Shown piece by piece: positions 1 to 64,000 of a stretch of DNA of 64,000 nt. The stretch's first letter is position 1, and the number at the start of each line of letters is the position of its first letter. Source of the DNA: Cohaesibacter marisflavi (GTDB lineage Bacteria > Pseudomonadota > Alphaproteobacteria > Rhizobiales > Cohaesibacteraceae); assembly GCF_900115225.1 (NCBI RefSeq), contig NZ_FOVR01000018.1, forward strand, positions 1 to 64,000. The letters run 5' to 3'. The notes beneath the pieces were generated by a model, which saw only the letters and a program-made list of their open reading frames with translations, was not told the origin of the DNA and ran no database searches. A program made the position numbers and the translations under genes.

Positions 1-590
1 CGAGAGGTTCTGCTGGGCCTTCAAAAGCATGGCCTCAAGGCACCGAAATTGGCCACGACGGAGCCATGGGATTCTGGGCGGCGCTGGAAGAGATATTTCC
101 ATCCACCCGTCAGCAACGCTGTTGGGTCCATAAAACGGCAAACGTGCTCAATTATCTGCCCAAGCGATCCCAGCCCAAGGCCAAGAAAATGCTGCATGAT
201 ATTTGGCAGGCAGAGACCCGTGAGGATGCCAATCTCTCTTTTGACCTGTTCATCGAAAGCTATGAGGCCAAATACCCCAGGGCAGTTGAATGCTTGATCA
301 AGGATCGCTCAGAACTCCTGACATTCTTCGACTTTCCCGCTCAGCATTGGCAGAGTATCCGCACATCAAATCCGATTGAGAGCGCTTTTGCCACCATCCG
401 CCATCGCACCAAGCGAACAAAGGGAAGCCTGAGCAGAGAAGGTATGCTGCATATGATGTTCAAACTCGGCCAATGCGCCGAGAAAAACTGGCGAAAGCTT
501 CGTGGCTTCGCTCATCTCGCTGACGTCATTGAAGGCGTCGACTTCGTCAACGGCATCAAGCCGTCAAACCAACAAAAGGCCGCTGCTTGA
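1..590 (+). pseudogene. IS256-family transposase, 5'-truncated and frameshifted
   Basis: This is the C-terminal half of a Mutator/IS256-type DDE transposase, cut by the window start. Positions 1-54 read in frame 1 and resemble the stretch before the second catalytic aspartate of the family. From about position 57 the homology continues in frame 3 (DGAMGFWAAL, then the RCWVHK motif, then SNPIES with the catalytic glutamate) to the stop at 588-590. The frame change sits where the family has LATGDGA; about four bases appear to be missing. The copy therefore cannot make a full transposase unless the missing bases are a sequencing error. The upstream part lies outside the window, so the left end of the element is unseen. 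Confidence 0.85.
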
Positions 591-648
591 AAAGCTTCAA
601 ACACCAGAATTGACAATAGCTCTTTTAGGGGACAAGGTGTCTACAATT

Positions 649-831
649 CTAGGGGCAATTCAGATAGCCCAGCTCATCCAGGATCAGGAAGTCGAGACGA
701 GAGATCAAATCGGCGGTACGCCCTTGTCGATCAGCCCTTGCTTCATTATCCAGTTTATTGACCAGATCGACGACATTGAAGAAGCGTGCCGCGGGCACCA
801 TTGCGAATGCAGACCCGAATCTTTCAAGCTA
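649..831 (-). pseudogene. IS21-family IstB ATPase remnant
   Basis: Read on the minus strand this stretch gives RFFNVVDLVNKLDNEAR and DFLILDELGYL, the Walker-B-like segment of IstB, the helper ATPase of IS21-type elements. The match begins in one frame (CIRNGARG) and continues in another, so there is a frameshift near 795, and it stops at 649-651 shortly after DELGYL. Only about 60 residues of a roughly 250-residue protein remain. It is a dead fragment, next to the broken IS256 copy, marking an insertion-prone boundary. Confidence 0.75.
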
Positions 832-890
832 TGATGTACATAGTAAACCCAGAAGGCATCCGATAGTACGGAAGTGAGATTTGGAGAGAC

Positions 891-1781
891 TTATCCCATC
901 GCTTCTTTCATTGCATCTTTGAACGCTTCTACAATTCTCCGTTGGGGGGTATTTTCATTTTCGATAAAAACCATATCGAAGCACAGCTTGGTTGAAACCG
1001 GACGGGCCGTAACGTGTTCATTGGCCAATGCCCTGTAAACCAAGGAATCGACAATACTGATGCACTTAAGTGCTTTGACCAAACCGATGGCAAAGGATGG
1101 GGCAAAGGAAGTCATGATCTTGTTTGGCGTCACATTGGCCCGCTCGAACGCTTGCATGACTGTGTGACCAATAGGGGCATGCGGGCTGAGCAAAACACTT
1201 GGATAGATAGCGAAATCTTCAAGATCGACGAACTCTCTACTCGCCAAGGGGTGCGTAGATGGCATAATCGCAACCAGTTTTTCTTCTCGCAGTGTGGTAA
1301 TGCGCAGTCCTGCTTGTGGCTGAACTGAGCCGGCCAACCCCACATCAATAAACCCCGAGCGGATGGCTCTGATTTGCTCGATGGCCCGACCGCTATCAAC
1401 TGTAACTTCCGTTCTTGGAACCTTTCGCCGCCAAATTTCAAGCGCCTTCGGTAGAAGTTCAAAGGCCACTGAAGTCGCCGACATGATGCGCAAAGCCTCC
1501 CCTTCACCGACACGGATAGCCTCGACATTATTCTCTACTCTTTCTATGCCCTCAATGAGGCCGGTGGTTTCTGAATAAAAGCGCTGAGCTTCCCATGTAG
1601 GTTCCGTTCGTCCCTTCTCCCTTGCAAACAGTGCAAAGCCCAACTCGTCTTCAAGCACAGCGATATGTCGGCTCACCGTCGGCTGAGATAGTCCAAGTCT
1701 TCGGGCGGCCTGACGGATGCTTCCAACCTCATAAATGACGCGAAAGATCTTGATGCGTTGATAGTTTAGAGAGCGTTTCAC
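891..1781 (-). CDS. LysR-family transcriptional regulator
   Basis: A typical LTTR of about 296 residues. The N-terminal winged helix-turn-helix carries GSIRQAARRLGLSQPTVSRH, followed by the linker helix and a two-lobed periplasmic-binding-protein-like effector domain. The frame stays open to a TTG at 1850, but there is no ATG near the N-terminus; the GTG at 1781 places the start six residues before the conserved LNYQRIKIFRVIYE segment and fits the family best. The gene diverges from the TRAP operon at 1999, so it probably controls that operon in response to the transported compound or a metabolite of it. Family assignment is firm; the ligand is unknown. Confidence 0.9.
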   Translation of the reverse strand: MKRSLNYQRIKIFRVIYEVGSIRQAARRLGLSQPTVSRHIAVLEDELGFALFAREKGRTEPTWEAQRFYSETTGLIEGIERVENNVEAIRVGEGEALRIMSATSVAFELLPKALEIWRRKVPRTEVTVDSGRAIEQIRAIRSGFIDVGLAGSVQPQAGLRITTLREEKLVAIMPSTHPLASREFVDLEDFAIYPSVLLSPHAPIGHTVMQAFERANVTPNKIMTSFAPSFAIGLVKALKCISIVDSLVYRALANEHVTARPVSTKLCFDMVFIENENTPQRRIVEAFKDAMKEAMG

Positions 1782-1910
1782 TGAAGGCACATCCCGATTT
1801 TGAGAGAGACATAATTTGGTCAAACATTGTGCAAAGTTGTATTTGCTCAAAAATTATTCAAATCCACTGACATCGAAAGCGAAAAAAGGCTTACCATTAC
1901 AATTTACTAT

Positions 1911-1925
1911 ATAGCAAATTGCTAT
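1911..1925. promoter_or_regulatory. Candidate LysR operator palindrome
   Basis: ATAGCAAATTGCTAT is a perfect 7+1+7 inverted repeat in the divergent gap between the LysR gene and dctM. A partial third copy (GCAGCAAATT) follows at 1930-1939. The position and symmetry suit an LTTR binding site; the role is inferred. Confidence 0.45.
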
Positions 1926-1998
1926 CACATGCAGCAAATTTTAAGTTTGACTTCACATTCCGCTTGCTTCTTTAGATGGTGTAAAGGAGACAAGCAGC

Positions 1999-3282
1999 AT
2001 GCCAATCATTCCTCTGTTGTTTTTATTCGCCGCCATCATGTCAGGCGCGGGCATTGCCTATTTCGTGGGAAGTGCATCGGTCATTGCTTTCGTAACGGAA
2101 GATCACGCGCGCTTTCTCGCCGCGTTGCCACAGCGTGTGATGGGGCAGCTCAATGTCTTCGCTTTTCTAGCGATGCCACTGTTCATTCTGACAGGTGAAT
2201 TGATGAACAGAGGTGGCGTAACCGAAGCCCTGATCAAATTTTCAATGTCGATTATGGGGCGCTTCAAGGGCGGTCTAGGACATGTAAATATCATGACATC
2301 CGTGTTCTTTGCTGGAGTCTCTGGTTCTGCGACGGCAGATGCCGCAGCTTTAGGCAATACTCTGGTCCCGGAAATGGAAAAGCAGGGGTATGATAAGGAT
2401 TATGCCGCCGCAGTCACTGCGGCCTCATCAATCATTGGCCCGATCATTCCTCCATCTGTGATTCTCATTTTTTATGGCGCACTGATGAATACTTCGGTTG
2501 TTGCTCTGTTTGCAGGCGGCATCGTTCCGGGGTTGCTGCTTGCTGCCGTTCTTATGGTCATCAACGCTATTCTCGCCCATCGTTACGACCATCCGGGTGG
2601 ACGAGGAGCTGAAATTCCGCGCTTCTTTCCTGCGCTGTTAGACGCACTTCCCGCACTGTCTTTGCCGGTAATTATCATGAGTGGGATTCTGATGGGTTTT
2701 ATGACGCCGGCAGAAGCTGCCGGTCTGGCATCAGTAACGGCCATTCTCGTTGGCTGGTATTATGGTCGCCTAAAACCCCATGATATTCTCATCGCTCTTG
2801 AACGTACCGCAGTGCTGACCGGTGCTGTCTTCATTATTCTGGTTGCTATCGCCACCTTTGGGTATCTCATGTCCATTGAACAACTGCCTCAGGCGTTGGT
2901 CGCTCTCATCAAGGAGATGGACCTCAGCAAGACCCAATATCTGCTCATGCTCAACGTGATCTTTCTTTTTGCCGGTATGTTGATGGATGTGAAGGCTGCG
3001 CTCGCTCTTTTGGGCCCCTTGCTCATTCCACCAGCGATTCTGCTCGGTGTTGATCCTACCCACATGGGCATCCTGATCGGCTTCAATCTCACCGTTGGCC
3101 TGTTGACGCCTCCATTGGGCGGCGTGCTGCTTATTCTCGCAACGGTTCTGAAGATGGACTATTGGCGTCTTGTACGAGGCGTCTTCCCATTCCTGGTCGC
3201 AGAACTGATTTTGCTTGGAGCACTGATCTTTATACCAGAGCTGACCCTCGCGCTCCCGCGTTACCTTGGGTTGCTGACCTAA
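1999..3282 (+). CDS. TRAP transporter large permease (DctM family)
   Basis: A 427-residue, highly hydrophobic protein with the DctM/TRAP-large arrangement of about 12 membrane segments. Family hallmarks include GVSGSATADAAALG near residues 105-120 and IIGPIIPPSV, the hairpin loops that form the Na+ and substrate path. It imports a small organic acid-type solute with the binding protein and small permease encoded next. A ribosome site (AAAGGAG) precedes the ATG at 1999. The order in this operon is M-P-Q, unlike the Q-M-P order of the second TRAP set at 46770. Confidence 0.95.
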   Translation: MPIIPLLFLFAAIMSGAGIAYFVGSASVIAFVTEDHARFLAALPQRVMGQLNVFAFLAMPLFILTGELMNRGGVTEALIKFSMSIMGRFKGGLGHVNIMTSVFFAGVSGSATADAAALGNTLVPEMEKQGYDKDYAAAVTAASSIIGPIIPPSVILIFYGALMNTSVVALFAGGIVPGLLLAAVLMVINAILAHRYDHPGGRGAEIPRFFPALLDALPALSLPVIIMSGILMGFMTPAEAAGLASVTAILVGWYYGRLKPHDILIALERTAVLTGAVFIILVAIATFGYLMSIEQLPQALVALIKEMDLSKTQYLLMLNVIFLFAGMLMDVKAALALLGPLLIPPAILLGVDPTHMGILIGFNLTVGLLTPPLGGVLLILATVLKMDYWRLVRGVFPFLVAELILLGALIFIPELTLALPRYLGLLT

Positions 3283-3333
3283 TTTCCCAGAAAAATCCAA
3301 ACAAAAAACCTGTCCAGACTAAGGAACCAATCC

Positions 3334-4308
3334 ATGAAATTCAAAACACTTTTGGCCTCTGTTGCCCTGTCAGTCTTCCTTGCCGGTCCATCACTTGCTA
3401 TGGATCCGATCAATATAGCTTTTGCAGGCCCTGAAGACGCCAGCGTCGACGGCGAATATGTCTTTGCCAAGACTTTCAAGGATACGATCGCAGAACACGG
3501 CGTGGACGTAACAATCCATCCAAACGGAACTCTTGGTAAGGAAGACGAGCGCCTCGACCAGACAAGCCAGGGCCTCATTGAAATCGATCTGGGTAGCCCG
3601 GCAGTGCTGTTCAAGATGTCAAAGAGCGCCCCTTCGCTTTATCTGCCTTTCCTATTCCAGAGTGAAAAGCAATGGGATGATGTCATTGCAAAATCGAGCA
3701 TTCTTGAATCAATCAATGAAGATGCTGCCAAATATGGCGTTCGCGTCCCGGGCTTCAATATGCGCGGCGGTCTTGTTGGCATCTTCACGACTGACATTCC
3801 GGCCACCAAGATGTCTGACCTGAAAGGCGTGCGTCTGCGTGCCCAGAACGGCGATCAGATCAAGTTTTTTGAAAGCTGGGGAGCCAAAGGCACAATTGTG
3901 AGCTTTGCAGAAGTGCCAAACGCCCTTCAGACCGGAGTAGCACAAGGTTATTTCAACCCACCCTCTTCCGCGATCAAGGCGCGTCATACGGACATGCTAA
4001 AGCAGTTCACTCCGCTTGATGCTATGCCGGTCGCTCGTGTAATCCTGATGTCAAAAGATTGGTATGATGCATTGACCGACGAAGAGCGCGGCTGGGTAGA
4101 TGAGGCGTATGATAAAGCCCTTGCTGCCAACCGCGCATGGTCGGCCGAATATGGAGCCGCTGCAATCAATCAGCTGGCGGATCTTGGCGTAAGCGTCAAT
4201 CCGTTGGAACCAGGCGAACGCGAGAAGTTCGTGAAGGCCGCAACAGCGATCTGGACAGAAGTTGGTGACAAAGACGTCATCGAAAAGATCCAGACAGCCC
4301 TCAAATAA
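3334..4308 (+). CDS. TRAP transporter substrate-binding protein (DctP family)
   Basis: A 324-residue periplasmic binding protein. It starts with a cleavable signal peptide (charged N-terminus, hydrophobic stretch, cut near SLAMD). The mature part has the DctP fold with GVRLRAQNGDQIK, the conserved arginine region that normally binds the ligand carboxylate. It captures the substrate and delivers it to the DctM/DctQ pair on either side. The ligand cannot be read from sequence. The amidohydrolase and PrpD-like enzymes downstream suggest an amide- or acyl-linked carboxylate. Confidence 0.93.
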   Translation: MKFKTLLASVALSVFLAGPSLAMDPINIAFAGPEDASVDGEYVFAKTFKDTIAEHGVDVTIHPNGTLGKEDERLDQTSQGLIEIDLGSPAVLFKMSKSAPSLYLPFLFQSEKQWDDVIAKSSILESINEDAAKYGVRVPGFNMRGGLVGIFTTDIPATKMSDLKGVRLRAQNGDQIKFFESWGAKGTIVSFAEVPNALQTGVAQGYFNPPSSAIKARHTDMLKQFTPLDAMPVARVILMSKDWYDALTDEERGWVDEAYDKALAANRAWSAEYGAAAINQLADLGVSVNPLEPGEREKFVKAATAIWTEVGDKDVIEKIQTALK

Positions 4309-4349
4309 AATATGATGAACAGGCAGCCTAACTCGGAAAGGGTAAAACC

Positions 4350-4913
4350 ATGCTAGTGTCACTCTCTAAAAGATTGAATGGCATCAGTCTGCGTATAAAC
4401 CGCATAACGATGGCCTTCGCTTGCCTGTTCCTTGTCCTCATGGTTGCAATGATCTGCTTGCAGGTCATTGCACGCTATGGCTTTGCCTCTCCGCCAGCAT
4501 GGACGGAAGAAATGGCACGCTATGCAATGGTGTGGGTGGGACTGCTTGGTGCCAGTGCTTCGTTTCATGAGAATTTTGACCCGTCTTTGTCCAAAATTCC
4601 CGAGACATTTCCTCGCTGGCTACGGCTTGCAACTGCACTTGTCCGTGCAATCGCGGTTCTTGTCTTTCTGACACCCATTCTCTGGTACTGCTTTTTCGGA
4701 CCCGGAGCCAATTTCACGCGTGGCTTTCTTTCGCGTAACACAACGATGGTGGCAGAAACTATTCCGATGCCTTTGATTTTCGTGGCTATCAGTGTGCCCA
4801 TCTTCATAGTGGTCACCCTGTTTCACGGCTTGGCACGCACCTTCTCCACGCTCGCAGAGCTTCCAATACGAACTGATCTGAATGACAAAAGCACTCCCCA
4901 TGAAACAGATTGA
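4350..4913 (+). CDS. TRAP transporter small permease (DctQ family)
   Basis: A 187-residue protein with four predicted membrane helices and the DctQ signature around WTEEMARYAMVWVGLLGAS (residues 50-68). It forms the permease complex with DctM. It is the third gene of the operon. Its end overlaps the start of the next gene by 14-32 bases depending on the start used there, so the two are probably translationally coupled. Confidence 0.92.
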   Translation: MLVSLSKRLNGISLRINRITMAFACLFLVLMVAMICLQVIARYGFASPPAWTEEMARYAMVWVGLLGASASFHENFDPSLSKIPETFPRWLRLATALVRAIAVLVFLTPILWYCFFGPGANFTRGFLSRNTTMVAETIPMPLIFVAISVPIFIVVTLFHGLARTFSTLAELPIRTDLNDKSTPHETD

Positions 4914-6081
4914 AGCAACGACTCTTGCTGCCGACAAAGATTTCCTTTCTCGCATTACGTCCATTCGTCAACAGATTCACAGCCACCCTGAAACTGCCTT
5001 CGAGGAAGTCAAAACTTCCGATCTGGTCGCTGAATTTCTTGAGAATCTCGGCCTTCAGATTCATCGCGGTCTTGCCAAAACTGGTGTTGTAGGCACCCTT
5101 AAGGGGCGTCTTGCTGGTGAACGGACGATCGGCTTGCGCGCTGATATGGACGCGTTGTTTATCACTGAAGAAACCGACAAAAGCTACAGCTCAAACGTTC
5201 CTGGCAAGATGCATGCGTGCGGACATGATGGTCACACGGCAATGCTTCTGGGAGCAGCCGAGAAGCTTGCGCAAAATCCGGATTTCGCAGGAACTGTGCA
5301 TTTCATCTTCCAGCCCGGAGAAGAAGGCGTCGGCGGCGGTCGCGTGATGATCGAGGAAGGCCTGTTCGACCTGTTCCCATGTGATGCAGTCTACGGGATG
5401 CACAATATGCCCAAGACCAAGTCTGGTGAATTTTTCATCCGCTCTGGTCCGATGATGTCAGCCGGTGACACTTGGGAATTGCATTTGCGCGGCACGGGTG
5501 GACATGGTGCCATGCCACACAAAGGTACCGATCCGACCATGGCACTGGGAACCTTTTTGACTTCTCTCTCGACAATTGCAGCCCGAAATGTCGAAAGCTT
5601 TGATTCTGCTGTCATCAGTGTCGGACACATCAGTGCAGGCGATGCCATGAGTCCGAACATTATTCCCGCCGATGTATTTGTTCGCGGAACGGCTCGTACC
5701 TTCAAACCTGAAACCCGCGATCTGGTTGAGTTGCGCATTGGCGAATTGGCGCAGAGTGCGGCTCAAATGCATAATTGCGCTGCGGACTATAATTTCATCC
5801 GTCGTTATCCCTCTCTGGTCAATCACAAGGCGGAAACGATCAAGGCGGTTGCAGCTGCCACGGCCTCTGTGGGAGCTGACAGCGTAAACCCCGAGGCCGA
5901 GCGCGTAGGAGCGAGCGAGGATTTCGCCTTCATGCTTGAGAAATGCGCAGGCGCTTATATTTGTCTGGGCAACGGCGAAGAATCCGCCTTTGTTCATACG
6001 CCCAAATTCGATTTCAATGATGAAATCATTCCGTTTGGTGTTTCCTATTGGCTGAACCTCGTGCAAGTGGAGTTGGGCTGA
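4882..6081 (+). CDS. M20D-family amidohydrolase (hippurate hydrolase/IAA-amino acid hydrolase type)
   Basis: About 399 residues, the normal length for M20D metallopeptidases. Metal-site motifs are visible: MHACGHDGHTAMLLGAAE, FQPGEEGVGGG and MHNMP, with a dimerisation domain inserted in the middle (GTGGHGAMPHKGTDP). Such enzymes cleave N-acyl or amide bonds of amino acid conjugates in the cytoplasm. Starts at 4882 and 4900 are both possible and neither has a strong ribosome site. In this operon it probably hydrolyses the compound brought in by the TRAP transporter. The exact substrate is unknown. Confidence 0.9.
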   Translation: MTKALPMKQIEATTLAADKDFLSRITSIRQQIHSHPETAFEEVKTSDLVAEFLENLGLQIHRGLAKTGVVGTLKGRLAGERTIGLRADMDALFITEETDKSYSSNVPGKMHACGHDGHTAMLLGAAEKLAQNPDFAGTVHFIFQPGEEGVGGGRVMIEEGLFDLFPCDAVYGMHNMPKTKSGEFFIRSGPMMSAGDTWELHLRGTGGHGAMPHKGTDPTMALGTFLTSLSTIAARNVESFDSAVISVGHISAGDAMSPNIIPADVFVRGTARTFKPETRDLVELRIGELAQSAAQMHNCAADYNFIRRYPSLVNHKAETIKAVAAATASVGADSVNPEAERVGASEDFAFMLEKCAGAYICLGNGEESAFVHTPKFDFNDEIIPFGVSYWLNLVQVELG

Positions 6082-6082
6082 G

Positions 6083-7447
6083 ATGTCAACGGATCAAAGT
6101 GAATTGAATGGGATCGTTGCCCTCTCTGTTTGGGCTGCAGGGATTGAGGCAATCGACGACTCCGCTCTTATGGAACGGGCGTCTGACGCTATGGCTGACA
6201 CGTTGGCTTGCGCTTTGGCCGGGCGTGAAGATGAAGCAACCCGCGCGGTCGCAAAAGCTGCCGAGCTTTCTCATGGTGCAGGACATGCAGCCCTTTGGGG
6301 CATGGGGCGTTCGCTCAGCATGGCAGGCGCCGCGCTCGTCAATGGAACTGCGGCGCATGCTCTTGATTTTGATGATAATTTTGCGCCCTCTATGGCGCAT
6401 GCCAGCGCGGTACTGGTTCCTTCCCTTCTGGCAATGGCCTCCGGTCTTGAGCCTGTTGCCGGAAAGCATCTGCTTACCGCCTACATCATTGGCATCGAGC
6501 TGCAGGCACGCATCGGTCACGTCATGCATCCCGATCACTATCGAGCAGGCTGGCACGCAACGTCAACTCTGGGCACAATTGGTGCAGCTGGTGCATGTGC
6601 CTGGCTTATGGGAGCCGGATCCGAAGGCATCGCACATGCCATGAGCCTTGCCTTTTCGCAGGCGGCGGGGTCCAAACTTCAATTCGGCAGTCAGGCCAAA
6701 CCAACCCATGCTGGTCTGGCCGCTCGCGCTGCTGTGACCGCAGCCATGCTTGCCAAATCCGGGCTCGGCGCAAAAGAGGCATTCGCAACGGGTCCATGGA
6801 GCTTTGCCGAGCTTTACAATGGCAATGGCAAAGACTTCGATATCGACGGTTTGGGCATGCGGTGGGCACTGTTGGATACCGGCCTGATGGTCAAACGATT
6901 TCCGTGTTGCGCGGCCTCTCATCGAGCGCTTGACGGTATTGAAACCATGATCAATGCCCATGGCTTTGGACTGGAAGATATCGCCGAAATATCAGTCGAA
7001 CTGCCGGATATGCTGGCACGTAATCTACGCTATGATGCGCCCAAAACAGAAGCAGAAGCGCGCTTCAGTCTGAGCTATCCCGTTCTGCTGATGGTACAAA
7101 AAGGGTCACTCTCCCTGTTCGACTTCACGGCGGAGGCGCTGGCTTCAACGCCCCTCAGAACTCATTTTGAAAAAGTCCGGCGAGTAGCAGTGCCAATGGG
7201 GCCTGAAGGCCCTAACATGCCCAACAAAATTACGGTCACGCTTGCAGATGGCAAGATCTTGCAGCACGTTCAACACGATCTTGTCGGCAACGGCTCCAAA
7301 GCGCTTAACGCCGGTCAAAAAGAGGCAAAGCTTTCCGATTGTCTGACTTGGGCGAAGCTATCTGCTCGGCAGGCGGAAATCTCTTCAGCCTGCAGTGCGC
7401 TGGAAAGCAGCAAAGACATCCTTACCTGCCTTGCCCCTCTGGCGTGA
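6083..7447 (+). CDS. MmgE/PrpD family protein
   Basis: A 454-residue MmgE/PrpD-fold protein. The N-terminal helical domain contains the ALDFDDNFAPSMAHASAV motif of the family, followed by a GWHATSTLGTIGAAGACA segment and a smaller alpha/beta domain. Known members dehydrate 2-methylcitrate, decarboxylate cis-aconitate or epimerise iminodisuccinate, so the family alone does not give the reaction. It begins one base after the preceding stop codon, so it is co-translated with the amidohydrolase, and it likely acts on the product of that enzyme. Confidence 0.88.
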   Translation: MSTDQSELNGIVALSVWAAGIEAIDDSALMERASDAMADTLACALAGREDEATRAVAKAAELSHGAGHAALWGMGRSLSMAGAALVNGTAAHALDFDDNFAPSMAHASAVLVPSLLAMASGLEPVAGKHLLTAYIIGIELQARIGHVMHPDHYRAGWHATSTLGTIGAAGACAWLMGAGSEGIAHAMSLAFSQAAGSKLQFGSQAKPTHAGLAARAAVTAAMLAKSGLGAKEAFATGPWSFAELYNGNGKDFDIDGLGMRWALLDTGLMVKRFPCCAASHRALDGIETMINAHGFGLEDIAEISVELPDMLARNLRYDAPKTEAEARFSLSYPVLLMVQKGSLSLFDFTAEALASTPLRTHFEKVRRVAVPMGPEGPNMPNKITVTLADGKILQHVQHDLVGNGSKALNAGQKEAKLSDCLTWAKLSARQAEISSACSALESSKDILTCLAPLA

Positions 7448-7482
7448 GAGGAAAGCCACGAACGAATAAGCGAGAGACTAAG

Positions 7483-7971
7483 ATGCTGTCAGATGAAACT
7501 CTTTTGGGGGCTCTCTCAGAGCATGGCGTTCAAAAACCTGATATGAGGCTCACCTGGGAAGCTGTCGTTACTGTCGCACCCCGCGAGAACTTGGGGACTA
7601 CGCCTCTTGGGCAACGCTTCATCATTCCGATCACTGGTGGCTTGTTTCGAGGAGGGGCAGAGCATCCTGATCTCAAAGGCATCGTGTTACCGCGCGGTGC
7701 AGACCGGCAATTGTTGCGTGCCGATGGTGTCAAGCAGCTCAGTGCGACATACGAAATGCAGGTTGAAGACGGAACGGTTCTGGGGATCGAGAACGAGGTC
7801 GTGATGGACACTGAGGCGCAACCTAAACGCTATGCCGCCTCCAGAATTCATGTGCTGGCTCCAGAGGGTCGTTGGGCATGGATGAATCGCAGGCTCTTTG
7901 TCGGCACGCTCCAATCAGATCAGCCGAACAGGGGATTTGTTGTTATCCGTGGTTGGGAGATCCTCGTATAG
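7483..7971 (+). CDS. DUF3237 (UPF0311) family protein
   Basis: A 162-residue protein of the DUF3237 beta-barrel family, recognised by the run LGTTPLGQRFIIPITGG and the later YAASRIHVLAPEGRWAWMN and LFVGT segments. No catalytic role is established for the family. The frame is open further upstream into prpD, but the ATG at 7483 gives the usual family length and start. Genes of this family often sit beside PrpD-like and amidohydrolase genes, as here, which points to a shared catabolic route. Confidence 0.85.
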   Translation: MLSDETLLGALSEHGVQKPDMRLTWEAVVTVAPRENLGTTPLGQRFIIPITGGLFRGGAEHPDLKGIVLPRGADRQLLRADGVKQLSATYEMQVEDGTVLGIENEVVMDTEAQPKRYAASRIHVLAPEGRWAWMNRRLFVGTLQSDQPNRGFVVIRGWEILV

Positions 7972-8603
7972 GGTGTGCAGAAGTGGCTCGGTTCATCTGA
8001 ACAGATTATATCTTTTTTATAAGTGGGTTTGGCCTGATTTCATGCTGCGCTATCCAATTGCAACCCCCATGAATGGCAGCTTTGACCGGAGGCACCACAG
8101 ATCTCGCATCAGCCGGAAATGTCAGCAATCCGCCAGTTTTGCCCGAAGATCACCCTGCCACCATAAAATTTCGATACCGCAACGAAGGTCTTAAAGGTTC
8201 GCTCTGCTGACCTCGACCGGTTAAAAATATTTGCGCTTCAATCGAATGTTCGGAATGGGGAAGTAGGCTTCTGGGATGGAGCCCGACGAACGGCAGTTTT
8301 AGGTCGTCTTTGTGATATGTGGGCGTTAGCAAATGGTTTCAGATTAGCTGATCTCGTCAGCTAAAAGGGAATACGGTGGGACTTCATATTTCTTCATGCA
8401 CTGATTATTACTTTGCGATTATTTTAGAATAGGATTTCGAAGTGATATAGCGATCGCACCAACTGCTCTCAAAAAAGAATATAATTTGTACGACAGGCTC
8501 TTCTTGTGGTTGCGGAGAATTGAGTTTGCTGATTTGACAATAGCAAAAGCCTTCCAATTCTCGATGGTATTCGTTGGGCCCAGTTTTGGATATTGCTGGG
8601 CAT
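7972..8603. other. Intergenic stretch without a recognisable gene
   Basis: About 630 bases between the convergent ends of the DUF3237 gene and moeB. Both strands carry only short open frames with no family resemblance. Part of it (8080-8310) reads like decayed coding sequence but I cannot assign it. No clear terminator hairpin with a T-run was found. Confidence 0.5.
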
Positions 8604-9374
8604 TCAGTCCGTTTGTGATTTCCTGCAGAAAGAGCATACAGGATCTCTCGGAATGTGCAATTTGCGGAAGTTATTGCGCAATACATCCAAAATAAGAATC
8701 TGGCCAGCTAGGCTCTCTCCTATATTCAGCAATTCCTTTACGACTTCCGTTGAAAGCCAGCTTCCCAATACGCCTGCTACGCTGCCGAGAATGCCATCTT
8801 CAAAGGCATTGGAGGCTAATGGGGGTACGAGGTTTGATGTGGGAAGGTTGGGATAGATACATCGATAGCATGCGCTGCCAAGATAGGGCTTGAAGGTATA
8901 AATTTGACCAGAGAATCCTGAAACGGCGGCAGTGAGCATCGGCTTTTTCTGGTGCATGCAGGCGGCATTAACGATGGTTCGCGTTTCGAAATTGTCGCAA
9001 GCGACAACAACCAGATCATATTGATGTGCCAATGGGTGGACGTTCTGTTCTGTCAGTCGTTCATTGTAAGGCGTGACATGGATGCCCGGGTTCAGCGATG
9101 ACAGTGTTTCCAGAGCGCTGGTCACCTTAGGCCTGTCGAGGTCTTCCGTTGCGTGCAAGATTTGTCTTTGCAGATTGGACAGGCTTACCAGATCATCATC
9201 GATAATACCCAGATGTCCAACTCCAGCTGCAGCAAGATACAAGAGGAGAGGTGACCCTAGACCGCCAGCTCCAACAACGAGCACGCGAGAGGCCAAGAGT
9301 GTTTCCTGTCCCGCTGTTCCGATCTCTGGGAGCAGGATATTTCTATTGTAGCGCTGTCTTTCAAGCCCATTCAT
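8604..9374 (-). CDS. moeB: MoeB/ThiF-family adenylyltransferase (MoaD activation)
   Basis: A 256-residue E1-like enzyme. The nucleotide-binding loop VVGAGGLGSPLLLYLAAAGVG, the arginine in LSNLQRQILH and the two CxxC pairs (CYRC near 175 and CSFC near the C-terminus) that bind structural zinc are all present. In the family it adenylates the C-terminal glycine of MoaD so that sulfur can be loaded. It is the last gene of the minus-strand molybdopterin operon and overlaps the previous gene by 14 bases. There is no rhodanese domain, so the sulfur donor must come from elsewhere. Confidence 0.9.
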   Translation of the reverse strand: MNGLERQRYNRNILLPEIGTAGQETLLASRVLVVGAGGLGSPLLLYLAAAGVGHLGIIDDDLVSLSNLQRQILHATEDLDRPKVTSALETLSSLNPGIHVTPYNERLTEQNVHPLAHQYDLVVVACDNFETRTIVNAACMHQKKPMLTAAVSGFSGQIYTFKPYLGSACYRCIYPNLPTSNLVPPLASNAFEDGILGSVAGVLGSWLSTEVVKELLNIGESLAGQILILDVLRNNFRKLHIPRDPVCSFCRKSQTD

Positions 9375-9714
9375 GGTCTTTTCCCGGATAGTTCTGAAAC
9401 CTCAAGTCAACATCCAGGATGATCTCCATGCGCTGATCTGAATTGAAGGGTTGATGGGTCGCTATTCCTTCCTTACGGGGCAAAGCCTTGAGCAAGTCAT
9501 AGGCAGAGCCCCTGTCGACGAGCAGTTGCATGACGTCATTGTCGAAAATCAGTTGCATCGGGGATGTCGAACGTCCTGTCAGGACACTGACCGTCAAACC
9601 TCGCCCATTCGGAAAGTGGATGCACTGGTTTAGGGATGCGCCCAGACAAAGGCGTGTCAGCTCGCTCTTGTCGATCCTGAAATGGACCTGCTGGCCATCA
9701 ATGCGCAGCTTCAC
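9361..9714 (-). CDS. Small unknown protein of the molybdopterin operon (DUF7009-like)
   Basis: I set the start at GTG 9714, which has GGAGG six bases upstream and gives a 117-residue protein starting with a KLRIDGQQVHFRIDKSE segment. That opening resembles small proteins of unknown function often encoded next to moaE (DUF7009-like, from memory). It has no cysteine pairs or membrane segment. It overlaps moaE by 17 bases upstream and moeB by 14 bases downstream, so it belongs to the operon. The frame extends upstream of the GTG, but that part is the antisense-like shadow of moaE. Confidence 0.65.
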   Translation of the reverse strand: MKLRIDGQQVHFRIDKSELTRLCLGASLNQCIHFPNGRGLTVSVLTGRSTSPMQLIFDNDVMQLLVDRGSAYDLLKALPRKEGIATHQPFNSDQRMEIILDVDLRFQNYPGKDHEWA

Positions 9715-10210
9715 GGGCTCCTCCCTTGGTGGTTGAGTCGCAATCGTCTTTCCCACTATGTGCATTGGCACTGATCGCATTGCCTTGAACCCAGTCACTG
9801 TCACCATCGGCATAATGCTCCAGTTTCCAGACTGGAGAGCGATGCTTGATCTGGTCAATGACATAGCGGCAGGCTTCAAAGGCGGCATCGCGATGGGGAG
9901 AACCTACTGCGATAACGATGCTGGTCCCGCAGACATCCACACGGCCTTTGGCATGGGCCACATAAAGGCAAAGGTCCGTTCCCCAATGCGACTGGGCTTC
10001 CTTGCAAATTTCGAGGAAGGATTGTTTGGCCAGCGGGTCGAAGACGTCATAACTGATACCAAGAACCTCTTTTCCTTTGTTGGTCTCGCGTACGGAACCG
10101 ACGAACAGGCTTTCGGCTCCATTCGGGGCGCGGGCTACAAAGGTGAGAGCTTGCAAAGCATCGGGCGGTTGCTGGTCTATGGAGCAGATATCTACGAGAA
10201 TGTTGTTCAT
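9698..10210 (-). CDS. moaE: Molybdopterin synthase catalytic subunit MoaE
   Basis: A 170-residue MoaE. Family features are GAESLFVGSVRETN near the N-terminus, YVAHAKGRVDVCGTSIVIAVGSPHR in the middle (shown by parts YVAHAKGRVD and SPHRDAAF) and the lysine-bearing IKHRSPVWKLEHYADG active-site region. With MoaD it converts cyclic pyranopterin monophosphate to molybdopterin. The last 20 residues are low in similarity to the family and overlap the next gene. It begins two bases after the moaD stop. Confidence 0.92.
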   Translation of the reverse strand: MNNILVDICSIDQQPPDALQALTFVARAPNGAESLFVGSVRETNKGKEVLGISYDVFDPLAKQSFLEICKEAQSHWGTDLCLYVAHAKGRVDVCGTSIVIAVGSPHRDAAFEACRYVIDQIKHRSPVWKLEHYADGDSDWVQGNAISANAHSGKDDCDSTTKGGAREAAH

Positions 10211-10212
10211 TT

Positions 10213-10470
10213 CTAACCTCCGGATACAGGGGGAATGACGGCTAGCTGCATACCCTCTTCAAGTAGGGTCGAGGAGGCCAGAAGCGTGGTTTCCGTTGCG
10301 AAGCGGCTATTGTCTATCAATATTGGATTGTCGAAGGAGGGATCGATTTCTTTCAGCTTTTTGAGGAACAAGCCGTGTAAGTCAGCAACGGTTGCTCCAT
10401 GGGAAACGGAAATTAAAAGCGCCTCACCGAAGGGGCGAAAGGCACCGAAGCATTGGATGGTAATGTTCAT
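10213..10470 (-). CDS. moaD: Molybdopterin synthase sulfur carrier MoaD
   Basis: An 85-residue ubiquitin-like protein when started at ATG 10470 (MNITIQCFG). It ends in PPVSGG, the double glycine that is adenylated by MoeB and then thiocarboxylated. The longer frame back to 10509 adds only residues overlapping the end of moeA and is unlikely. It sits directly before moaE, its partner. Confidence 0.93.
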   Translation of the reverse strand: MNITIQCFGAFRPFGEALLISVSHGATVADLHGLFLKKLKEIDPSFDNPILIDNSRFATETTLLASSTLLEEGMQLAVIPPVSGG

Positions 10471-10481
10471 AGATTGTGTCC

Positions 10482-11723
10482 TCATGCGTAAAGGGGGCGC
10501 AGCATCCATCTGTCTGGCATGAGCGGATAGATGGCGACTGTTTCTCCAGGAGCAATCTCGCTTCTGTCTTCGTCAAAGACTGCCCAGCAGTTGGCCTGAA
10601 GCATCGGTTTGATTCTGAAAGATTCCTGACCATCGAATACTTCCACTTGCAAGGATTGGTCCTCGGATACAGAAGCGTGGGCTTTGCAAAAGAAACGCAG
10701 ACCCTGAACTTTGCGCGTCTGCGTCAGGAGTCTGGCCATCAAGGGCTTTTCTTCGGGCAAAGCCTGCAAGTGACGAAAGAGCGGCAGGGCGAAGAATCGC
10801 GACCCGACGGCGGTGGAAACCGGATTACCCGGAAGGCCGAGATAATGAATGCCGTTGGCAAAGCGCGCGTAGAGTACTGGTTTGCCGGGGCGATTGGTGA
10901 CCTTATGAAAAACGATCTCGGCTCCAAGGGTACGTAAAATGTCGGGGATGAAATCAAATTTGCCAGCAGAAACTGCTCCGGTGGAAATGACTACATCCGC
11001 AGCACCTTCTGCCAATATGTCTTCCAAACGGGCGCGGAAGAGCTTGTCATCGTCAGGAACTAGCCCGCCATAGTTGGCGCCATATCTGAGCGCTTCGAGC
11101 ATTGTCATCAGATAAGGGCCGCTTGCATCGCGGATCTGTCCCGGCTTCAGTGGTATGTCCGTATTCTGAACCAGCTCCTTGCCTGTATTGAGAAGGGTGA
11201 TGGAAGGTTTACGATGGACTGTCACATTTTTTTGCCCTACGGCAGCAAGCGCCATGATCTGTGCAGGACCGATGATGTCGCCCGGAGAGACAACGACATC
11301 GCCCAAATTGAAATCCTGGCCGGCAAGGCGGACATTCTCGCCCTTGCCAATCGGTGCGGTGAACCGCACCCGGTCTCCGACACATTCCACATCCTCGATC
11401 TTGACGACGGCATCATACCCTTGCGGTAGAGCTGCGCCGGTCATGATCTCCCATGTGCCCCCTTTGGCGTTTGCCGGGCTTTCTCCTGCTGCTGTCGATC
11501 CGACAATTGTCAGAATGACAGGAGCATTTGGGGTTGCTGTGGCCAATTCCTCGGAGCGGATGGCGAAACCGTCCATACTGGAATTTGTGAAAGGCGGAAC
11601 GCTCTGGGGACTGGTAATGCGATCAGCAGTAACAAAGCCACATGCTTGCTGAATGGGCAGGCTTGTGGTGGGGAGCGGGGCGCAATGCAAAAGCCGCTTG
11701 AGGGCTTCGCTATAGGAAATCAT
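10482..11723 (-). CDS. moeA: Molybdopterin molybdenumtransferase MoeA
   Basis: A 413-residue MoeA that inserts molybdate into adenylated molybdopterin. Landmarks are SSMDGFAIR (domain III start), GGTWEIMTGAALPQGYDAVVK, and the MogA-like catalytic segment ISTGAVSAGKFD followed by GKPVLYARF and LGLPGNPVS. The common STGGVSVG is STGAVSAG here, a mild variation. The ATG overlaps the stop of the moaC-moaB fusion by four bases (ATGA). Confidence 0.93.
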   Translation of the reverse strand: MISYSEALKRLLHCAPLPTTSLPIQQACGFVTADRITSPQSVPPFTNSSMDGFAIRSEELATATPNAPVILTIVGSTAAGESPANAKGGTWEIMTGAALPQGYDAVVKIEDVECVGDRVRFTAPIGKGENVRLAGQDFNLGDVVVSPGDIIGPAQIMALAAVGQKNVTVHRKPSITLLNTGKELVQNTDIPLKPGQIRDASGPYLMTMLEALRYGANYGGLVPDDDKLFRARLEDILAEGAADVVISTGAVSAGKFDFIPDILRTLGAEIVFHKVTNRPGKPVLYARFANGIHYLGLPGNPVSTAVGSRFFALPLFRHLQALPEEKPLMARLLTQTRKVQGLRFFCKAHASVSEDQSLQVEVFDGQESFRIKPMLQANCWAVFDEDRSEIAPGETVAIYPLMPDRWMLRPLYA

Positions 11724-12784
11724 TTGCTTTCCTCCATAATATTATGACCGTACTCATGAGAGTGATCATGGGTATGGGCTGGCTTTTTATTGTCAATCAG
11801 ATCAAGCGCGTGGGGCAGAAGAGGGGAGAGCGCCTTCATGCCGTCATTTACGCCGCCAAGGCTGCCGGGCAGGGCTATGATCAGTGTTTTTTCAAGGATT
11901 ATGGCCGTCGATCGGCTGAGCCAAGAGGTTGGGACATGAGCAGCCGCACTGCTGCGCAATACCTCGCCGAGACCGGGGACAGCAATGCCGCCAATCCTTG
12001 ATATGACTTGCGGGGTAACATCTCTCGGTGCGACGCCGGTGCCGCCTGTTGTCATGATGAGATGGACCGTTCCGACCAAGGCCTTGATTGCCTTTTCAAG
12101 CAGGTCTGCGTCATCAGGCAAGATGCTGCGGGATGATACCTGGCATCCGGCCTGTTCCAGTCGGGATGCAAGGGCTGGGCCGGAATAGTCTTCATAGCTT
12201 CCCGCATAGGCCCTGTCGCTCAGGGTTATGACTGCGGCTGTTCGGCCCTCAAGCGGTAGGGACCCTTCCTTCGGTATTAGCGACTGAAGCGCCGGGGGCA
12301 CACCATCGGGGTGTATCCAAACGCCGCGCTTGCCGCCTTCTTTCATGACAAGGCGGGCTTGGGTGATCGTAAGAGCCGGGTTAACGGGTTTTGTCAAGTC
12401 ATAGATTGTCAGCAATGCCGCATTGACGGCTGCCATGGCTTCCATTTCAACGCCGGTCTTGGCTGTGGTTGCTACGCTGGCATAGACGATAATGCTTTGA
12501 CTCTCTTTATCCAATTCGGGAAGCACGGCAACATGATCCAGAAGGAGTGGGTGGCACATAGGGATTTGTTGCCAAGCCAGCTTCGCCCCTTGCACGCCAG
12601 CAATCTCTGCCAGTTTCAAGGCATCGCCCTTGGGCAATGTCCGATCCTTGATGCGGGCGAAGCCGACGGACCCCACAAAAATGCGCCCTGTGGCTATCGC
12701 GCGTCGGAAGCTGGGGGCTTTTCTGGTGATATCCGCCATATGGAACTGGCTTTGTTCGAATAGAGAGGCGACTGTTTCGTTCAT
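11720..12784 (-). CDS. moaCB: MoaC-MoaB/MogA fusion, molybdenum cofactor biosynthesis
   Basis: A 354-residue fusion. Residues about 15-165 are MoaC, the enzyme that forms cyclic pyranopterin monophosphate with MoaA; IPMCHPL and TGVEMEAMAAVNAA are its active-site motifs. Residues about 175-335 are a MoaB/MogA adenylyltransferase with MTTGGTGVAPRDVTPQ. Such fusions are known in some bacteria. The C-terminus carries a short histidine-rich tail (HTHDHSHEYGHN), which may bind metal and is not part of either domain. There is no separate mog gene in the window, so the fusion probably supplies that step. Confidence 0.92.
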   Translation of the reverse strand: MNETVASLFEQSQFHMADITRKAPSFRRAIATGRIFVGSVGFARIKDRTLPKGDALKLAEIAGVQGAKLAWQQIPMCHPLLLDHVAVLPELDKESQSIIVYASVATTAKTGVEMEAMAAVNAALLTIYDLTKPVNPALTITQARLVMKEGGKRGVWIHPDGVPPALQSLIPKEGSLPLEGRTAAVITLSDRAYAGSYEDYSGPALASRLEQAGCQVSSRSILPDDADLLEKAIKALVGTVHLIMTTGGTGVAPRDVTPQVISRIGGIAVPGLGEVLRSSAAAHVPTSWLSRSTAIILEKTLIIALPGSLGGVNDGMKALSPLLPHALDLIDNKKPAHTHDHSHEYGHNIMEESK

Positions 12785-12864
12785 TGTGGTATGTCCTGCG
12801 GAGCTGGGTTGCGTGGCTGGCGATTGGGATTATTTCTCGGTCAGGGAAACTGGCATGGACAGGC

Positions 12865-13890
12865 CTAGCCCCCCGTGACTGACATCTGGCGCTCTAGCAC
12901 GGGATAATTCCGGTCTTTTTTGATGTTGAAATCGTGTCCCTCGGGCTTATTGGCGATGGCTTTGCGGATAGTCTTGATAATGGGGGCATCGTCTTGGGAT
13001 GTGCGTAGGGGCGTGCGCAGGTTGGTGGCATTATTGCGGCCGAGGCATGTATAGAGAATGCCTGTGCAACTCAGGCGTACCCGGTTGCAGCTGTCGCAGA
13101 AATTATGTGTCATGGGGGCGATGAAACCGACCCGCCCACCGGTTTCTCCCACGGTAAAGTAGCTGGCCGGTCCGCTAGAGCGGTGATCGGTTTTTATCAG
13201 CGACCATCTGTCCGTGAGCTGTTCCTGTACTTCACTGAGAGGCAGATAGACATCTGGCCGTTCCAAGAGCAGCCCCCCCATGGGCATGGTCTCAATGATT
13301 GTAAGATCCATTTCTCGCTCGTGGCAAAAGCGGATGAGGTCATCAAATTCATCATCATTGACACCTTTGAGGGCTACGGTGTTGACCTTGAGTTTTATCC
13401 CGGCTTTCAAAGCAGTTTCGATGCCATCGAGCACTTGTGCAAAGCGGGGCTTGCCTGTGATCCGCGTGAAGCGCTCAGCCCTCAAGGTATCAAGCGATAT
13501 GTTGATGCGCATTACTCCAAGGTTGGCCAATGCCGTGGCCATCTTGGCAAGTTGGGAGCCATTGGTTGTTAGTGTTATTTCTCTAAGGCGTCCGCTTTCG
13601 AGATGACGTGAGAGGTCGCTGATGAGCGTCAGGATGCCTCTGCGTACAAGAGGTTCTCCGCCGGTTAATCTCAGCTTTCTGACACCTTGATCGATAAACA
13701 GGCTGCAGAGTCTGTCCAACTCTTCAAGGCTGAGTACATCTGGTTTGGGCAGAAAGGTGACTTTGTCTCCGATGCAGTAAAAGCAGCGGAAATCGCATCG
13801 ATCCGTTACAGAAAGGCGGAGATAATCGATCGTGCGTCCGAAGGAATCGTTCAGATCACGAGAGCGGGGTGGTTTCTTTGTCGACTTCAT
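12865..13890 (-). CDS. moaA: GTP 3',8-cyclase MoaA
   Basis: A 341-residue radical SAM enzyme for the first step of molybdopterin synthesis. The N-terminal cluster motif CDFRCFYC and the second, C-terminal cluster cysteines in NFCDSCNRVRLSC are both present, and the chain ends in the conserved GG needed for catalysis. The start at ATG 13890 has GGGAGG seven bases upstream; a TTG at 13908 is less likely. It lies between hypA and moaCB. Confidence 0.94.
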   Translation of the reverse strand: MKSTKKPPRSRDLNDSFGRTIDYLRLSVTDRCDFRCFYCIGDKVTFLPKPDVLSLEELDRLCSLFIDQGVRKLRLTGGEPLVRRGILTLISDLSRHLESGRLREITLTTNGSQLAKMATALANLGVMRINISLDTLRAERFTRITGKPRFAQVLDGIETALKAGIKLKVNTVALKGVNDDEFDDLIRFCHEREMDLTIIETMPMGGLLLERPDVYLPLSEVQEQLTDRWSLIKTDHRSSGPASYFTVGETGGRVGFIAPMTHNFCDSCNRVRLSCTGILYTCLGRNNATNLRTPLRTSQDDAPIIKTIRKAIANKPEGHDFNIKKDRNYPVLERQMSVTGG

Positions 13891-13959
13891 TTCGATGCCT
13901 CCCAACACCGTTTTGTCTTTAAAGTTGACACCTGAGGGCCTGGCGCCTGCCGGTTTGCA

Positions 13960-14334
13960 TTAATGAAGCTCGATTTCCTTTGCTTTCTCCTCCACTTCAA
14001 TATGCTTGACGGTAAATTCGCGGCCAGACAGGCATTTCGTATCAAACGACCCACACTGGGGGCAGGGTTCAGGTATGACCGGTGACGTGGGATGGTAGCT
14101 GTTGCCACAAAGCTGGCATTGCAACTTCAGCCTTATCCATTCAATTGTCAGCTTCGAGCCATCTGCAATCGTGTCGTTCGCAACCGCATCAAAGCAAAAC
14201 CGGAATGTATCCTCCTCGATGGCTACGGCGGTTCCCATTTCCACAGTAACGCCAATAACTTTGGAGGCGTTATAAGAATTCGCTATCCGTTCTGTAAGTT
14301 GAATGAGGCTTTGGCAGAGAGATAGCTCGTGCAT
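13960..14334 (-). CDS. hypA: Hydrogenase nickel metallochaperone HypA
   Basis: A 124-residue HypA. It starts with the nickel-binding MHEL and has a zinc-binding loop made of two cysteine pairs (CQLCG and CPQCG). It delivers nickel to the [NiFe] site together with HypB. It is the first gene of the minus-strand molybdopterin operon and diverges from the hydrogenase genes at 14663. The other hyp genes are 23 kb away at 37016-42798. The placement ties nickel maturation and molybdenum-cofactor synthesis to one promoter. Confidence 0.94.
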   Translation of the reverse strand: MHELSLCQSLIQLTERIANSYNASKVIGVTVEMGTAVAIEEDTFRFCFDAVANDTIADGSKLTIEWIRLKLQCQLCGNSYHPTSPVIPEPCPQCGSFDTKCLSGREFTVKHIEVEEKAKEIELH

Positions 14335-14662
14335 AAAATAGTCCTTTAGTTTAGCAAAGCATACTTTGATTCATTTTGAATGTTGGTTGAAGATAGTTGC
14401 GTTTTAGACTGAAAGTCAAAGCGTATTCAATGATATACAGATGCGGTGAAGAACAGTAAAAAGTAGTTTTTTATTGAATATATGTTTGGCGCCCGTAGCT
14501 TAAAAACTGACTGTCGGGTACCTTACAAAATATTTTTTTTGCTTTGTCGTCCGTGTGACAGACCGCTTGGTTTGGCACGCGCACATTGGTCTCCAAAAGG
14601 GGAACCGGTATGGCTGCTGACCCGCGCCGAAAAGCCGGTCTCCTGAGTGGAGGACCAAAATA
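14335..14662. promoter_or_regulatory. Divergent control region between hypA/moa and the hydrogenase operon
   Basis: This 328-base gap must hold the promoters for both the minus-strand hypA-moa operon and the plus-strand hydrogenase operon. The left half is AT-rich. The right half (14570-14660) contains several inverted repeats, including GGTCTCC-AAAAGG-GGAACC at 14588-14606 and the ribosome-site hairpin listed separately. I found no convincing sigma-54 or FNR consensus by eye. Confidence 0.5.
14637..14656 (+). promoter_or_regulatory. Hairpin that covers the ribosome site of the first hydrogenase gene
   Basis: GGTCTCC, a five-base loop TGAGT, then GGA-G-GACC can pair as a seven-base-pair stem with one bulged G. 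Its right arm contains the GGAGG ribosome site (14649-14653) for the ATG at 14663. Folding would hide the site. The function is inferred from the geometry only. Confidence 0.45.
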
Positions 14663-17600
14663 ATGATGACCCTGGACCCGATGAGTCTGGCCTGGATGGG
14701 GGCCATTTTTCTATTGTGCGGCGAGATAGGGGCTCTGCTGAGCCTTAAGAATCCTGTCCGTGTTTTCATCGTCTCGACAATCGCAGAAATCGGTTATGTT
14801 CTGATCGGATTCGGTATCGGTGGTGCTGCCGGTGAGACCGGAGCCTATATGCATATTACCTATCAACTCGTCATGCGTGGGCTGGTATTGGTGAGTGGCT
14901 GGTACCTTATCCGCCGGACGGCTTCGATCTGGCTGAGAGATCTGGCAGGCAGTGGTCGACGGATGCCTTTCGCTGCTACCCTGTTTGGTTTTGGCATGTT
15001 CTCAGTCATGGGGTTGTCGCCGTTCAAGGGATCCTTTTCCAAATTTCTCATTCTTTATGCGGCGATCGAGCAGGGGCAGTGGGCCATTGCGGCAGTTGGA
15101 ACTCTCGCTTCGATCATTGCTGCGGTTTATTATCTGATCCTCATTCAAAAAATCTGTTTTGAGAAATCAGGACACCGCATCCTGCTACGTCCAGCGCCCT
15201 CGCTGGCGATGCCTTTGGCAAGCCTGCTGAGCGTTGCTGCTGCGCTGATCAGCGTCTTTCCTGCCCCGGTTGAACATTGGGCAGCCAGCCTTGCTGGCTA
15301 TGCAGGTCTGGAGGGACTACCGGAGTTTGAATCACCTTGGGCGTTGCTTGTGCTGGTACCCTATATCGGTGGTTTCGTAATTTTCCTGCTGGGGCGTGTT
15401 TCCGCCCGATTGCGCGATTTGTCCGCCGTGGCACTTGCGATTGCCAGCGTGGCCATGGTTGCTCTGGATGTAACGCTTGATCCGACCTCAAAATTGTTTG
15501 CACTGCTGTTTGCCGGAATCATCGCAGTCATGGTTATCTATTCGATTGGCTATCTGGCAAAGCAGGAATGGGTCAACCGTTACTACTTCTTCACCTTCTT
15601 GATGCTCGGGTCGATGTTGGGGCTAACCACGGCGCATGAGTTCGGCAACTTCTATGTCTATTGGGAACTGATGACCTGGACGTCCTACTTCCTCGTCATT
15701 CACGAACAAACGCAGAAGGCGCTGAAAGCCGGTTTGGTCTATTTTGTGATGTGTGCCGGTGGTGCTTATCTCATGCATTACGGTATGCTGGTTGCCCACG
15801 CAGAAATAGGTTCATTTGAATTCAGCGCTCTAGCTGAAGGCTTCGCTGGTGTTGCCCCTGTCGCCGCTCTGGTCATTACGGGTGCAGTTTTCCTCGGCTT
15901 TGCGGTGAAAGCCGGTATGGTTCCTTTCCATGCCTGGTTGCCCCTGGCGCATCCTCAAGCCCCTTCATCGGTCTCCGGTCCATTGTCGGGCATCCTGACC
16001 AAGGCCGGTCTGTTCGGAATTGTCAAAATCCTGTTCGGTGTGTTTGGTGTATCAAGCATTGCTCGCGCTGCAGGCAATGGCATCGATCTGCAAACCGTGC
16101 TCATTGTGCTTGGTTGCTTCACTTTGCTCTATGGTGAGATCCGCGCTTTGTTCGAGAAAGAACTCAAGCGGATGCTTGCCTTTTCGACATTGGCGCAGGT
16201 GGGGGAAATCACGGCAATTTTGGGAATCGGCACAGCGCTGGCAACGGACGCCGCTCTGCTCCATGTCCTCAATCATGCGGTCATGAAAACCCTTCTCTTC
16301 TATTCGGCGGGCGCTTTCATGATGCGCACCGGACTACGCCAGATCAGTGATTTGGCAGGGCTGGGCAAGAAGATGCCGATCACCGCCGGAGTTTATGCGC
16401 TTGGTAGCGTTGCCCTCATGGGGCTGCCGCCTTTCTCCGGTTTCATATCGAAATTCCTAATGATCTACGCTGCGGCGGAAGCCGGACAGTATGCGGTTGC
16501 TGTGATCCTTCTCTTAGGTGGTATCATCGGCGTAGTTTACTATACCCGTGTCATCAGCGTTCTGTTTTATCATCCTGCATCCGCAGCGATCTGCGAGGTT
16601 AAAGAAGCGCCTGCCACCATGTTGTTGGCCATGGGGCTTTTGGCTGCTGCCATCCTCTTTGGCGGTCTGATGCCGACCTATCAGCTCAATCTGATTATGC
16701 CGATTGGCAATCAACTGGCGGCGAATGCTGGTCTCGTTCCGGCCATGGTGCCTGATCTGGTCATGCAATGGCCGCTTTCGGCAGGGTTGGTCATGATTGG
16801 TGCCATTCTGGTGCTGTTCACCGGGCGTTTCTCGGTGGTATGGGCTGGTCGTCTGGCAGTCGTCACGCTGCTGCTGGCCATTGCCGCCATCCAATATGAG
16901 GCGGATCGTTATGACCTGCTTTCTTTCTACTTTGCGCTTCTTATCGCAGGGGTCGGGGCACTCAACATGCTCCATACCACAGTCTATCTCGCTCACAGTC
17001 ATGCCCAGCCGCGCTTCTATGCCGCCTTTCTGGTGATGATCGCTGGTTTGTTGGGCATGACCGCAGCTGCTGATCTATTTAATTTCTTCGCTTTCTGGGA
17101 GTTGATGAGTGCCTGGGCTCTTTGGGCCGCAATCGTCCATGAGGAAACGGCAGTCGCTCGTAGAGAAGGGTTCAAATACTTCCTGTTCAACACCATCGGC
17201 GCGTCCCTCCTGTTCCTTGGCGTCACGATGGTCGCTGCCCAAAGCGGCACTTTCCTCCTGGCCGCTTTGGGTAACGCGCTTGCTGCCCTGCCGGTCGCCA
17301 CGATTGCGCCAGCTATCGTGTTGGTCTTCCTCGGCATGGTTATGAAAGCAGCTCAGTTGCCGGTGCGCATTGACTATCAGATGCATCCGGCCGCAGCTCC
17401 GACCCCTGTATCAGGCTACATTTCGGCGGTTCTGCTGAAAAGCGGTCCGTGGGGTGTGCTGAAGCTGTTTGTCGCTTTCGGAGGTGTAGCCGTCTTTGCC
17501 AAACTCGGTGGAACGGTCGCCGGGCAGCCGGTCCTGCTTTATGCCATCTCGATCATTGCAGGCATCACCATTGTCTATGCGGGTGTGATGGCGGTTATCC

Positions 17601-18448
17601 AGAACAGTATCAAGATGGTGCTGATCTATTCCACCGTCTCTCAGCTTGGCTATGTGCTACTGGCGCTTTCCCTTGGTACAACGCTCGGAGTTGCTGGCGG
17701 GTTGCTGCATTTCGTCAATCACATGCTGCTCAAGGATACACTGTTCCTTGTCGCTGGTGCGATCATGGTGCGCAGTCACGCCACCATGCTGGATGAGCTG
17801 GGTGGGCTTGGCCGCAAGATGCCCATGACCTTCGGTATGTTCCTCTTTGCCGGTTTGTCTCTTGCCGGGGTGCCGCCTCTTAATGGCTTCAGCTCGAAAT
17901 GGATGATCTTTGAAGCATCCTTCCAGTCTGGCCATTGGCTGCTTGGTGTCATGGCAATGATCGGCAGTCTGTTCACACTGGCTGCTGTGCTCAAATTCGC
18001 CCATGCCGCCTTCATGGGAACACCAAACCCGCGGGCTGAAGACGCTGAGGAAGCTCCCGTTGCCATGCTTGTTCCAATGGGTGTTCTGACCCTTGGTAGT
18101 CTGGCTCTCGGTCTCTTTCCCGGCCTCGCTCTGGTGCCGATTGCCGCGATCATGGACGACCTTGGCATGACCCCGATTGCCGCCACGTTGACGGGTCCTC
18201 TGCCGGGAACGGATGGCTGGAGCCCTGTGCTGCTTTCCATCTTGGTTCTGGTCTTTGGCCTCATTCTGCTGCCTTGGTTGCGGCTTGGGCGCAAGAGTGG
18301 CGTGGTCCGCTCCAACGCCCATGTCTGCGGCGTTGGCGATCTGTCGGGTGGTCAGACGCGCCTTGGTGCCATCAGCCTCTTTGAAACTCCGGACAACGCC
18401 ATCCATGGGCTGATGCCCAAGGGCCTTGGCTCAGAACCTCAAGCGTAA
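14663..18448 (+). CDS. Energy-converting hydrogenase giant membrane subunit, CooM-like (fused antiporter modules)
   Basis: A 1261-residue membrane protein made of repeated Mrp/NuoL-type ion-pumping modules. Three copies of the module hallmark MPxTxG...GxPPxxGFxSK occur, at about residues 100-130, 580-610 and 1060-1090. The first module is only the C-terminal half; the second (about 225-690) and third (about 700-1215) are nearly complete, with conserved lysines in LPLAHPQAPSSVSGPLSG and the equivalent DYQMHPAAAPTPVSGY. The length matches CooM of the R. rubrum CO-linked hydrogenase (about 1260). It should couple electron flow to proton or sodium translocation. It is followed 14 bases later by a CooK-like gene. 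Confidence 0.9.
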   Translation: MMTLDPMSLAWMGAIFLLCGEIGALLSLKNPVRVFIVSTIAEIGYVLIGFGIGGAAGETGAYMHITYQLVMRGLVLVSGWYLIRRTASIWLRDLAGSGRRMPFAATLFGFGMFSVMGLSPFKGSFSKFLILYAAIEQGQWAIAAVGTLASIIAAVYYLILIQKICFEKSGHRILLRPAPSLAMPLASLLSVAAALISVFPAPVEHWAASLAGYAGLEGLPEFESPWALLVLVPYIGGFVIFLLGRVSARLRDLSAVALAIASVAMVALDVTLDPTSKLFALLFAGIIAVMVIYSIGYLAKQEWVNRYYFFTFLMLGSMLGLTTAHEFGNFYVYWELMTWTSYFLVIHEQTQKALKAGLVYFVMCAGGAYLMHYGMLVAHAEIGSFEFSALAEGFAGVAPVAALVITGAVFLGFAVKAGMVPFHAWLPLAHPQAPSSVSGPLSGILTKAGLFGIVKILFGVFGVSSIARAAGNGIDLQTVLIVLGCFTLLYGEIRALFEKELKRMLAFSTLAQVGEITAILGIGTALATDAALLHVLNHAVMKTLLFYSAGAFMMRTGLRQISDLAGLGKKMPITAGVYALGSVALMGLPPFSGFISKFLMIYAAAEAGQYAVAVILLLGGIIGVVYYTRVISVLFYHPASAAICEVKEAPATMLLAMGLLAAAILFGGLMPTYQLNLIMPIGNQLAANAGLVPAMVPDLVMQWPLSAGLVMIGAILVLFTGRFSVVWAGRLAVVTLLLAIAAIQYEADRYDLLSFYFALLIAGVGALNMLHTTVYLAHSHAQPRFYAAFLVMIAGLLGMTAAADLFNFFAFWELMSAWALWAAIVHEETAVARREGFKYFLFNTIGASLLFLGVTMVAAQSGTFLLAALGNALAALPVATIAPAIVLVFLGMVMKAAQLPVRIDYQMHPAAAPTPVSGYISAVLLKSGPWGVLKLFVAFGGVAVFAKLGGTVAGQPVLLYAISIIAGITIVYAGVMAVIQNSIKMVLIYSTVSQLGYVLLALSLGTTLGVAGGLLHFVNHMLLKDTLFLVAGAIMVRSHATMLDELGGLGRKMPMTFGMFLFAGLSLAGVPPLNGFSSKWMIFEASFQSGHWLLGVMAMIGSLFTLAAVLKFAHAAFMGTPNPRAEDAEEAPVAMLVPMGVLTLGSLALGLFPGLALVPIAAIMDDLGMTPIAATLTGPLPGTDGWSPVLLSILVLVFGLILLPWLRLGRKSGVVRSNAHVCGVGDLSGGQTRLGAISLFETPDNAIHGLMPKGLGSEPQA

Positions 18449-18462
18449 GGAAGGGAACAACC

Positions 18463-19422
18463 ATGTCTACGCAACTCGGTATTCTTCTTGCGGTATTCCT
18501 GTTCCCCGGCGGCCTGTTCGCTCTGGTATTGGGATTGTCGCTCAAGGGCCTCGATCGGCGTGTCGCAGCCCGGCTTCAGGGGCGGATTGGGCCGCCTCTC
18601 GCACAACCCTTTTTTGATCTGGTCAAGCTCAGCTTCAAACGGACGATGGTGCCTGCCACAGCAAGCCAGCCAGTTTTTCTGGGAGCTCCGCTCGCCGGTG
18701 TCGTCTCCATGCTGGTAGCAGTGGCTCTGGTGCCGGTTTCCGGGCTCTATAGTCCTGATCCGATGCTGGGCAACCTGATCGTGCTGCTCTACCTGCTGAT
18801 GGTTCCTGCCATCGTGCTGATGATTGCAGGGTCGGCTTCAACTTCTCCCTACGGGGCGCTTGGCTTCTCGCGAGAGATGACGCTGATGCTCGCCTATGAG
18901 GCTCCGATTGTGCTGGCGGTGTTGGCCGTTGCCCTGCGCACGGGCATGGGACAGGGCGGTGTCATCACCTTCTCGCTTGTTGACATCATTGCCTATCAGC
19001 GCAGCCATGGCATGTTCCTGCTTGACCCGGTGATGTGGCCAGCGCTTGCAGCCTTTGCCCTGTTTTTTCCGGCTAACCTGGGGATCATCCCCTTCGACAT
19101 CCCCGAAGCTGAAACTGAAGTACTCGAAGGGCCGCTGCTTGAATATTCGGGGCCGGCGCTGGGGCTGTTCAAGGTCATGTCTGCGCTTAAAGCGGTGGTC
19201 GTTCTCAGCCTCGGCATCGCTCTCTTCATGCCGCTGCCCTTCGACGGCATCTGGGGCCTTATTGGCTGGCTGGTGCAACTGGCCGTGCTTATGGAAATCG
19301 GCGTCACCATCGTGCGTCTGTCCATGGGGCGCATGCGGATTGATCAGGCGTTCAGTTTCTTCGTGAAATGGCCTCTGCTGCTTGCTGTCGCGAGTGTTGT
19401 CACCGTCACGGTCGTGGCCTGA
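18463..19422 (+). CDS. Energy-converting hydrogenase membrane anchor, CooK-like (NuoH/HycD family)
   Basis: A 319-residue membrane protein with about eight helices, homologous to complex I NuoH. Family signatures are RVAARLQGRIGPPLAQPFFD near residue 30 and the cytoplasmic acidic loop IPFDIPEAETEVLEG near 215. It links the soluble hydrogenase subunits to the ion-pumping CooM-like subunit. Second gene of the M-K-L-X-U-H operon. Confidence 0.93.
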   Translation: MSTQLGILLAVFLFPGGLFALVLGLSLKGLDRRVAARLQGRIGPPLAQPFFDLVKLSFKRTMVPATASQPVFLGAPLAGVVSMLVAVALVPVSGLYSPDPMLGNLIVLLYLLMVPAIVLMIAGSASTSPYGALGFSREMTLMLAYEAPIVLAVLAVALRTGMGQGGVITFSLVDIIAYQRSHGMFLLDPVMWPALAAFALFFPANLGIIPFDIPEAETEVLEGPLLEYSGPALGLFKVMSALKAVVVLSLGIALFMPLPFDGIWGLIGWLVQLAVLMEIGVTIVRLSMGRMRIDQAFSFFVKWPLLLAVASVVTVTVVA

Positions 19423-19440
19423 GACTAGGAGATAGACAAG

Positions 19441-19878
19441 ATGAATATGATCCCAGACTTCAAGTCGATTGCAACAAAGTCCCCATGGATCTATCGGATC
19501 AATGCTGGCTCCTGCAACGGCTGTGATGTGGAGATGGCCACGACGGCACTTATTCCGCGTTACGATATCGAACGGCTAGGATGCCAATATTGTGGCTCTC
19601 CACGCCATGCTGACATCGTGCTGATTTCCGGACCGCTGACAACCAAGGTGATGGACGCCGCGATGGTGGTGTTCAACGAGATCCCTGATCCCAAGGTCAC
19701 GGTGGCGGTTGGTGTGTGCCCGATCTCGGGTGGCATCTTCCGCGAGAGCTATTCGGTCAAAGCTCCGATCGACCAGTATTTCCCCGTCGACGTCAATGTT
19801 CCCGGCTGTCCGCCACGCCCTCAAGCCATCATTGAAGGTGTCGCCAAGGCAATCGAGATATGGCGTGAGCGGATGTGA
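19441..19878 (+). CDS. [NiFe] hydrogenase small subunit, CooL-like (NuoB family)
   Basis: A 145-residue subunit that carries the proximal [4Fe-4S] cluster. The ligands are C25 and C28 in GSCNGCDVE, C93 in VGVCPISGG and C123 in PGCPPRP. It is short and lacks the extra C-terminal cluster domain of uptake hydrogenases, as expected for group 4 enzymes. It docks on the large subunit encoded at 21013 and passes electrons from the CooX-like ferredoxin subunit. A TAGGAGA ribosome site precedes the ATG. Confidence 0.94.
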   Translation: MNMIPDFKSIATKSPWIYRINAGSCNGCDVEMATTALIPRYDIERLGCQYCGSPRHADIVLISGPLTTKVMDAAMVVFNEIPDPKVTVAVGVCPISGGIFRESYSVKAPIDQYFPVDVNVPGCPPRPQAIIEGVAKAIEIWRERM

Positions 19879-19892
19879 GGAGGGCTAGAGAT

Positions 19893-20393
19893 ATGAATTT
19901 TCTGCAATTATTTGCGCATAATCTGACAAAGGGGCCCTTCACAGACCCGTTCCCCTTTGAGCCTGCGCCAACGGCCAAACGTTTCCGTGGCAAGATCGAG
20001 TTTGATCCTGAAACCTGTGAAGGTTGCCGTAAATGCGAAAAGGTCTGCCCGGCAGGCGCCATTCGCTTCACCAAGACCGCCAATGGTCTGGAATTCGATT
20101 GCTGGCATGACAGCTGCGTTTTCTGTGGCAACTGCGAGTTTCACTGCCCGACGAATGCCATTCACCAAACACAGGACTGGCATCTGGCTCATGTCCAGCA
20201 AGACAAATTCAGCATGGTCGAACATGGAGTCATTCCAAGTCACGAATGCCCAAGCTGTGGCAAGCCAGCTCTTTATACCGCCGCTCCGGCTAACAAGATC
20301 AAAGGCTTCAGCGAAGCAGAAGTCGCCGAGTTCCGTTCGCTCTGTCCGAAATGCCGAGGCAAATATCTCAGAGAAAGAAAGAGCCGGTCATGA
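19893..20393 (+). CDS. Hydrogenase ferredoxin-like subunit, CooX-like (NuoI/HycF family)
   Basis: A 166-residue 2[4Fe-4S] subunit when started at ATG 19893, which has GAGGAGGG eight bases upstream. Cluster 1 uses C42, C45, C48 and C52; cluster 2 uses C75, C78, C81 and C85. Two more cysteine pairs (C119/C122 and C151/C154) follow in a C-terminal tail and look like a zinc or iron knuckle. It should receive electrons from the external ferredoxin and hand them to the CooL-like subunit. The stop overlaps the next start (ATGA). Confidence 0.92.
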   Translation: MNFLQLFAHNLTKGPFTDPFPFEPAPTAKRFRGKIEFDPETCEGCRKCEKVCPAGAIRFTKTANGLEFDCWHDSCVFCGNCEFHCPTNAIHQTQDWHLAHVQQDKFSMVEHGVIPSHECPSCGKPALYTAAPANKIKGFSEAEVAEFRSLCPKCRGKYLRERKSRS

Positions 20394-21010
20394 CACGTTT
20401 TCCTGAAAATTTTGAAACCAGTCTGAGCGCTGCCGCGCCAAAGGGTGTGAACCTGACCACCACGACCGACGCCCATGGCGTTTCGGTGATGTGGTGCGAA
20501 CTTGCCGACAGGAATGATCTCACATCCGTGGGCGAATGCCTGCGACGCTATCATGCCCGGCTGGCCATGGTTTCGGCAAACAAACCTCCTGCTCCAGAAG
20601 AAGAGGAGGACGACAATGATGACGAAGAGGATGAATCAGCTGCGGGTGAAACCAATGAGCCTGAGCAGCCCATGAGTTTTGGGGGCACGCCACAAGACGG
20701 CACCTCCTACGAGCTGGTCTATCACTTCGACGTGGGTGGAGACTATGTGAATGTCGTCGCTTTTCTCCCCGCTGGCGGTTCCATAGCCTCCCTCACGCCC
20801 TTGTTCCGCTCGGCCGATTGGCCAGAACGGGAGATTATGGAGATCTATTCCGTCACCATTACCAATCATCCCGATCCGAGACGGCTGTTCCTTGACGAAA
20901 GCATCGAAGGGGCTGTCCTCGACCGGTTGATCCCTTTCTCCCAGATGGCAAATGCGTCCACGTCCGATGAGTTATGGGCACGGGTCATGGCCGCAGCCAA
21001 GGAGGCATGA
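20390..21010 (+). CDS. Hydrogenase subunit, CooU-like (NuoC/HycE N-terminal family)
   Basis: A 206-residue protein related to the 30-kDa subunit of complex I. The conserved C-terminal half has the FRSADWPEREIMEIYSVTI region and NHPDPRRLFLDE. Between residues 68 and 93 there is a strongly acidic insertion (mainly E and D) before the conserved fold resumes; this looks like a disordered linker. The start at 20390 overlaps the previous stop, and the stop overlaps the ribosome site of the large-subunit gene. Confidence 0.9.
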   Translation: MTRFPENFETSLSAAAPKGVNLTTTTDAHGVSVMWCELADRNDLTSVGECLRRYHARLAMVSANKPPAPEEEEDDNDDEEDESAAGETNEPEQPMSFGGTPQDGTSYELVYHFDVGGDYVNVVAFLPAGGSIASLTPLFRSADWPEREIMEIYSVTITNHPDPRRLFLDESIEGAVLDRLIPFSQMANASTSDELWARVMAAAKEA

Positions 21011-21012
21011 GC

Positions 21013-22113
21013 ATGACAGAGCATACTGTTGCCAGCAGCTATAAAATCCCCGTTGGGCCCCTGCATGTGGCGCTTGAAGAACCTATGTATTTTCGTGTTT
21101 CGGTCAAGGGAGAGACGATTGAAAATGTGGAACTCAACGCCGGTCATGTTCATCGCGGCGTGGAGTATCTTGCGACCAAACGTACTCTTCTTCAGAACAT
21201 GATCCTGACGGAGCGCATCTGCTCGCTCTGTTCAAACAGCCACCCCGAGGCTCTTGCGATGGCGGCTGAGACCATCGGTGCGGTGGAAGTGCCGGAACGG
21301 GCGCAATATTTGCGTGTTATCGCCGGTGAGGTCAAACGTGTTGCCTCTCACTTGTTTAATGTTGGCATTCTGGCTCATCTTGTCGGCTTCGAAGCCCTGT
21401 TCATGCATGCCATGCAGGTGCGCGAAGTGGCTCAGGACCTCAAGGAAGCCGTTTACGGCAATCGCATGGATCTTGGGGCTCACTGCCTTGGAGGCACCCG
21501 ATGCGACATGGATGATGAGGCCATTGCCTTCATGCGGACTGCATTGGACAAGATCGAACCCGATGTCCGTGAACTGGAGAAGACCTACCGCACCAACGGT
21601 TCCATTTTGCGCAGGACCAGAGGGATTGGCATTCTCACCCACGAAGATGCGATTGCTTGCGGCGTTGTCGGTCCGGTGGCCCGGGCCAGCGACATCCAGT
21701 ATGACGTACGAACGGCTGCGCCCTATCATGTCTATGATCGTCTGCCGGTTGAGGTTCCTGTGCTGGACGGTTGTGATGTCTGGTCTCGGGCCATGATCCG
21801 CCTTCAGGAAGCTGTCAATTCCATAGAGATCCTGTGGGTATGCCTTGATCATCTGCCCGATGGACCGATCAACGATGGCGGCGATCCCTATATTCCGCCT
21901 GGGCAGGCGATCGCCCGCACCGAGGCTCCTCGGGGCGAGTTGGTTTACTACCTGAAAACAAATGACGAACCGGAACCGGAGCGGCTGAAATGGCGCGTTC
22001 CGAGCTATCCCAACTGGGATGCTCTGACCTTCATGTTGAAGGAAGCCAAAGTCGCCGACATCGCAATCATCGTGAATAGCATCGACCCGTGCATTTCCTG
22101 CACGGAACGTTGA
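21013..22113 (+). CDS. [NiFe] hydrogenase large subunit, CooH-like (group 4)
   Basis: A 366-residue catalytic subunit. The nickel-iron ligands are C70 and C73 (RICSLC) and C360 and C363 (DPCISC). The chain ends three residues later at R366, so it lacks the C-terminal peptide that maturation proteases remove from most [NiFe] large subunits; as I recall, CooH shares this. I favour ATG 21013 because AAGGAGG lies seven bases upstream; ATG 21007 is too close to it. All four cysteine ligands are intact, so an active Ni-Fe site is expected. Protein order and spacing match cooMKLXUH. Confidence 0.93.
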   Translation: MTEHTVASSYKIPVGPLHVALEEPMYFRVSVKGETIENVELNAGHVHRGVEYLATKRTLLQNMILTERICSLCSNSHPEALAMAAETIGAVEVPERAQYLRVIAGEVKRVASHLFNVGILAHLVGFEALFMHAMQVREVAQDLKEAVYGNRMDLGAHCLGGTRCDMDDEAIAFMRTALDKIEPDVRELEKTYRTNGSILRRTRGIGILTHEDAIACGVVGPVARASDIQYDVRTAAPYHVYDRLPVEVPVLDGCDVWSRAMIRLQEAVNSIEILWVCLDHLPDGPINDGGDPYIPPGQAIARTEAPRGELVYYLKTNDEPEPERLKWRVPSYPNWDALTFMLKEAKVADIAIIVNSIDPCISCTER

Positions 22114-22179
22114 GGCATGCCCCGCTACATCTTGCAACAGCAAGGGAGGACACGGCGGGAAATAGTGATCAGGCACATT

Positions 22180-22199
22180 CCGGCCCAAATTTTGGTCGG
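22180..22199 (+). promoter_or_regulatory. Inverted repeat between the hydrogenase and ferredoxin genes
   Basis: CCGGCCCAAATTTTGGTCGG can fold into a short hairpin with small internal mismatches. It sits in the 150-base gap after the large subunit. No T-run follows, so it may act in transcript processing or stability and not as a terminator; the function is inferred. Confidence 0.3.
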
Positions 22200-22263
22200 G
22201 GTGTCCCCCATAGCGGCGGACCGGCAGGTCGGTTCAGCCAAAGATAACTGAGAGGAGAAAAAA

Positions 22264-22455
22264 ATGGCTTATGCAATCGATCAGGACATCTGTGAAGCCT
22301 GTGGTGCATGCATCGATGAATGCCCGAACAAGGCCATCACCCGCAAAGGCAAGCTCTATTCCATAAACGCCAGCAAATGCAAGGAATGCGAAGGCGATTT
22401 CGATGAGCCGCAATGCGTCGAAGTCTGCCAGTCGGGTGCCGTCTATCACGTTTGA
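22264..22455 (+). CDS. 2[4Fe-4S] ferredoxin
   Basis: A 63-residue ferredoxin. The first cluster motif is CEACGACIDECP; the second is C-x2-C-x8-C-x3-C (CKEC...CVEVC), a longer loop like that of YfhL/allochromatium-type ferredoxins, which usually have low potentials. It has a good ribosome site (GAGAGGAG). It lies between the hydrogenase and the XdhC and MOP genes, where R. rubrum has cooF, and is the natural candidate for the electron shuttle between the aldehyde oxidoreductase and the hydrogenase. Confidence 0.93.
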   Translation: MAYAIDQDICEACGACIDECPNKAITRKGKLYSINASKCKECEGDFDEPQCVEVCQSGAVYHV

Positions 22456-22598
22456 TGTCTCCTGAAGACCTGCCTTCGCTGGACTGGCTGTCAAGGAGGA
22501 GAAACCGTGTGTTTTCTTTCTTCTGGTGGTTGGCTCAGAAAAACCAGTTGGAGGCAGGCCTAGAGGGAAGCATCTGGCCATTTTGAAAGGCAAAAACA

Positions 22599-23465
22599 AT
22601 GAAGGTGTTCAAGGAATTGATCAGGGAGAATGAGGCTGGGCGTCCATGTGCCCTGGCGTCGATCGTCACTACAAACGGATCCATTCCCGCGTCGGACAAA
22701 GCAAAAATGCTTGTTTGCGCCGATCGCACGATCGTGGGAACCGTTGGGGGGGGGCTGGCAGAAGGAAAGATCATCGAAGCGGCCATAAAGGCCATGGAGG
22801 ATGGGAAGTCGGAAATGATTTCTTTCAACCTGCATGACAATCCACTGATGGACAGCGGCATGGTTTGCGGGGGGAGCCTTGACATTTTCGTCGAACCCTT
22901 TCTGCCCGCAGTAACGCTCTACATGTTCGGAGGCGGACATGTGGGGCTGGTAACAGCCGAGCTGGCTCATCGCGTCGGCTACAAGGTTGTCGTGATCGAT
23001 GACCGGGCTGAATTTGCCAATGAAAAACGGTTCCCCTTTGCTGAGCGAACGCTGGCGGGATCATGGCAAGAAAGGATGGAGGAGCTTGAGCCGAATGCAA
23101 GCTCGATAATCTTCATCGCGACGCGGGGACATATTTGCGACAAGGACGTACTGGCCTGGGCGGTCAAAACGCCAGCGAGCTACATCGGCATGATTGGCTC
23201 CAAGCGCAAGATCCGCACGATCAATAGCAAATTGCTGGAGGCCGGAATCTCAGCCGAACAGCTTAGTCGAGTTCGCGCACCGGTGGGATTGGATATCGGT
23301 GCCGACAACCCCGAGGAAATCGCCGTTTCGGTGGTTGCCCAAATGATTGCTCATGTCCGGGGCGCTGAAGGATTGGTCGGACAACCGAGGACCATAGGTG
23401 ATTTGTACCTAACAGCCAATTCAGGGACCGAAGATGGGGAGGAGCTAGCGCACGCCAGTGCCTAG
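22599..23465 (+). CDS. XdhC/CoxI-family molybdenum-enzyme maturation protein
   Basis: A 288-residue protein with the two XdhC parts: an N-terminal domain with TVGGGLAEGKIIEAA and MVCGGSLDIFVEP (the conserved CGG), and a C-terminal Rossmann domain starting at YMFGGGHVG with IGSKRK further on. XdhC proteins bind the molybdenum cofactor, protect it, and help insert the terminal sulfido ligand into xanthine-oxidase-type enzymes. It sits directly upstream of the MOP gene and should serve that enzyme. Confidence 0.92.
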   Translation: MKVFKELIRENEAGRPCALASIVTTNGSIPASDKAKMLVCADRTIVGTVGGGLAEGKIIEAAIKAMEDGKSEMISFNLHDNPLMDSGMVCGGSLDIFVEPFLPAVTLYMFGGGHVGLVTAELAHRVGYKVVVIDDRAEFANEKRFPFAERTLAGSWQERMEELEPNASSIIFIATRGHICDKDVLAWAVKTPASYIGMIGSKRKIRTINSKLLEAGISAEQLSRVRAPVGLDIGADNPEEIAVSVVAQMIAHVRGAEGLVGQPRTIGDLYLTANSGTEDGEELAHASA

Positions 23466-23522
23466 GACTCGGGAATCAGCAGGCGGATGGAGGCTTCCAG
23501 CCGCAGGATTAGGAGAAGAGTG

Positions 23523-26276
23523 ATGAAAAGAATACAACTGAACGTCAACGGAGTGGACCGCTGGGTCGTTGCCGAACCACAGGCCTCTCTTGCTGATGTA
23601 TTGCGCAAGCAGATGATGCTGACCGGCTGCAAGGTCTGCTGTGATGATGGGCAATGCGGTTCGTGTACCGTTATCATTGATGACAAGCCAATCCGGTCTT
23701 GTAACAAGAAAATCGGCGATGTGCGCGAAGGTGCCAGAATTACGACCATCGAAGGCGTTGGCACTCCGGGGAACCTGCATCCGATCCAGATTGCATGGAT
23801 GACCCATGGTGGCGCCCAGTGTGGTATCTGCACGTCTGGCTTTATCATGTCGTCAAAGGCCTTGTTGGAAAAGAACATCAATCCGACGCGGGAAGAAGTG
23901 CGCAAATGGTTCAACCGCAACCGTAATCTTTGTCGTTGCACAGGCTACAAGCCACTTGTTGATGCAGTCATGGATGCTGCAGCCGTCATGCGCGGCGAAA
24001 AGACCGTTGCCCAGATCATGCCGAAGCCCAAGGAAGACGGCTCCATTCTGGGGACCTCCCATATCCGCCCATCGGCAGAAGCCAAGGTAACCGGTACATG
24101 GGATTTCGGTGCGGATATTGCCCTGCGTATGCCTGAAGGTACGTTGCGTCTGGCTCTTGTTCAGGCCGAAATTCCTCATGGCTTGATCAAAGGCATCAAC
24201 ACTGCTGAAGCAGAAGCCATGCCGGGTGTCGAAAAGGTCATTACTTGGAAAGACGTCAAGGGGCGTAACGCCATCACAGGGCTTATCACCTTCCCCGATA
24301 ACAAGGGTGACGGATGGGATCGTCCGATCCTTTGCAAGGATAAAATCTTCCAGTTCGGTGACGCTATCGCCATCGTGGCGGCTGATACCGAAGACCATGC
24401 ACGGGCAGCGGCCAAAAAGGTGAAAGTCGATGTCGAGGCCCTGCCAGCCTATATGTCTGGCTTTGCTGCTTTGGCTCCGGATGCCATTGAAATCCATCCG
24501 GGCACACCAAACGCCTATTATGAGCAGGGGGTTGTCAAAGGCGAAGATACCAAACCGCTGTTGGCTAGCTCTTCCGCTCTTGTCGATATTACCACCTATT
24601 GCAGCCGCCAGCCGCATCTGCATCTGGAGCCGGATTGCGGTGAAGCCTATGTAGATGAAGATGGCGTTCTGACCATCCTGTCAAAATCCATCGGCGTGCA
24701 TCTGCATCATGCCATGATCTGTCCGGGGCTTGGTCTTGAGCCTGACAAACTGCGCCTGATCCAGAACCCGACCGGGGGTACCTTCGGATATAAATTCTCT
24801 CCCACCATGGAGGCCCTTCTGGGAGCGGCAGCTCTAGCTACCGGCAAGCCTGTATCTTTGGTGTATGACCAGTACCAGAACATCACATATACAGGGAAAC
24901 GCAGCCCGGTTAACATCAATATCAAATTGGGTTGTGACGACAATGGCAAGCTAACAGCCATGGAAACCGACTGGTGGCTTGATCATGGTCCTTATTCCGA
25001 GTTTGGCGATCTGGTTACCCTGCGTCAGGCCCAGTTTACCGGGGCGGGCTATCATCTGGAGAATATCCGCGGCAAGGGGCTTACCGTGGCAACTAACCAT
25101 GCATGGGGATCGGCCTTCCGTGGCTATGGGTCTCCACAGGCCTTCCTGGCATCTGAAACCGCCATTGATATTCTGGCTGAAAAGATGGGCGAGGATCCGT
25201 TCGAGTTTCGCTATAAAAACCTCTACAGCGAAAATTCGACCACACCAACCGGCCAGAAACCCGAGGTTCTGGTTCTGCCTCAGTTGTTTGACATGCTGCG
25301 GCCGAAATATGAAGAAGCCAAGAAACGCTGCGCAGAGCTCTCTACCGATGAGGTAAAACGTGGTGTCGGTATTGCTCTGGGTATCTATGGCTGCGGTCTG
25401 GATGGTCCGGACAGCTCCAATGCCCGCGCGGAACTGACCAAGGATGGCGTCACTATCTACAATGCCTGGGAAGATCACGGACAGGGGGCTGACCTTGGTA
25501 CGCTGACCATGGCGCATGAAGTGCTGCGTCCTACCGGTATTACACCGGAACAGATTTCTCTGGTGATGAATGATACCAATGGTCCGAATTCAGGTCCTGC
25601 TGGCGGTAGCCGCTCCAATGTCTTTACTGGCAATGCAACCCGCGTTGCAGCAGAAATGCTACTCAATGCAATGAGAAAAGAGGATGGTAGCTATCGCACC
25701 TATGAAGAAATGGTCGCCGATGGCATTCCGCTTGTCTATGACGGCAACTGGGTGGCTGCGGCCTGTACAGACTGTTCGTCTGAAACCGGTCAGGGCGATC
25801 CTTTCCCGGTCTACATGTATGAAGTCTTCATGCCTGAGGTCGAGGTCGAAGTCGAAACCGGTGAAGTCAAGGTGGTCAAATTCACCACCTCGGTAGATGT
25901 CGGCACAATCATCAACAAGGCAACCGTTGACGGCCAGATCTATGGTGGCCTAGCGCAGGGGATCGGGCTGGCCCTATCCGAAGATTTCGAGGATCTGGAG
26001 CTTCATACCAATCTGATGGATTGCGGTATTCCGTATCCGAAGGATATCCCTGACGACATCGAGATCCTGTATCTGGAAACGCCGCGTCCTGATGGACCAT
26101 TCGGCGCAGCAGGTGTCGGGGAAGCGCCTTTGACTGCTGCTCATCCGGCGATCCTGAACGCCATCTACAATGCTTGTGGTGTTCGCATCTTCCGTGTTCC
26201 GGCTCTGCCAGAAATTATCAGAACCGAACTCGAAGCAAAGGCAGCAAGGGAAAAAGCCCCTAAAGAGCTGGCCTGA
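23523..26276 (+). CDS. mop: Aldehyde oxidoreductase, MOP type (xanthine oxidase family)
   Basis: A 917-residue single-chain molybdenum hydroxylase very close to MOP of Desulfovibrio gigas (907 residues), judged from memory of that sequence. The [2Fe-2S] ligands fall at C40, C45, C48, C60 and C100, C103, C137, C139, the same numbering as MOP. There is no FAD domain. The molybdenum domain includes GGTFGYKFSPT, WGSAFRGYG and the catalytic glutamate in GVGEAPLT near residue 867. MOP binds molybdopterin cytosine dinucleotide and oxidises aldehydes to carboxylic acids. The start at 23523 has GGAGAAG upstream; the open frame before it is not conserved. Confidence 0.93.
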   Translation: MKRIQLNVNGVDRWVVAEPQASLADVLRKQMMLTGCKVCCDDGQCGSCTVIIDDKPIRSCNKKIGDVREGARITTIEGVGTPGNLHPIQIAWMTHGGAQCGICTSGFIMSSKALLEKNINPTREEVRKWFNRNRNLCRCTGYKPLVDAVMDAAAVMRGEKTVAQIMPKPKEDGSILGTSHIRPSAEAKVTGTWDFGADIALRMPEGTLRLALVQAEIPHGLIKGINTAEAEAMPGVEKVITWKDVKGRNAITGLITFPDNKGDGWDRPILCKDKIFQFGDAIAIVAADTEDHARAAAKKVKVDVEALPAYMSGFAALAPDAIEIHPGTPNAYYEQGVVKGEDTKPLLASSSALVDITTYCSRQPHLHLEPDCGEAYVDEDGVLTILSKSIGVHLHHAMICPGLGLEPDKLRLIQNPTGGTFGYKFSPTMEALLGAAALATGKPVSLVYDQYQNITYTGKRSPVNINIKLGCDDNGKLTAMETDWWLDHGPYSEFGDLVTLRQAQFTGAGYHLENIRGKGLTVATNHAWGSAFRGYGSPQAFLASETAIDILAEKMGEDPFEFRYKNLYSENSTTPTGQKPEVLVLPQLFDMLRPKYEEAKKRCAELSTDEVKRGVGIALGIYGCGLDGPDSSNARAELTKDGVTIYNAWEDHGQGADLGTLTMAHEVLRPTGITPEQISLVMNDTNGPNSGPAGGSRSNVFTGNATRVAAEMLLNAMRKEDGSYRTYEEMVADGIPLVYDGNWVAAACTDCSSETGQGDPFPVYMYEVFMPEVEVEVETGEVKVVKFTTSVDVGTIINKATVDGQIYGGLAQGIGLALSEDFEDLELHTNLMDCGIPYPKDIPDDIEILYLETPRPDGPFGAAGVGEAPLTAAHPAILNAIYNACGVRIFRVPALPEIIRTELEAKAAREKAPKELA

Positions 26277-26440
26277 GCCTGAAACGAAGCAGCATGGCAT
26301 TTCCTCTTACAATGCCATGCATGCTTCTGGTGGGCGCGGGACCGGGTATGCCTCTTATCCGGCCCTGCACCTCTGACATCAAACTGGCTGGACCGGATTC
26401 TTCAGGCCCGGCAATAGAGACAGATGAACGGGGCATCAAA

Positions 26441-28780
26441 ATGGATAGCGATCAGGTAAAGCTTCTGGAAGCAAGATGCATTGAGGAACAACCTCCTGCT
26501 TGCGAGGTGACTTGTCCCCTACGCGTCGATGTGAGGTCAATGTTGGCCAAGGTTAAGGAAGGGGATTTCCCCGCAGCATTTGCGCTTTATTGCCTTTATG
26601 TGCCTTTTCCTGCCATTCTCGGACATATATGCGATCATCCATGTGAAGAAGGGTGCCGTCGGGCAGAAGCCGGTGGGGCGGTGCGCATTTCCCAGATTGA
26701 GCGGACCCTTGTCGAGGAAAGCTGTTCCACTTTGCGTCGGCAGGCACAAAGAATCGCCAAACCCAAAAAGATTGCCATCGTGGGGGCAGGGTTGTCGGGG
26801 CTGACGGCTGCCTTCGATCTGGCTATGAAGGGGCACAGGATCACCGTTCTGGAAGCGGACGCCCATCCGCTCGAACGGTTGCATCATGAATATGACCCCG
26901 CCATTCTCCCGCCTTCTGCCATTGCTCTTGATCTGGGCAGTCTCACTTCGCTCGGGGTTGATATCCGTTGCCAATGCAGGGTGACTGGCGGAGAGGGCCC
27001 GATGGGTCTTGCAAGCCTGATCGAAGACCATGACGCCGTTCTGCTTGCTCTTGGACCCGGAGTCGCAACGGCCTTTGCTCCGACCATCCGACTGAGTGAC
27101 AATGGGCGCATCGAGATCGATCCCGAAAGCCGTGCGACCAGCCATCCGAAAGTCTTCGGTGGCGGCTATCATGGCGCGTTGGGCGAGGTCTATTCACCTG
27201 TTCGGTCCATCTATGATGGAAGGCGGGCCGCTGGTTCCATAGACAGGTTCCTGCAAGGGGCTTCCTTGACGGCAAATCGAGATAGCACGGCTGCGGCAAC
27301 CTCTTGCCTTTATGTCAATGTCGATGCACATCCGCCCGTTCCTCCCGTCGAGGCCGCAAACAGCATAATTGGATACACCCCTGATGAAGCCATAGCAGAG
27401 GCGGAACGGTGTTTTCCGTGTAATTGCCTGGAATGCACAAAAGCCTGCGCTTATCTTGCCCACTACAAGACCTATCCCAAACGCGCGGTGCGCGAGATTC
27501 ATAACAATCTCAGCATCGTCATGGGCAACCGTAAGGCCAACCGGATGATTGACAGCTGCACGCTCTGCGGTTTGTGTGAGACGGTGTGCCCCACGGATCT
27601 GGCTATGGGGGATGTCTGTCTTGAAGCACGTCGTGAGATGGTTGATAGCGGCCACATGCCCGCTTCTCATCACGACTTCGCCTTGCGTGACATGGCGGAC
27701 AGCCGGTCACATCGCTCTGCCTTCATGCGCCATCAACCCGGCCATGACAAAAGTGCTTATCTTTTCTTCCCCGGTTGCCAGTTGGCCGCTTCCGCTCCTT
27801 ATCAGGTGCAAGGGCTCTATCTGCATCTTGGTGCAATAGTATCCGGAGGGGTTGGATTGATGATGGATTGCTGTGGTGCGCCTGCCTACTGGGCCGGACG
27901 CACAGCACTGCATGATGAAGTTTTGGCACATCTGCGTGCAAGCTGGGAAAGCTGTGGCAAGCCGGAGATCATCACGGCTTGCTCGACCTGTCTGTCCATG
28001 TTCAAGAAGGCCATGCCAGACCTTCCTGTGCGGTCGCTCTGGCCTTTGCTCGCGAAAAGCCCGTTGCCAACAAAGGCAAGGGCTGTGCCGGATGGCACCG
28101 TGTTTGCCATTCATGATCCCTGCACTGGGCGTCACGAGACAGAAATCCATGCTGCTGTGCGCTCCCTAGCTGCAGATACCGGGCTGACGATACGAGAGAT
28201 TTCTGGTCCGGAAAAGACGACCTGCTGCGGTTATGGCGGTTTGGTATCCTTTGCCAATCGTGAGGTAGCGGACGCCATTGTTGATCAAAGAGCTGCAGAG
28301 CTTTCCGAGGATTATTTGGCCTATTGTGCCATGTGTCGGGACAATTTTGCCCGACGGGGGAAGAGATCTGCACACCTGCTCGATTTCCTGTTTCCATCTG
28401 AAGATGGAGCCGATCCGGCGGCCCGTCCAGACCCGGGCTTCTCCAATCGCCGGGACAATAGAGCCCGCTTGAAGGCCAGATTGCTGCGTGAACTATGGGG
28501 GGAAAGCATGCAAGAGCAAGATCCTGAGTGGACTATTCTAATTTCAGATGACGTCCGGGTTGATATGGAGCGCAAGCTGATCCTCGATGACGAAGTGCGC
28601 GAGGTCGTGGCTCATGCGGAAACATCAGGACAGAAACTGAAGGACAGGAAAAGCGGGCATATGATCGCGACTCTGCGCACAGGGCCGGTAAGCACTTGGG
28701 TGGAATATGAACTCACAGATGAGGGGGCGCTCATCCACCGCGCCTATGGGCATCGTATGGATGTGGAGGTGCAAAAATGA
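26441..28780 (+). CDS. FAD- and Fe-S-dependent oxidoreductase with CCG domains (DVU1560-like)
   Basis: A 779-residue redox protein when started at ATG 26441; the frame is open upstream but the family begins here. It has an N-terminal GltD-like cysteine region (ICDHPCEEGC), an FAD-binding Rossmann motif VGAGLSGLTAAFDLA, two [4Fe-4S] motifs (CFPCNCLEC and CTLCGLCETVC) and two CCG domains of the HdrB/GlpC type (FFPGC...DCCGAP and HDPC...TCCGYGG). A final domain of about 90 residues is unassigned. Proteins like this are found beside mop in sulfate reducers. It may link MOP to ferredoxin or NAD(P)H, or reduce a thiol partner; the role is unproven. Confidence 0.85.
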   Translation: MDSDQVKLLEARCIEEQPPACEVTCPLRVDVRSMLAKVKEGDFPAAFALYCLYVPFPAILGHICDHPCEEGCRRAEAGGAVRISQIERTLVEESCSTLRRQAQRIAKPKKIAIVGAGLSGLTAAFDLAMKGHRITVLEADAHPLERLHHEYDPAILPPSAIALDLGSLTSLGVDIRCQCRVTGGEGPMGLASLIEDHDAVLLALGPGVATAFAPTIRLSDNGRIEIDPESRATSHPKVFGGGYHGALGEVYSPVRSIYDGRRAAGSIDRFLQGASLTANRDSTAAATSCLYVNVDAHPPVPPVEAANSIIGYTPDEAIAEAERCFPCNCLECTKACAYLAHYKTYPKRAVREIHNNLSIVMGNRKANRMIDSCTLCGLCETVCPTDLAMGDVCLEARREMVDSGHMPASHHDFALRDMADSRSHRSAFMRHQPGHDKSAYLFFPGCQLAASAPYQVQGLYLHLGAIVSGGVGLMMDCCGAPAYWAGRTALHDEVLAHLRASWESCGKPEIITACSTCLSMFKKAMPDLPVRSLWPLLAKSPLPTKARAVPDGTVFAIHDPCTGRHETEIHAAVRSLAADTGLTIREISGPEKTTCCGYGGLVSFANREVADAIVDQRAAELSEDYLAYCAMCRDNFARRGKRSAHLLDFLFPSEDGADPAARPDPGFSNRRDNRARLKARLLRELWGESMQEQDPEWTILISDDVRVDMERKLILDDEVREVVAHAETSGQKLKDRKSGHMIATLRTGPVSTWVEYELTDEGALIHRAYGHRMDVEVQK

Positions 28781-28995
28781 CTTCTCCCAAGGAACAAGAG
28801 ACCCCGCATTTGGACGATCTACTCTGTGCGAGATGCGAAACTCCGCTCCAGCAGGGAAAGGTCATTGCCAGCTATATGGGGCAGACCTTTCCGGTGGATC
28901 TTCCCGTCTGCCCAACATGCGGCTTTGTCTATATTTCTGAAGATCTGGCTTATGGCCGCATGTTGAAAGTCGAACAGGCTTTGGAGGACAAATGA
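28777..28995 (+). CDS. Small two-CxxC redox/zinc protein (DVU1557-like)
   Basis: A 72-residue protein with CARC at residues 17-20 and CPTC at 45-48, a rubredoxin- or zinc-ribbon-like spacing. It overlaps both neighbours by four bases (ATGA), so the three genes are translationally coupled. The order matches the small redox protein of the D. vulgaris mop neighbourhood. It could carry iron and move electrons, or it could be a structural zinc protein; the sequence does not decide. Confidence 0.8.
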   Translation: MTSPKEQETPHLDDLLCARCETPLQQGKVIASYMGQTFPVDLPVCPTCGFVYISEDLAYGRMLKVEQALEDK

Positions 28996-29783
28996 AGATC
29001 AACGGCCCTCATGGCGTAATGGATTCTGTCACCAGACAGGCTGCGGGTCAGCATGCCAGTGGGTGCGCGGGCCTCTTTGGCTATGGTCTTGTCACGGACA
29101 GAAATGGCGATCCAATAAGCCCTGGTGGGCTGCGGATGACTGGTGAGCTTCTTGATCGGGCTGGCTTTGCTATCGCAGATCATGTGGTCGATGTGGGATG
29201 CGGGCAGGGGCGCAGTCTGGGAGTCATGATCCGCCGCGGATTGAATGTGGTGGGTGTCGACACGGATGCGGCCCCGCTCGCGATGGCCCGCAATCTGTTC
29301 CCCAACGTGGATCTGTTCTGCTGCAGTGGTGCAGCCATGCCGATTGATAACGAAGCCATGGATGGGGTGCTATCTGAATGCGTGTTGACAGTCATGCCGG
29401 ATCACCGGGCCGCGCTGGCTGAATGGTTCAGGGTTTTACGAGCAGGGGGCAAACTAGCCTTGTGCGATGTATATGCCCGAAATCCGGACATGTCCCTATG
29501 GGATGAAAGGGCGATCCGCCTTTTATCGGCGGATAGAGTGAGAAAGGCCATCGGAACGGCAGGCTTTCAGCTGCTGTATTTTGAGGATAGATCTGAATGT
29601 CTGCGCAACTTTGTGGCCCGTTTCATTTTCCGGTTTGGTTCCCTTGACGCCTTGTGGGGAGATGCTCGAACCAGTGCCCAGATGCATGCCTTGAAGCCCG
29701 GATACTATATGGCCATTGCGGTCAAGCCCATTGATCGTCCTGCGAATACCAATCGGGCCAACAGTCAGGAGGCAATAACATGA
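28992..29783 (+). CDS. SAM-dependent methyltransferase (DVU1556-like)
   Basis: A 263-residue class I methyltransferase. The SAM-binding motif I is VVDVGCGQGRS near residue 60, followed by VVGVDTDAAPLAMA and the motif LRAGGKLALCDVY. Similar to UbiE/MenG in fold, but its place in a tightly overlapping mop-linked cassette suggests a dedicated small-molecule or cofactor substrate. The substrate is unknown. Start and stop both overlap neighbours by four bases. Confidence 0.82.
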   Translation: MKINGPHGVMDSVTRQAAGQHASGCAGLFGYGLVTDRNGDPISPGGLRMTGELLDRAGFAIADHVVDVGCGQGRSLGVMIRRGLNVVGVDTDAAPLAMARNLFPNVDLFCCSGAAMPIDNEAMDGVLSECVLTVMPDHRAALAEWFRVLRAGGKLALCDVYARNPDMSLWDERAIRLLSADRVRKAIGTAGFQLLYFEDRSECLRNFVARFIFRFGSLDALWGDARTSAQMHALKPGYYMAIAVKPIDRPANTNRANSQEAIT

Positions 29784-30268
29784 CAGAAGACTCCTTTCGC
29801 GTAGCTGAGTTGCTGCTCGCCGATCTCAAATGCAGTCACATCATGATGATACTGGCGTTGGAAGCCGCAGGTCGACAGGATCCAGATCTCGTTCGCGCCA
29901 TGTCTGGCCTTGCTGTTGGCATGGGGCAGGGCATGACGTGCGGCATTCTTTCTGCCGGTTCTTGCGTTGTTGGCATGCTGGTGGGTAAGGCCGGTGAGGA
30001 TGAAAGTGAAGACAGTCGCTTTGTCGATATTCTTGAAGAGTTCGGTGGTTGGTTCAAGCATCGATGCACAGAGGAGTATGGCGGTTGTAATTGCAGCGAC
30101 ATCATGCAGTTTGACATGAATTTGAAAGCCCGGCGTTGCCCCGCTCTGATCGCTGAAAGCTGGCAGAAACTCAACGAAATACTCAACCGCTATGACGTCG
30201 ATATCGCTCACCCGCCACGCGGAAGTGAGACCTGCGAGGATACTGGCGCATTGGAGTTCCTGTCATGA
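29780..30268 (+). CDS. C-GCAxxG-C-C family protein (DVU1555-like)
   Basis: A 162-residue helical protein of the C_GCAxxG_C_C family, whose members carry a set of spaced cysteines proposed to bind a metal or cluster. Visible here are C18, TCGILSAGSC near residue 55, and C96, C103 and C105 (HRC...GGCNC), plus RRCP near 118. The usual GCAxxG is a CGILSAG variant. It is coupled to the methyltransferase gene before and the nucleotidyltransferase gene after by four-base overlaps. The function is unknown. Confidence 0.8.
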   Translation: MTEDSFRVAELLLADLKCSHIMMILALEAAGRQDPDLVRAMSGLAVGMGQGMTCGILSAGSCVVGMLVGKAGEDESEDSRFVDILEEFGGWFKHRCTEEYGGCNCSDIMQFDMNLKARRCPALIAESWQKLNEILNRYDVDIAHPPRGSETCEDTGALEFLS

Positions 30269-31452
30269 TGGATCTTGCGCAAACCGATACCCTTGAAAGG
30301 CCAGCATCGAGAAACAAACATGAGGCACCAATTGCGGCTGTCATTCTGTCTGCCGGGCTTTCGTCGCGCATGGGTGCTTTCAAACCGCTGTTGCCCTTTG
30401 GTGATGGCACTGTGCTCAGACATGTTGTGCAGGTGGCGCGCCAAGCTGGTGCCGAACCTGTTCATGTCGTGATCGGGCATAAAGCCAAGGAACTCCGTTC
30501 CCATGTCGAGAGTATCGGGGCGGTAGCGGTGTATAATCGGGATTATGAGAGCGGCATGTTCAGTTCTATCAAGGCTGGCATTGCGTCCTTGCCCCAAATG
30601 GTTGCTGGCTGTCTGTTGATGCCAGTTGATATTCCGCTGGTCAGGCCGACCACTCTGAAGCGGGTTATGGCAAAAGCCCGCCATGCTGATGCTTTATTGG
30701 TTCATCCGGTTTTTGATGGCCTAATCGGTCACCCGCCTTTCATCGCTAGGGGCCTCTTTGAAGGTCTGCTGGCAGGGGATGGACAAGAGGGGGGGGCAGC
30801 CTCGATCCTGTCGCGCCATGCGTCGGAAACAATCGCCGTATTTGATAGTGGTTGCCTCAGGGACATGGACTATCCCGAAGAGCATGCAGAACAGCTGGCG
30901 GTTCTCCAAAACCACCATTTGCCCGATGAGCGTGAATGTGAAGCCCTGTTTGATGCGGCTGGAACGCCACAATCCGTCCGTCGTCATGGGCAAGCTGTCG
31001 CCAAATTGGCCAATTTACTGGCAAGCGGACTTCTCGAACATAAGCAGGATCTGGACATGGGACAGATCACGGCTGGAGCCCTGTTGCATGATATCGCAAA
31101 GGGCCGACCTCAACACGCTTCTCTAGGAGCGGAATTGCTCGCCGAATGGGGATTTCCCGCGCTCCATAATATAGTTGGGCAACACATGGCCTTGGCAAAT
31201 GGATATCAGCGTCTTGATGAAATCGCACTGGTCTATCTCGCTGACAAGCTTGTCTCCGGGGAGGAAATCGTTGGCCTTGAACAGCGCTTCGCTCCGGCAT
31301 TTGTGCGATTTGCCGATCAACCGGACGCGTTGGCTGGTGTGCGCAAGCGGCTCAGCGATGCCCTTGCCATTGTGGCTGCCATCAATACTTTGGGGGGCGA
31401 TGTTCCCGGTGTGCCGATTGAAATCAGGAATATGTTGGAGGCTGCATCATGA
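30265..31452 (+). CDS. MocA-like nucleotidyltransferase fused to an HD domain (DVU1551-like)
   Basis: A 395-residue fusion. Residues about 20-215 are a MobA/MocA-type NTP transferase with LSAGLSSRMGAFKPLLPFGDGT and MPVDIPLVRP (metal-binding Asp). Residues about 230-385 are an HD phosphohydrolase domain with ALLHDIAKG and GQHMAL. E. coli MocA makes the cytosine dinucleotide form of the molybdenum cofactor, the form found in MOP, so this is the best candidate for that step here. What the HD domain cleaves is unknown. Confidence 0.85.
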   Translation: MMDLAQTDTLERPASRNKHEAPIAAVILSAGLSSRMGAFKPLLPFGDGTVLRHVVQVARQAGAEPVHVVIGHKAKELRSHVESIGAVAVYNRDYESGMFSSIKAGIASLPQMVAGCLLMPVDIPLVRPTTLKRVMAKARHADALLVHPVFDGLIGHPPFIARGLFEGLLAGDGQEGGAASILSRHASETIAVFDSGCLRDMDYPEEHAEQLAVLQNHHLPDERECEALFDAAGTPQSVRRHGQAVAKLANLLASGLLEHKQDLDMGQITAGALLHDIAKGRPQHASLGAELLAEWGFPALHNIVGQHMALANGYQRLDEIALVYLADKLVSGEEIVGLEQRFAPAFVRFADQPDALAGVRKRLSDALAIVAAINTLGGDVPGVPIEIRNMLEAAS

Positions 31453-32993
31453 CCTATTCCGACAGTCGTATGGTTCTCGGCACAACAGAAAGCGTTTGCC
31501 CGGATTGTCTCAAAACCGTTTCTGCGATCCGCTATGCCGAGGGCGACACCGTCTATCTTGAGAAAAGCTGCCCAGAACATGGAACGGTAAGCACGCCTAT
31601 CTGGCGTGGTCTCAAAAGCTACTTCCTTTGGGACAAAGCTCCGCGGAACCAGTCGCAGATTCTCAATCCGGCGACGTCGGTCGATAAGGGGTGTCCCCAT
31701 GATTGCGGCATATGCTCCGACCATCAGCAGCAAAGCTGTTGTGTTTTGCTCGAAGTGACGTCTCGCTGCAATATCGCTTGCCCCTTCTGCTTTGCTTCGG
31801 CAGAGCGGGAAGGCAAAGATGTGTCTATGCATACCATAAACAAGTGGCTTGACACACTGATGGAACGGGCCGGAGGTAGAGTGCATATCCAGCTTTCCGG
31901 AGGAGAGCCGACGGTGCGTGACGATTTGCCCGAAATCATAGCGCTTGTCCGCTCAAAGGGCTTTTCTTTTGTTCAGCTCAACACCAACGGTTTAAGGCTT
32001 TCAAAGGATCCTGATTATGTCCGAGCATTGGCTGATGCGGGTTTAGACTGTGTCTTCCTACAATTTGATGGCGTGTCTGATGCTGTTCACAAAGCCATGC
32101 GCGGTGCAAAGTTGGCACGCATCAAGGAAGATGCCATTGCTGCTTGTGAAAAGGCGCATATTGGCGTGGTGTTGGTGCCGACACTCGTGCCGGGTGTCAA
32201 TACCGATCAAATTGGCGCAATCGTTGACTATGCCAAAGCCCATATGCCGACTGTTCGCGCAGTGCATTTTCAACCTGTGAGCTATTTTGGCCGGACACCG
32301 GAGCCTCCCCGTCCGGAGACCCGTTTCACGCTGCCGGAAGTCATGGATGCACTGATCTCTCATGAGAAGGGAGGAATTTCTCTTTATGATTTCCATCCGG
32401 GATCTGCGGAAAATCCTTTCTGTTCCTTCAGTGGTCGCTTTGTCGTTGAGGAGGATGGGCGCTTGGTCCCTGATCAGGTTGCTCAGTCATCCTGCTGTTC
32501 GGCAGGTGAAGATACGGGTGGGGCAGCCAGCCAGTCCTGTGGGTGTGGTGTGCCGGGAGAGGATCTGCTCGTCCGGCCGCCGGAAACAGAAATCGAGCAT
32601 GAGCAAGAAGGATGTCGCTGTTCGTCCGGGAACGAGCCGGAGCCTGCCAAGTCCAGTTGTTGTCCTGGCCCTGATGCTCAGAAAGAAGCTGTGCCTGGTG
32701 CCGATGTGGCGCGCGCGCGTCGCTATGTTGCTGACCAGTGGAGCTGTGCAGATGAGGAGGATGATACCGACGATCCCTCTTTTGCTGCTTTTGATGCCGT
32801 GCTGAAGCGGCGTGCCCGCACGTTGGGACTGTCGGCGATGGTTTTTCAGGATGCATGGACGCTAGATCTGGAGCGTCTGCGCCAATGCTACATTCATGTC
32901 ATGATGCCTGACCAGAAGGCTGTGCCTTTTTGTGCATTCAATCTTACGGATCGGGAAGGGCGTTCGCTCTACCGGAAGGAGGAGGGATGCTGA
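31449..32993 (+). CDS. Radical SAM protein with cysteine-rich insertion (TrsS-like)
   Basis: A 514-residue radical SAM enzyme. The cluster motif is C107-x3-C111-x2-C114 (CNIACPFC), followed by LSGGEPTVR. The N-terminal region has extra cysteine groups (C17/C20, C41, C82/C86/C89) like those of the tetraether-synthase-type radical SAM proteins. Between about residues 345 and 430 there is an insertion with five short cysteine clusters (SCC, SCGCG, CRCS, SSCC). RefSeq describes related mop-linked proteins as radical SAM (seleno)proteins, from memory; this copy has no in-frame TGA. The product is unknown. Overlaps on both sides show it is part of the cassette. Confidence 0.82.
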   Translation: MTYSDSRMVLGTTESVCPDCLKTVSAIRYAEGDTVYLEKSCPEHGTVSTPIWRGLKSYFLWDKAPRNQSQILNPATSVDKGCPHDCGICSDHQQQSCCVLLEVTSRCNIACPFCFASAEREGKDVSMHTINKWLDTLMERAGGRVHIQLSGGEPTVRDDLPEIIALVRSKGFSFVQLNTNGLRLSKDPDYVRALADAGLDCVFLQFDGVSDAVHKAMRGAKLARIKEDAIAACEKAHIGVVLVPTLVPGVNTDQIGAIVDYAKAHMPTVRAVHFQPVSYFGRTPEPPRPETRFTLPEVMDALISHEKGGISLYDFHPGSAENPFCSFSGRFVVEEDGRLVPDQVAQSSCCSAGEDTGGAASQSCGCGVPGEDLLVRPPETEIEHEQEGCRCSSGNEPEPAKSSCCPGPDAQKEAVPGADVARARRYVADQWSCADEEDDTDDPSFAAFDAVLKRRARTLGLSAMVFQDAWTLDLERLRQCYIHVMMPDQKAVPFCAFNLTDREGRSLYRKEEGC

Positions 32994-34993
32994 AGACTTT
33001 CATGCAGAGTGAGGTTTTTGGGCAATGCGAGCGTGGCTTCTGTCCTTTTGAAACCCGAGAAGAGCGCGATGCCTATCAACTTGCCCATATTCGCGATACG
33101 ATCGAGCATGCTCGCGCCAACAGTGGTTTCTATCGCCAGTTTCCCCGCTGGCCGGAAGGGCTGCCGCAGAGCCTTGCAGATGTTCAAGGTCTGCCCTTTA
33201 CATGGCCGGAAGATCTAGCGCGCAATGATCCACCCCTCATCGCTGCGCCCCGCAATCTGGTTGCGCGTATGGTAACGCTGGAAAGCTCGGGCACTACGGG
33301 GGCTCCCAAGCGCATAGCCTTCTCGGATGCGGATTTGGAAAACACCATTAACTATTTCCACCGTGGCATGAGCCAGTTTACCCACGCCGGAGATCGTGTC
33401 GGAATCGCCTTTCCTGCGACCCGGTCTGGTAGTATCGGTCAGGGACTATACGAAGCGACGCGACGCCTCAACGCCACACCGCTGACGGCGCCCGATGTTT
33501 CTTCTGCGGACGCCTTGCTTGATTGGCTTCGTGCCGAACAGCCTGATGTGCTGTTCGGTCTTCCGGTCCCCTTCTTTGCCGTTGCTCGTCTTTCTCTATC
33601 TGATGGTGGTCTGGTGCCCCATCCTCGTGCGATCCTTATCAGTGCTGACCATGCCTGCGAAGCAATAATTCGCGGTCTTGAAACCATGTGGGGCACATCT
33701 GTCTTCAATCATTGGGGCATGACGGAAACCGGCTATGGCGGGGCGCTGGAGTGTGTTTGCCATGATGGATTGCATGTGAGGGAAACGGATCTTTATCTGG
33801 AAATCGTGGATCCTCTTACCGGCACTGTTCTGCCTGAAGGGGGCTATGGCGAAATAACGATTACCACGCTCCGCCGAGAAGTGCTGCCACTGATCCGCTA
33901 CAGGACTGGAGATCTGGGGCGATTGGTTGACGAGCCGTGCACGTGCGGCAATGTCACCCGACGTCTTTATGGCCCCGATGACCGGTTGCTCACGGCCTTT
34001 GAACTTCCCGGGAGCGAAAGGCTGACGCGTGGTGCATTGGATGAAGCGCTTTTCGCGACAGATGGTGTCACCGACTACGCCGCCTCTTTGGCAAGCGATG
34101 GTAAAGGGCAGGCGATATTGCAACTGAATGTCGCTTCCATTGCGACTGTGCAAAAGGATGGCTTGGAACAAAGTATTTTGAATGAATTGCAGAGGCTACC
34201 TGCTTTCAAGCAGGCGGCTGGTCTTGGTCACCTGTCTCTCGACCTGAAACAGGCAGATGCAGTTTTGCTCCCTCACAAAAGCAAAAGAGTTCCGGTCCGG
34301 CAGAATGGCGGGTCAAGAACGAGGGCGGTGCTGTTCGATCTGGATGGTACCCTGGCTCATACATTGCCTGCTGTGCATGCGGCGGTGAATTGTGCTCGCG
34401 CTTCTGTTGGGCGCCCTCCAGTGTCGGAGGATCTGGTAGCAAGGCTTCTGGGCGAGGGAGCATTCCGGCTTATCGGCACCATTGCGGAGCATTTGGGAGA
34501 AAAGATCAAAGAAGAGGAGCAAAAGGTCCAGCTTGACCACTATCTGGCTTACTATCCCATGATGGAAGAGCAGATGGCTCGGCTTTATCCTGATGTGGTG
34601 CCGGTTTTGCAAAGGCTCACCGAGGAGGCCTATCGCGTCGTGGTTGTGACCAACAAATGCCAGCGGGATGCGGAAGCGCTTGTCAAAAGGCTTGGGTTGT
34701 CTGCGTTTCTGGACGCGATTGTTGGAAAGACACCCTCGCTGTCATCAAAGCCAAGACCAGACCTGTTGCTGATGGCTTGTCGCCATGTGTCGCTTGTTGT
34801 CGGGGAGTGTCTTTTCGTTGGGGATGGACCGGAAGATTGGAGTGCGGCTCAAAGGCTCACTATGCCCGCACTTCTGATCAAGCGCAGTAAAATCGAGAGG
34901 GAGATTCTGCCGGTTCCCTGTGTTGTCGAAGAAATAACGGAAGGGAGGGTAATCAAAAGTCTGAATGATCTGATGGCTTATCTAAAGAAATAA
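32987..34993 (+). CDS. AMP-dependent ligase fused to HAD phosphatase (DVU1553-like)
   Basis: A 668-residue two-part protein. Residues about 1-435 are a PaaK/adenylate-forming ligase with the ATP loop LESSGTTGAPKRIAF and later YRTGDLGRL. Residues about 443-668 are a haloacid dehalogenase hydrolase with LFDLDGTLAHT, VVVTNK and VGDGPEDW, close to phosphoglycolate phosphatases. I chose ATG 32987, which overlaps the preceding stop by seven bases and has AAGGAGGAGG upstream; the upstream frame is the shadow of the previous gene. One active site would activate a carboxylate, the other would remove a phosphate; both substrates are unknown. Confidence 0.85.
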   Translation: MLKTFMQSEVFGQCERGFCPFETREERDAYQLAHIRDTIEHARANSGFYRQFPRWPEGLPQSLADVQGLPFTWPEDLARNDPPLIAAPRNLVARMVTLESSGTTGAPKRIAFSDADLENTINYFHRGMSQFTHAGDRVGIAFPATRSGSIGQGLYEATRRLNATPLTAPDVSSADALLDWLRAEQPDVLFGLPVPFFAVARLSLSDGGLVPHPRAILISADHACEAIIRGLETMWGTSVFNHWGMTETGYGGALECVCHDGLHVRETDLYLEIVDPLTGTVLPEGGYGEITITTLRREVLPLIRYRTGDLGRLVDEPCTCGNVTRRLYGPDDRLLTAFELPGSERLTRGALDEALFATDGVTDYAASLASDGKGQAILQLNVASIATVQKDGLEQSILNELQRLPAFKQAAGLGHLSLDLKQADAVLLPHKSKRVPVRQNGGSRTRAVLFDLDGTLAHTLPAVHAAVNCARASVGRPPVSEDLVARLLGEGAFRLIGTIAEHLGEKIKEEEQKVQLDHYLAYYPMMEEQMARLYPDVVPVLQRLTEEAYRVVVVTNKCQRDAEALVKRLGLSAFLDAIVGKTPSLSSKPRPDLLLMACRHVSLVVGECLFVGDGPEDWSAAQRLTMPALLIKRSKIEREILPVPCVVEEITEGRVIKSLNDLMAYLKK

Positions 34994-35132
34994 AGTGAAA
35001 CGGCCCTTAAGAGGCAGAGGAACGCCATCAATTGTTTTACATCAAAGCGCTCGGGGACGGCTGAGAGACAATTTACTTTAATGGGAGGACAGAACCGGAC
35101 CAGGGTTCTGCTGGAGGCATAGAATTTGTTCA
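34994..35132 (+). promoter_or_regulatory. Gap upstream of the regulator gene, with an inverted repeat
   Basis: CAGAACC at 35090-35096 and GGTTCTG at 35104-35110 form a seven-base inverted repeat separated by seven bases just before the regulator gene. It could be an operator or a leader hairpin. The GGAGG at 35113 is too far from the ATG at 35133 to be a normal ribosome site. Confidence 0.35.
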
Positions 35133-36839
35133 ATGATGACAACCGGGAATGACGACAAGGACGGCGATGACTATCGCGCGTCCTCGTCCACGCAAAAATT
35201 CAACCTGGCTCAAATGAACTCGATTGCGGGATCCTATGATGTCGCAATGGCTCGTGCGCGCCGCTTTTTTCTTGATACCGGGAATGTTGAGGGCAATATA
35301 CCCGTAACCATTCTTCAATCTTGGCGGCGCAGTGCAGACTATGGCGTTGCCATGGAAACGCCCGCCAAGGTTGAAATCCCCACGCGGGCGGAGCTTAGCG
35401 CCCTGATCGAGCGCAATGAGTCCCTTGTGCAAGCATCTTGGGGGGAAGTGGAGGCCTTGCGCCGCGACATCGGGCAGTCGGAAGGGGTGGTGATCCTGAC
35501 GGATCCCGAGGGTCAGATCCTCATGCGGGTCGGTAATGATACTTTCATGCAGGCGGCCAATCGTCTCGCCCTGATGCCGGGGGCGTCCTGGAACGAGCGT
35601 TTGATGGGGACCAATGCCATCGGTACAGCCATTCAGGAAGAAAGTCCTTTGACTATTTGTGGGACCGAGCATTTTCTTGATCCCAATGGTGTCCTGAGCT
35701 GTTCTGCAATTCCTATACTCAATCCGCAAGGCAGCATCCTCGGCACTCTTGATCTCAGTACACCGGCCAATGTTCCCCATGATCATTTGCTGGCCTTGCT
35801 CGGGCGCGCCGTCACGCATATTGAACGTAATGTTTTCCAGTATAACAGCGATAGCTGGGAACGAATGATTATTCACAACAATCCCAGTCTTCTGGGCAGT
35901 CCGCATGAAGGCGTACTGGCCTTTGAGGGAGACAAGCTTGTGGGGGCCAACCGGATTGCGATGACCCTGCTCGGTTTGCCATGGAGCGCTATTGGTGGTT
36001 TGCGCTTCAATGATCTTTTCTCGGTGCAGCATGGCAGTGTCAACCGAACTGCTTCTGCAGACGAATGCATCGTGCAGACGTTGAATGGTCAGACTTTCTT
36101 CGCCCGCATGGTGCAGGCTACGTCGGAGCGGCGCCGTCAAGTCGTTAGTCCTGCACCTCTTAGCCAACAAAGAAACGTAAAAGATCTTCCGCGCCATCCT
36201 CATGAAATTCTGGATGATTTGCAGAAGGATAATATTGTCGGCCCTATTTCACGACGCAAACCTCATGCCGGAGCGCTGCTCACAGCTTCTGACGAGCGGG
36301 ATGATAGCGGGGAAGCAGTGCTCATTGTGGTCAAGGGCGAAGTGCGTTGTTTCACTTCCTTTGAGGGCAAGGAACTGACCCTTTTTTCGCTTGGACCGGG
36401 CGACGCCATGATCTTGCGCGATCACCTGCAAATGGAAATGAGGACGGAAGGCGAAGTTTATATTTTGCGCCACAAGGAATTTGAAACAGCGCTTGGCATG
36501 AGTACCGAGTTTGCCCTGTCCGTCATTCCTGTTGTTGAGCATCTGCTCAGAAAGTCCATCGAACTGATAGAGGACATGGTCTTTCACAGCGTCAAGTTCA
36601 GGCTTGTGCGGATGGTGGTCGATCGCGTCGAGAAATCCGGGCGCCCGACCGCGCGCGGAATTTCGGTTCAGATGCAGTCGAATGGTGAAGAAATCGCGAT
36701 GCGCCTTGGTGTGACCCGACAAACGGTTTCAACCGCCATCGCAGGACTGATCCGCGATGGTTATGTTGAAAGGCTTGGCTCAAAAGAGTTCCTCGTCAGG
36801 GATCTTGGCAAGCTCAAAGCCCTTCTGGACAAGAAATAG
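35133..36839 (+). CDS. Regulator: AcoR-type GAF/PAS sensor fused to CRP/FNR DNA-binding half
   Basis: A 568-residue protein with an unusual arrangement. Residues about 30-235 match the N-terminal GAF sensor of AcoR-like activators (SWNERLMGTNAIGTAI, then CGTEHFLDPNGVLSC). Residues about 240-335 look like the PAS-like part of those proteins. The expected AAA+ sigma-54 domain is missing. In its place, after a linker, come a cNMP-binding-type beta barrel (about 375-470) and a Crp helix-turn-helix with EEIAMRLGVTRQTVSTAIAGL near 520. It sits between the MOP cassette and hypB and probably controls this locus. AcoR itself responds to acetoin-type signals, so an aldehyde or related ligand is possible but unproven. 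Confidence 0.8.
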   Translation: MMTTGNDDKDGDDYRASSSTQKFNLAQMNSIAGSYDVAMARARRFFLDTGNVEGNIPVTILQSWRRSADYGVAMETPAKVEIPTRAELSALIERNESLVQASWGEVEALRRDIGQSEGVVILTDPEGQILMRVGNDTFMQAANRLALMPGASWNERLMGTNAIGTAIQEESPLTICGTEHFLDPNGVLSCSAIPILNPQGSILGTLDLSTPANVPHDHLLALLGRAVTHIERNVFQYNSDSWERMIIHNNPSLLGSPHEGVLAFEGDKLVGANRIAMTLLGLPWSAIGGLRFNDLFSVQHGSVNRTASADECIVQTLNGQTFFARMVQATSERRRQVVSPAPLSQQRNVKDLPRHPHEILDDLQKDNIVGPISRRKPHAGALLTASDERDDSGEAVLIVVKGEVRCFTSFEGKELTLFSLGPGDAMILRDHLQMEMRTEGEVYILRHKEFETALGMSTEFALSVIPVVEHLLRKSIELIEDMVFHSVKFRLVRMVVDRVEKSGRPTARGISVQMQSNGEEIAMRLGVTRQTVSTAIAGLIRDGYVERLGSKEFLVRDLGKLKALLDKK

Positions 36840-37015
36840 ATACCTCTTTCTCAAGCCTTCTCGAAAAATCTCGAAAAGACTTCTGGCAAGACCTGAAAGC
36901 CTGTTGTGACATCGGCCTTGATTGTTGACCGATCTGTTAAGGCAGGGCATGCGACATGACGAAACTGCCTCCGTGCGCCCTTTCGCTCGCGGCGCAGGTT
37001 CAGCTTTGAAAGGAT
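36840..37015 (+). promoter_or_regulatory. Likely promoter region of the hypBFCDE operon
   Basis: The gap contains two tandem copies of TCTCGAAAA (36860-36878). It also contains TTGTGACATCGG, a half-site like those bound by CRP-type proteins, near 36903. The second half-site is not convincing. The region is the only place for a promoter before hypB. Confidence 0.35.
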
Positions 37016-37882
37016 ATGAATATGTGTGGCACCTGTGGCTGTTCCGATCCGAACTCTGCGGTTTCAATGATTGATCCTGAAACTGGTGAAGCGTCCCTTT
37101 TGCGGTCAGATCATGATCACCATCATCACGACCATACCCATCACCACCATCATCATGTGCACAATGCTCATGGTCTCAGTCATCATCATGACCACGACCA
37201 TAGTCATGAACACAGCGGACGTATCATCTCTGTGGAGCAGGCAATTCTGATGGAAAATGATCGTCTGGCCCAGCGCAATCGCGGCTGGTTTGAAGGGCGC
37301 GGTGTGCTTGCGCTCAATCTGGTTAGTTCACCAGGAGCGGGAAAGACGACATTGCTAGAAAAGACCATCGAGGCCTTATCTCCCACTGTGGAACTCACAG
37401 TGATCGAAGGCGACCAGATGACAACCAATGACGCTGACAGGATACGCGCTGCCGGAGCCAGCGCCCTGCAAATCAATACAGGGGCCGGCTGTCATCTGGA
37501 GGCAGACATGATAGCCGCCGCGACGAAAAAACTAAATCCTGCACCGGGTTCGATCGTGATGATCGAAAATGTCGGCAATCTGGTATGCCCTGCCATGTTC
37601 GATCTGGGGGAGCATATGAAGATCGCGATTGTTTCAACAACCGAGGGCGACGATAAACCGGTGAAATATCCCTACATGTTCAGTGCCTCAGAAGTGGTGA
37701 TTGTCAACAAGATCGATCTTGCGCCTTACGTGGATTTTGATGAAGAGCGGATTTCCGCAAATATCCGCCAAGTCAATCCGCAGGCCCGTATCTTTATGCT
37801 GTCGGCGCGCACAGGAGAGGGAATGGCTGAGTGGATCGATTTTCTCAAAGAATTGAAAAGGGACATGTCTGTAGCTGGTTAG
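37016..37882 (+). CDS. hypB: Hydrogenase nickel incorporation GTPase HypB
   Basis: A 288-residue HypB. The N-terminus has the high-affinity metal motif CGTCGC, followed by a long histidine-rich stretch (residues about 29-70) for nickel storage. The GTPase domain has the P-loop SSPGAGKTT and NKIDLAP. It works with HypA (13960-14334) to load nickel into the large subunit. First gene of the plus-strand hypBFCDE operon. Confidence 0.96.
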   Translation: MNMCGTCGCSDPNSAVSMIDPETGEASLLRSDHDHHHHDHTHHHHHHVHNAHGLSHHHDHDHSHEHSGRIISVEQAILMENDRLAQRNRGWFEGRGVLALNLVSSPGAGKTTLLEKTIEALSPTVELTVIEGDQMTTNDADRIRAAGASALQINTGAGCHLEADMIAAATKKLNPAPGSIVMIENVGNLVCPAMFDLGEHMKIAIVSTTEGDDKPVKYPYMFSASEVVIVNKIDLAPYVDFDEERISANIRQVNPQARIFMLSARTGEGMAEWIDFLKELKRDMSVAG

Positions 37883-37930
37883 GCTTGGGCCCTAGAGCCC
37901 TTGCTATGAGGTGTTGGAGGAAGGCTGGTT

Positions 37931-40252
37931 ATGTTGGCACTATCGCTCATCATTCGCGGTCAGGTGCAGGGGGTGGGGTTTCGGCCCACTGTCTGGCGCT
38001 TGGCGCGTGAGTGTGGCTTGACGGGCGATGTTAAGAATACAGGCGAAGGCGTAGAGGTTCGGATTTGGGGGGAGATGGCTGAAAGGTTCGAGGCCATTCT
38101 CAAGGCCAATCTGCCCGGGCTTGCACGGATCGACAGCATTGCTCGGCATTCCCTGTCGGGAGCCGCTCCTCAAAGCTTTGAAATCGTGAACAGTCAGGAG
38201 GGAAGCGTAACGCAGTTGGCGGTTACGCCAGACATGGCAACCTGTCCGGATTGCCTCGATGAAATCCGGGATCCCTTTGATCGTCGCTATCGCTATCCTT
38301 TCAACAATTGCACCAACTGCGGACCACGTTTCACCATTGTTCAATCCGGCCCCTATGATCGGGCCAGAACCACCATGGCGCCCTTTGCCATGTGCGAGGA
38401 TTGTGCGGACGAATTCGAAACCCCCGCCGACCGACGCTTTCATGCCCAGCCTGTAGCCTGCCCACACTGTGGCCCGACGGTCTGGATTGAAGATCTGAAA
38501 AGCGGAGCGCGGGTCGAAGCCGATGATAGCCCCCGGTTGCTGGCTGACCTGATTCTTGCTGGTCATATTGTAGCCATCCGAGGACTTGGTGGCGTGCATC
38601 TGGCCTGTGACGCGACCAACACCAAAACGGTCGGAGCGCTGCGTATACGCAAAAGACGCAAGGCCAAGGCCTTTGCGATGATGGCACGGGATCTGAAGGT
38701 CATTGGGCGATATGTGGCTATTTCCACTGTGGAAGCAGCCGTGCTCACCAGCCCGGCTGCGCCTATTTTGTTGCTCTACGGACAAGGGGAAACATTGCCG
38801 GAGGCCGTGGCTCCCGGTCTTTCACGCCTTGGTTTCATGTTGCCCCATACGCCCCTGCATCATCTGATGTTCGAGCATCTGGATCGGCCACTTATCATGA
38901 CTTCTGGCAATATATCGGGGCATCCCCAATGCACAACCAACCAGGAGATCCGCGACAAGCTTTCGGGCATTGTCGACTTCGCACTGATGCATGATCGGGA
39001 AATCGCGAACCGGATTGACGATAGCGTGGTGGCGGTCGACTTGGGTGAGGCGCGCATTCTGCGCAGGGCGCGGGGTTATGCGCCACAGGCCATAACTCTG
39101 CCAGATGATTTTCCTCAGGATCCTTGCATCTTGGCGATGGGGTCGGAACTGAAAAACACTTTCTGTCTTACACAAAAAGGACAGGCAATCCTCAGTCAGC
39201 ATATGGGCGATCTGGAAGATGCGGCTACCAACGAAGAGCAACGGCACAATCTGGCTCTGTTCAGTTCTCTTTTTCATCATCAGGCTGAGCAACTCATCGT
39301 AGATGCGCATCCTGATTATCTTCCCACTCAATTTGGTTATGAGATTGCTCAAGGGCGGCCCGTTACGGAGGTGCAGCATCACCATGCGCACATTGCGGCC
39401 TGTATGGCCGAGAATGGGGTAAGGCTCGCAGATGGTGCGGTTCTGGGGCTGGCTCTGGATGGTTCAGGCTTGGGAGATGATGGCACCATATGGGGTGGTG
39501 AAGTTCTCCTTGCTGATTACCAGGGCTATCAGCGTCTGGCTCATCTCAAACCAGTGCCATTGCCCGGCGGGGCAGCGGCCGTGCGCGAACCTTGGCGTAA
39601 TGCGTATGCGCATGTGGTTTCCAGCATGGGGTGGCCACAATTTGCTGATCGTTTTGCTGGCCTTGACCTAGAAGAGCGTTTCGGTGCGCAACCTTTGGCC
39701 ACCTTGGATGCAATGATGCGCAAGGGCATCAACGCACCATTGAGTTCCTCCTGTGGGCGCCTGTTTGATGCTGCAGCTGCTCTTTGCGGCGTTGCATGGG
39801 GGCGGCAGAGCTTTGAGGGCGAGGCGGCCATGCTGTTCGAAGCGGCAATCGATCGCCAATGTCTTAAAGTTGAGGAGAGGGCTGCCTATCCTTTTGTAAT
39901 CCGGGCCGGAACTCCGCTGCAGCTTGATCCTGCTCCGGCGCTAGAGGCCATGCTTGAAGACAGACTGAAAGGCGCTTCTTCGGGATTGCTGTCTGCGCGT
40001 TTCCATCTTGGGTTGGCAGAAGCTTTGGCAAGGCTGACATTGATATTGGCGCATCAGCAGAGGATCAATATCGTCGCTTTGTCCGGAGGCTGCTTCCAGA
40101 ATGCGTCACTGTTTGCTCTCTTGCATGATCGTCTGGCAAATGCGGGGCTTCATATTCTGAGTCACAGCAAGGTGCCTTGTAATGATGGGGGATTGTCTTT
40201 GGGGCAGGCCGCTATTGGTGTGGCGCGTAGCCTGAACGTGATGGGTGGGTGA
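37931..40252 (+). CDS. hypF: Carbamoyltransferase HypF
   Basis: A 773-residue HypF with all domains in order: acylphosphatase-like (RGQVQGVGFRPTVWRLA), two zinc fingers (CPDC...CTNCGPRF and CEDC...CPHCGP), a YrdC-like ATP/carbamoyl domain, and a Kae1-like C-terminal domain with VQHHHAHIAACMAE. It makes the carbamoyl-adenylate used to thiocarbamoylate HypE for CN ligand synthesis. GGAGGAAG precedes the ATG. Confidence 0.96.
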   Translation: MLALSLIIRGQVQGVGFRPTVWRLARECGLTGDVKNTGEGVEVRIWGEMAERFEAILKANLPGLARIDSIARHSLSGAAPQSFEIVNSQEGSVTQLAVTPDMATCPDCLDEIRDPFDRRYRYPFNNCTNCGPRFTIVQSGPYDRARTTMAPFAMCEDCADEFETPADRRFHAQPVACPHCGPTVWIEDLKSGARVEADDSPRLLADLILAGHIVAIRGLGGVHLACDATNTKTVGALRIRKRRKAKAFAMMARDLKVIGRYVAISTVEAAVLTSPAAPILLLYGQGETLPEAVAPGLSRLGFMLPHTPLHHLMFEHLDRPLIMTSGNISGHPQCTTNQEIRDKLSGIVDFALMHDREIANRIDDSVVAVDLGEARILRRARGYAPQAITLPDDFPQDPCILAMGSELKNTFCLTQKGQAILSQHMGDLEDAATNEEQRHNLALFSSLFHHQAEQLIVDAHPDYLPTQFGYEIAQGRPVTEVQHHHAHIAACMAENGVRLADGAVLGLALDGSGLGDDGTIWGGEVLLADYQGYQRLAHLKPVPLPGGAAAVREPWRNAYAHVVSSMGWPQFADRFAGLDLEERFGAQPLATLDAMMRKGINAPLSSSCGRLFDAAAALCGVAWGRQSFEGEAAMLFEAAIDRQCLKVEERAAYPFVIRAGTPLQLDPAPALEAMLEDRLKGASSGLLSARFHLGLAEALARLTLILAHQQRINIVALSGGCFQNASLFALLHDRLANAGLHILSHSKVPCNDGGLSLGQAAIGVARSLNVMGG

Positions 40253-40313
40253 AATTTGGCTTCAGTCTTGCGCTGATCTGGCGAGGCTGACTTGAGAGAA
40301 GAAAGGGTGCGAG

Positions 40314-40628
40314 ATGTGTTTGGGAATTCCTGGACAGATCGTTGGGATCACTGATCCAGAACGAAAACTGGCGATGGTGGATATTTCCGGCGTACGCCGC
40401 GAGGTCAATGTCACTTGCGTAGCGATAAACAACGCTCTGGAAGATCTTGTTGGTCAATGGACGCTCATCCATGTGGGGTTCGCCATGAGCCTGATTGACG
40501 AAGCAGAGGCCGCCCTGACCCTCAAGGCTCTGCATGAGCTGGATGAGGTATCCGACACGCTGGAAAGCATCGAAGAAACAAAGACCATGCTGGGGGCGGA
40601 AACTCAGTCGGGGCAGGGACCTTCGTAA
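40314..40628 (+). CDS. hypC: Hydrogenase assembly chaperone HypC
   Basis: A 104-residue HypC/HupF protein starting with MCLGIPGQI; the exposed cysteine at position 2 carries the Fe(CN)2CO group with HypD. It hands the iron unit to the large-subunit precursor. Its stop overlaps the hypD start by one base. Confidence 0.95.
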   Translation: MCLGIPGQIVGITDPERKLAMVDISGVRREVNVTCVAINNALEDLVGQWTLIHVGFAMSLIDEAEAALTLKALHELDEVSDTLESIEETKTMLGAETQSGQGPS

Positions 40629-41767
40629 TGAAATATGTGACTGAATTTCGCGATCCAACAGCAGCAAAGAGCCTTCTTGGCGCGATCTGCAAAACCATTG
40701 ACGAGATTGGGGCTACGGCAGAAGAACCTGTGCGCCTGATGGAAATCTGTGGCGGACACACCCATGCAATTTTCCGCTATGGGCTGGATCGTCTCACCCC
40801 TCAAGGGCTGGAATTCATTCACGGGCCGGGCTGCCCTGTCTGTGTGCTGCCCATGAAGAGGGTGGATGAATGCGTGGAGATCGCCATGAAGCCGGAAGTG
40901 ATCTTCACCAGCTTTGGTGATGCCATGCGGGTGCCCGGACGCAAGAAATCGCTTCTTGATGCGAAATCTGAAGGGGCAGATGTGCGCATGGTCTATTCCC
41001 CTCTCGATGCGCTGGAGTTGGCGCGGACCAATCCGGATCGGGAAGTTGTGTTTTTCGGTCTCGGTTTTGAGACGACGACGCCGTCTACGGCCTTGACAAT
41101 TTTGCAGGCGGCTGAGGAAGGGATCTCCAATTTTTCACTTTTTTGCAATCATATAACAGTGACCCCGCCTCTCAGGCTGTTGCTGGAAGATCCGGAAATG
41201 AAGCTTGATGGTTTTATAGGGCCGGGGCATGTTTCCATGGTTATTGGCACACGTCCGTATGATTTCATTGCGCGTGATTATTGCAAGCCGCTGGTGGTGG
41301 CCGGGTTCGAGCCGCTTGATCTCTTGCAGTCGATACTTATGGTGCTCAGGCAGCTGGCCGAAGGGCGTGCCGAAATCGAAAACCAATACGCACGGATCGT
41401 GCCTGCAGAAGGCAATCCGGCCTCTTTGGCTGCGATTTCACAAGTCTATGAACCGCGTCCGACCTTTGAGTGGCGCGGTCTTGGCGAAATTGACAAGTCC
41501 GGCCTGCGCATTCGCAAAGCTTATGCCTCCTATGACGCAGAGCGTAAATTCGACATCGGCTATGGATCGTCCAAACCGCATCAACCGGATATTGAGAGCT
41601 TTGCCTGTGGTGCGGTGATGACGGGGCGAATGAAGCCTTTCGTTTGTCCGGAATTTGGCAAAGGCTGTACGCCGGAGCATCCTCTTGGGGCGCTGATGGT
41701 TTCATCTGAAGGGGCTTGTGCAGCCTATTATCAATATGCCGATATGAGGCCGGAGGGTGCAGAATGA
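40628..41767 (+). CDS. hypD: Hydrogenase Fe-cofactor assembly protein HypD
   Basis: A 379-residue HypD. Conserved motifs are EICGGHTHA near residue 38, HGPGCPVCVLP near 62 and the C-terminal iron-sulfur cysteines in CGAVMTG, CPEFGKGCTPEHP. It is the scaffold on which the Fe(CN)2CO unit is built together with HypC and HypE. The stop overlaps the hypE start by four bases. Confidence 0.96.
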   Translation: MKYVTEFRDPTAAKSLLGAICKTIDEIGATAEEPVRLMEICGGHTHAIFRYGLDRLTPQGLEFIHGPGCPVCVLPMKRVDECVEIAMKPEVIFTSFGDAMRVPGRKKSLLDAKSEGADVRMVYSPLDALELARTNPDREVVFFGLGFETTTPSTALTILQAAEEGISNFSLFCNHITVTPPLRLLLEDPEMKLDGFIGPGHVSMVIGTRPYDFIARDYCKPLVVAGFEPLDLLQSILMVLRQLAEGRAEIENQYARIVPAEGNPASLAAISQVYEPRPTFEWRGLGEIDKSGLRIRKAYASYDAERKFDIGYGSSKPHQPDIESFACGAVMTGRMKPFVCPEFGKGCTPEHPLGALMVSSEGACAAYYQYADMRPEGAE

Positions 41768-42798
41768 ATGAGATGAGTAAACTTGCTGCGGGGCGGATAT
41801 CTCTTGCGCATGGTGGTGGCGGCAAGGCCATGCATGATCTGATCGACCAGATTTTTGCTGCACGCTTCAAGCCGCAAAGCCGAGAGGATCAGGCCCGCCT
41901 TAAGCATCCTGCATTGTTAGAGCCGGGCGCGCAACTGGCCTTTACCACTGACAGCTTTGTTGTTTCTCCGTTGGAATTTCCCGGTGGTGATATCGGTAAG
42001 ATCTCGGTGTGCGGCACGGTCAACGATCTAGCCGTGGGCGGAGCTCTGCCTCTCTGGTTATCGGCTGGCTTTATCCTTGAGGAAGGCTTTGATATTGCGA
42101 CCTTGGTGCGCATCGTTGAGAGCATGGTCTGCACCGCTGAAGAAGCCGGGGTATCAATCGTTACGGGTGATACCAAGGTGGTCGACAAAGGCAAGGGGGA
42201 TGGTGTTTTTATCAATACGTCAGGGGTTGGAGTGATCCCTCCGGGAAGGGAATTGCTTGCTTCTTCAGTCAAGGCGGGTGACGTGGCCATTGTCAATCAT
42301 CGGCTTGGCGACCATGGCGCTGCGATTTTGGCAGCGCGGGGCGATCTTGCCCTATCGGCTTCCATTGCCAGTGATTGCCAACCGCTCAATGGCCTCATGG
42401 AAGCGGTGCTACGGGTTGCTCCCCATGTTAGGGCGGCGCGAGACGCGACCAGAGGTGGGCTTGCTTCATCTCTTAATGAAATCGCTCAAGAGGCTGGTGT
42501 CGGGATCGAGATCGAGGAAAAGCTTTTGCCGATTCATTCTGAGGTGCGTGGTGTTTCCGAAATTCTCGGGCTTGACCCTCTCTATCTGGCTAACGAGGGC
42601 ACCTTGGTTCTGTTTGTGCCTGAAGCTGAAGCCGAAGCCGCGCTCAGTGCCATGAAAGCTACATCTGCGGGACATCAATCGGCGATCATAGGACGTGCCG
42701 TGAAGGACCATCCGAAACGCGTCATCATGCAAACGTTGTTTGGGGGCAGGCGGATTGTTGATATGCTGGTCGGAGAACAACTACCACGCATTTGTTGA
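41764..42798 (+). CDS. hypE: Carbamoyl dehydratase HypE
   Basis: A 344-residue HypE. It has the PurM-like ATP motif AHGGGGKAMHDL at the N-terminus and ends in PRIC, the C-terminal cysteine that is carbamoylated by HypF and dehydrated to a thiocyanate. The start at 41764 overlaps hypD (ATGA); the frame upstream is the shadow of hypD. It closes the hyp operon. No hydrogenase maturation protease gene follows. Confidence 0.96.
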   Translation: MNEMSKLAAGRISLAHGGGGKAMHDLIDQIFAARFKPQSREDQARLKHPALLEPGAQLAFTTDSFVVSPLEFPGGDIGKISVCGTVNDLAVGGALPLWLSAGFILEEGFDIATLVRIVESMVCTAEEAGVSIVTGDTKVVDKGKGDGVFINTSGVGVIPPGRELLASSVKAGDVAIVNHRLGDHGAAILAARGDLALSASIASDCQPLNGLMEAVLRVAPHVRAARDATRGGLASSLNEIAQEAGVGIEIEEKLLPIHSEVRGVSEILGLDPLYLANEGTLVLFVPEAEAEAALSAMKATSAGHQSAIIGRAVKDHPKRVIMQTLFGGRRIVDMLVGEQLPRIC

Positions 42799-43116
42799 GG
42801 CTATATACCAGATTTGCTCCATAGAATAACTGTTAACTGTAGATGCGGATAAAACCAATCGTCATTCCAAATGCTTCGGCAGGGGAAGCACGATTAGTTT
42901 ATGGAATGTGCTCTCCGTTAGCGCGTATTGGGCCAAATAGGTTGATTTTCTAAGAGATAGATTTTGTCTCATTGTAACCCAATAGGGAAGGCATGAGGTG
43001 AACATCAGGTAATGGACTCAGTTCTTGAGGGAAGATCGTCAAAGACATGAAGCATTCTCGTGGTATTACATATCAAACAGGAGACACAGGGCAAAACTGA
43101 ATGGTGGCATAAAACC
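42799..43116. other. Intergenic stretch after hypE, no gene recognised
   Basis: AT-rich sequence with only short frames. No clear terminator for the hyp operon was seen by eye. It borders an IS3 relic, so part of it may be decayed insertion-sequence DNA. Confidence 0.45.
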
Positions 43117-43299
43117 TTGAGAAACCGGTTTTTTCTTGAAAATATCACACCTGCTGACGTCTACTTTGGCCGAGACTAAGCCATTCTGAACCAAAGAGAA
43201 ATCATCAAACAAAAACGCTCACAACAAGGCGCTTGCTTCACCGCAAAACAGCCGCATAATATCCGCAACCAGATGAGGAGAACTCTCTCTTATGTTTGA
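43117..43299 (+). pseudogene. IS3-family OrfB C-terminal remnant
   Basis: Read in one frame the region gives NITPADVYFGRD, stop, AILNQREIIKQKR. This matches the usual C-terminal end of IS3-family transposases (LTPADVYFGR, then ILLERExIKRKT). An in-frame TAA at 43177-43179 interrupts it and nothing recognisable of the rest of OrfB lies upstream, so it is a dead fragment. Confidence 0.65.
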
Positions 43300-43454
43300 A
43301 CCCGCTTGGTTCCAATATCTTTGATGACGAATAAGCTTACCAGTGGCCGCTCATTTGATGCGGCACAGGCGTTGCATTGTACGATGCCGTCATTGGCCTT
43401 ACGTTTGCTGTTTTTGTAACTGTAAAAGCCTTCTTTCTTTTGTACAGTTTTCAT
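43290..43454 (-). CDS. Possible small protein, unknown
   Basis: A 54-residue frame starting with MKTVQKKEGFYSYKNSK and containing one CNAC pair. GAGGG lies a few bases before the ATG at 43454. The composition (basic, one cysteine pair) is plausible for a small nucleic-acid-associated protein, but I know no family for it and the region is full of insertion-sequence debris. It may be spurious. Confidence 0.3.
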   Translation of the reverse strand: MKTVQKKEGFYSYKNSKRKANDGIVQCNACAASNERPLVSLFVIKDIGTKRVQT

Positions 43455-43525
43455 TGAGCCCTCGCTTCGCGCTTTCTCGAAACCCCAACATTTCCCGATC
43501 GCCTCAAACGGTCTCTTGACCTGGC

Positions 43526-43700
43526 CTGATCTGGCCGAAGATCGGCTGCCGCCTCGATTGCCTAGGCCGCAATGGTTCTGATTGGCTTTCTTCCCCTTCG
43601 TCGAGCCGACATTCCTCGCGAAACAACAAAGCCACTCCTTTCCATCCTCCGCTGTGCTTCGGTCGCAAGGATGCGGCGGCAATCGTCTTCGGCCCTTTGA
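43526..43700. repeat. Direct repeat leader, copy 1
   Basis: This segment, from GATCTGGCCGAAGATCGGCT to GCAAGGATGCGGCGGCAAT, is repeated with scattered changes at 58495-58655 in the same orientation. GCCGAAGATCGGC inside it is a small hairpin. Here it precedes the DUF736 gene; in copy 2 it runs straight into the end of hipA. Confidence 0.75.
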
Positions 43701-43751
43701 TCGCCATCGAGACCGCATGGTGCGGGATCGGAAACAAAATGGAGATTTAAA

Positions 43752-44078
43752 ATGGCTACCATCGGCACCTTCAAGAAGAACGGCACCAACGAATACACTG
43801 GCGAAATCGTCACTCTCAGCGTCCAGGCAAAAGGCGTCCGCATCATTCCCGACATTCGCGCAACTGGTGAAAACGCTCCCAGCCACCGTGTCCTAGTAGG
43901 CCGTGCAGAAATTGAGGCTGCCTGGTCCAAGCAATCCAGCGAAGGTCGCGACTATCTTGGCCTCAAACTGGATGATCCCAGCTTTACAGCTCCCATCTAT
44001 GCCAACCTCTTCGACGATGAAGATGGTGAGAGCTGCATCCTGATCTGGTCTCGTCCCAATGGGCACCGTGGCGAATGA
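43752..44078 (+). CDS. DUF736 family protein
   Basis: A 108-residue protein starting with MATIGTFKKNG, with LSVQAKGVRIIPD and a C-terminal DGESCILIWSR segment, typical of DUF736. The function is unknown; members are common on alphaproteobacterial plasmids and integrative elements, so it hints at a mobile origin of this segment. It is followed at once by a strong bidirectional terminator shared with the hipA fragment on the other strand. Confidence 0.85.
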   Translation: MATIGTFKKNGTNEYTGEIVTLSVQAKGVRIIPDIRATGENAPSHRVLVGRAEIEAAWSKQSSEGRDYLGLKLDDPSFTAPIYANLFDDEDGESCILIWSRPNGHRGE

Positions 44079-44084
44079 AATCAC

Positions 44085-44112
44085 GAAGGCTCCGGCAACC
44101 GCCGGAGCCTTC
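44085..44112. terminator. Bidirectional hairpin terminator between DUF736 and hipA remnant
   Basis: GAAGGCTCCGGC and GCCGGAGCCTTC form a perfect 12-base-pair stem with loop AACC. It lies seven bases after the DUF736 stop and two bases beyond the hipA-fragment stop, so it can end transcription from both sides. Only its right arm survives in copy 2 near 58654-58665. Confidence 0.8.
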
Positions 44113-44113
44113 T

Positions 44114-44962
44114 TCATGCCTTCTCGAGTTGGTCTCTCACAAGCTTGACGCGCGTGCCAATGATTGTCCTGACGGTCTTCAGCATCGGATGAAACAGGTC
44201 TTCGGCTTGCAGCTCGACGAGCAGAGCATCGGCTTCTTCTTCGATCCTGTTGGCCATTGTGGCCAGCTCGGTGCGGAGCACTCTCTGTGCGGCCTTGGTT
44301 GGAGCAGCAAGCGCGTACCATTGTTCAAGCATGATCGTGTCAACAAGACCCCGCCCGCCTATCTGCATGGCCAGTTTCTTGGTGAGACGGGGATAGGCCG
44401 CAGTGCAAACCACGTCATAGAGGGGCGCCAGATCCGGTGTGCTGGCGTGATAGAGCAAAGAGAAATTCTTGCCATGTGCATCTGCGTTTCCGACCATATA
44501 GTGAAACATCACCATGCGCTGGAAGGCGAGCCTGTCAGCGGCAGGGCGACGCGTGTGTTTCTGGATCAAACCAGCCGACTGTGCGATCCCCGGTCCACCT
44601 TCTTCTTCATATTTGAGTTCGGGCGGCATGCTGAGAGCCTGACAGAAGTCTTCCTGATGCAGCTTGGCAATGGAGCCGTCGGCTTCCTGAACGCGGTCAT
44701 AGCGTTCCACCAGAATGAAGTCGGTGTCTCCTGCTGACGATTTGATGACATGTGGAGCCTGTAGCCCGACGCGGTTTGCAAGACGCATGCAGAAGAGTTC
44801 ATTCTCAACCGTGCCATCCAGCCCTTCAATAAAGGGCTTGAGGATATGGGTCGTCGGCTTGCCGGCTCTGGGGAGCGAGATTTGACCGTCCATCACGCAT
44901 ACCGCCAACTTATCCTGCGCACCGGCGAGGGACAGGCGCACACCTTCCTCACCACCGATGAT
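44114..44962 (-). pseudogene. hipA toxin kinase, 5'-truncated copy
   Basis: About 275 residues matching the C-terminal two thirds of the intact HipA at 58668-59924 with few changes. The kinase core survives: SLAGAQDKLAV, the catalytic GNADAHGKNFSLL and APLYDVV. The N-terminal subdomain is gone. At 44950 the sequence jumps from the match to 59504 directly to the match to about 59642 (ACCACCGATGATTTC), an internal loss of about 138 bases, and homology ends near 44965. No hipB precedes it. It is unlikely to make an active toxin. Confidence 0.85.
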
Positions 44963-44999
44963 TTCTCTTCCCCTCTTCCTCCCCCCTGATTTACGGTTA

Positions 45000-45348
45000 G
45001 GCTTTGAGTTTTTCTGAATTCATTGTCGGTTCAGGCGCTCAAGCACAGGATTATATTCCTGCGCCCCGATACTCTGCCGGCTTTCAAGTCGGAGAGTATT
45101 TTGGGTTGCCTTTTAGAGGGTAAAGTTGATCATAATTGGAATATAATAAACATTTATGTTTCAAAATTTGATCTATTTTGTGTGAAATAGCCGTTTATAC
45201 GTATAATAACCTATGGTATATGATCGTTTGTCGCCTTATTGTGATCGATAACGAAATTTCTGATTTCCAGATATGGAGGTATCCGGCAGGACGAAGTCAA
45301 GACCAGGCTTCGCTTGCTGAGAGGAAATCAGAATTGTGGAGGAATAAG
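45000..45348 (+). promoter_or_regulatory. Upstream region of the sulfoquinovose operon
   Basis: AT-rich region before the isomerase gene. TGATCGTTT at 45221-45229 recurs in the two other control gaps of the cluster (53198-53206, and TGGTCGTTT at 56149-56157), making it a candidate operator for the DeoR-type repressor encoded at 57228. TTTGATC at 45166 is a related partial copy. Confidence 0.4.
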
Positions 45349-46695
45349 ATGTCCGTTGAAAGACCATGCGTCGGAGTCGTCGCTCTTGGCAGGCCGACTT
45401 TTGATGTTCCCTATGCAGAAGAAATTCTGGCCAAGGCTTGGAAAAATCTCGAAAAACTGGATGTTGAGCTGATTGGCAAGCCCGAACTGCTATTTGATGC
45501 CGATGCTGTACTCGCTGCTCTGCCTGCCCTCAAAGAGCGTAAGCTTGATATGCTGCTGTTGCTACAGGTGACATTCACCGATGCTACAATGACGGTTGAG
45601 CTGGGCAAGGAGGTTGATGGGCTTCTGGTCATGTGGTCCTTCCCTGAGGCGAGAACCGGTGGTCGTCTGCGCCTCAATTCTTTCTGTGGTGTCAATCTGG
45701 CCAGTCATGCATTGAGTCGCAACAATCTCAGCATCGATTATATCCATGATGCGCCCGATAGCGCCGCTGCAAGAGACCGCCTCATGGTGCTGGCGCGTGC
45801 CGGTGCAGTGGTCAATGATCTTCAGGGAGCACGCATGAAGCTGGTCGGGCATCATCCAGATGGATTTGATGCCTGCAATTTCAAAGCAGAACAGCTCAAG
45901 ACGACATTCGGCGTCGACGTGGATCAAATCCCGATCCTTGATTTTATCAAGGAAGTCAAAGAGCTGCCAGATTCTGTCGCTGATGCCCCCTATGAGCGTC
46001 GCGCCAAGGACTTCCCCAATCTTGCCGAGCTGGATCAGGACGCAACCCGCAAGACCCTTAAGGTCTATTCCAAGCTGCGCCAAGAGGCTGATGACAAGGG
46101 CTACAAGGGGGTGGCCGTGCGCTGCTGGCCTGACTTCTTTACCGAATATGGCTGCGCGGCCTGCGGTGCGCTGGCTCTGCTCAACGAAGACCATACACCG
46201 GGAGGCTGTGAAGCCGACATGCTTGGCGTGTTGACTTCCGTTGTGTTGCAGAATGCCTCTGGCGGAAGCGTTTTCAATACCGACCTCGTCGATGTCAATC
46301 TTGAAGACGACACGATTGTCTTCTGGCATTGCGGGCAGGCACCGATCGACATGGCCGACAGAGAACAGACCATACAGGGCACGATCCATTCCAACCGAAA
46401 ATTGCCATTATTGTCTGAATTCGCTCTCAAACCCGGGCGCATCACTGTCGCCCGCTTCTCTCAGGGACATGAAAAACTGCGCCTCATTCTGGCCGGAGCC
46501 GAAATGATCAAAGCGCCGCTTGCCTTCTCAGGCACAGCGGGAACAGCCAAACCGGATATTCCGGTGGCGGAGTTCCTTGATCGTATGATCTCTGAAGGGC
46601 TTGAGCACCACACTGCGCTGACCTATGGCGACCATCGTCCGGTTTTGCGTGCGATTGCCAAACGCCTTGGAATTGAAGTGGTTGAACTGACCTGA
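45349..46695 (+). CDS. Sugar isomerase of the L-fucose/L-arabinose isomerase fold, predicted sulfoquinovose isomerase
   Basis: A 448-residue protein related to the FucI/AraA isomerases. Metal-site regions are visible: RCWPDFFTEYGCAACGAL near 265 and CEADMLGVLTSVV near 295, the latter with Glu and Asp ligands. The ATG at 45349 has GAGGAATAA upstream; the open frame before it is not conserved. The surrounding genes encode sulfoquinovosidase, kinase, aldolase and SLA reductase but no YihS, so this is the likely enzyme turning sulfoquinovose into sulfofructose, as in the known sulfo-EMP2 type clusters. This role is inferred from context. Confidence 0.82.
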   Translation: MSVERPCVGVVALGRPTFDVPYAEEILAKAWKNLEKLDVELIGKPELLFDADAVLAALPALKERKLDMLLLLQVTFTDATMTVELGKEVDGLLVMWSFPEARTGGRLRLNSFCGVNLASHALSRNNLSIDYIHDAPDSAAARDRLMVLARAGAVVNDLQGARMKLVGHHPDGFDACNFKAEQLKTTFGVDVDQIPILDFIKEVKELPDSVADAPYERRAKDFPNLAELDQDATRKTLKVYSKLRQEADDKGYKGVAVRCWPDFFTEYGCAACGALALLNEDHTPGGCEADMLGVLTSVVLQNASGGSVFNTDLVDVNLEDDTIVFWHCGQAPIDMADREQTIQGTIHSNRKLPLLSEFALKPGRITVARFSQGHEKLRLILAGAEMIKAPLAFSGTAGTAKPDIPVAEFLDRMISEGLEHHTALTYGDHRPVLRAIAKRLGIEVVELT

Positions 46696-46769
46696 CACTG
46701 CCAATGCATGCTGGCAAACCCTGTCGGCATGCGTTTCAGAACGGATTTTTTCAAACAGGAATGAAAATA

Positions 46770-47294
46770 ATGTTGGCAACAATTGAAAAGGGCCTCAATG
46801 CCATCAATGCGCCTTTGGGTAAGTTCGGCAGTTGGGTCGGGGGCATCATGCTGGTCATCATGACCGTCATTGTGCTGCTACAGGTGCTTTTCCGCTATAT
46901 CCTGAATATGCCATTGAGCTGGACCGATGAAGCCTCGCGCTTTCTGATGATCTACATGACCTATCTGTGCCTGCCGCTAATCTATCTGCAGGACAAGAAT
47001 ATTGCCATGACTTTCCTGCTCGATGCTTTGCATGGCACGCGGATTCGGCATCTGTTGATGGTCGTGATCCATATTCTCGCCATCCTCACATTTCTGGTCT
47101 GGATCAAGTTTGGCTACGACTTCTTCCTGCGCGGCACCAGTCATGCAGACAGCTTGCCGATAAAGATGAATGTCATCTATATCGCGCCGCCTCTTCTCAT
47201 GGCTATCACGCTGCTTTCGGCATTGCAGAAAATCGTTTCCGAGCTGCGCCAGTTTTTTCACTTCATACCAGTCGATGATGCGCCCAAAGCCTGA
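46770..47294 (+). CDS. TRAP transporter small permease (DctQ), sulfoquinovose cluster
   Basis: About 174 residues with four membrane helices and the DctQ signature LSWTDEASRFLMIYMTYL. ATG 46770 has AGGA nine bases upstream; ATG 46761 is an alternative. It belongs to a Q-M-P set between the isomerase and the sulfoquinovosidase. The set should import sulfoquinovose or its glycosides, in place of the major-facilitator transporters YihO/YihP of E. coli. Confidence 0.92.
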   Translation: MLATIEKGLNAINAPLGKFGSWVGGIMLVIMTVIVLLQVLFRYILNMPLSWTDEASRFLMIYMTYLCLPLIYLQDKNIAMTFLLDALHGTRIRHLLMVVIHILAILTFLVWIKFGYDFFLRGTSHADSLPIKMNVIYIAPPLLMAITLLSALQKIVSELRQFFHFIPVDDAPKA

Positions 47295-47324
47295 CGGGCG
47301 AGGACGTAAACGAGGAAAATAGTT

Positions 47325-48614
47325 ATGGTTTCTCCGATCTTTGCCGTTTATTTCCTGATCCTTCTGGTTATCGGCGTTCCAGTTCTCTTTGCGCTCGGGC
47401 TCTCCCCGGCCATCGCCTTGTTGCAAGCCGACAAGGTGCTGTTCATGAACCTACTCTATCAGCGGCTCTATGCTGGTTTGGACAATTTCCTACTTCTCGC
47501 GCTACCCTTCTTCATGCTGGCAGGCGAGTTCATGGTCAATGGTGGCATCACCACGCGCATCATTAGTTTTTCGCAGAAGATGGTGCAGCATATGCGTGGG
47601 GGGCTCGGCCATGTGGTGATCATCTCCGCGACCCTGTTTGGTGCTCTTACGGGCTCTTCCGTGGCCGCCACTTCCGCTATCGGCAACATGATGATTCCGG
47701 AAATGGAGCGCTTTAAGTACGACCGGACTTATGCCGCAGCCATTACCGCAGCGGCGACCGTGCTGGGGACTATCATCCCCCCCAGTGGCATCATGTTGAT
47801 CTATGCCTTTGTGATGAACACTTCGGTTGCTGCCATGTTCATGTCTGGTATTGTGCCCGGCTTGATCCTTTGTTTTGCATTGATGCTCATCAATCGCTGG
47901 CAGATCCAGAAATATCCCGCCGTTGAACAGTTCGAACGCGCTCCGCGCGCCGAGCGCAGCGCTGCATTCAAGGCGGCAATCCTGCCATTGCTGACCCCGG
48001 TTATCATTTTAGGTGGTATTTATGGCGGTATCTTCACGCCAACCGAAGCCGCAGCTGTAGCTGTCTTCTATGCCTTCATTCTGTCGGTCTTCATCATGCG
48101 CATCCTAAAGCTCAAGGATGTATTCCCGATGTTCGTGCGCATCGGTATCAATGCAGGCGCAATTCTGATCATCGTGGCTGCGGCAAGCGGCTTTGCATCC
48201 GCGATTTCTCTGTCCGGTGTGGCGGAACATATCACGAAATTCTTTTATTCGGTGACGGACAACCCCTACCTGTTGTTCTTCATCATGAATATCTTCTTGT
48301 TCTTTGTTGGCATGTTCCTGGATGCAGGACCTGCGATCCTGATCTTTGCGCCTATTCTGGCTCCTATCATGACCAATGTGGGCATTGACCCGATCCATTT
48401 CGGCGTTGTCATGGTGGTCAATCTGTCCATCGGGCTGGCAACACCGCCGATGGGGCTGGTGCTCTTCGTGGCCTCCGGCGTATCCGGTGTGCCATTGCAG
48501 AAAATTTCAAAAGCGATCATCCCGTTCCTTTTAGCGGAAGCTGTGGTGATTTTCATGATTTCGTTCTTCCCGTCACTCGTTATTGGCTTGCCGAAACTGC
48601 TTGGAATGATGTGA
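47325..48614 (+). CDS. TRAP transporter large permease (DctM), sulfoquinovose cluster
   Basis: A 429-residue DctM protein with about 12 helices. The loop motifs GALTGSSVAATSAIGNMMIPEM (shown in part: LTGSSVAATSAIG) and GTIIPPSGIML are present. It forms the main transport path with the small permease at 46770. GAGGAAAA precedes the ATG. It is clearly distinct from the DctM at 1999. Confidence 0.94.
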   Translation: MVSPIFAVYFLILLVIGVPVLFALGLSPAIALLQADKVLFMNLLYQRLYAGLDNFLLLALPFFMLAGEFMVNGGITTRIISFSQKMVQHMRGGLGHVVIISATLFGALTGSSVAATSAIGNMMIPEMERFKYDRTYAAAITAAATVLGTIIPPSGIMLIYAFVMNTSVAAMFMSGIVPGLILCFALMLINRWQIQKYPAVEQFERAPRAERSAAFKAAILPLLTPVIILGGIYGGIFTPTEAAAVAVFYAFILSVFIMRILKLKDVFPMFVRIGINAGAILIIVAAASGFASAISLSGVAEHITKFFYSVTDNPYLLFFIMNIFLFFVGMFLDAGPAILIFAPILAPIMTNVGIDPIHFGVVMVVNLSIGLATPPMGLVLFVASGVSGVPLQKISKAIIPFLLAEAVVIFMISFFPSLVIGLPKLLGMM

Positions 48615-48688
48615 GCGGGCTTATGGAGGAGGCCGGCAGTGAAAAGAGGAAGCTCTGTCGGCGAAACGTTTACCAGTGGAGGTAACAT

Positions 48689-49741
48689 ATGAATATCAAA
48701 GCACTTGGTCTGTCCCTGCTGACCGCCGGTCTGCTTTCTGCCACAGCGCAGGCCGCAGACTACAAACTGACGGTCCCACATGTGACCAATATCGATAGCT
48801 ACAATCATCAATCGCTTCTGGTGTTCAAGAACTTCGTCGAAAACCATTCCAACGGTGCGATCGAAGTCGACATCTATCCAAGTGGACAGCTTTGCGGCAC
48901 TGCTCGTGAATGCCTCTCTGGCGTGCAGTCTGGCATCTTTGATTATTTCCAGACCACCATTCCGGAACTGGCCAACTATTGGGCACCTGTTGGGGCGTTT
49001 GATCTGCCCTACATGCTACCCAACGACCGAGTGGCCGAGTGCGTTTATGATAACGAAGATTTCCTCTCTGATGTGCGCGACAATTTGCTTGAGGAAACCG
49101 ACAATTTGCGCCTGATGATGGTTTCCAACTCGGGCGGATGGCGTAATTTTGCCACCACCAACAAGCAGATCAAATCCCCTGAAGATGTCAAAGGACTGAA
49201 AATCCGTACAGTTCCTGCGCCAACCCAGCAGGAATTGGTCAAATCCCTTGGAGGTGCTCCGACGCCGATCTCATGGCCGGAAGTTTATACCGCTCTCTCG
49301 ACCGGCGTTGTTGACGGCACCAAGAATGGCATCGTCGATATAACCACCATGAAATTCGAGGAAAGTCTGAACTACATTATTTTGGACGGCCACGCCTATA
49401 TGGGCGGTGTTTGGGTCATGAATAATGATCGCTTTGAAGCCTTCCCCGATGATCTCAAACGGGTCATCATCGATGGTGTTGCCGCCCAGAACCAGTTCCT
49501 GCGCGTTTATCCCAAATGGAAGGAATATGATGCGTACGAAACCTTCCGCAAGGCTGGCGGCACGGTTTATACGCCAACTCCTGAAGAAAAGAAGGCCTTC
49601 CAGGAAGCAACCGCACCGGTCAGAGATTTCTTCATCGATCAAGTCGGTGAACCGGGCAAGGAATGGCTGGACCGCTTTGAGAGTGAAATAAAATCGTGCG
49701 AAGCCAAGCTGGATGCAGATTTCATCAAGGCATCCGAGTAA
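48689..49741 (+). CDS. TRAP transporter substrate-binding protein (DctP), sulfoquinovose cluster
   Basis: A 350-residue periplasmic binding protein with a signal peptide (cut near AQAADYK). The fold is DctP-like with KGLKIRTVPAPTQQELV containing the ligand-binding arginine. Given its neighbours, the ligand is probably sulfoquinovose, sulfoquinovosyl glycerol or a related sulfonate; the anion-binding arginine would suit a sulfonate. A GGAGG ribosome site precedes the ATG. Confidence 0.92.
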   Translation: MNIKALGLSLLTAGLLSATAQAADYKLTVPHVTNIDSYNHQSLLVFKNFVENHSNGAIEVDIYPSGQLCGTARECLSGVQSGIFDYFQTTIPELANYWAPVGAFDLPYMLPNDRVAECVYDNEDFLSDVRDNLLEETDNLRLMMVSNSGGWRNFATTNKQIKSPEDVKGLKIRTVPAPTQQELVKSLGGAPTPISWPEVYTALSTGVVDGTKNGIVDITTMKFEESLNYIILDGHAYMGGVWVMNNDRFEAFPDDLKRVIIDGVAAQNQFLRVYPKWKEYDAYETFRKAGGTVYTPTPEEKKAFQEATAPVRDFFIDQVGEPGKEWLDRFESEIKSCEAKLDADFIKASE

Positions 49742-49757
49742 TCGTCTTTGAGGATAG

Positions 49758-49779
49758 TGAAGGGGGCGCGCCCCCTTCA
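49758..49779 (+). terminator. Strong hairpin after dctP
   Basis: TGAAGGGGGCGCGCCCCCTTCA is a perfect 22-base palindrome 16 bases after the dctP stop. There is no long T-run, so it may partly stop transcription or protect the transporter mRNA, lowering expression of the following sulfoquinovosidase gene. Confidence 0.6.
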
Positions 49780-49886
49780 TCTCTCACAATCCGAAAACCG
49801 TCAATATTTCAACAGCTCAAAGCGGCCTCCCCTTCTGAATTCTGATTGCCGTCAGCATTCACAAGAGTAGATCGAGGGACAATCAT

Positions 49887-51908
49887 ATGAAATTCGAAAG
49901 ATCCGAGACCGGTTTTATACTCTCGCACAAAGACCAGATCGTGCTGCAGCACTCTCATAGCTCACCCATCCTGTTTGTCGGCACTGGTAACGCCACTTAC
50001 GATATGTATCGCGGCAATTTCGACATCAAGGACTATGTGAACGAACGTATTGCTTTGCGCTGCTTCACAATCAAGGGTGATGGACAGGCTGTTCGTATTG
50101 AGTTCCACTATGAAGGAGAACTCCAAATCACGCTCTGTGCCGAGGAAACCCCGGAAGGCCGCCTCAAGATAGGATTCCATGATGCCAAGGAAAGCCTTAA
50201 CAGGGTTTGGATCAGGCTTGACGCCAGCAAAGATGAAAAGATTTACGGCTGCGGCGAACAGCTCACCTATTTCAATCTCAGAGGTCACAACTTTCCGCTC
50301 TGGACGTCCGAGCCCGGCGTGGGGCGCAATAAGGCCAGTTACATCACCTGGCAGGCTGATGTCAAAGACCGGGCAGGGGGCGATTACTACAACACCAACT
50401 ATCCGCAGCCGACCTTTGTTTCAAGCGACCGCTATTTCGTGCATCTGCAAACCACGGCCTATGCCGATTTCGACTTCCGTCACTCAGACTTTCATGAATT
50501 GCAGTGCTGGGCCATTCCCGACTATCTGCTCTTTGATTGCGAGCAGAGCTTTCCGGCTCTGGTGCATAATATTTACGGTCTATTCGGCACCCAGCCCGAG
50601 ATGCCTGACTGGGTTCATGACGGGGTCATTCTGGGCATTCAGGGAGGCACCGAAACCACTCTAGAGAAATTGCACAAGGCCAAGGCCGCTGGCATCAAGG
50701 TGGCTGGCGCATGGTGTCAGGATTGGCAGGGCATCAAGATCACGTCCTTTGGCAAACGCCTGCAATGGGACTGGCAGTGGAACCCGGATCTATACCCTGA
50801 GCTAGACAGCAAGATCCATGCGTTGAAGCGCGAGGGCATTCGCTTTCTTGGCTATATCAATCCCTATGTGCTCGAAGACTTTCCGCTTTATCAAGAGGCT
50901 GCCAGCAAGGGCTATCTGGCAACCCGCCAGGACGGCTCCAAATATGTGGTCGACTTTGGCGAATTCTATTGTGGCGTGGTGGATTTCACCAATCCTGCGG
51001 CCTGTGAATGGTATAAAGGCGTTATCAAGACCAACATGATCGATTTCGGCCTTGATGGCTGGATGGCGGATTTCGGGGAATATCTGCCCACCGACTGCAC
51101 TCTTGCCAATGGCAAATCCGCCGAGATCGAACATAATGACTGGCCACGTCGCTGGGCCAAGATCAACCATGAAGCCATTGAGGAAGCCGGCAAGACCGAT
51201 GATATCCTGTTTTTTATGCGCGCAGGCTACACAGGTATTCAGCGCTATTGCCACACCCTATGGGCGGGCGATCAATGCGTAAACTGGAATATCGACGACG
51301 GTATGCCCTCAGTGATCAATGGAGCGCTCTCTTCAGGTCTTCTGGGCAATGGCATCCATCATTCGGACATTGGCGGCTATACCACTTTGCACGGCATGAA
51401 GCGGGATCGGGAATTGTTCATGCGCTGGGCGGAAATGGCCGCCTTCACGCCTATGATGCGCACCCATGAAGGCAACCGACCTGCAGACAATCACCAGTTT
51501 GATACGGACACCGAAACCCTTTGCCATCTGGCCCGCATGACGCGGATTTTCACTCATCTGAAGCCCTACATAAAGGCCGCAGTTAAAGAGAATGCCTTAA
51601 CGGGTATGCCGGTTCAGCGCCCGCTCTTCATGCATTATGAAGGTGATGCCCTGTCTTATGAGATCATGTATGAATATCTGTTTGGCCGCGATCTGCTTGT
51701 CGCACCGGTTTATGAGCAGGGCGCAAGGCAGCGCAAACTCTATTTGCCTCCTGATCAGTGGATTCATATCTGGAGCGGTGAGCATTATCAGGGTGGCTGG
51801 GTTGAAGTGGAGGCTCCCATCGGGAAGCCCGCAGTTTTCTATAGAGCGTCAAGCGCAGACACAGTGCTGTTTGCCAAGATCCAGGATGCAGCTGAAGATC
51901 TGCTTTAG
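49887..51908 (+). CDS. yihQ: Sulfoquinovosidase (YihQ-like, GH31)
   Basis: A 673-residue GH31 glycosidase very close to E. coli YihQ (678 residues), judged from memory. The nucleophile aspartate lies in GWMADFGEYLPTD and the acid/base aspartate in WAGDQCVNW. The residues that bind the sulfonate in YihQ are kept in TSFGKRLQWDWQW (Arg and Trp), with HHSDIGGYTT further on. There is no signal peptide, so it acts in the cytoplasm after uptake. It releases sulfoquinovose from sulfoquinovosyl glycerol and related glycosides. This gene is the strongest evidence for the pathway. Confidence 0.95.
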   Translation: MKFERSETGFILSHKDQIVLQHSHSSPILFVGTGNATYDMYRGNFDIKDYVNERIALRCFTIKGDGQAVRIEFHYEGELQITLCAEETPEGRLKIGFHDAKESLNRVWIRLDASKDEKIYGCGEQLTYFNLRGHNFPLWTSEPGVGRNKASYITWQADVKDRAGGDYYNTNYPQPTFVSSDRYFVHLQTTAYADFDFRHSDFHELQCWAIPDYLLFDCEQSFPALVHNIYGLFGTQPEMPDWVHDGVILGIQGGTETTLEKLHKAKAAGIKVAGAWCQDWQGIKITSFGKRLQWDWQWNPDLYPELDSKIHALKREGIRFLGYINPYVLEDFPLYQEAASKGYLATRQDGSKYVVDFGEFYCGVVDFTNPAACEWYKGVIKTNMIDFGLDGWMADFGEYLPTDCTLANGKSAEIEHNDWPRRWAKINHEAIEEAGKTDDILFFMRAGYTGIQRYCHTLWAGDQCVNWNIDDGMPSVINGALSSGLLGNGIHHSDIGGYTTLHGMKRDRELFMRWAEMAAFTPMMRTHEGNRPADNHQFDTDTETLCHLARMTRIFTHLKPYIKAAVKENALTGMPVQRPLFMHYEGDALSYEIMYEYLFGRDLLVAPVYEQGARQRKLYLPPDQWIHIWSGEHYQGGWVEVEAPIGKPAVFYRASSADTVLFAKIQDAAEDLL

Positions 51909-51980
51909 CAGGAGTCGGTACCCTCACGGTTGAGCGGCGTTCGGGCAATTCTCACCGGCTGCATGGTGAGCCAAATGTTA

Positions 51981-52018
51981 AACCCCTCTGCGCTCTTGGT
52001 GCGCAGAGGGGTTTGTTT
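51981..52018 (+). terminator. Rho-independent terminator of the sulfoquinovose plus-strand operon
   Basis: CCCCTCTGCGC, loop TCTTGGT, GCGCAGAGGGG, followed by TTTGTTTG. The perfect 11-base-pair GC-rich stem plus T-rich tail, 70 bases after the yihQ stop, is a classic intrinsic terminator. Confidence 0.9.
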
Positions 52019-52130
52019 GCCTGGGCCTTTTGCTTGCAATGCCTATCCTGAACTCATCCAACGTTGGCAAAAGTAATCGACATTATTGGTATCAAACGGA
52101 GGACGTGCGGGAGAAGCAAGAACGCCCAAC

Positions 52131-52162
52131 AACAAAAACCCTGACCCGTAAATGGGTCAGGG
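52131..52162 (-). terminator. Terminator of the minus-strand aldolase gene
   Basis: CCCTGACCC, loop GTAAAT, GGGTCAGGG forms a nine-base-pair stem. On the minus strand it is followed by TTTTTGTTG (complement of 52131-52138). It lies about 60 bases beyond the aldolase stop and faces the yihQ terminator. Confidence 0.85.
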
Positions 52163-52218
52163 CGAGGTATGGTCCAGCTATAGTGGAGGAAAAAACTCGC
52201 GGGAGAACGAGGTCCAAT

Positions 52219-53082
52219 TTAAAAATCAGAAGCTTTTCCACTGGAACCAAACAGGCGAATTTTCTCTTTCACCTTTTCTTTCATGATGGTTTCAGCAGCC
52301 CCAAGAGAGTCGGCCAGAACAAAGTCTTCTGGACTCTCTTTCCAATAGGCCTGAGCGCCATAAGTGAAGGCCTGGCGCAGCTCAGTGTCTACATTGACCT
52401 TGGCGATACCCAGTTTTATTGCGCGCTCGACCTGCTCGTCCGGCACACCCGAACCGCCATGCATCACCAAGGGTTTCTGCACGATTTCCTTGATTTCCCT
52501 GATACGGTCAAAGGCCAACTTGGGTTCTGCTTTGTACATACCATGCGCAGTGCCAATGGAAATGGCCAAATAGTCGAGGTTGGTGCGGTCAACAAATTCC
52601 TGTGCCTCGGCAACCGTGGTGATCATTGCATCTGCTTCATCCACGGCGATGTCATCTTCCACACCGCCAATCTTGCCGATTTCACCTTCACAGCCAATAT
52701 TCAGAGCATGCGCAACTTCTGTCACTATTTTGGTGATGCGGCAGTTTTCGTCAAATTCAAGGCCGGACCCATCAAACATGAGGGAATGGAAACCGACGCG
52801 CGCCGCAGCCATGGTTTGCGGAAACTGGCGGCTATGATCGAGATGGATAGCTACTGGAGCCGTGATGTTTGTCATGAAGGCATCCACAATGGCCTTCATT
52901 TCATCCAGCCCCATGGTGTTGATCACTTTTTGTCCGATCATCACCATGATGGGGGCCTGCTCTTCTTCGGCCGCCTTGAGAATCGCTCGTGTTGTCTCGG
53001 CGTTGTGTACACTGAAGGCGCCGATCGCATATCCGTCTTTCCAGGCGCGTTCGATCAGTTTTGTACCGGAAATATAGGCCAT
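52219..53082 (-). CDS. Class II aldolase, predicted 6-deoxy-6-sulfofructose 1-phosphate aldolase
   Basis: A 287-residue zinc aldolase of the fructose-bisphosphate/tagatose-bisphosphate (FbaA/GatY/KbaY) family. Zinc and substrate motifs are IHLDHS near 82, GTAHGMYK near 178 and MHGGSGVP near 208. The family usually reads HLDHG; here it is HLDHS. E. coli uses the unrelated class I enzyme YihT for this step, so this gene is the likely substitute, splitting sulfofructose phosphate into DHAP and 3-sulfolactaldehyde. AAGAGG precedes the ATG and the gene has its own 190-base upstream gap. Confidence 0.85.
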   Translation of the reverse strand: MAYISGTKLIERAWKDGYAIGAFSVHNAETTRAILKAAEEEQAPIMVMIGQKVINTMGLDEMKAIVDAFMTNITAPVAIHLDHSRQFPQTMAAARVGFHSLMFDGSGLEFDENCRITKIVTEVAHALNIGCEGEIGKIGGVEDDIAVDEADAMITTVAEAQEFVDRTNLDYLAISIGTAHGMYKAEPKLAFDRIREIKEIVQKPLVMHGGSGVPDEQVERAIKLGIAKVNVDTELRQAFTYGAQAYWKESPEDFVLADSLGAAETIMKEKVKEKIRLFGSSGKASDF

Positions 53083-53271
53083 TCTGTTACCTCTTGTTAC
53101 GCATCTCTTCGAAAAAATGCGCCGCGACAGCTGTCTGGGATCTTATTGGCTGCCAATGTCATATTTCATGTTTCTCTATGTGCAGGTTACCAAGTTTTGA
53201 TCGTTTCCGAAAGTGTTCTGACGGATAATTGGGTGAAAAGCAACACTATTACACAAATTACTGCATGAAAC
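53083..53271 (-). promoter_or_regulatory. Upstream region of the aldolase gene
   Basis: The gap between the tauE stop and the aldolase start is long for an operon. It carries TTTTGATCGTTTCC at 53195-53208, the motif shared with the other two control gaps of the cluster, so the aldolase probably has its own regulated promoter. Confidence 0.4.
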
Positions 53272-54015
53272 CTACAAAATATGGAAATTTTTCACCACGA
53301 GCATGACCCCAATGATCAAAAGCAACGAATGGATGATGCCGTGATAGTTGATCTTGTATGTGTGCAGCAGGTGATAGGCGAACATGCCAAGGCTCATGCC
53401 CACGATAAAGGCAGGAAAGGCATAGGCCACACGCTCTAGTACATAGGCATCCAGAAGCCCCTTGGTCCAGAAACCAGCGATGGCCCCGACCATCTGCAGC
53501 ATGAAGAAGAACACCAGAGTCGATTTAACCTCATGGGCACTCCATGGCTGCATTGATGTGTAGGCAATCACAGGTGGGCCGGGTTCTCCAACACTGGCGC
53601 CCAAGGCACCGGAGAAGAATCCGGTTCCCAGTGTGATGGGGGGCGACGTCTTTTTGAAAAGGGGCGCACGGGAGAAGAGGGAATAAAGGCTGGAGAGGAT
53701 CAGCACGACGCCCATCGTGATCAGAATTGCCTCTCCCGGCAACCGCTTGAGCAAATCCGCACCAAGGAAGGAGCCTGGAAGCGATCCGACAAACAGAATC
53801 AAACCACTTTTCCATTGCACATTCTTGCGCATTTTCCAAACCAGCGGAAAAGTAACCAGCCAGCCGAAGATGCCTGCGATTGGCACCGCCGCCTTGACAT
53901 CGACCGCCATGGAGAGAAGTGGCACGCTGACGAGTGCCAATCCGAAGCCGGTCAGACCTTGCGTAAAGCTACCCAGCGCGATGATAGCCGATACGACGAT
54001 AATTTCCATGATCAT
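53272..54015 (-). CDS. TauE/SafE-family sulfonate or sulfite exporter
   Basis: About 247 residues with eight or so membrane helices and the TauE/SafE opening GSFTQGLTGFGLALVSVPLLS, plus SGALGASVGEPGPPVIAY in the middle. Family members export sulfite, sulfoacetate and similar anions. In this cluster it most likely exports 2,3-dihydroxypropanesulfonate, the end product of the reductase at 55173. Start choices are 54015 and 54009; the frame further upstream is not conserved. Confidence 0.87.
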   Translation of the reverse strand: MIMEIIVVSAIIALGSFTQGLTGFGLALVSVPLLSMAVDVKAAVPIAGIFGWLVTFPLVWKMRKNVQWKSGLILFVGSLPGSFLGADLLKRLPGEAILITMGVVLILSSLYSLFSRAPLFKKTSPPITLGTGFFSGALGASVGEPGPPVIAYTSMQPWSAHEVKSTLVFFFMLQMVGAIAGFWTKGLLDAYVLERVAYAFPAFIVGMSLGMFAYHLLHTYKINYHGIIHSLLLIIGVMLVVKNFHIL

Positions 54016-54092
54016 GGGGAGGGTCCTGCCAAAAGGTGACCAGAGATCATGCTGCTGCAAAATGACCTCTGGCCTCTCGGGGGATAGGTGGC

Positions 54093-55148
54093 TTAGCGGG
54101 TGCCGAACCGGTGAAGGGTGCGATGATGATAAACTTCACCGGGTTTGAGAACCGCACTGGGGAAGTGCGGCTGGTTCGGAGCGTCGGGGAAACCTTGGGT
54201 CTCAAGGCAAAGGCCCCCAAATGCTTCATATTTGAACCCGTTGCGCCCGATCCATTCCTTGTTGGAAAGCTTGAAGGCATTGTAGAACTGAATCGCAGGC
54301 TGCGTGGTGAGCACAGTCATAGAGCGACCAGACTTGGGTTCGTAGAGATCAGCGGCGAGCGTGTAGGGGCCTTCGGTTTGTTTGTCACTGAGGATGAAAT
54401 TATTGTCAATTCCGCCTGCATCCACTTTCTTCATGTTGGTGCCAATCACCGTCGGATTGCGGAAATCAAGTCCAGTGCCCTCAACCAATCGGATTTCGCC
54501 GGTGGGGATCATGGTGTCTGAAACAGGTGTGTAGAAATCGGAATAGAGCGTCAATTCATGATCCGCGACGCTGCCGCTATCATGGCCTGCCAGATTGTAA
54601 TAACTGTGATTGACCAGATTGACGATGGTTGGCTGATCACAACTTGCCGTGAAATCATAGCAAAGGGCATTGTCTTCGCTAAGGCCTATGGTGTGGGTGA
54701 CCTGCATGGTGCCCGGATAGCCGGATTCACCGTCGGGCGAGACCCGATGGAAGTGAATGAGGATCGCGTCTTCGCTTTCCTCAAGGTCATAGCCCCAGAC
54801 ATATTTGTCAAAGCCCTTGGAACCGCCATGCAAATGCTGGCCCGTAGGGGCTTCGTTGGTTTCAAGTTCATAGCTTTGGCCGTCGATTGCGAATTGGCCA
54901 TCCTTGATGCGGTTGGCAAAGCGTCCGGCGATCGCACCAAAGAAGGGGTGACCACTTAGATAGCGCTCAAGAGATTCGTAGCCAAGCACCACATCTGCCA
55001 AGGTGCCATTTTTATCCGGGACCTCGATGCTGGTAACGATGCAGCCATAGTTGGTGACACGAACGGTCATGCCACCCTTGTTGCTCAGTGTGATGAGATC
55101 GACCCGTTTGCCGTCCACCGCGCCGTAGGTTTCTATAGTCTTTTTCAT
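54093..55148 (-). CDS. Aldose 1-epimerase, predicted sulfoquinovose mutarotase
   Basis: A 351-residue GalM-type mutarotase. Catalytic and binding residues lie in AGRFANRIKDG, GQHLHGGSKGFDK, VNLVNHSYYNLAG (catalytic His) and the C-terminal GGLCLETQGFPDAPN (catalytic Glu). E. coli has the mutarotase YihR in the same pathway; this protein is the probable equivalent but is of the longer GalM type. It lies between the reductase and exporter genes on the minus strand. Confidence 0.9.
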   Translation of the reverse strand: MKKTIETYGAVDGKRVDLITLSNKGGMTVRVTNYGCIVTSIEVPDKNGTLADVVLGYESLERYLSGHPFFGAIAGRFANRIKDGQFAIDGQSYELETNEAPTGQHLHGGSKGFDKYVWGYDLEESEDAILIHFHRVSPDGESGYPGTMQVTHTIGLSEDNALCYDFTASCDQPTIVNLVNHSYYNLAGHDSGSVADHELTLYSDFYTPVSDTMIPTGEIRLVEGTGLDFRNPTVIGTNMKKVDAGGIDNNFILSDKQTEGPYTLAADLYEPKSGRSMTVLTTQPAIQFYNAFKLSNKEWIGRNGFKYEAFGGLCLETQGFPDAPNQPHFPSAVLKPGEVYHHRTLHRFGTR

Positions 55149-55172
55149 GATAATCCTCCCGTGCCTGTCCTG

Positions 55173-56063
55173 TTATGCCTTGGTTTCAAGGCCGGACAGA
55201 TCGCGCACTTGTTCCAGAACCGCGGTCCAGTCCTGACGCCCACGTCCGGAAACGCGGCTGATATTGTAGAGCTCTCGTGAAGCAGCTCCCATCGGCATGG
55301 GCACGCCCACCTGATTGGCCAAATCAAGTGCGATGCCTAGATCCTTGTGTGCCAGATCGATCATGAAGGCAGGGGAAAGGTCGCCAGCCAGCACCTTGTT
55401 GGGCCATGTTGTTGTAAAATGACCTTTGCCAGCTGGTGTGCCGCTCATGACAGACATGGCCGTGTCGAACTCGAGGCCGATCTTCTCGGAGAGGGTAATT
55501 GCTTCAGCCGAAAGGGCATTGAGCGCAATGCTCATATAGTTATTGATGATCTTGACGCGAATGCCTTTGCCCGGCCCGCCAGCATCCACGGTTTCCGAGC
55601 CCATCAAGTCGAACAGAGGTTGCGCGCGCGCGATCTGGTCCTTTGTGCCGCCAGCCAGAATAAGCAGGGTGCCTGCAACGGCATGATCGGACGTGCGCCC
55701 CACCGGCGCTTCCATCATTTCAATGTCTTGGACGGCGAGGTCTTTGATAAGGGCATCTGTCTCCAGTGGATGAATGGTCGACATATCAATAACCAATGCA
55801 TCCTTGGGCATGGCTGCCGCAACGCCTCCGCCTCCCAACAATACATCACGCACCAGTGCGCCATTGGGCAGCATGGTGATGACAAATCCTACATCGCTGA
55901 CAGCCTCTGCGGCAGAAGAGCATGCAATAGCCCCTTGCGCGGCCAAATTGTCTACTGCATCCTTGTTGATGTCGAAAACCTTGAGCTGATTGCCCCCCTT
56001 GATCAGATTGGCTGCCATTGCGGCGCCCATCTGCCCCAGACCGATAAAACCGACTGTCGTCAT
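55173..56063 (-). CDS. yihU: 3-sulfolactaldehyde reductase (YihU-like)
   Basis: A 296-residue beta-hydroxyacid dehydrogenase nearly collinear with E. coli YihU, judged from memory. The NAD-binding loop is [16 protein letters not shown]; then [30 protein letters not shown], and the catalytic lysine in [12 protein letters not shown]. Long shared stretches such as GKGHFTT and [19 protein letters not shown] support orthology. It reduces 3-sulfolactaldehyde to dihydroxypropanesulfonate. It heads the minus-strand operon and diverges from the kinase gene. Confidence 0.95.
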
Positions 56064-56235
56064 TCAGACCTCCCATTTGAGCGAATTTGATCGCAATACA
56101 ACATTTGCAATAAAAATAGACAAATTACAACACATATTAGTTGTTTTGTGGTCGTTTTTGGTGATATTTTGGAGATAGAACGCCAAGCTCAGAAGACAAG
56201 CGCCTTCAGCGCGTTGCAAACACAAGGAAAAAAGC
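56064..56235. promoter_or_regulatory. Divergent control region between yihU and yihV
   Basis: AT-rich gap with TTTGATCGCAAT at 56086-56097 and TGGTCGTTT at 56149-56157. These resemble the TGATCGTTT copies upstream of the isomerase and aldolase genes. It must hold promoters in both directions and probably the main repressor site. Confidence 0.4.
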
Positions 56236-57129
56236 ATGACCGTTGCATGCGTCGGTATTACCGTTCTCGACCGCGTATTCCGCGTTGAAAAACTCCCCTC
56301 CAATGGTGGCAAGTTTGTTGCTAAGGATTACTTCGAAATTGGAGGTGGACCGGCGGCAACAGCCGCAGTTGCCGTGGCTCGACTTGGACTTCCGGTTGAA
56401 TTTCTTGGCCGGGTTGGTTCTGACGATGTGGCGCAGGCAATCATACGTGAATTCGATCATTATGGTGTCGGGCATCGCTTCACCCGTGAAGTACAAGATG
56501 CCACCTCATCCTTCTCTGCCATCCTTGTTGATGATGAGGGGGAGAGGATGATCATTAACTACCAGGATGAAACCCTGAGCACAGATCCAACATGGATGCA
56601 GACTGTTGATTTCGCAAAGTTCCAAGCCGTTCTGTGCGATGTGCGCTGGCACGACGGGGCTGCATATGCTCTGAAAATGGCTAAAAATGCTTCTGTTCCC
56701 AGTGTGCTGGATGCCGACGTCACGCCGCAGGACATTTCAGATCTGGTCGGTTTGGCCGATCATGTGGCGTTTTCCGAACCGGGATTGGCGAAATTCGCAC
56801 AAACAGATGATCTTTTGAGTGGATTGCGCCTTGCTCAGACTAGAACCGATGGTAAAGTCTATGTGACAGCAGGAGCGAATGGCTGCTACTGGTTGGAAGA
56901 TGGGGATATCCGGCATGCTTCCGGCTTCAAAGTGGATGTATTGGATACAACCGGGGCCGGAGATGTTTTCCACGGGGCCTTTGCATTCGCTCTGGCCAAG
57001 AGTATGGAAACGTCGCAAACCGTGCGGTTTGCCAGCGCCGTTGCTGCGCTGAAATGTACAAAATATGGAGGGCGAGAAGGCATTCCTGATCTGGAAACCG
57101 TGAATGCCTTTCTGGCTGCCAGCCAATAG
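56236..57129 (+). CDS. yihV: 6-deoxy-6-sulfofructose kinase (YihV-like, PfkB family)
   Basis: A 297-residue PfkB kinase collinear with E. coli YihV, judged from memory. Shared segments include ACVGITVLDR at the start, GGGPAATAAVAVARLG, DVRWHDGA, and the ATP/anion-hole motif DTTGAGDVFHGA with the catalytic Asp. It phosphorylates sulfofructose. It is followed by the repressor gene, with a small ATAGGG/CCCTAT hairpin between them. Confidence 0.95.
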   Translation: MTVACVGITVLDRVFRVEKLPSNGGKFVAKDYFEIGGGPAATAAVAVARLGLPVEFLGRVGSDDVAQAIIREFDHYGVGHRFTREVQDATSSFSAILVDDEGERMIINYQDETLSTDPTWMQTVDFAKFQAVLCDVRWHDGAAYALKMAKNASVPSVLDADVTPQDISDLVGLADHVAFSEPGLAKFAQTDDLLSGLRLAQTRTDGKVYVTAGANGCYWLEDGDIRHASGFKVDVLDTTGAGDVFHGAFAFALAKSMETSQTVRFASAVAALKCTKYGGREGIPDLETVNAFLAASQ

Positions 57130-57227
57130 GGACGCCGCCCTATAACAATGAACATATTAAGAGGTCATTTCCGATGAAGCGAAGGGTCGGGAATGAATCT
57201 GATTTGCAAGAACAGGAATAAAGCCAC

Positions 57228-58019
57228 ATGTCAGACGCCGTCATTGTTGGGACCCCCCGCCAGGACAAGCTTCTAAGGGAAGTCAATGAACGGGGTTATA
57301 TCAGCGTAGAGGAATTGACGGAGCTGCTCGACGTTTCTGCGCAAACAATCCGGCGCGATATTAAGAAACTCAGCGATCAAAAGCTTCTCATCCGGCACCA
57401 TGGGGGGGCCGCGCGCAATTCCAGCGTTGTCAACTTGGACTATTCCGTCCGGCAGACTTCCGAAACCGAAGAAAAAGAAGCCATTGGAGAAGCTATTGCG
57501 GCCCAGATTCCTGATAACAGTTCCATCTTCGTTTCCATTGGCACCACTACTGAGACCATTGCGAAGCATCTGTTGCAGAAGCGTGGGTTACAGGTGATCA
57601 CCAATAGCCTGCGTGTTGCAAACGTACTCTATCAAAACCCTGACTTTAATGTCATGGTTCCTTGCGGTAAGCTGCGCAGTACCAACGGCGGCATACTGGG
57701 CTCGACGGCTCTTGATTTTATCAACCATTTCCGCGTTGATTACCTGATCACCAGCTGCGGCTCGATCGATAGCGATGGTACCTTGCTTGATTATGAATTC
57801 AATGAAGTGATCATGGTGCAAAGCATGATGAAAACCGCACGTAAGGTTTTCATTGCTGCGGATTCGACCAAATTCAGCACAACAGCGACTGTTGAAATGG
57901 GCCATATCAAGAATATTTCTGCTCTGTTTACAGATTCCCAGCCTCCGGCAGACATTCGCATGCAGTTGGAGTTGAACGGGGTTAAGCTGCTTGTCTGTTC
58001 ATCGCCAAATAGAAAATAG
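57228..58019 (+). CDS. csqR: DeoR-family repressor (CsqR/YihW-like)
   Basis: A 263-residue DeoR-type regulator. The N-terminal helix-turn-helix holds VEELTELLDVSAQTIRRDI, followed by IRHHGGAARNSSVVN, which resembles CsqR (YihW) of E. coli closely. The C-terminal sugar-phosphate sensor domain includes IGTTTETIA and ADSTKFS. CsqR represses the yih genes and is released by sulfoquinovose-type ligands; the same role is likely here. Confidence 0.92.
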   Translation: MSDAVIVGTPRQDKLLREVNERGYISVEELTELLDVSAQTIRRDIKKLSDQKLLIRHHGGAARNSSVVNLDYSVRQTSETEEKEAIGEAIAAQIPDNSSIFVSIGTTTETIAKHLLQKRGLQVITNSLRVANVLYQNPDFNVMVPCGKLRSTNGGILGSTALDFINHFRVDYLITSCGSIDSDGTLLDYEFNEVIMVQSMMKTARKVFIAADSTKFSTTATVEMGHIKNISALFTDSQPPADIRMQLELNGVKLLVCSSPNRK

Positions 58020-58228
58020 CGCCACTTATGGGCAATCCTACTTGTTCAGGCTTGCCATTACTTGGCATTTCCACCCGTGGCTCAAAGTGGGAAAGGCTTC
58101 TTAGTTTGTATCCGGGAAGATCATATCTTCATAATTGACGATGTGGCTTCCCTAGAGAACGGAGAGCTGGTCCTAGAAATTCGGACCAAGTGTTAAGGTG
58201 GATTTTCTGATGAGAAAGAAAATCCGAA
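58020..58228. other. Intergenic stretch after csqR, no gene recognised
   Basis: Short frames only. GGATTTTC at 58199 and GAAAATCC at 58217 form an inverted repeat just before the IS3 OrfA fragment and may belong to its terminal repeat region. Confidence 0.4.
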
Positions 58229-58291
58229 ATGACGAAGAGAAAACGATACCTTGCTGATTTCAAAGCCAAGGTTGCGCTTGAGGTAATCTAA
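58229..58291 (+). pseudogene. IS3-family OrfA N-terminal fragment
   Basis: The frame MTKRKRYLADFKAKVALE is the typical start of IS3-type OrfA proteins. It ends at a TAA at 58289-58291 after 20 residues. It is a fragment only. Confidence 0.65.
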
Positions 58292-58363
58292 GAAGAATTG
58301 ACGCTTTTGGAGGAGTTTCTCGCCTCTTTTGGGCTTTAGATGGAATCAACTTTAAGGTTCCCC

Positions 58364-58435
58364 CTAATCCGTCAAGATCTCAACCTGCCGTAACTTCGTG
58401 ACAATTTCTTCTGGTTTGGGGCGTTTGTTCGCCAT
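58364..58435 (-). pseudogene. IS3-family (IS407-like) OrfA N-terminal fragment
   Basis: On the minus strand MANKRPKPEEIVTKLRQVE is the usual start of OrfA in the IS407-type group. It stops after 23 residues at 58364. The stretch upstream of it (58440-58490, GTGGACCAACTCAGTGGGGG) may hold the old element end. Confidence 0.65.
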
Positions 58436-58494
58436 AGCGAATCCTCCGTTTCCCGAACTATAACGGTGGACCAACTCAGTGGGGGAGGATCAGC

Positions 58495-58667
58495 CCGATC
58501 TGGCCGAAGATCGGCTTATGCCTCGGTCGTCTAGGCCGCAATGGTTCGGATGGGCTTTCTTCCCATGTCGGCGAGCCGACATTCCTCGCGAAGCAACAAA
58601 GCCACTCCTTTCCATCCTCCGCGTTACTTCAGTCGCAAGGATGCGGTGGCAATCGCCGGGGCCTTTC
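58495..58667. repeat. Direct repeat leader, copy 2 (DUF736 gene deleted)
   Basis: This repeats 43526-43700 in the same orientation. After GATGCGGTGGCAATC it continues with GCCGGGGCCTTTCTC, the right arm of the terminator seen at 44101-44112, and then hipA. The DUF736 gene and the left arm present in copy 1 are missing. Confidence 0.75.
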
Positions 58668-59924
58668 TCATGCCTTCTCGAGTTGGTCTCTCACAAGTTT
58701 GACACGGGTGCCAATGATTGTCCTGACGGTCTTCAGGATCGGGTGAAACAGGTCTTCAGCGTGCAACTCGTCGAGCAGAGCATCGGCTTCTGCTTCGATC
58801 CTGCTGGCCATTGTGGCCAACTCGGTGCGGAGCACTCTTTGGGCGGCCTTGGTTGGAGCAGCAAGTGTGTACCATTGTTCAAGTGTGATCGTGTCGGCAA
58901 GACCTCGCCCGCCGATCTGCATGGCTAGTTTCTTTGTGAGACGTGGATAGGCCGCGGTGCAAACCACATCATAGAGGGGGGCTAGATCCGGTGTGCTGGC
59001 GTGATAGAGCAAAGAGAAATTCTTGGCATGAGCATCTGCGTTGCCGACCATATAATGAAACATCACCATGCGCTGGAAGGCGAGCCTTTCAGCGGCAGGG
59101 CGACGCGTGTGTTTCTGGATCAAACCAGCCGACTGTGCGATCCCCGGTCCACCTTCTTCTTCATATTTGAGTTCGGGCGGCACGCTGAGAGCCTGACAGA
59201 AGTCTTCCTGATGCAGCTTGGCAATGGAGCCGTCGGCTTCCTGAACGCGGTCATAGCGTTCCACCAGAATGAAGTCGGTGTCTCCTGCTGACGATTTGAT
59301 GACATGCGGAGCCTGAAGCCCGACGCGGTTTGCGAGACGCATGCAGAAGAGCTCATTCTCAACCGTGCCATCCAGCCCTTCAATGAAGGGCTTGAGGATA
59401 TGGGTCGTCGGCTTGCCGGCTTTGGGGAGCGAGATTTGACCTCCGGTCACGCATACCGCCAGCTTGTCTTGTGCACCGGCAAGAGACAGACGTACACCTT
59501 CCTCTCCTCCGAGCAAAGGGCGATCTCGCAACAGATCAAGGATCTGGCTCAGGCGCTTCTCGTCCAGCGGCTCAGTATCCTGAGAGCTGAAGTCTGGAAG
59601 ATCTGATCCTTGTGGCAAGAGCGAGAGGGCACCTGCGCATTCACCACCGATGATTTCCAGAAGCCCAAAGGCATTTTGCTGCGAGACGCCAAGGGCGGCG
59701 GCCAGCCTTTTGCGCGCGCGCTCATCTGGTAGCAGTCCGGAAAAGATAGGCCGAGCTGCCGCATCAGGGTAGGGGGCCTCTTGTAGGGGCATTGAGACTG
59801 AAAGGGCGGCTCCGTTGGAAGACAGATAGTCAGGACCATAGAAGAAGCAGAGTTGCCCATCATCCATCTGAATTAGGGAGCCTGCCAAACTCTCGCGCAA
59901 ATAGACATCAAGAGTGCGGCTCAT
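58668..59924 (-). CDS. hipA: HipA toxin serine/threonine kinase
   Basis: A 418-residue, full-length HipA. The N-terminal subdomain (GSLIQMDDGQLCFFY) is followed by the kinase core: SLAGAQDKLAV, catalytic GNADAHAKNFSLL and APLYDVV. HipA kinases phosphorylate aminoacyl-tRNA synthetases and stop translation, producing tolerance. Its ATG overlaps the hipB stop by four bases. A broken second copy lies at 44114, 14.5 kb away, with near-identical sequence. Confidence 0.93.
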   Translation of the reverse strand: MSRTLDVYLRESLAGSLIQMDDGQLCFFYGPDYLSSNGAALSVSMPLQEAPYPDAAARPIFSGLLPDERARKRLAAALGVSQQNAFGLLEIIGGECAGALSLLPQGSDLPDFSSQDTEPLDEKRLSQILDLLRDRPLLGGEEGVRLSLAGAQDKLAVCVTGGQISLPKAGKPTTHILKPFIEGLDGTVENELFCMRLANRVGLQAPHVIKSSAGDTDFILVERYDRVQEADGSIAKLHQEDFCQALSVPPELKYEEEGGPGIAQSAGLIQKHTRRPAAERLAFQRMVMFHYMVGNADAHAKNFSLLYHASTPDLAPLYDVVCTAAYPRLTKKLAMQIGGRGLADTITLEQWYTLAAPTKAAQRVLRTELATMASRIEAEADALLDELHAEDLFHPILKTVRTIIGTRVKLVRDQLEKA

Positions 59925-60145
59925 GCGTCATCCTCCCGGTTGTTGACCGTGAAGGTGAGGCCAAGGGTCTGCATGACTGTTAGAGCCAGTCCCACTTGGC
60001 AACTCTCCTTGCCATGCTCCAGCTCACGCACAAAGCGCACGCCGACCCCCGATAGGGCTGCCAGTTGTTCCTGTGTCAGCGCCTGCCGTTTGCGCTCTTC
60101 TCGAATGAGCGCTCCAAGATCTTGAGAATTATCGATGTTGGCCAT
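59921..60145 (-). CDS. hipB: HipB antitoxin, XRE-family repressor
   Basis: A 74-residue helix-turn-helix protein with LGALIREERKRQALTQEQLAALSGV and a short C-terminal beta strand region. It neutralises HipA and represses its own operon. An ATG two codons earlier (60151) lies inside the first operator; ATG 60145 is preferred. Partner of the downstream hipA, overlap ATGA. Confidence 0.92.
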   Translation of the reverse strand: MANIDNSQDLGALIREERKRQALTQEQLAALSGVGVRFVRELEHGKESCQVGLALTVMQTLGLTFTVNNREDDA

Positions 60146-60148
60146 GAT

Positions 60149-60264
60149 CATCCCTTTCGGGACGAATCTAGCACAACTCAGTTAAAAATGCACGAAAAAG
60201 ACCCGAACGGGATGAAAGGTGCCATCAGAGTGTTGATGCGACAGAAAACATCCCGAACGGGATG
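60149..60264 (-). promoter_or_regulatory. Three HipB operator palindromes
   Basis: Three TCCC-N4-GGGA-like sites occur upstream of hipB: TCCCTTTCGGGA at 60151-60162, ACCCGAACGGGA at 60201-60212 and the perfect CATCCCGAACGGGATG at 60249-60264. Spacing centre to centre is about 50 bases each. E. coli HipB uses TATCC-N8-GGATA; the half-site ATCC/GGAT is shared in O3. Confidence 0.75.
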
Positions 60265-60785
60265 ATGCAAGAAAAATGTGATTTGTTCCTATCTCGGGCT
60301 ATCGGATAGAATGGAGAAAGACGTTCGCATTCCGAATCCGCCGATCGGAAGACGTTGAGCCGAAATTTTCAGGTTGAGCTGGAAGCGAGCCTGACCTAGC
60401 CTAAGGTCTAGTGCCCAAAACGGTGCCATCCACAGGCATAAAATTTTTGGTTGCAAAATTTTTATATCGAAATTTCAATGGGTTACAGTTCTGAAAATGA
60501 CATCCGCCTCGGGGCACCATCATTTTTCCCAGCCCGTCCCACTTATGTCAACAAGTCTTTGGAATTATGGGGTTTTTAGGTCTCAGGTTTCTCGGAGTGT
60601 GTCAGGCGATTTCACCATATGCGACCCGAGTGGGGCCATATTGGGTGCCAAGATTTTTCATGAATTCATTGATGGCCCCAATTTTAGGGTTTCATGCCAC
60701 CTGACAACTCTCTTAGCATAATAATGCAAAAAGATTGCGAACCATCTTCTTGGCCCGGTGCAGGAAGTATTCTCGCAATGATGGA
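60265..60785. other. Intergenic stretch without a recognisable gene
   Basis: About 520 bases. The frames are short and resemble no family. AAAATTTTT occurs twice near 60448-60475. Nothing functional was identified. Confidence 0.45.
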
Positions 60786-61688
60786 TCAGGCGCTACATCG
60801 AGATATTGCGAGGTCAGTCTCTTTTATCCAGCTCACAATTTGCGCGCAAATCTGGTCATCAATCCAATGCCCGAGCTCAGTACAGATCGTGCAACTGGCC
60901 TGAGGCATATCGCCTGCCATCTGTTGGGCAGATGTTGCCTTGATACATGGATCTTTGTCTCCGTGAAGAAAGAGAGCCCGAACCAATAGCTTTGCCAATC
61001 CGTCCCTCCAAGCCGCAGTGGCCGTCATGGCCCAGGCCTGTCGCAGGTAGCCGCCTTCATCTTGGGCGCGCTCAACAAGCGCATGGGCCAGCCTGATACT
61101 CTGCGCGCTATCGCGGGGCAATGCGCCGCGCGAAAAATAGTCGTTGCTCGATCGGATCACCTCCGATGCTTCCATCGCCGTGGCGAAAGGAAAGAAAAAG
61201 CTTTCCATCTGCCTCAAGGCTTCAGGCTCGGCGGAAATCACACTTTCACCTCCCGTGCTGCTGATTGACACAAGAGACCGCACCCGATCGTCAGCCTTCG
61301 TTGCGACAATCTGCGCGATCATGCCTCCCATGGAAAAGCCGATACAGCCAAATTGTTTCAGTTGCAGATGATTGGCCAATGCAATGACGTCATCCGCCAT
61401 ATCCGTGAGGTCATAGGAAGCCTGTTCTAACGCACTTCCTTTCCAGGAGAAGCCGGACGGAATCACCGAAAATGGCCCGCCACATCGGCTTGAAAGGCCG
61501 CAATCCCGATTGTCCAAGCGAATGACTCTATGGTCTTGTGAAAGCACCTTCACAAGGGCCGGGGGCCATTCGATCAACTGCATGCCGAGGCCGGGTATCA
61601 AGATGAGGGCGGGCGCATCCGAAGACCCGTCTTGCCTGTAGCACATTCGGATGTCGCCCAACTTGGCGTAAAGATCCTGGCTCGTCAT
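60786..61688 (-). CDS. Alpha/beta hydrolase
   Basis: A 300-residue alpha/beta hydrolase. The nucleophile elbow is GFSMGG near residue 120, the acid lies in HGDKDP near 245 and the histidine in LGHWI near 272. The oxyanion region is LIPGLGMQLIEWP. Substrate unknown; ester hydrolysis is likely. The ATG overlaps the choX stop by four bases, so it is co-expressed with a choline-binding protein, which may hint at a choline ester as substrate. Confidence 0.88.
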   Translation of the reverse strand: MTSQDLYAKLGDIRMCYRQDGSSDAPALILIPGLGMQLIEWPPALVKVLSQDHRVIRLDNRDCGLSSRCGGPFSVIPSGFSWKGSALEQASYDLTDMADDVIALANHLQLKQFGCIGFSMGGMIAQIVATKADDRVRSLVSISSTGGESVISAEPEALRQMESFFFPFATAMEASEVIRSSNDYFSRGALPRDSAQSIRLAHALVERAQDEGGYLRQAWAMTATAAWRDGLAKLLVRALFLHGDKDPCIKATSAQQMAGDMPQASCTICTELGHWIDDQICAQIVSWIKETDLAISRCSA

Positions 61689-62617
61689 GGTTTGGGTGCG
61701 AGTCCGAGATCTTTGTTAACCGCAGCGAGAGCCGAGCTACCATCCGTCGTGGAAATCCCTTCCAACCATGTATCAAGCATATCAGGGTGGTTGGCGATGA
61801 CTTTGCGTGCGGCATCCATAGCGCTCATCTTGTCGTCCAGAATATAGCCCATGCCCTCGCTTTCCATGGACACAGTGAAGGTGAGTTGATCAAGCAGTTT
61901 GCCAATCTGTGGGCATTCTTTCTGATAGCCTTTGCGCACTTGCGTATGGACGGTCGCTCCGCCAAAGTTCGGGCCGTAATAGGCATCGCCCCCTTCAAGA
62001 TATTTCAGATCAAAGGCCGTGTTCATGGGATGCGGTGCCCAGCCAAGAAAAGCGATCCACTTTTTGCGCTTTATCTCACGCGCAACCTGAGACAGCATGC
62101 CCTGTTCCGAGCTTTCGACAACCTTCCAGTCTCCCAGCCCAAATTCGTTCTTGGCGACAATGTCGAGCATGATATCGTTCGAGCCCGGCTCAATGCCATA
62201 AACTTTTTCGTCGAATTCATCCGCGTGTTTGGCAAGGTCTGCAAAAGAGTGAACCCCCGCGTCATATACGTAGGAGGGAACGGCCCATGTAAATTTGGCG
62301 CCTTCCAGATTGGTATGGATGGTTTCGATTTCTCCGCTATCACGATAGGCATTGAAATAGGTTTCCATCGCCGGATCCCAATATCCCATGAAGACATCCA
62401 GATCCTTGCGCTTCATGGATTCATAGATCACGGGAATGCCGAGGATCTTGCTCTCTGTCTTGTGACCCATTCCTTCGATCAGAACCTGCGTGATTGCGGA
62501 TGTGAGCGCCAGATCGGTCCAGCCCGGTTCGGCAAGACGCACCAGATTGCAATCGGCTTGAGCGGGAAGTGCTGCGGAAAAAAGAAGGGCACATGTGGTG
62601 GAAAGAAGCGATTTCAT
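61685..62617 (-). CDS. choX: Choline ABC transporter substrate-binding protein ChoX
   Basis: A 310-residue periplasmic protein with a signal peptide (cut after PAQA) and an OpuAC/ChoX fold. Aromatic cage residues typical of choline binders appear in EPGWTDLAL, MGYWDPAMETY and FLGWAPHPMN. In rhizobia choX is followed by the permease choW and ATPase choV, but here the next gene is a hydrolase and no choWV is visible in the window. The transporter parts may be elsewhere. Confidence 0.88.
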   Translation of the reverse strand: MKSLLSTTCALLFSAALPAQADCNLVRLAEPGWTDLALTSAITQVLIEGMGHKTESKILGIPVIYESMKRKDLDVFMGYWDPAMETYFNAYRDSGEIETIHTNLEGAKFTWAVPSYVYDAGVHSFADLAKHADEFDEKVYGIEPGSNDIMLDIVAKNEFGLGDWKVVESSEQGMLSQVAREIKRKKWIAFLGWAPHPMNTAFDLKYLEGGDAYYGPNFGGATVHTQVRKGYQKECPQIGKLLDQLTFTVSMESEGMGYILDDKMSAMDAARKVIANHPDMLDTWLEGISTTDGSSALAAVNKDLGLAPKP

Positions 62618-62652
62618 AATTTATGATCCTCTTGGGTTATAAATAAACCATT

Positions 62653-62698
62653 TGGTCAATTTACGATCTAAAATCTAATAGATTGACCATAGAGTCAA
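62653..62698. promoter_or_regulatory. Candidate BetI operators in the choX-betI gap
   Basis: TGGTCAAT at 62653-62660 and ATTGACCA at 62682-62689 are a perfect inverted repeat. TTGACCATAGAGTCAA at 62683-62698 is a second palindrome (TTGAC-N6-GTCAA) that shares the right arm. TTGAC/GTCAA half-sites suit TetR-type repressors such as BetI. Confidence 0.55.
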
Positions 62699-62748
62699 CC
62701 TATTCTAGAAGAAAAGCCGTATCAGGTCGGGCTAACTGGAGGGGGGCA

Positions 62749-63405
62749 ATGGGGCGAAGGAACATTTCTCAGATAAGGCGGGCAGAATATGCAGCCGCCG
62801 CTTATCGCACCTTGATGAAGCATGGCCTTCAGGGAACGTCGCTGTCGCGCGTAGCAGAAGAAGCTGGCGCTTCGAAAGCCAATGTTCTGCACTATTACCA
62901 AAGCAAGGAAGCTCTATTGTCTGCCGCGCTGCGCTATGCCAATGCGGTCTTGTGCAAGGAAGCGATCATTCTGCTGCGGGAAGCGAAAACGCCATGGGAG
63001 CGCATCTATGCGGTTCTGGAAACCAATCTTTCCCCTACGTCCTTTCGGACCGATGTGGCTCATGCATGGATTTCGCTTTGCGCCGGTGTGCCTCACATCA
63101 CGTCGTACCAGCGCATCCAGACGGTGATCTATGCCAGAATGCGCTCGAACCTTATAGGCCCCTTGCGCAGCCTTCTGCCAGAGCAGGACGCAAATTTGAT
63201 GTCTGATGTGTTAACGACTGCCGTCGATGGCCTATGGCTTCGGTGTGGCCTGAGCCTCGATGGACTAAGTCAGGACGCCGCACGGGACCAGCTCGATGCG
63301 GTGCTCGACGCACGTCTGCCAGCGAGTGAGGATCGGCAGCGGGCACGCGACCGCATGATAGACGTGTCGCGGATCATGGCAAGCATGAGCAACAACCGCT
63401 CCTGA
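62749..63405 (+). CDS. betI: TetR-family repressor BetI-like
   Basis: A 218-residue BetI-type regulator. The helix-turn-helix contains LSRVAEEAGASKANVLHYYQSKEALL, and the C-terminal part has HAWISLCAGVPHITSYQRIQ and VDGLWLRCGLS, as in BetI. ATG 62749 has GGAGGGG upstream; the frame before it lies over the operator. It probably represses choX and itself and is released by choline. No betA or betB gene follows in the window. Confidence 0.87.
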   Translation: MGRRNISQIRRAEYAAAAYRTLMKHGLQGTSLSRVAEEAGASKANVLHYYQSKEALLSAALRYANAVLCKEAIILLREAKTPWERIYAVLETNLSPTSFRTDVAHAWISLCAGVPHITSYQRIQTVIYARMRSNLIGPLRSLLPEQDANLMSDVLTTAVDGLWLRCGLSLDGLSQDAARDQLDAVLDARLPASEDRQRARDRMIDVSRIMASMSNNRS

Positions 63406-63524
63406 TTCCGCAAGGACAGTGCAGATGCATCTTGCTGTCTTGGTTCGGCAACTCAGGAAAGTGCGTGTCTAGCCAACGTTGTGGTGGCCAATGGCAACTC
63501 GGCCACGAGCCAAGCTGCTTGGTT

Positions 63525-64000
63525 TTATTCTGTGGGTCTTATCTCGCCGGTATCCAACACTGGTGATGCGTCCATATCTTCAGCATTCAGCATAGCCGCC
63601 ACTCTCTCAAGACTGGCCACAAGCATGGCTTGCTCCCAATTCTCCATGGCAGCGAACTTGCGCACAAATGTTTGCTGCAAAGGGTCCGGCGCATCGCGAA
63701 GCACAGCGCGTCCAGCATCTGTGAGAAGGATGTTGGTCTGTCGGCGATCCTGAGTGGATTTCTCGCGCACCGCCACACCGTCACGCACCAGCTTGTCAAC
63801 CAAAGAGGTGACCGTGCCTTGCGAGACACGCATCCGCACTGAAATAGCTTTGGCCGTGGCATATCCTTGCTCGGAGACAATTTGCAAAACGCGAAACTGG
63901 GTGGGAGTGACGCCGCTGGTCTGGCGGATTTCGCGACCAAACAATTCAGTCGCGCGCACAATCCGTCTCAGGGCAATCAAGCTAGAGTCGATGCGGTCCA
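63525..64000 (-). CDS. MarR-family transcriptional regulator (5' end beyond the window)
   Basis: At least 158 residues of a MarR regulator, with LQIVSEQGYATAKAISVRMRVSQGTVTSLVDKLVRDG as its winged helix (in parts: AISVRMRVSQGTVTSLV and REKSTQDRRQTNILLTDAG for the wing). The frame stays open to the window edge and the segment before residue LIALRRI (DRIDSS) looks coding, so the start lies outside. Its target is unknown. Confidence 0.85.
   Translation of the reverse strand, partial: DRIDSSLIALRRIVRATELFGREIRQTSGVTPTQFRVLQIVSEQGYATAKAISVRMRVSQGTVTSLVDKLVRDGVAVREKSTQDRRQTNILLTDAGRAVLRDAPDPLQQTFVRKFAAMENWEQAMLVASLERVAAMLNAEDMDASPVLDTGEIRPTE

Follow-up and report, generated by a model that had tools for sequence, protein, structure and literature searches.

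A Coo-type hydrogenase gene cluster paired with a MOP aldehyde oxidoreductase in Cohaesibacter marisflavi, a predicted aldehyde-to-H2 module

The genes of a Coo-type hydrogenase in Cohaesibacter marisflavi lie beside the gene for a MOP aldehyde oxidoreductase. The cluster was analysed in a window of 64,000 nucleotides (contig NZ_FOVR01000018.1, positions 1 to 64,000) and is read here, with a probability of about 60%, as a dedicated aldehyde-fed, ion-pumping hydrogenase module in which aldehyde has replaced CO as the input. Sequence comparisons strongly support a functional link between the hydrogenase and MOP: their pairing has been kept across three families of Alphaproteobacteria, no CooS was found in the assembly, a CooS-linked cluster of the same genus is without MOP, and relatives in the same hydrogenase clade have a tungsten aldehyde:ferredoxin oxidoreductase (W-AOR) or a PFOR-like enzyme as neighbour.

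Six hydrogenase genes were identified by sequence and profile searches in the order cooM-K-L-X-U-H on the plus strand (14663-22113), as originally predicted, with the [NiFe] cysteine motifs intact. CooM (14663-18448; 1261 aa) is an antiporter-like membrane subunit with matches to the NuoL/M/N family and 47.5% identity to its counterpart in a CooS-linked cluster; all six window subunits matched a CooS-linked cluster, in order, by tblastn. CooK (18463-19422) is a NuoH-like membrane subunit, CooL (19441-19878) a NuoB-like small subunit (NF005012, 123 bits, above the cut-off of 116), CooX (19875-20393) a 2[4Fe-4S] subunit with Fer4 domains, and CooU (20351-21010) a NuoC-like subunit with an acidic insertion (PF00329). 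CooH (20974-22113), the [NiFe] large subunit, carries one CxxC in ERICSLCSNSH and another in the C-terminal DPCISCTER; across both of these Ni-binding pairs it aligns with formate hydrogenlyase subunit 5 (HycE) and the Mbh alpha subunit (7z0s and 6cfw). Formate hydrogenlyase and archaeal Mbh differ from this cluster in donor, gene order and subunits. The six genes in their order and the Ni-binding pairs fit a Coo-type (group 4c) energy-converting hydrogenase.

The hydrogenase genes are followed on the same strand by a ferredoxin, an XdhC-family protein and MOP, also in the predicted order. The 63-aa Alvin/YfhL-type 2[4Fe-4S] ferredoxin (22264-22455) occupies the place of CooF; it scored 61 bits against NF033683, below the cut-off of 86, and had a match in PDB 1rgv. 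The XdhC-family MOP maturation factor (22599-23465) scored 283 bits against NF045664, below the cut-off of 350. MOP (23487-26276; PDB 1dgj/1sij) scored 1557.8 bits against NF045668, above the cut-off of 1100. All eight [2Fe-2S] cysteines are kept, and the prediction that they stand at the D. gigas numbers (40/45/48/60/100/103/137/139) holds if translation starts at the in-frame ATG at 23523. Also kept are the active-site Glu869, read off the alignment, and the pocket residues F425, F494, L497, R533, Y535 and L626.

A flavin/iron-sulfur 'dicluster' protein (26294-28780; NF045663, 940 bits) with an FAD domain, Fer4 clusters and CCG motifs is encoded next. Alignments indicate the loss of its NAD(P)H-binding domain, which speaks against NAD(P) as acceptor; an AlphaFold2 model of the protein had a mean pLDDT of 37 and was not used. 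The remaining plus-strand genes encode a DVU_1556 family methyltransferase (28992-29783; NF045667), a DVU_1555 family C-GCAxxG-C-C protein (29780-30268; NF045669), a DVU_1551 family, MocA-like NTP transferase with an HD domain (30265-31452; above cut-off for NF045665 and, at 117 bits, below it for TIGR03310), the radical SAM protein TrsS (31449-32993; NF045646, 596 bits) and a DVU_1553 family AMP-dependent ligase fused to a HAD phosphatase (32930-34993; NF045666, with HAD matches). The accessory genes up to 34993 correspond to the NCBIfam MOP accessory set, which bears Desulfovibrio names, six of its models (NF045663, NF045667, NF045669, NF045665, NF045646 and NF045666) scoring above cut-off.

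CooS had no match anywhere in the organism's own assembly (5.34 Mb in 41 contigs), in keeping with the absence claimed earlier and with no copy elsewhere in the genome. Neither CooS, CooC nor a true CooF was found in the window or in the 19 kb that follow it on the contig, where the sole CooF match was the ferredoxin domain of CooX; AFOR domains, typical of W-AOR, had no match in the same span and were found in L010. An ordinary CO-driven hydrogenase, with CooS elsewhere or missed and MOP an accidental neighbour, would be in line with the six coo genes shared with R. rubrum cooMKLXUH (PMC4652020) and with a draft that is 98.47% complete. It is nonetheless highly improbable: CooS was absent from the assembly and from matches over cut-off in the five relatives' genomes searched, CooF is absent from the window, and the adjacency to mop is conserved in seven genomes, the window's own included. 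A genuine CooS cluster was recognised, at 734 bits, in a sister species (G662), whose canonical CooF-CooS-CooC/cooMKLXUH cluster has a CooH of 55% identity and which has no MOP over cut-off. A CO-dependent system was rejected because CooS is missing from the assembly and CooF from the window.

The pairing of cooH with mop recurs in relatives. It was found in 5 of 18 genomes of the genus, in a Rhodospirillum MAG and in Consotaella, which together span three families of Alphaproteobacteria. MOP exceeded its cut-off in exactly those five genus genomes whose CooH is 94-100% identical. Gene order is the same in the four other MOP-bearing genus genomes and in the Rhodospirillum MAG, and in Consotaella, where cooMK do not adjoin the MOP cluster, from cooL onwards. 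Of the 199 Desulfovibrionaceae genomes sampled, 44 encode both CooH and MOP; no cooH-mop adjacency was seen in the 30 that could be judged (14 were undecided), and CooF was present in 40 of 40 loci. Chance adjacency was rejected on the recurrence together with this Desulfovibrionaceae contrast. A scan for named relatives gave 39 stretches and five loci; it finds close kin only, since its queries were the window peptides alone. Rarity is indicated by broader samples: in the class, 3 of 289 matched at E 1e-60, two of these three having 36% identity, and in the phylum 1 of 398 matched at E 1e-90.

The range first proposed (14663-34993) contains the genes assigned to it but stops short of further genes on both sides. 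Downstream lie, on the plus strand, a conserved regulator (35133-36839) with GAF (PF01590) and Crp-type HTH (PF13545) domains, followed by hypB (37016-37882), hypF (37931-40252), hypC (40314-40628; PF01455), hypD (40628-41767) and hypE (41716-42798). The N-terminus of the regulator is weakly DhaR-like (69 bits, far under the cut-off of the DhaR model), and a 59% homologue holds the same position in the Rhodospirillum MAG. Upstream, on the minus strand and divergent from cooM, are the HypA nickel chaperone (13960-14334; PF01155, 101 bits), MoaA (12865-13908), a MoaC-Mog fusion (11720-12784), MoeA (10482-11723; 288 bits, below the equivalog cut-off of 440), a DUF7009 protein (9361-9888) and a moeB/ThiF-like gene (8604-9374); MoaA, MoaC-Mog, moeB and hypB, F, D and E were named from sequence. 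Stretches fetched from four other genus genomes contained MoaA, MoeA and DUF7009 in all four and MoaC-Mog and moeB in two; the order of hypB, F, D and E, the hyp genes covered by that scan, was kept in all four. A sulfoquinovose-like cluster further downstream (45178-51908) was excluded from the module, because the isomerase, TRAP and GH31 genes that it carries were not found in the 3 to 5 kb fetched past hypE in these four genomes. Separately, window ORFs at 43290, 44075 and 58668 do have matches in G661.

The genes may be read from separate transcripts, because gaps of 150 and 143 bp flank the ferredoxin gene and gaps of 211, 139 and 176 bp occur further on. A scan of 13800-29200 gave 7 promoters against 9.4 in shuffles and 16 terminators against 14.8, with no clear excess, and a search of six intergenic stretches for FNR-like boxes gave a single one of note, 5' of the regulator.

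In a tree of 28 CooH rows, the MOP-, W-AOR- and PFOR-linked sequences form one clade (support 100/98), sister to a CooS-linked CooH (96/98) whose branch is long; R. rubrum CooH was not among the rows. Within this clade, a Sideroxyarcus MAG carries a tungsten aldehyde:ferredoxin oxidoreductase by the ferredoxin, with tungstate-type transporter genes in the cluster, and a second Consotaella cluster carries a PFOR-like enzyme there. The PFOR-linked CooH falls inside the MOP-linked rows, and the clade therefore does not go with a single donor. The element common to all three is the ferredoxin, whose homologues lie downstream of cooH in the MOP, W-AOR and PFOR clusters. In the MOP and PFOR clusters it separates cooH from the oxidoreductase genes, and the W-AOR cluster has two copies.

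These observations also bear on whether the cluster is simply an anaerobic metal-enzyme island without direct coupling. There the hydrogenase would drain ferredoxin reduced elsewhere, for example by a PFOR-like protein, while MOP and the flavoprotein would feed, for example, quinone through the CCG module, and the genes would be co-located through a common need for Ni/Mo cofactor genes and anaerobic control. The organism does encode a possible alternative reducer of ferredoxin, a PFOR-like protein that scored 180 bits against a cut-off of 911; the flavoprotein carries a CCG domain, Desulfovibrionaceae have MOP and the flavoprotein without an adjacent hydrogenase, and hyp and moa/moe genes share one island. 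Yet PFOR-like genes occur in 14 of 18 genus genomes, only six of which have CooH; as the protein does not track coo, PFOR was rejected as an obligatory donor in this genome. The ferredoxin positions, neighbours that when swapped are all low-potential oxidoreductases, and the Rhodospirillum MAG, in which coo-fdx-mop is unbroken although its hyp genes are arranged differently, likewise argue for coupling, and we consider an uncoupled island unlikely, if worth keeping in view.

In the preferred aldehyde-fed module, aldehyde would be oxidised to acid at the Mo-pterin centre of MOP and electrons would leave through its two [2Fe-2S] clusters. The flavin/iron-sulfur protein is proposed as MOP's flavin partner because MOP has no FAD domain. 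Electrons would then pass to the small ferredoxin and on to CooX-CooL-CooH, where protons would be reduced to H2, with CooM/CooK translocating ions at the same time. The same region also encodes Mo-cofactor, MocA-like and hyp genes. Such a system probably arose from a Coo-type hydrogenase by exchange of the CooF/CooS input for an aldehyde input. The original prediction, which allowed a complex or a pathway, is partly supported: the comparisons speak strongly for coupling of hydrogenase to MOP, and a free ferredoxin in CooF's place points to a pathway rather than a complex. In Desulfovibrionaceae the flavoprotein gene adjoins mop at 28 of 30 loci, with no hydrogenase beside them, so MOP probably has other outlets as well. 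The iron-sulfur potentials of MOP, about -260 to -290 mV, are high for H2 formation at ordinary pressures. The flavoprotein might be a new electron-splitting partner with an Nfn/GltD-type FAD site and its NAD(P)H domain lost, sending one electron to ferredoxin/CooMKLXUH and the other up through the CCG module. The cluster would then belong to a plug-in family of hydrogenases in which neighbouring genes swap the donor among CO, pyruvate and aldehyde (by way of Mo or W). This is a speculative proposal with low odds; if true, the moderately low-potential electrons of MOP could energetically support aldehyde-driven H2 formation.

Operation in reverse was also weighed, with ion-gradient-driven H2 oxidation reducing ferredoxin and acids being converted to aldehydes, or with substrate detoxification. 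Energy-converting hydrogenases are generally reversible, but we know of no acid reduction by MOP-type enzymes. Although the Aromatoleum W-AOR can reduce acids with H2, as described in PMC9295118, the acid/aldehyde couple is given as about -580 mV (PMC4275255, PMC5861303) and the MOP chain on record runs toward H2 (PMC10223205), which makes this direction very unlikely.

Returning to the aldehyde-fed reading, one of the closest known systems is R. rubrum CooMKLXUH with CooF-CooS, of the same six-subunit order and ion-pumping type and likewise served by a low-potential donor through an iron-sulfur carrier. Both gene sets named in the original comparison exist there; the source describes cooFSCTJ and cooMKLXUH as two gene clusters (PMC4652020). 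The cluster here is without CooS (assembly) and CooC and CooF (window), has instead the small ferredoxin, the MOP module and a GAF/Crp regulator, and its CooH clade is separate from CooS/CooF-linked CooH in the tree that lacks an R. rubrum row.

Aldehyde-dependent H2 formation as such is already known. D. gigas MOP, flavodoxin, cytochrome c3 and hydrogenase formed H2 from aldehyde in vitro (Barata 1993, PMC10223205); the enzyme family is the same, but four soluble proteins were reconstituted, whereas here membrane hydrogenase genes adjoin mop. The S organism is reported to convert acetaldehyde to acetate and H2 via ferredoxin (Reddy 1972, cited in PMC5861303). For Pelobacter W/Mo enzymes, W-AOR is described as the main one, with putative comproportionating hydrogenases at other loci (PMC4275255). 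In both, aldehyde electrons reach H2 through ferredoxin, as proposed here. No description of the coo-fdx-mop genetic module was found in the literature, consistent with the earlier claim.

That one hydrogenase clade occurs with the same kind of small ferredoxin and either a PFOR-like enzyme or an aldehyde enzyme dependent on Mo or W suggests a general platform role for the CO-type hydrogenase. The cluster also suggests what MOP does physiologically in free-living marine Alphaproteobacteria, and this answer is genetically linked and testable. If the reading is true, fermentation would gain a new mode of conserving energy, an ion-pumping aldehyde:proton lyase, which would be useful for making hydrogen from aldehydes and alcohols.

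Six hydrogenase genes were found by sequence and family searches on the plus strand from 14663, in the order cooM, K, L, X, U, H, followed 150 bp after cooH by a gene for a YfhL/Alvin-type ferredoxin (63 aa) and then by genes for an XdhC-family protein and MOP (molybdenum aldehyde oxidoreductase), which is the gene order of the original prediction. Both CxxC motifs were present in CooH, and because it aligns across both with the formate hydrogenlyase large subunit and with that of a membrane-bound hydrogenase, it was assigned as a hydrogenase and not as NuoD. The genome (5.34 Mb, 41 contigs) encodes one other Complex1_49kDa protein, on contig 25, which from its score is probably NuoD. CooU (20351-21010) carries a highly acidic insertion PEEEEDDNDDEEDES ahead of the NuoC-like domain. 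MOP scored 1557.8 bits (cut-off 1100), and its best PDB matches were the D. desulfuricans and D. gigas enzymes. With the start at ATG 23523, all eight cysteines predicted to bind its [2Fe-2S] clusters fall at the D. gigas numbers. MOP keeps the pocket residues F425, F494, L497, R533, Y535 and L626, and Glu869 is conserved in the alignment to the PDB matches.

The genes after MOP matched, all above cut-off, the NCBIfam families that take their names from Desulfovibrio vulgaris DVU_1551, 1553, 1555 and 1556, plus TrsS and the linked flavoprotein NF045663. The NTP transferase is MocA-like (TIGR03310, below cut-off), which would fit a cytosine-dinucleotide Mo cofactor. The plus-strand run ends with a GAF/Crp-HTH regulator and hypB, F, C, D and E, and hypA and Mo-cofactor genes are divergent from cooM; with these and the MOP accessory genes in one island, maturation of both the Ni and the Mo enzyme is encoded there. 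A DUF7009 protein (9361-9888), encoded between moeA and a moeB-like gene, also accompanies the cluster in the four other genus genomes and is possibly part of the Mo-cofactor set. An FNR-like palindrome (35032-35045; 9/10 positions) lies upstream of the regulator; four other genus genomes have it unchanged and likewise at -102, and it is absent at the Rhodospirillum and Consotaella regulator homologues. With 4 sites of equal score in the whole window, it may be a chance match kept by kinship. Sulfoquinovose-type catabolic genes (45178-51908: SftI-related isomerase at 281 bits, below cut-off, TRAP transporter and GH31 glycosidase) were not found in the 3-5 kb past hypE fetched from four other genus genomes.

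The NF045663 protein (26294-28780) adjoins mop in 28/30 Desulfovibrionaceae loci and in 7/7 alphaproteobacterial clusters found, window included. Its alignments to three Nfn/GltD-type flavoproteins, the three shown of 24 matches, were each split in two, with 127-136 template residues skipped and the query continuous, so the flavoprotein probably lacks the NAD(P)H-binding domain. Since MOP has no FAD domain, and flavodoxin is the putative MOP partner in D. gigas, where it is viewed as a pseudo-subunit (PMC10223205, in the part available), the 26294-28780 protein is a candidate flavin partner of MOP.

Among 18 genus genomes, MOP was above cut-off in 5 and CooH was found in 6 (E up to 1e-60), with 5 genomes common to both sets. 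From hypA/cooM to hypE, the cluster had the same order in each of the four other genomes of this set (the scan covered all genes except hypC). The closest named relative found was Cohaesibacter haloalkalitolerans (Cohaesibacteraceae; CooH 94%). A contig scan outside the genus sample returned five loci in total, and in three of them, from Cohaesibacter, Consotaella (Aurantimonadaceae) and a Rhodospirillum MAG, MOP followed the hydrogenase, each with fdx-xdhC-mop-flavoprotein-trsM-CGCAxxG-NTPtransferase-trsS in order; the remaining two loci came from a Sideroxyarcus MAG (L010) and Bilophila (L011). The Rhodospirillum locus goes on with a ligase, the regulator (59%) and hypB. In Consotaella, TRAP-transporter-like genes precede the locus, which starts at cooL; cooMK were located at two other places in that genome. 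Its third coo place (L090, 10690-18160) yielded only cooMKL, next to a homologue (45%) of the regulator in the window. In the class sample, MOP was above cut-off in 1/289 genomes, the window's own, and 68/289 matched the broader enzyme family more weakly (E 1e-100). The cluster is real and conserved, and the pairing of cooH with nearby mop, sought on the basis of the original prediction, recurs in Cohaesibacter, Consotaella and the Rhodospirillum MAG.

CooS, predicted to be absent, had no match in the window's own genome and none above cut-off in five relatives' genomes searched, two of which gave sub-threshold hits (28-32 bits). In another genome of the genus (G662; CooH 55%, no MOP above cut-off), a complete CO cluster was found (L077, 1200-18683), CooF-CooS-CooC-hypB-cooMKLXUH-hypF-C-D-E, with CooS at 734 bits (cut-off 478) and a CooC-like protein identified from its sequence (no NCBIfam match at 1e-20).

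Genes for other putative donors were observed beside related hydrogenases. A Sideroxyarcus MAG (L010, 3690-20018) carries cooMKLXUH, a small ferredoxin, unrelated genes, a second ferredoxin copy and a tungsten aldehyde:ferredoxin oxidoreductase (W-AOR; 576 aa; PF02730, PF01314; best PDB 9mqx, 1aor), then genes for a TupB-like permease, an ABC ATPase, a TupA-like protein and MoeA (the two Tup matches were below cut-off); this is possibly a tungsten version of the hydrogenase-MOP module. A second full coo cluster in Consotaella (L089, 4511-18316) has cooMKLXUH-fdx followed by a protein resembling DVU_1551 (237 bits; cut-off 315) and a PFOR-domain enzyme of 1541 aa (376 bits, short of the PFOR cut-off of 911). 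The small ferredoxins of the MOP, W-AOR and PFOR clusters outside Cohaesibacter are 47-75% identical to the window's. In two small alphaproteobacterial genomes (L005, 1486-4077; L006, 1495-4071), the gene immediately after an Ech-like hydrogenase (36% to CooH) resembles PFOR on visual inspection.

In a CooH tree of 28 rows, including 12 of the 37 CooF-only Desulfovibrionaceae loci and the 3 with CooS, the MOP-, PFOR- and W-AOR-linked rows formed one clade (100/98), with the PFOR-linked CooH nested within MOP-linked rows; its sister was the CooS-linked G662 row, on a long branch. In a MOP-family tree of 21 rows, including 10 of the 30 fetched Desulfovibrionaceae loci, coo-linked MOPs clustered (89/95, under the program's star) beside a Desulfovibrionaceae group (99/99).

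Among 199 Desulfovibrionaceae genomes, CooH was found in 62, MOP in 131 and both in 44; the best MOP and CooH shared a contig in 8/44, at least 30 kb apart, and were on separate contigs in 36/44. Forty coo loci were taken from 39 genomes, of 64 matches, with ~10 kb on each side (three shortened by contig ends); a CooF-like gene was present in 40/40, CooS in 3/40 and MOP in 0/40. Bilophila (L011) has cooMKLXUH-hypA with no MOP within 10 kb, and 30 Desulfovibrionaceae MOP loci had no coo genes in 1.5 kb flanks. With both genes present and no adjacency seen, adjacency looks like a trait of the alphaproteobacterial module rather than of all genomes carrying both parts. It could be judged in 30/44 genomes (28 covered by coo loci, plus L011 and one further same-contig pair); the remaining 14, assessed solely from different contigs of draft genomes, slightly weaken the contrast, and our odds were kept despite them, since the main support is the recurrence in three families.

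Aldehyde would be oxidised at MOP, electrons would pass through the flavoprotein and ferredoxin to CooX, CooL and CooH, and ions would be translocated by CooM/CooK. The MOP clusters, at about -260 to -290 mV, lie above the acetaldehyde/acetate couple, so either H2 would have to be kept low or the flavin step would help. The couple itself (~ -580 mV, according to the available parts of PMC4275255 and PMC5861303) is low enough for H2, as the original prediction had it; cluster potentials were not found in the part of PMC12316806 available. The window has a small ferredoxin as carrier, whereas the R. rubrum CO system has CooF; native R. rubrum ferredoxins other than CooF were ineffective between CODH and hydrogenase (PMC4652020, in part), so the carrier change fits a donor change.

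Among the titles and abstract openings of mainly open-access literature, none described coo hydrogenase genes linked to mop, in agreement with the original prediction; to the extent of these searches, the hydrogenase-MOP genetic module is undescribed. For D. vulgaris, DVU_1559 is listed among the ethanol metabolism genes and the Coo hydrogenase is given as DVU_2287 to 2293 (PMC10920352, in the part available), which lies far from DVU_1559. Precedents exist for aldehyde-to-H2 chemistry: such a chain was made in vitro for D. gigas, with MOP linked to hydrogenase via other carriers as had been stated (PMC10223205, in part). The cluster is therefore classed as a version of the Coo-type hydrogenase with a putative aldehyde input, a substrate use read from its genes.
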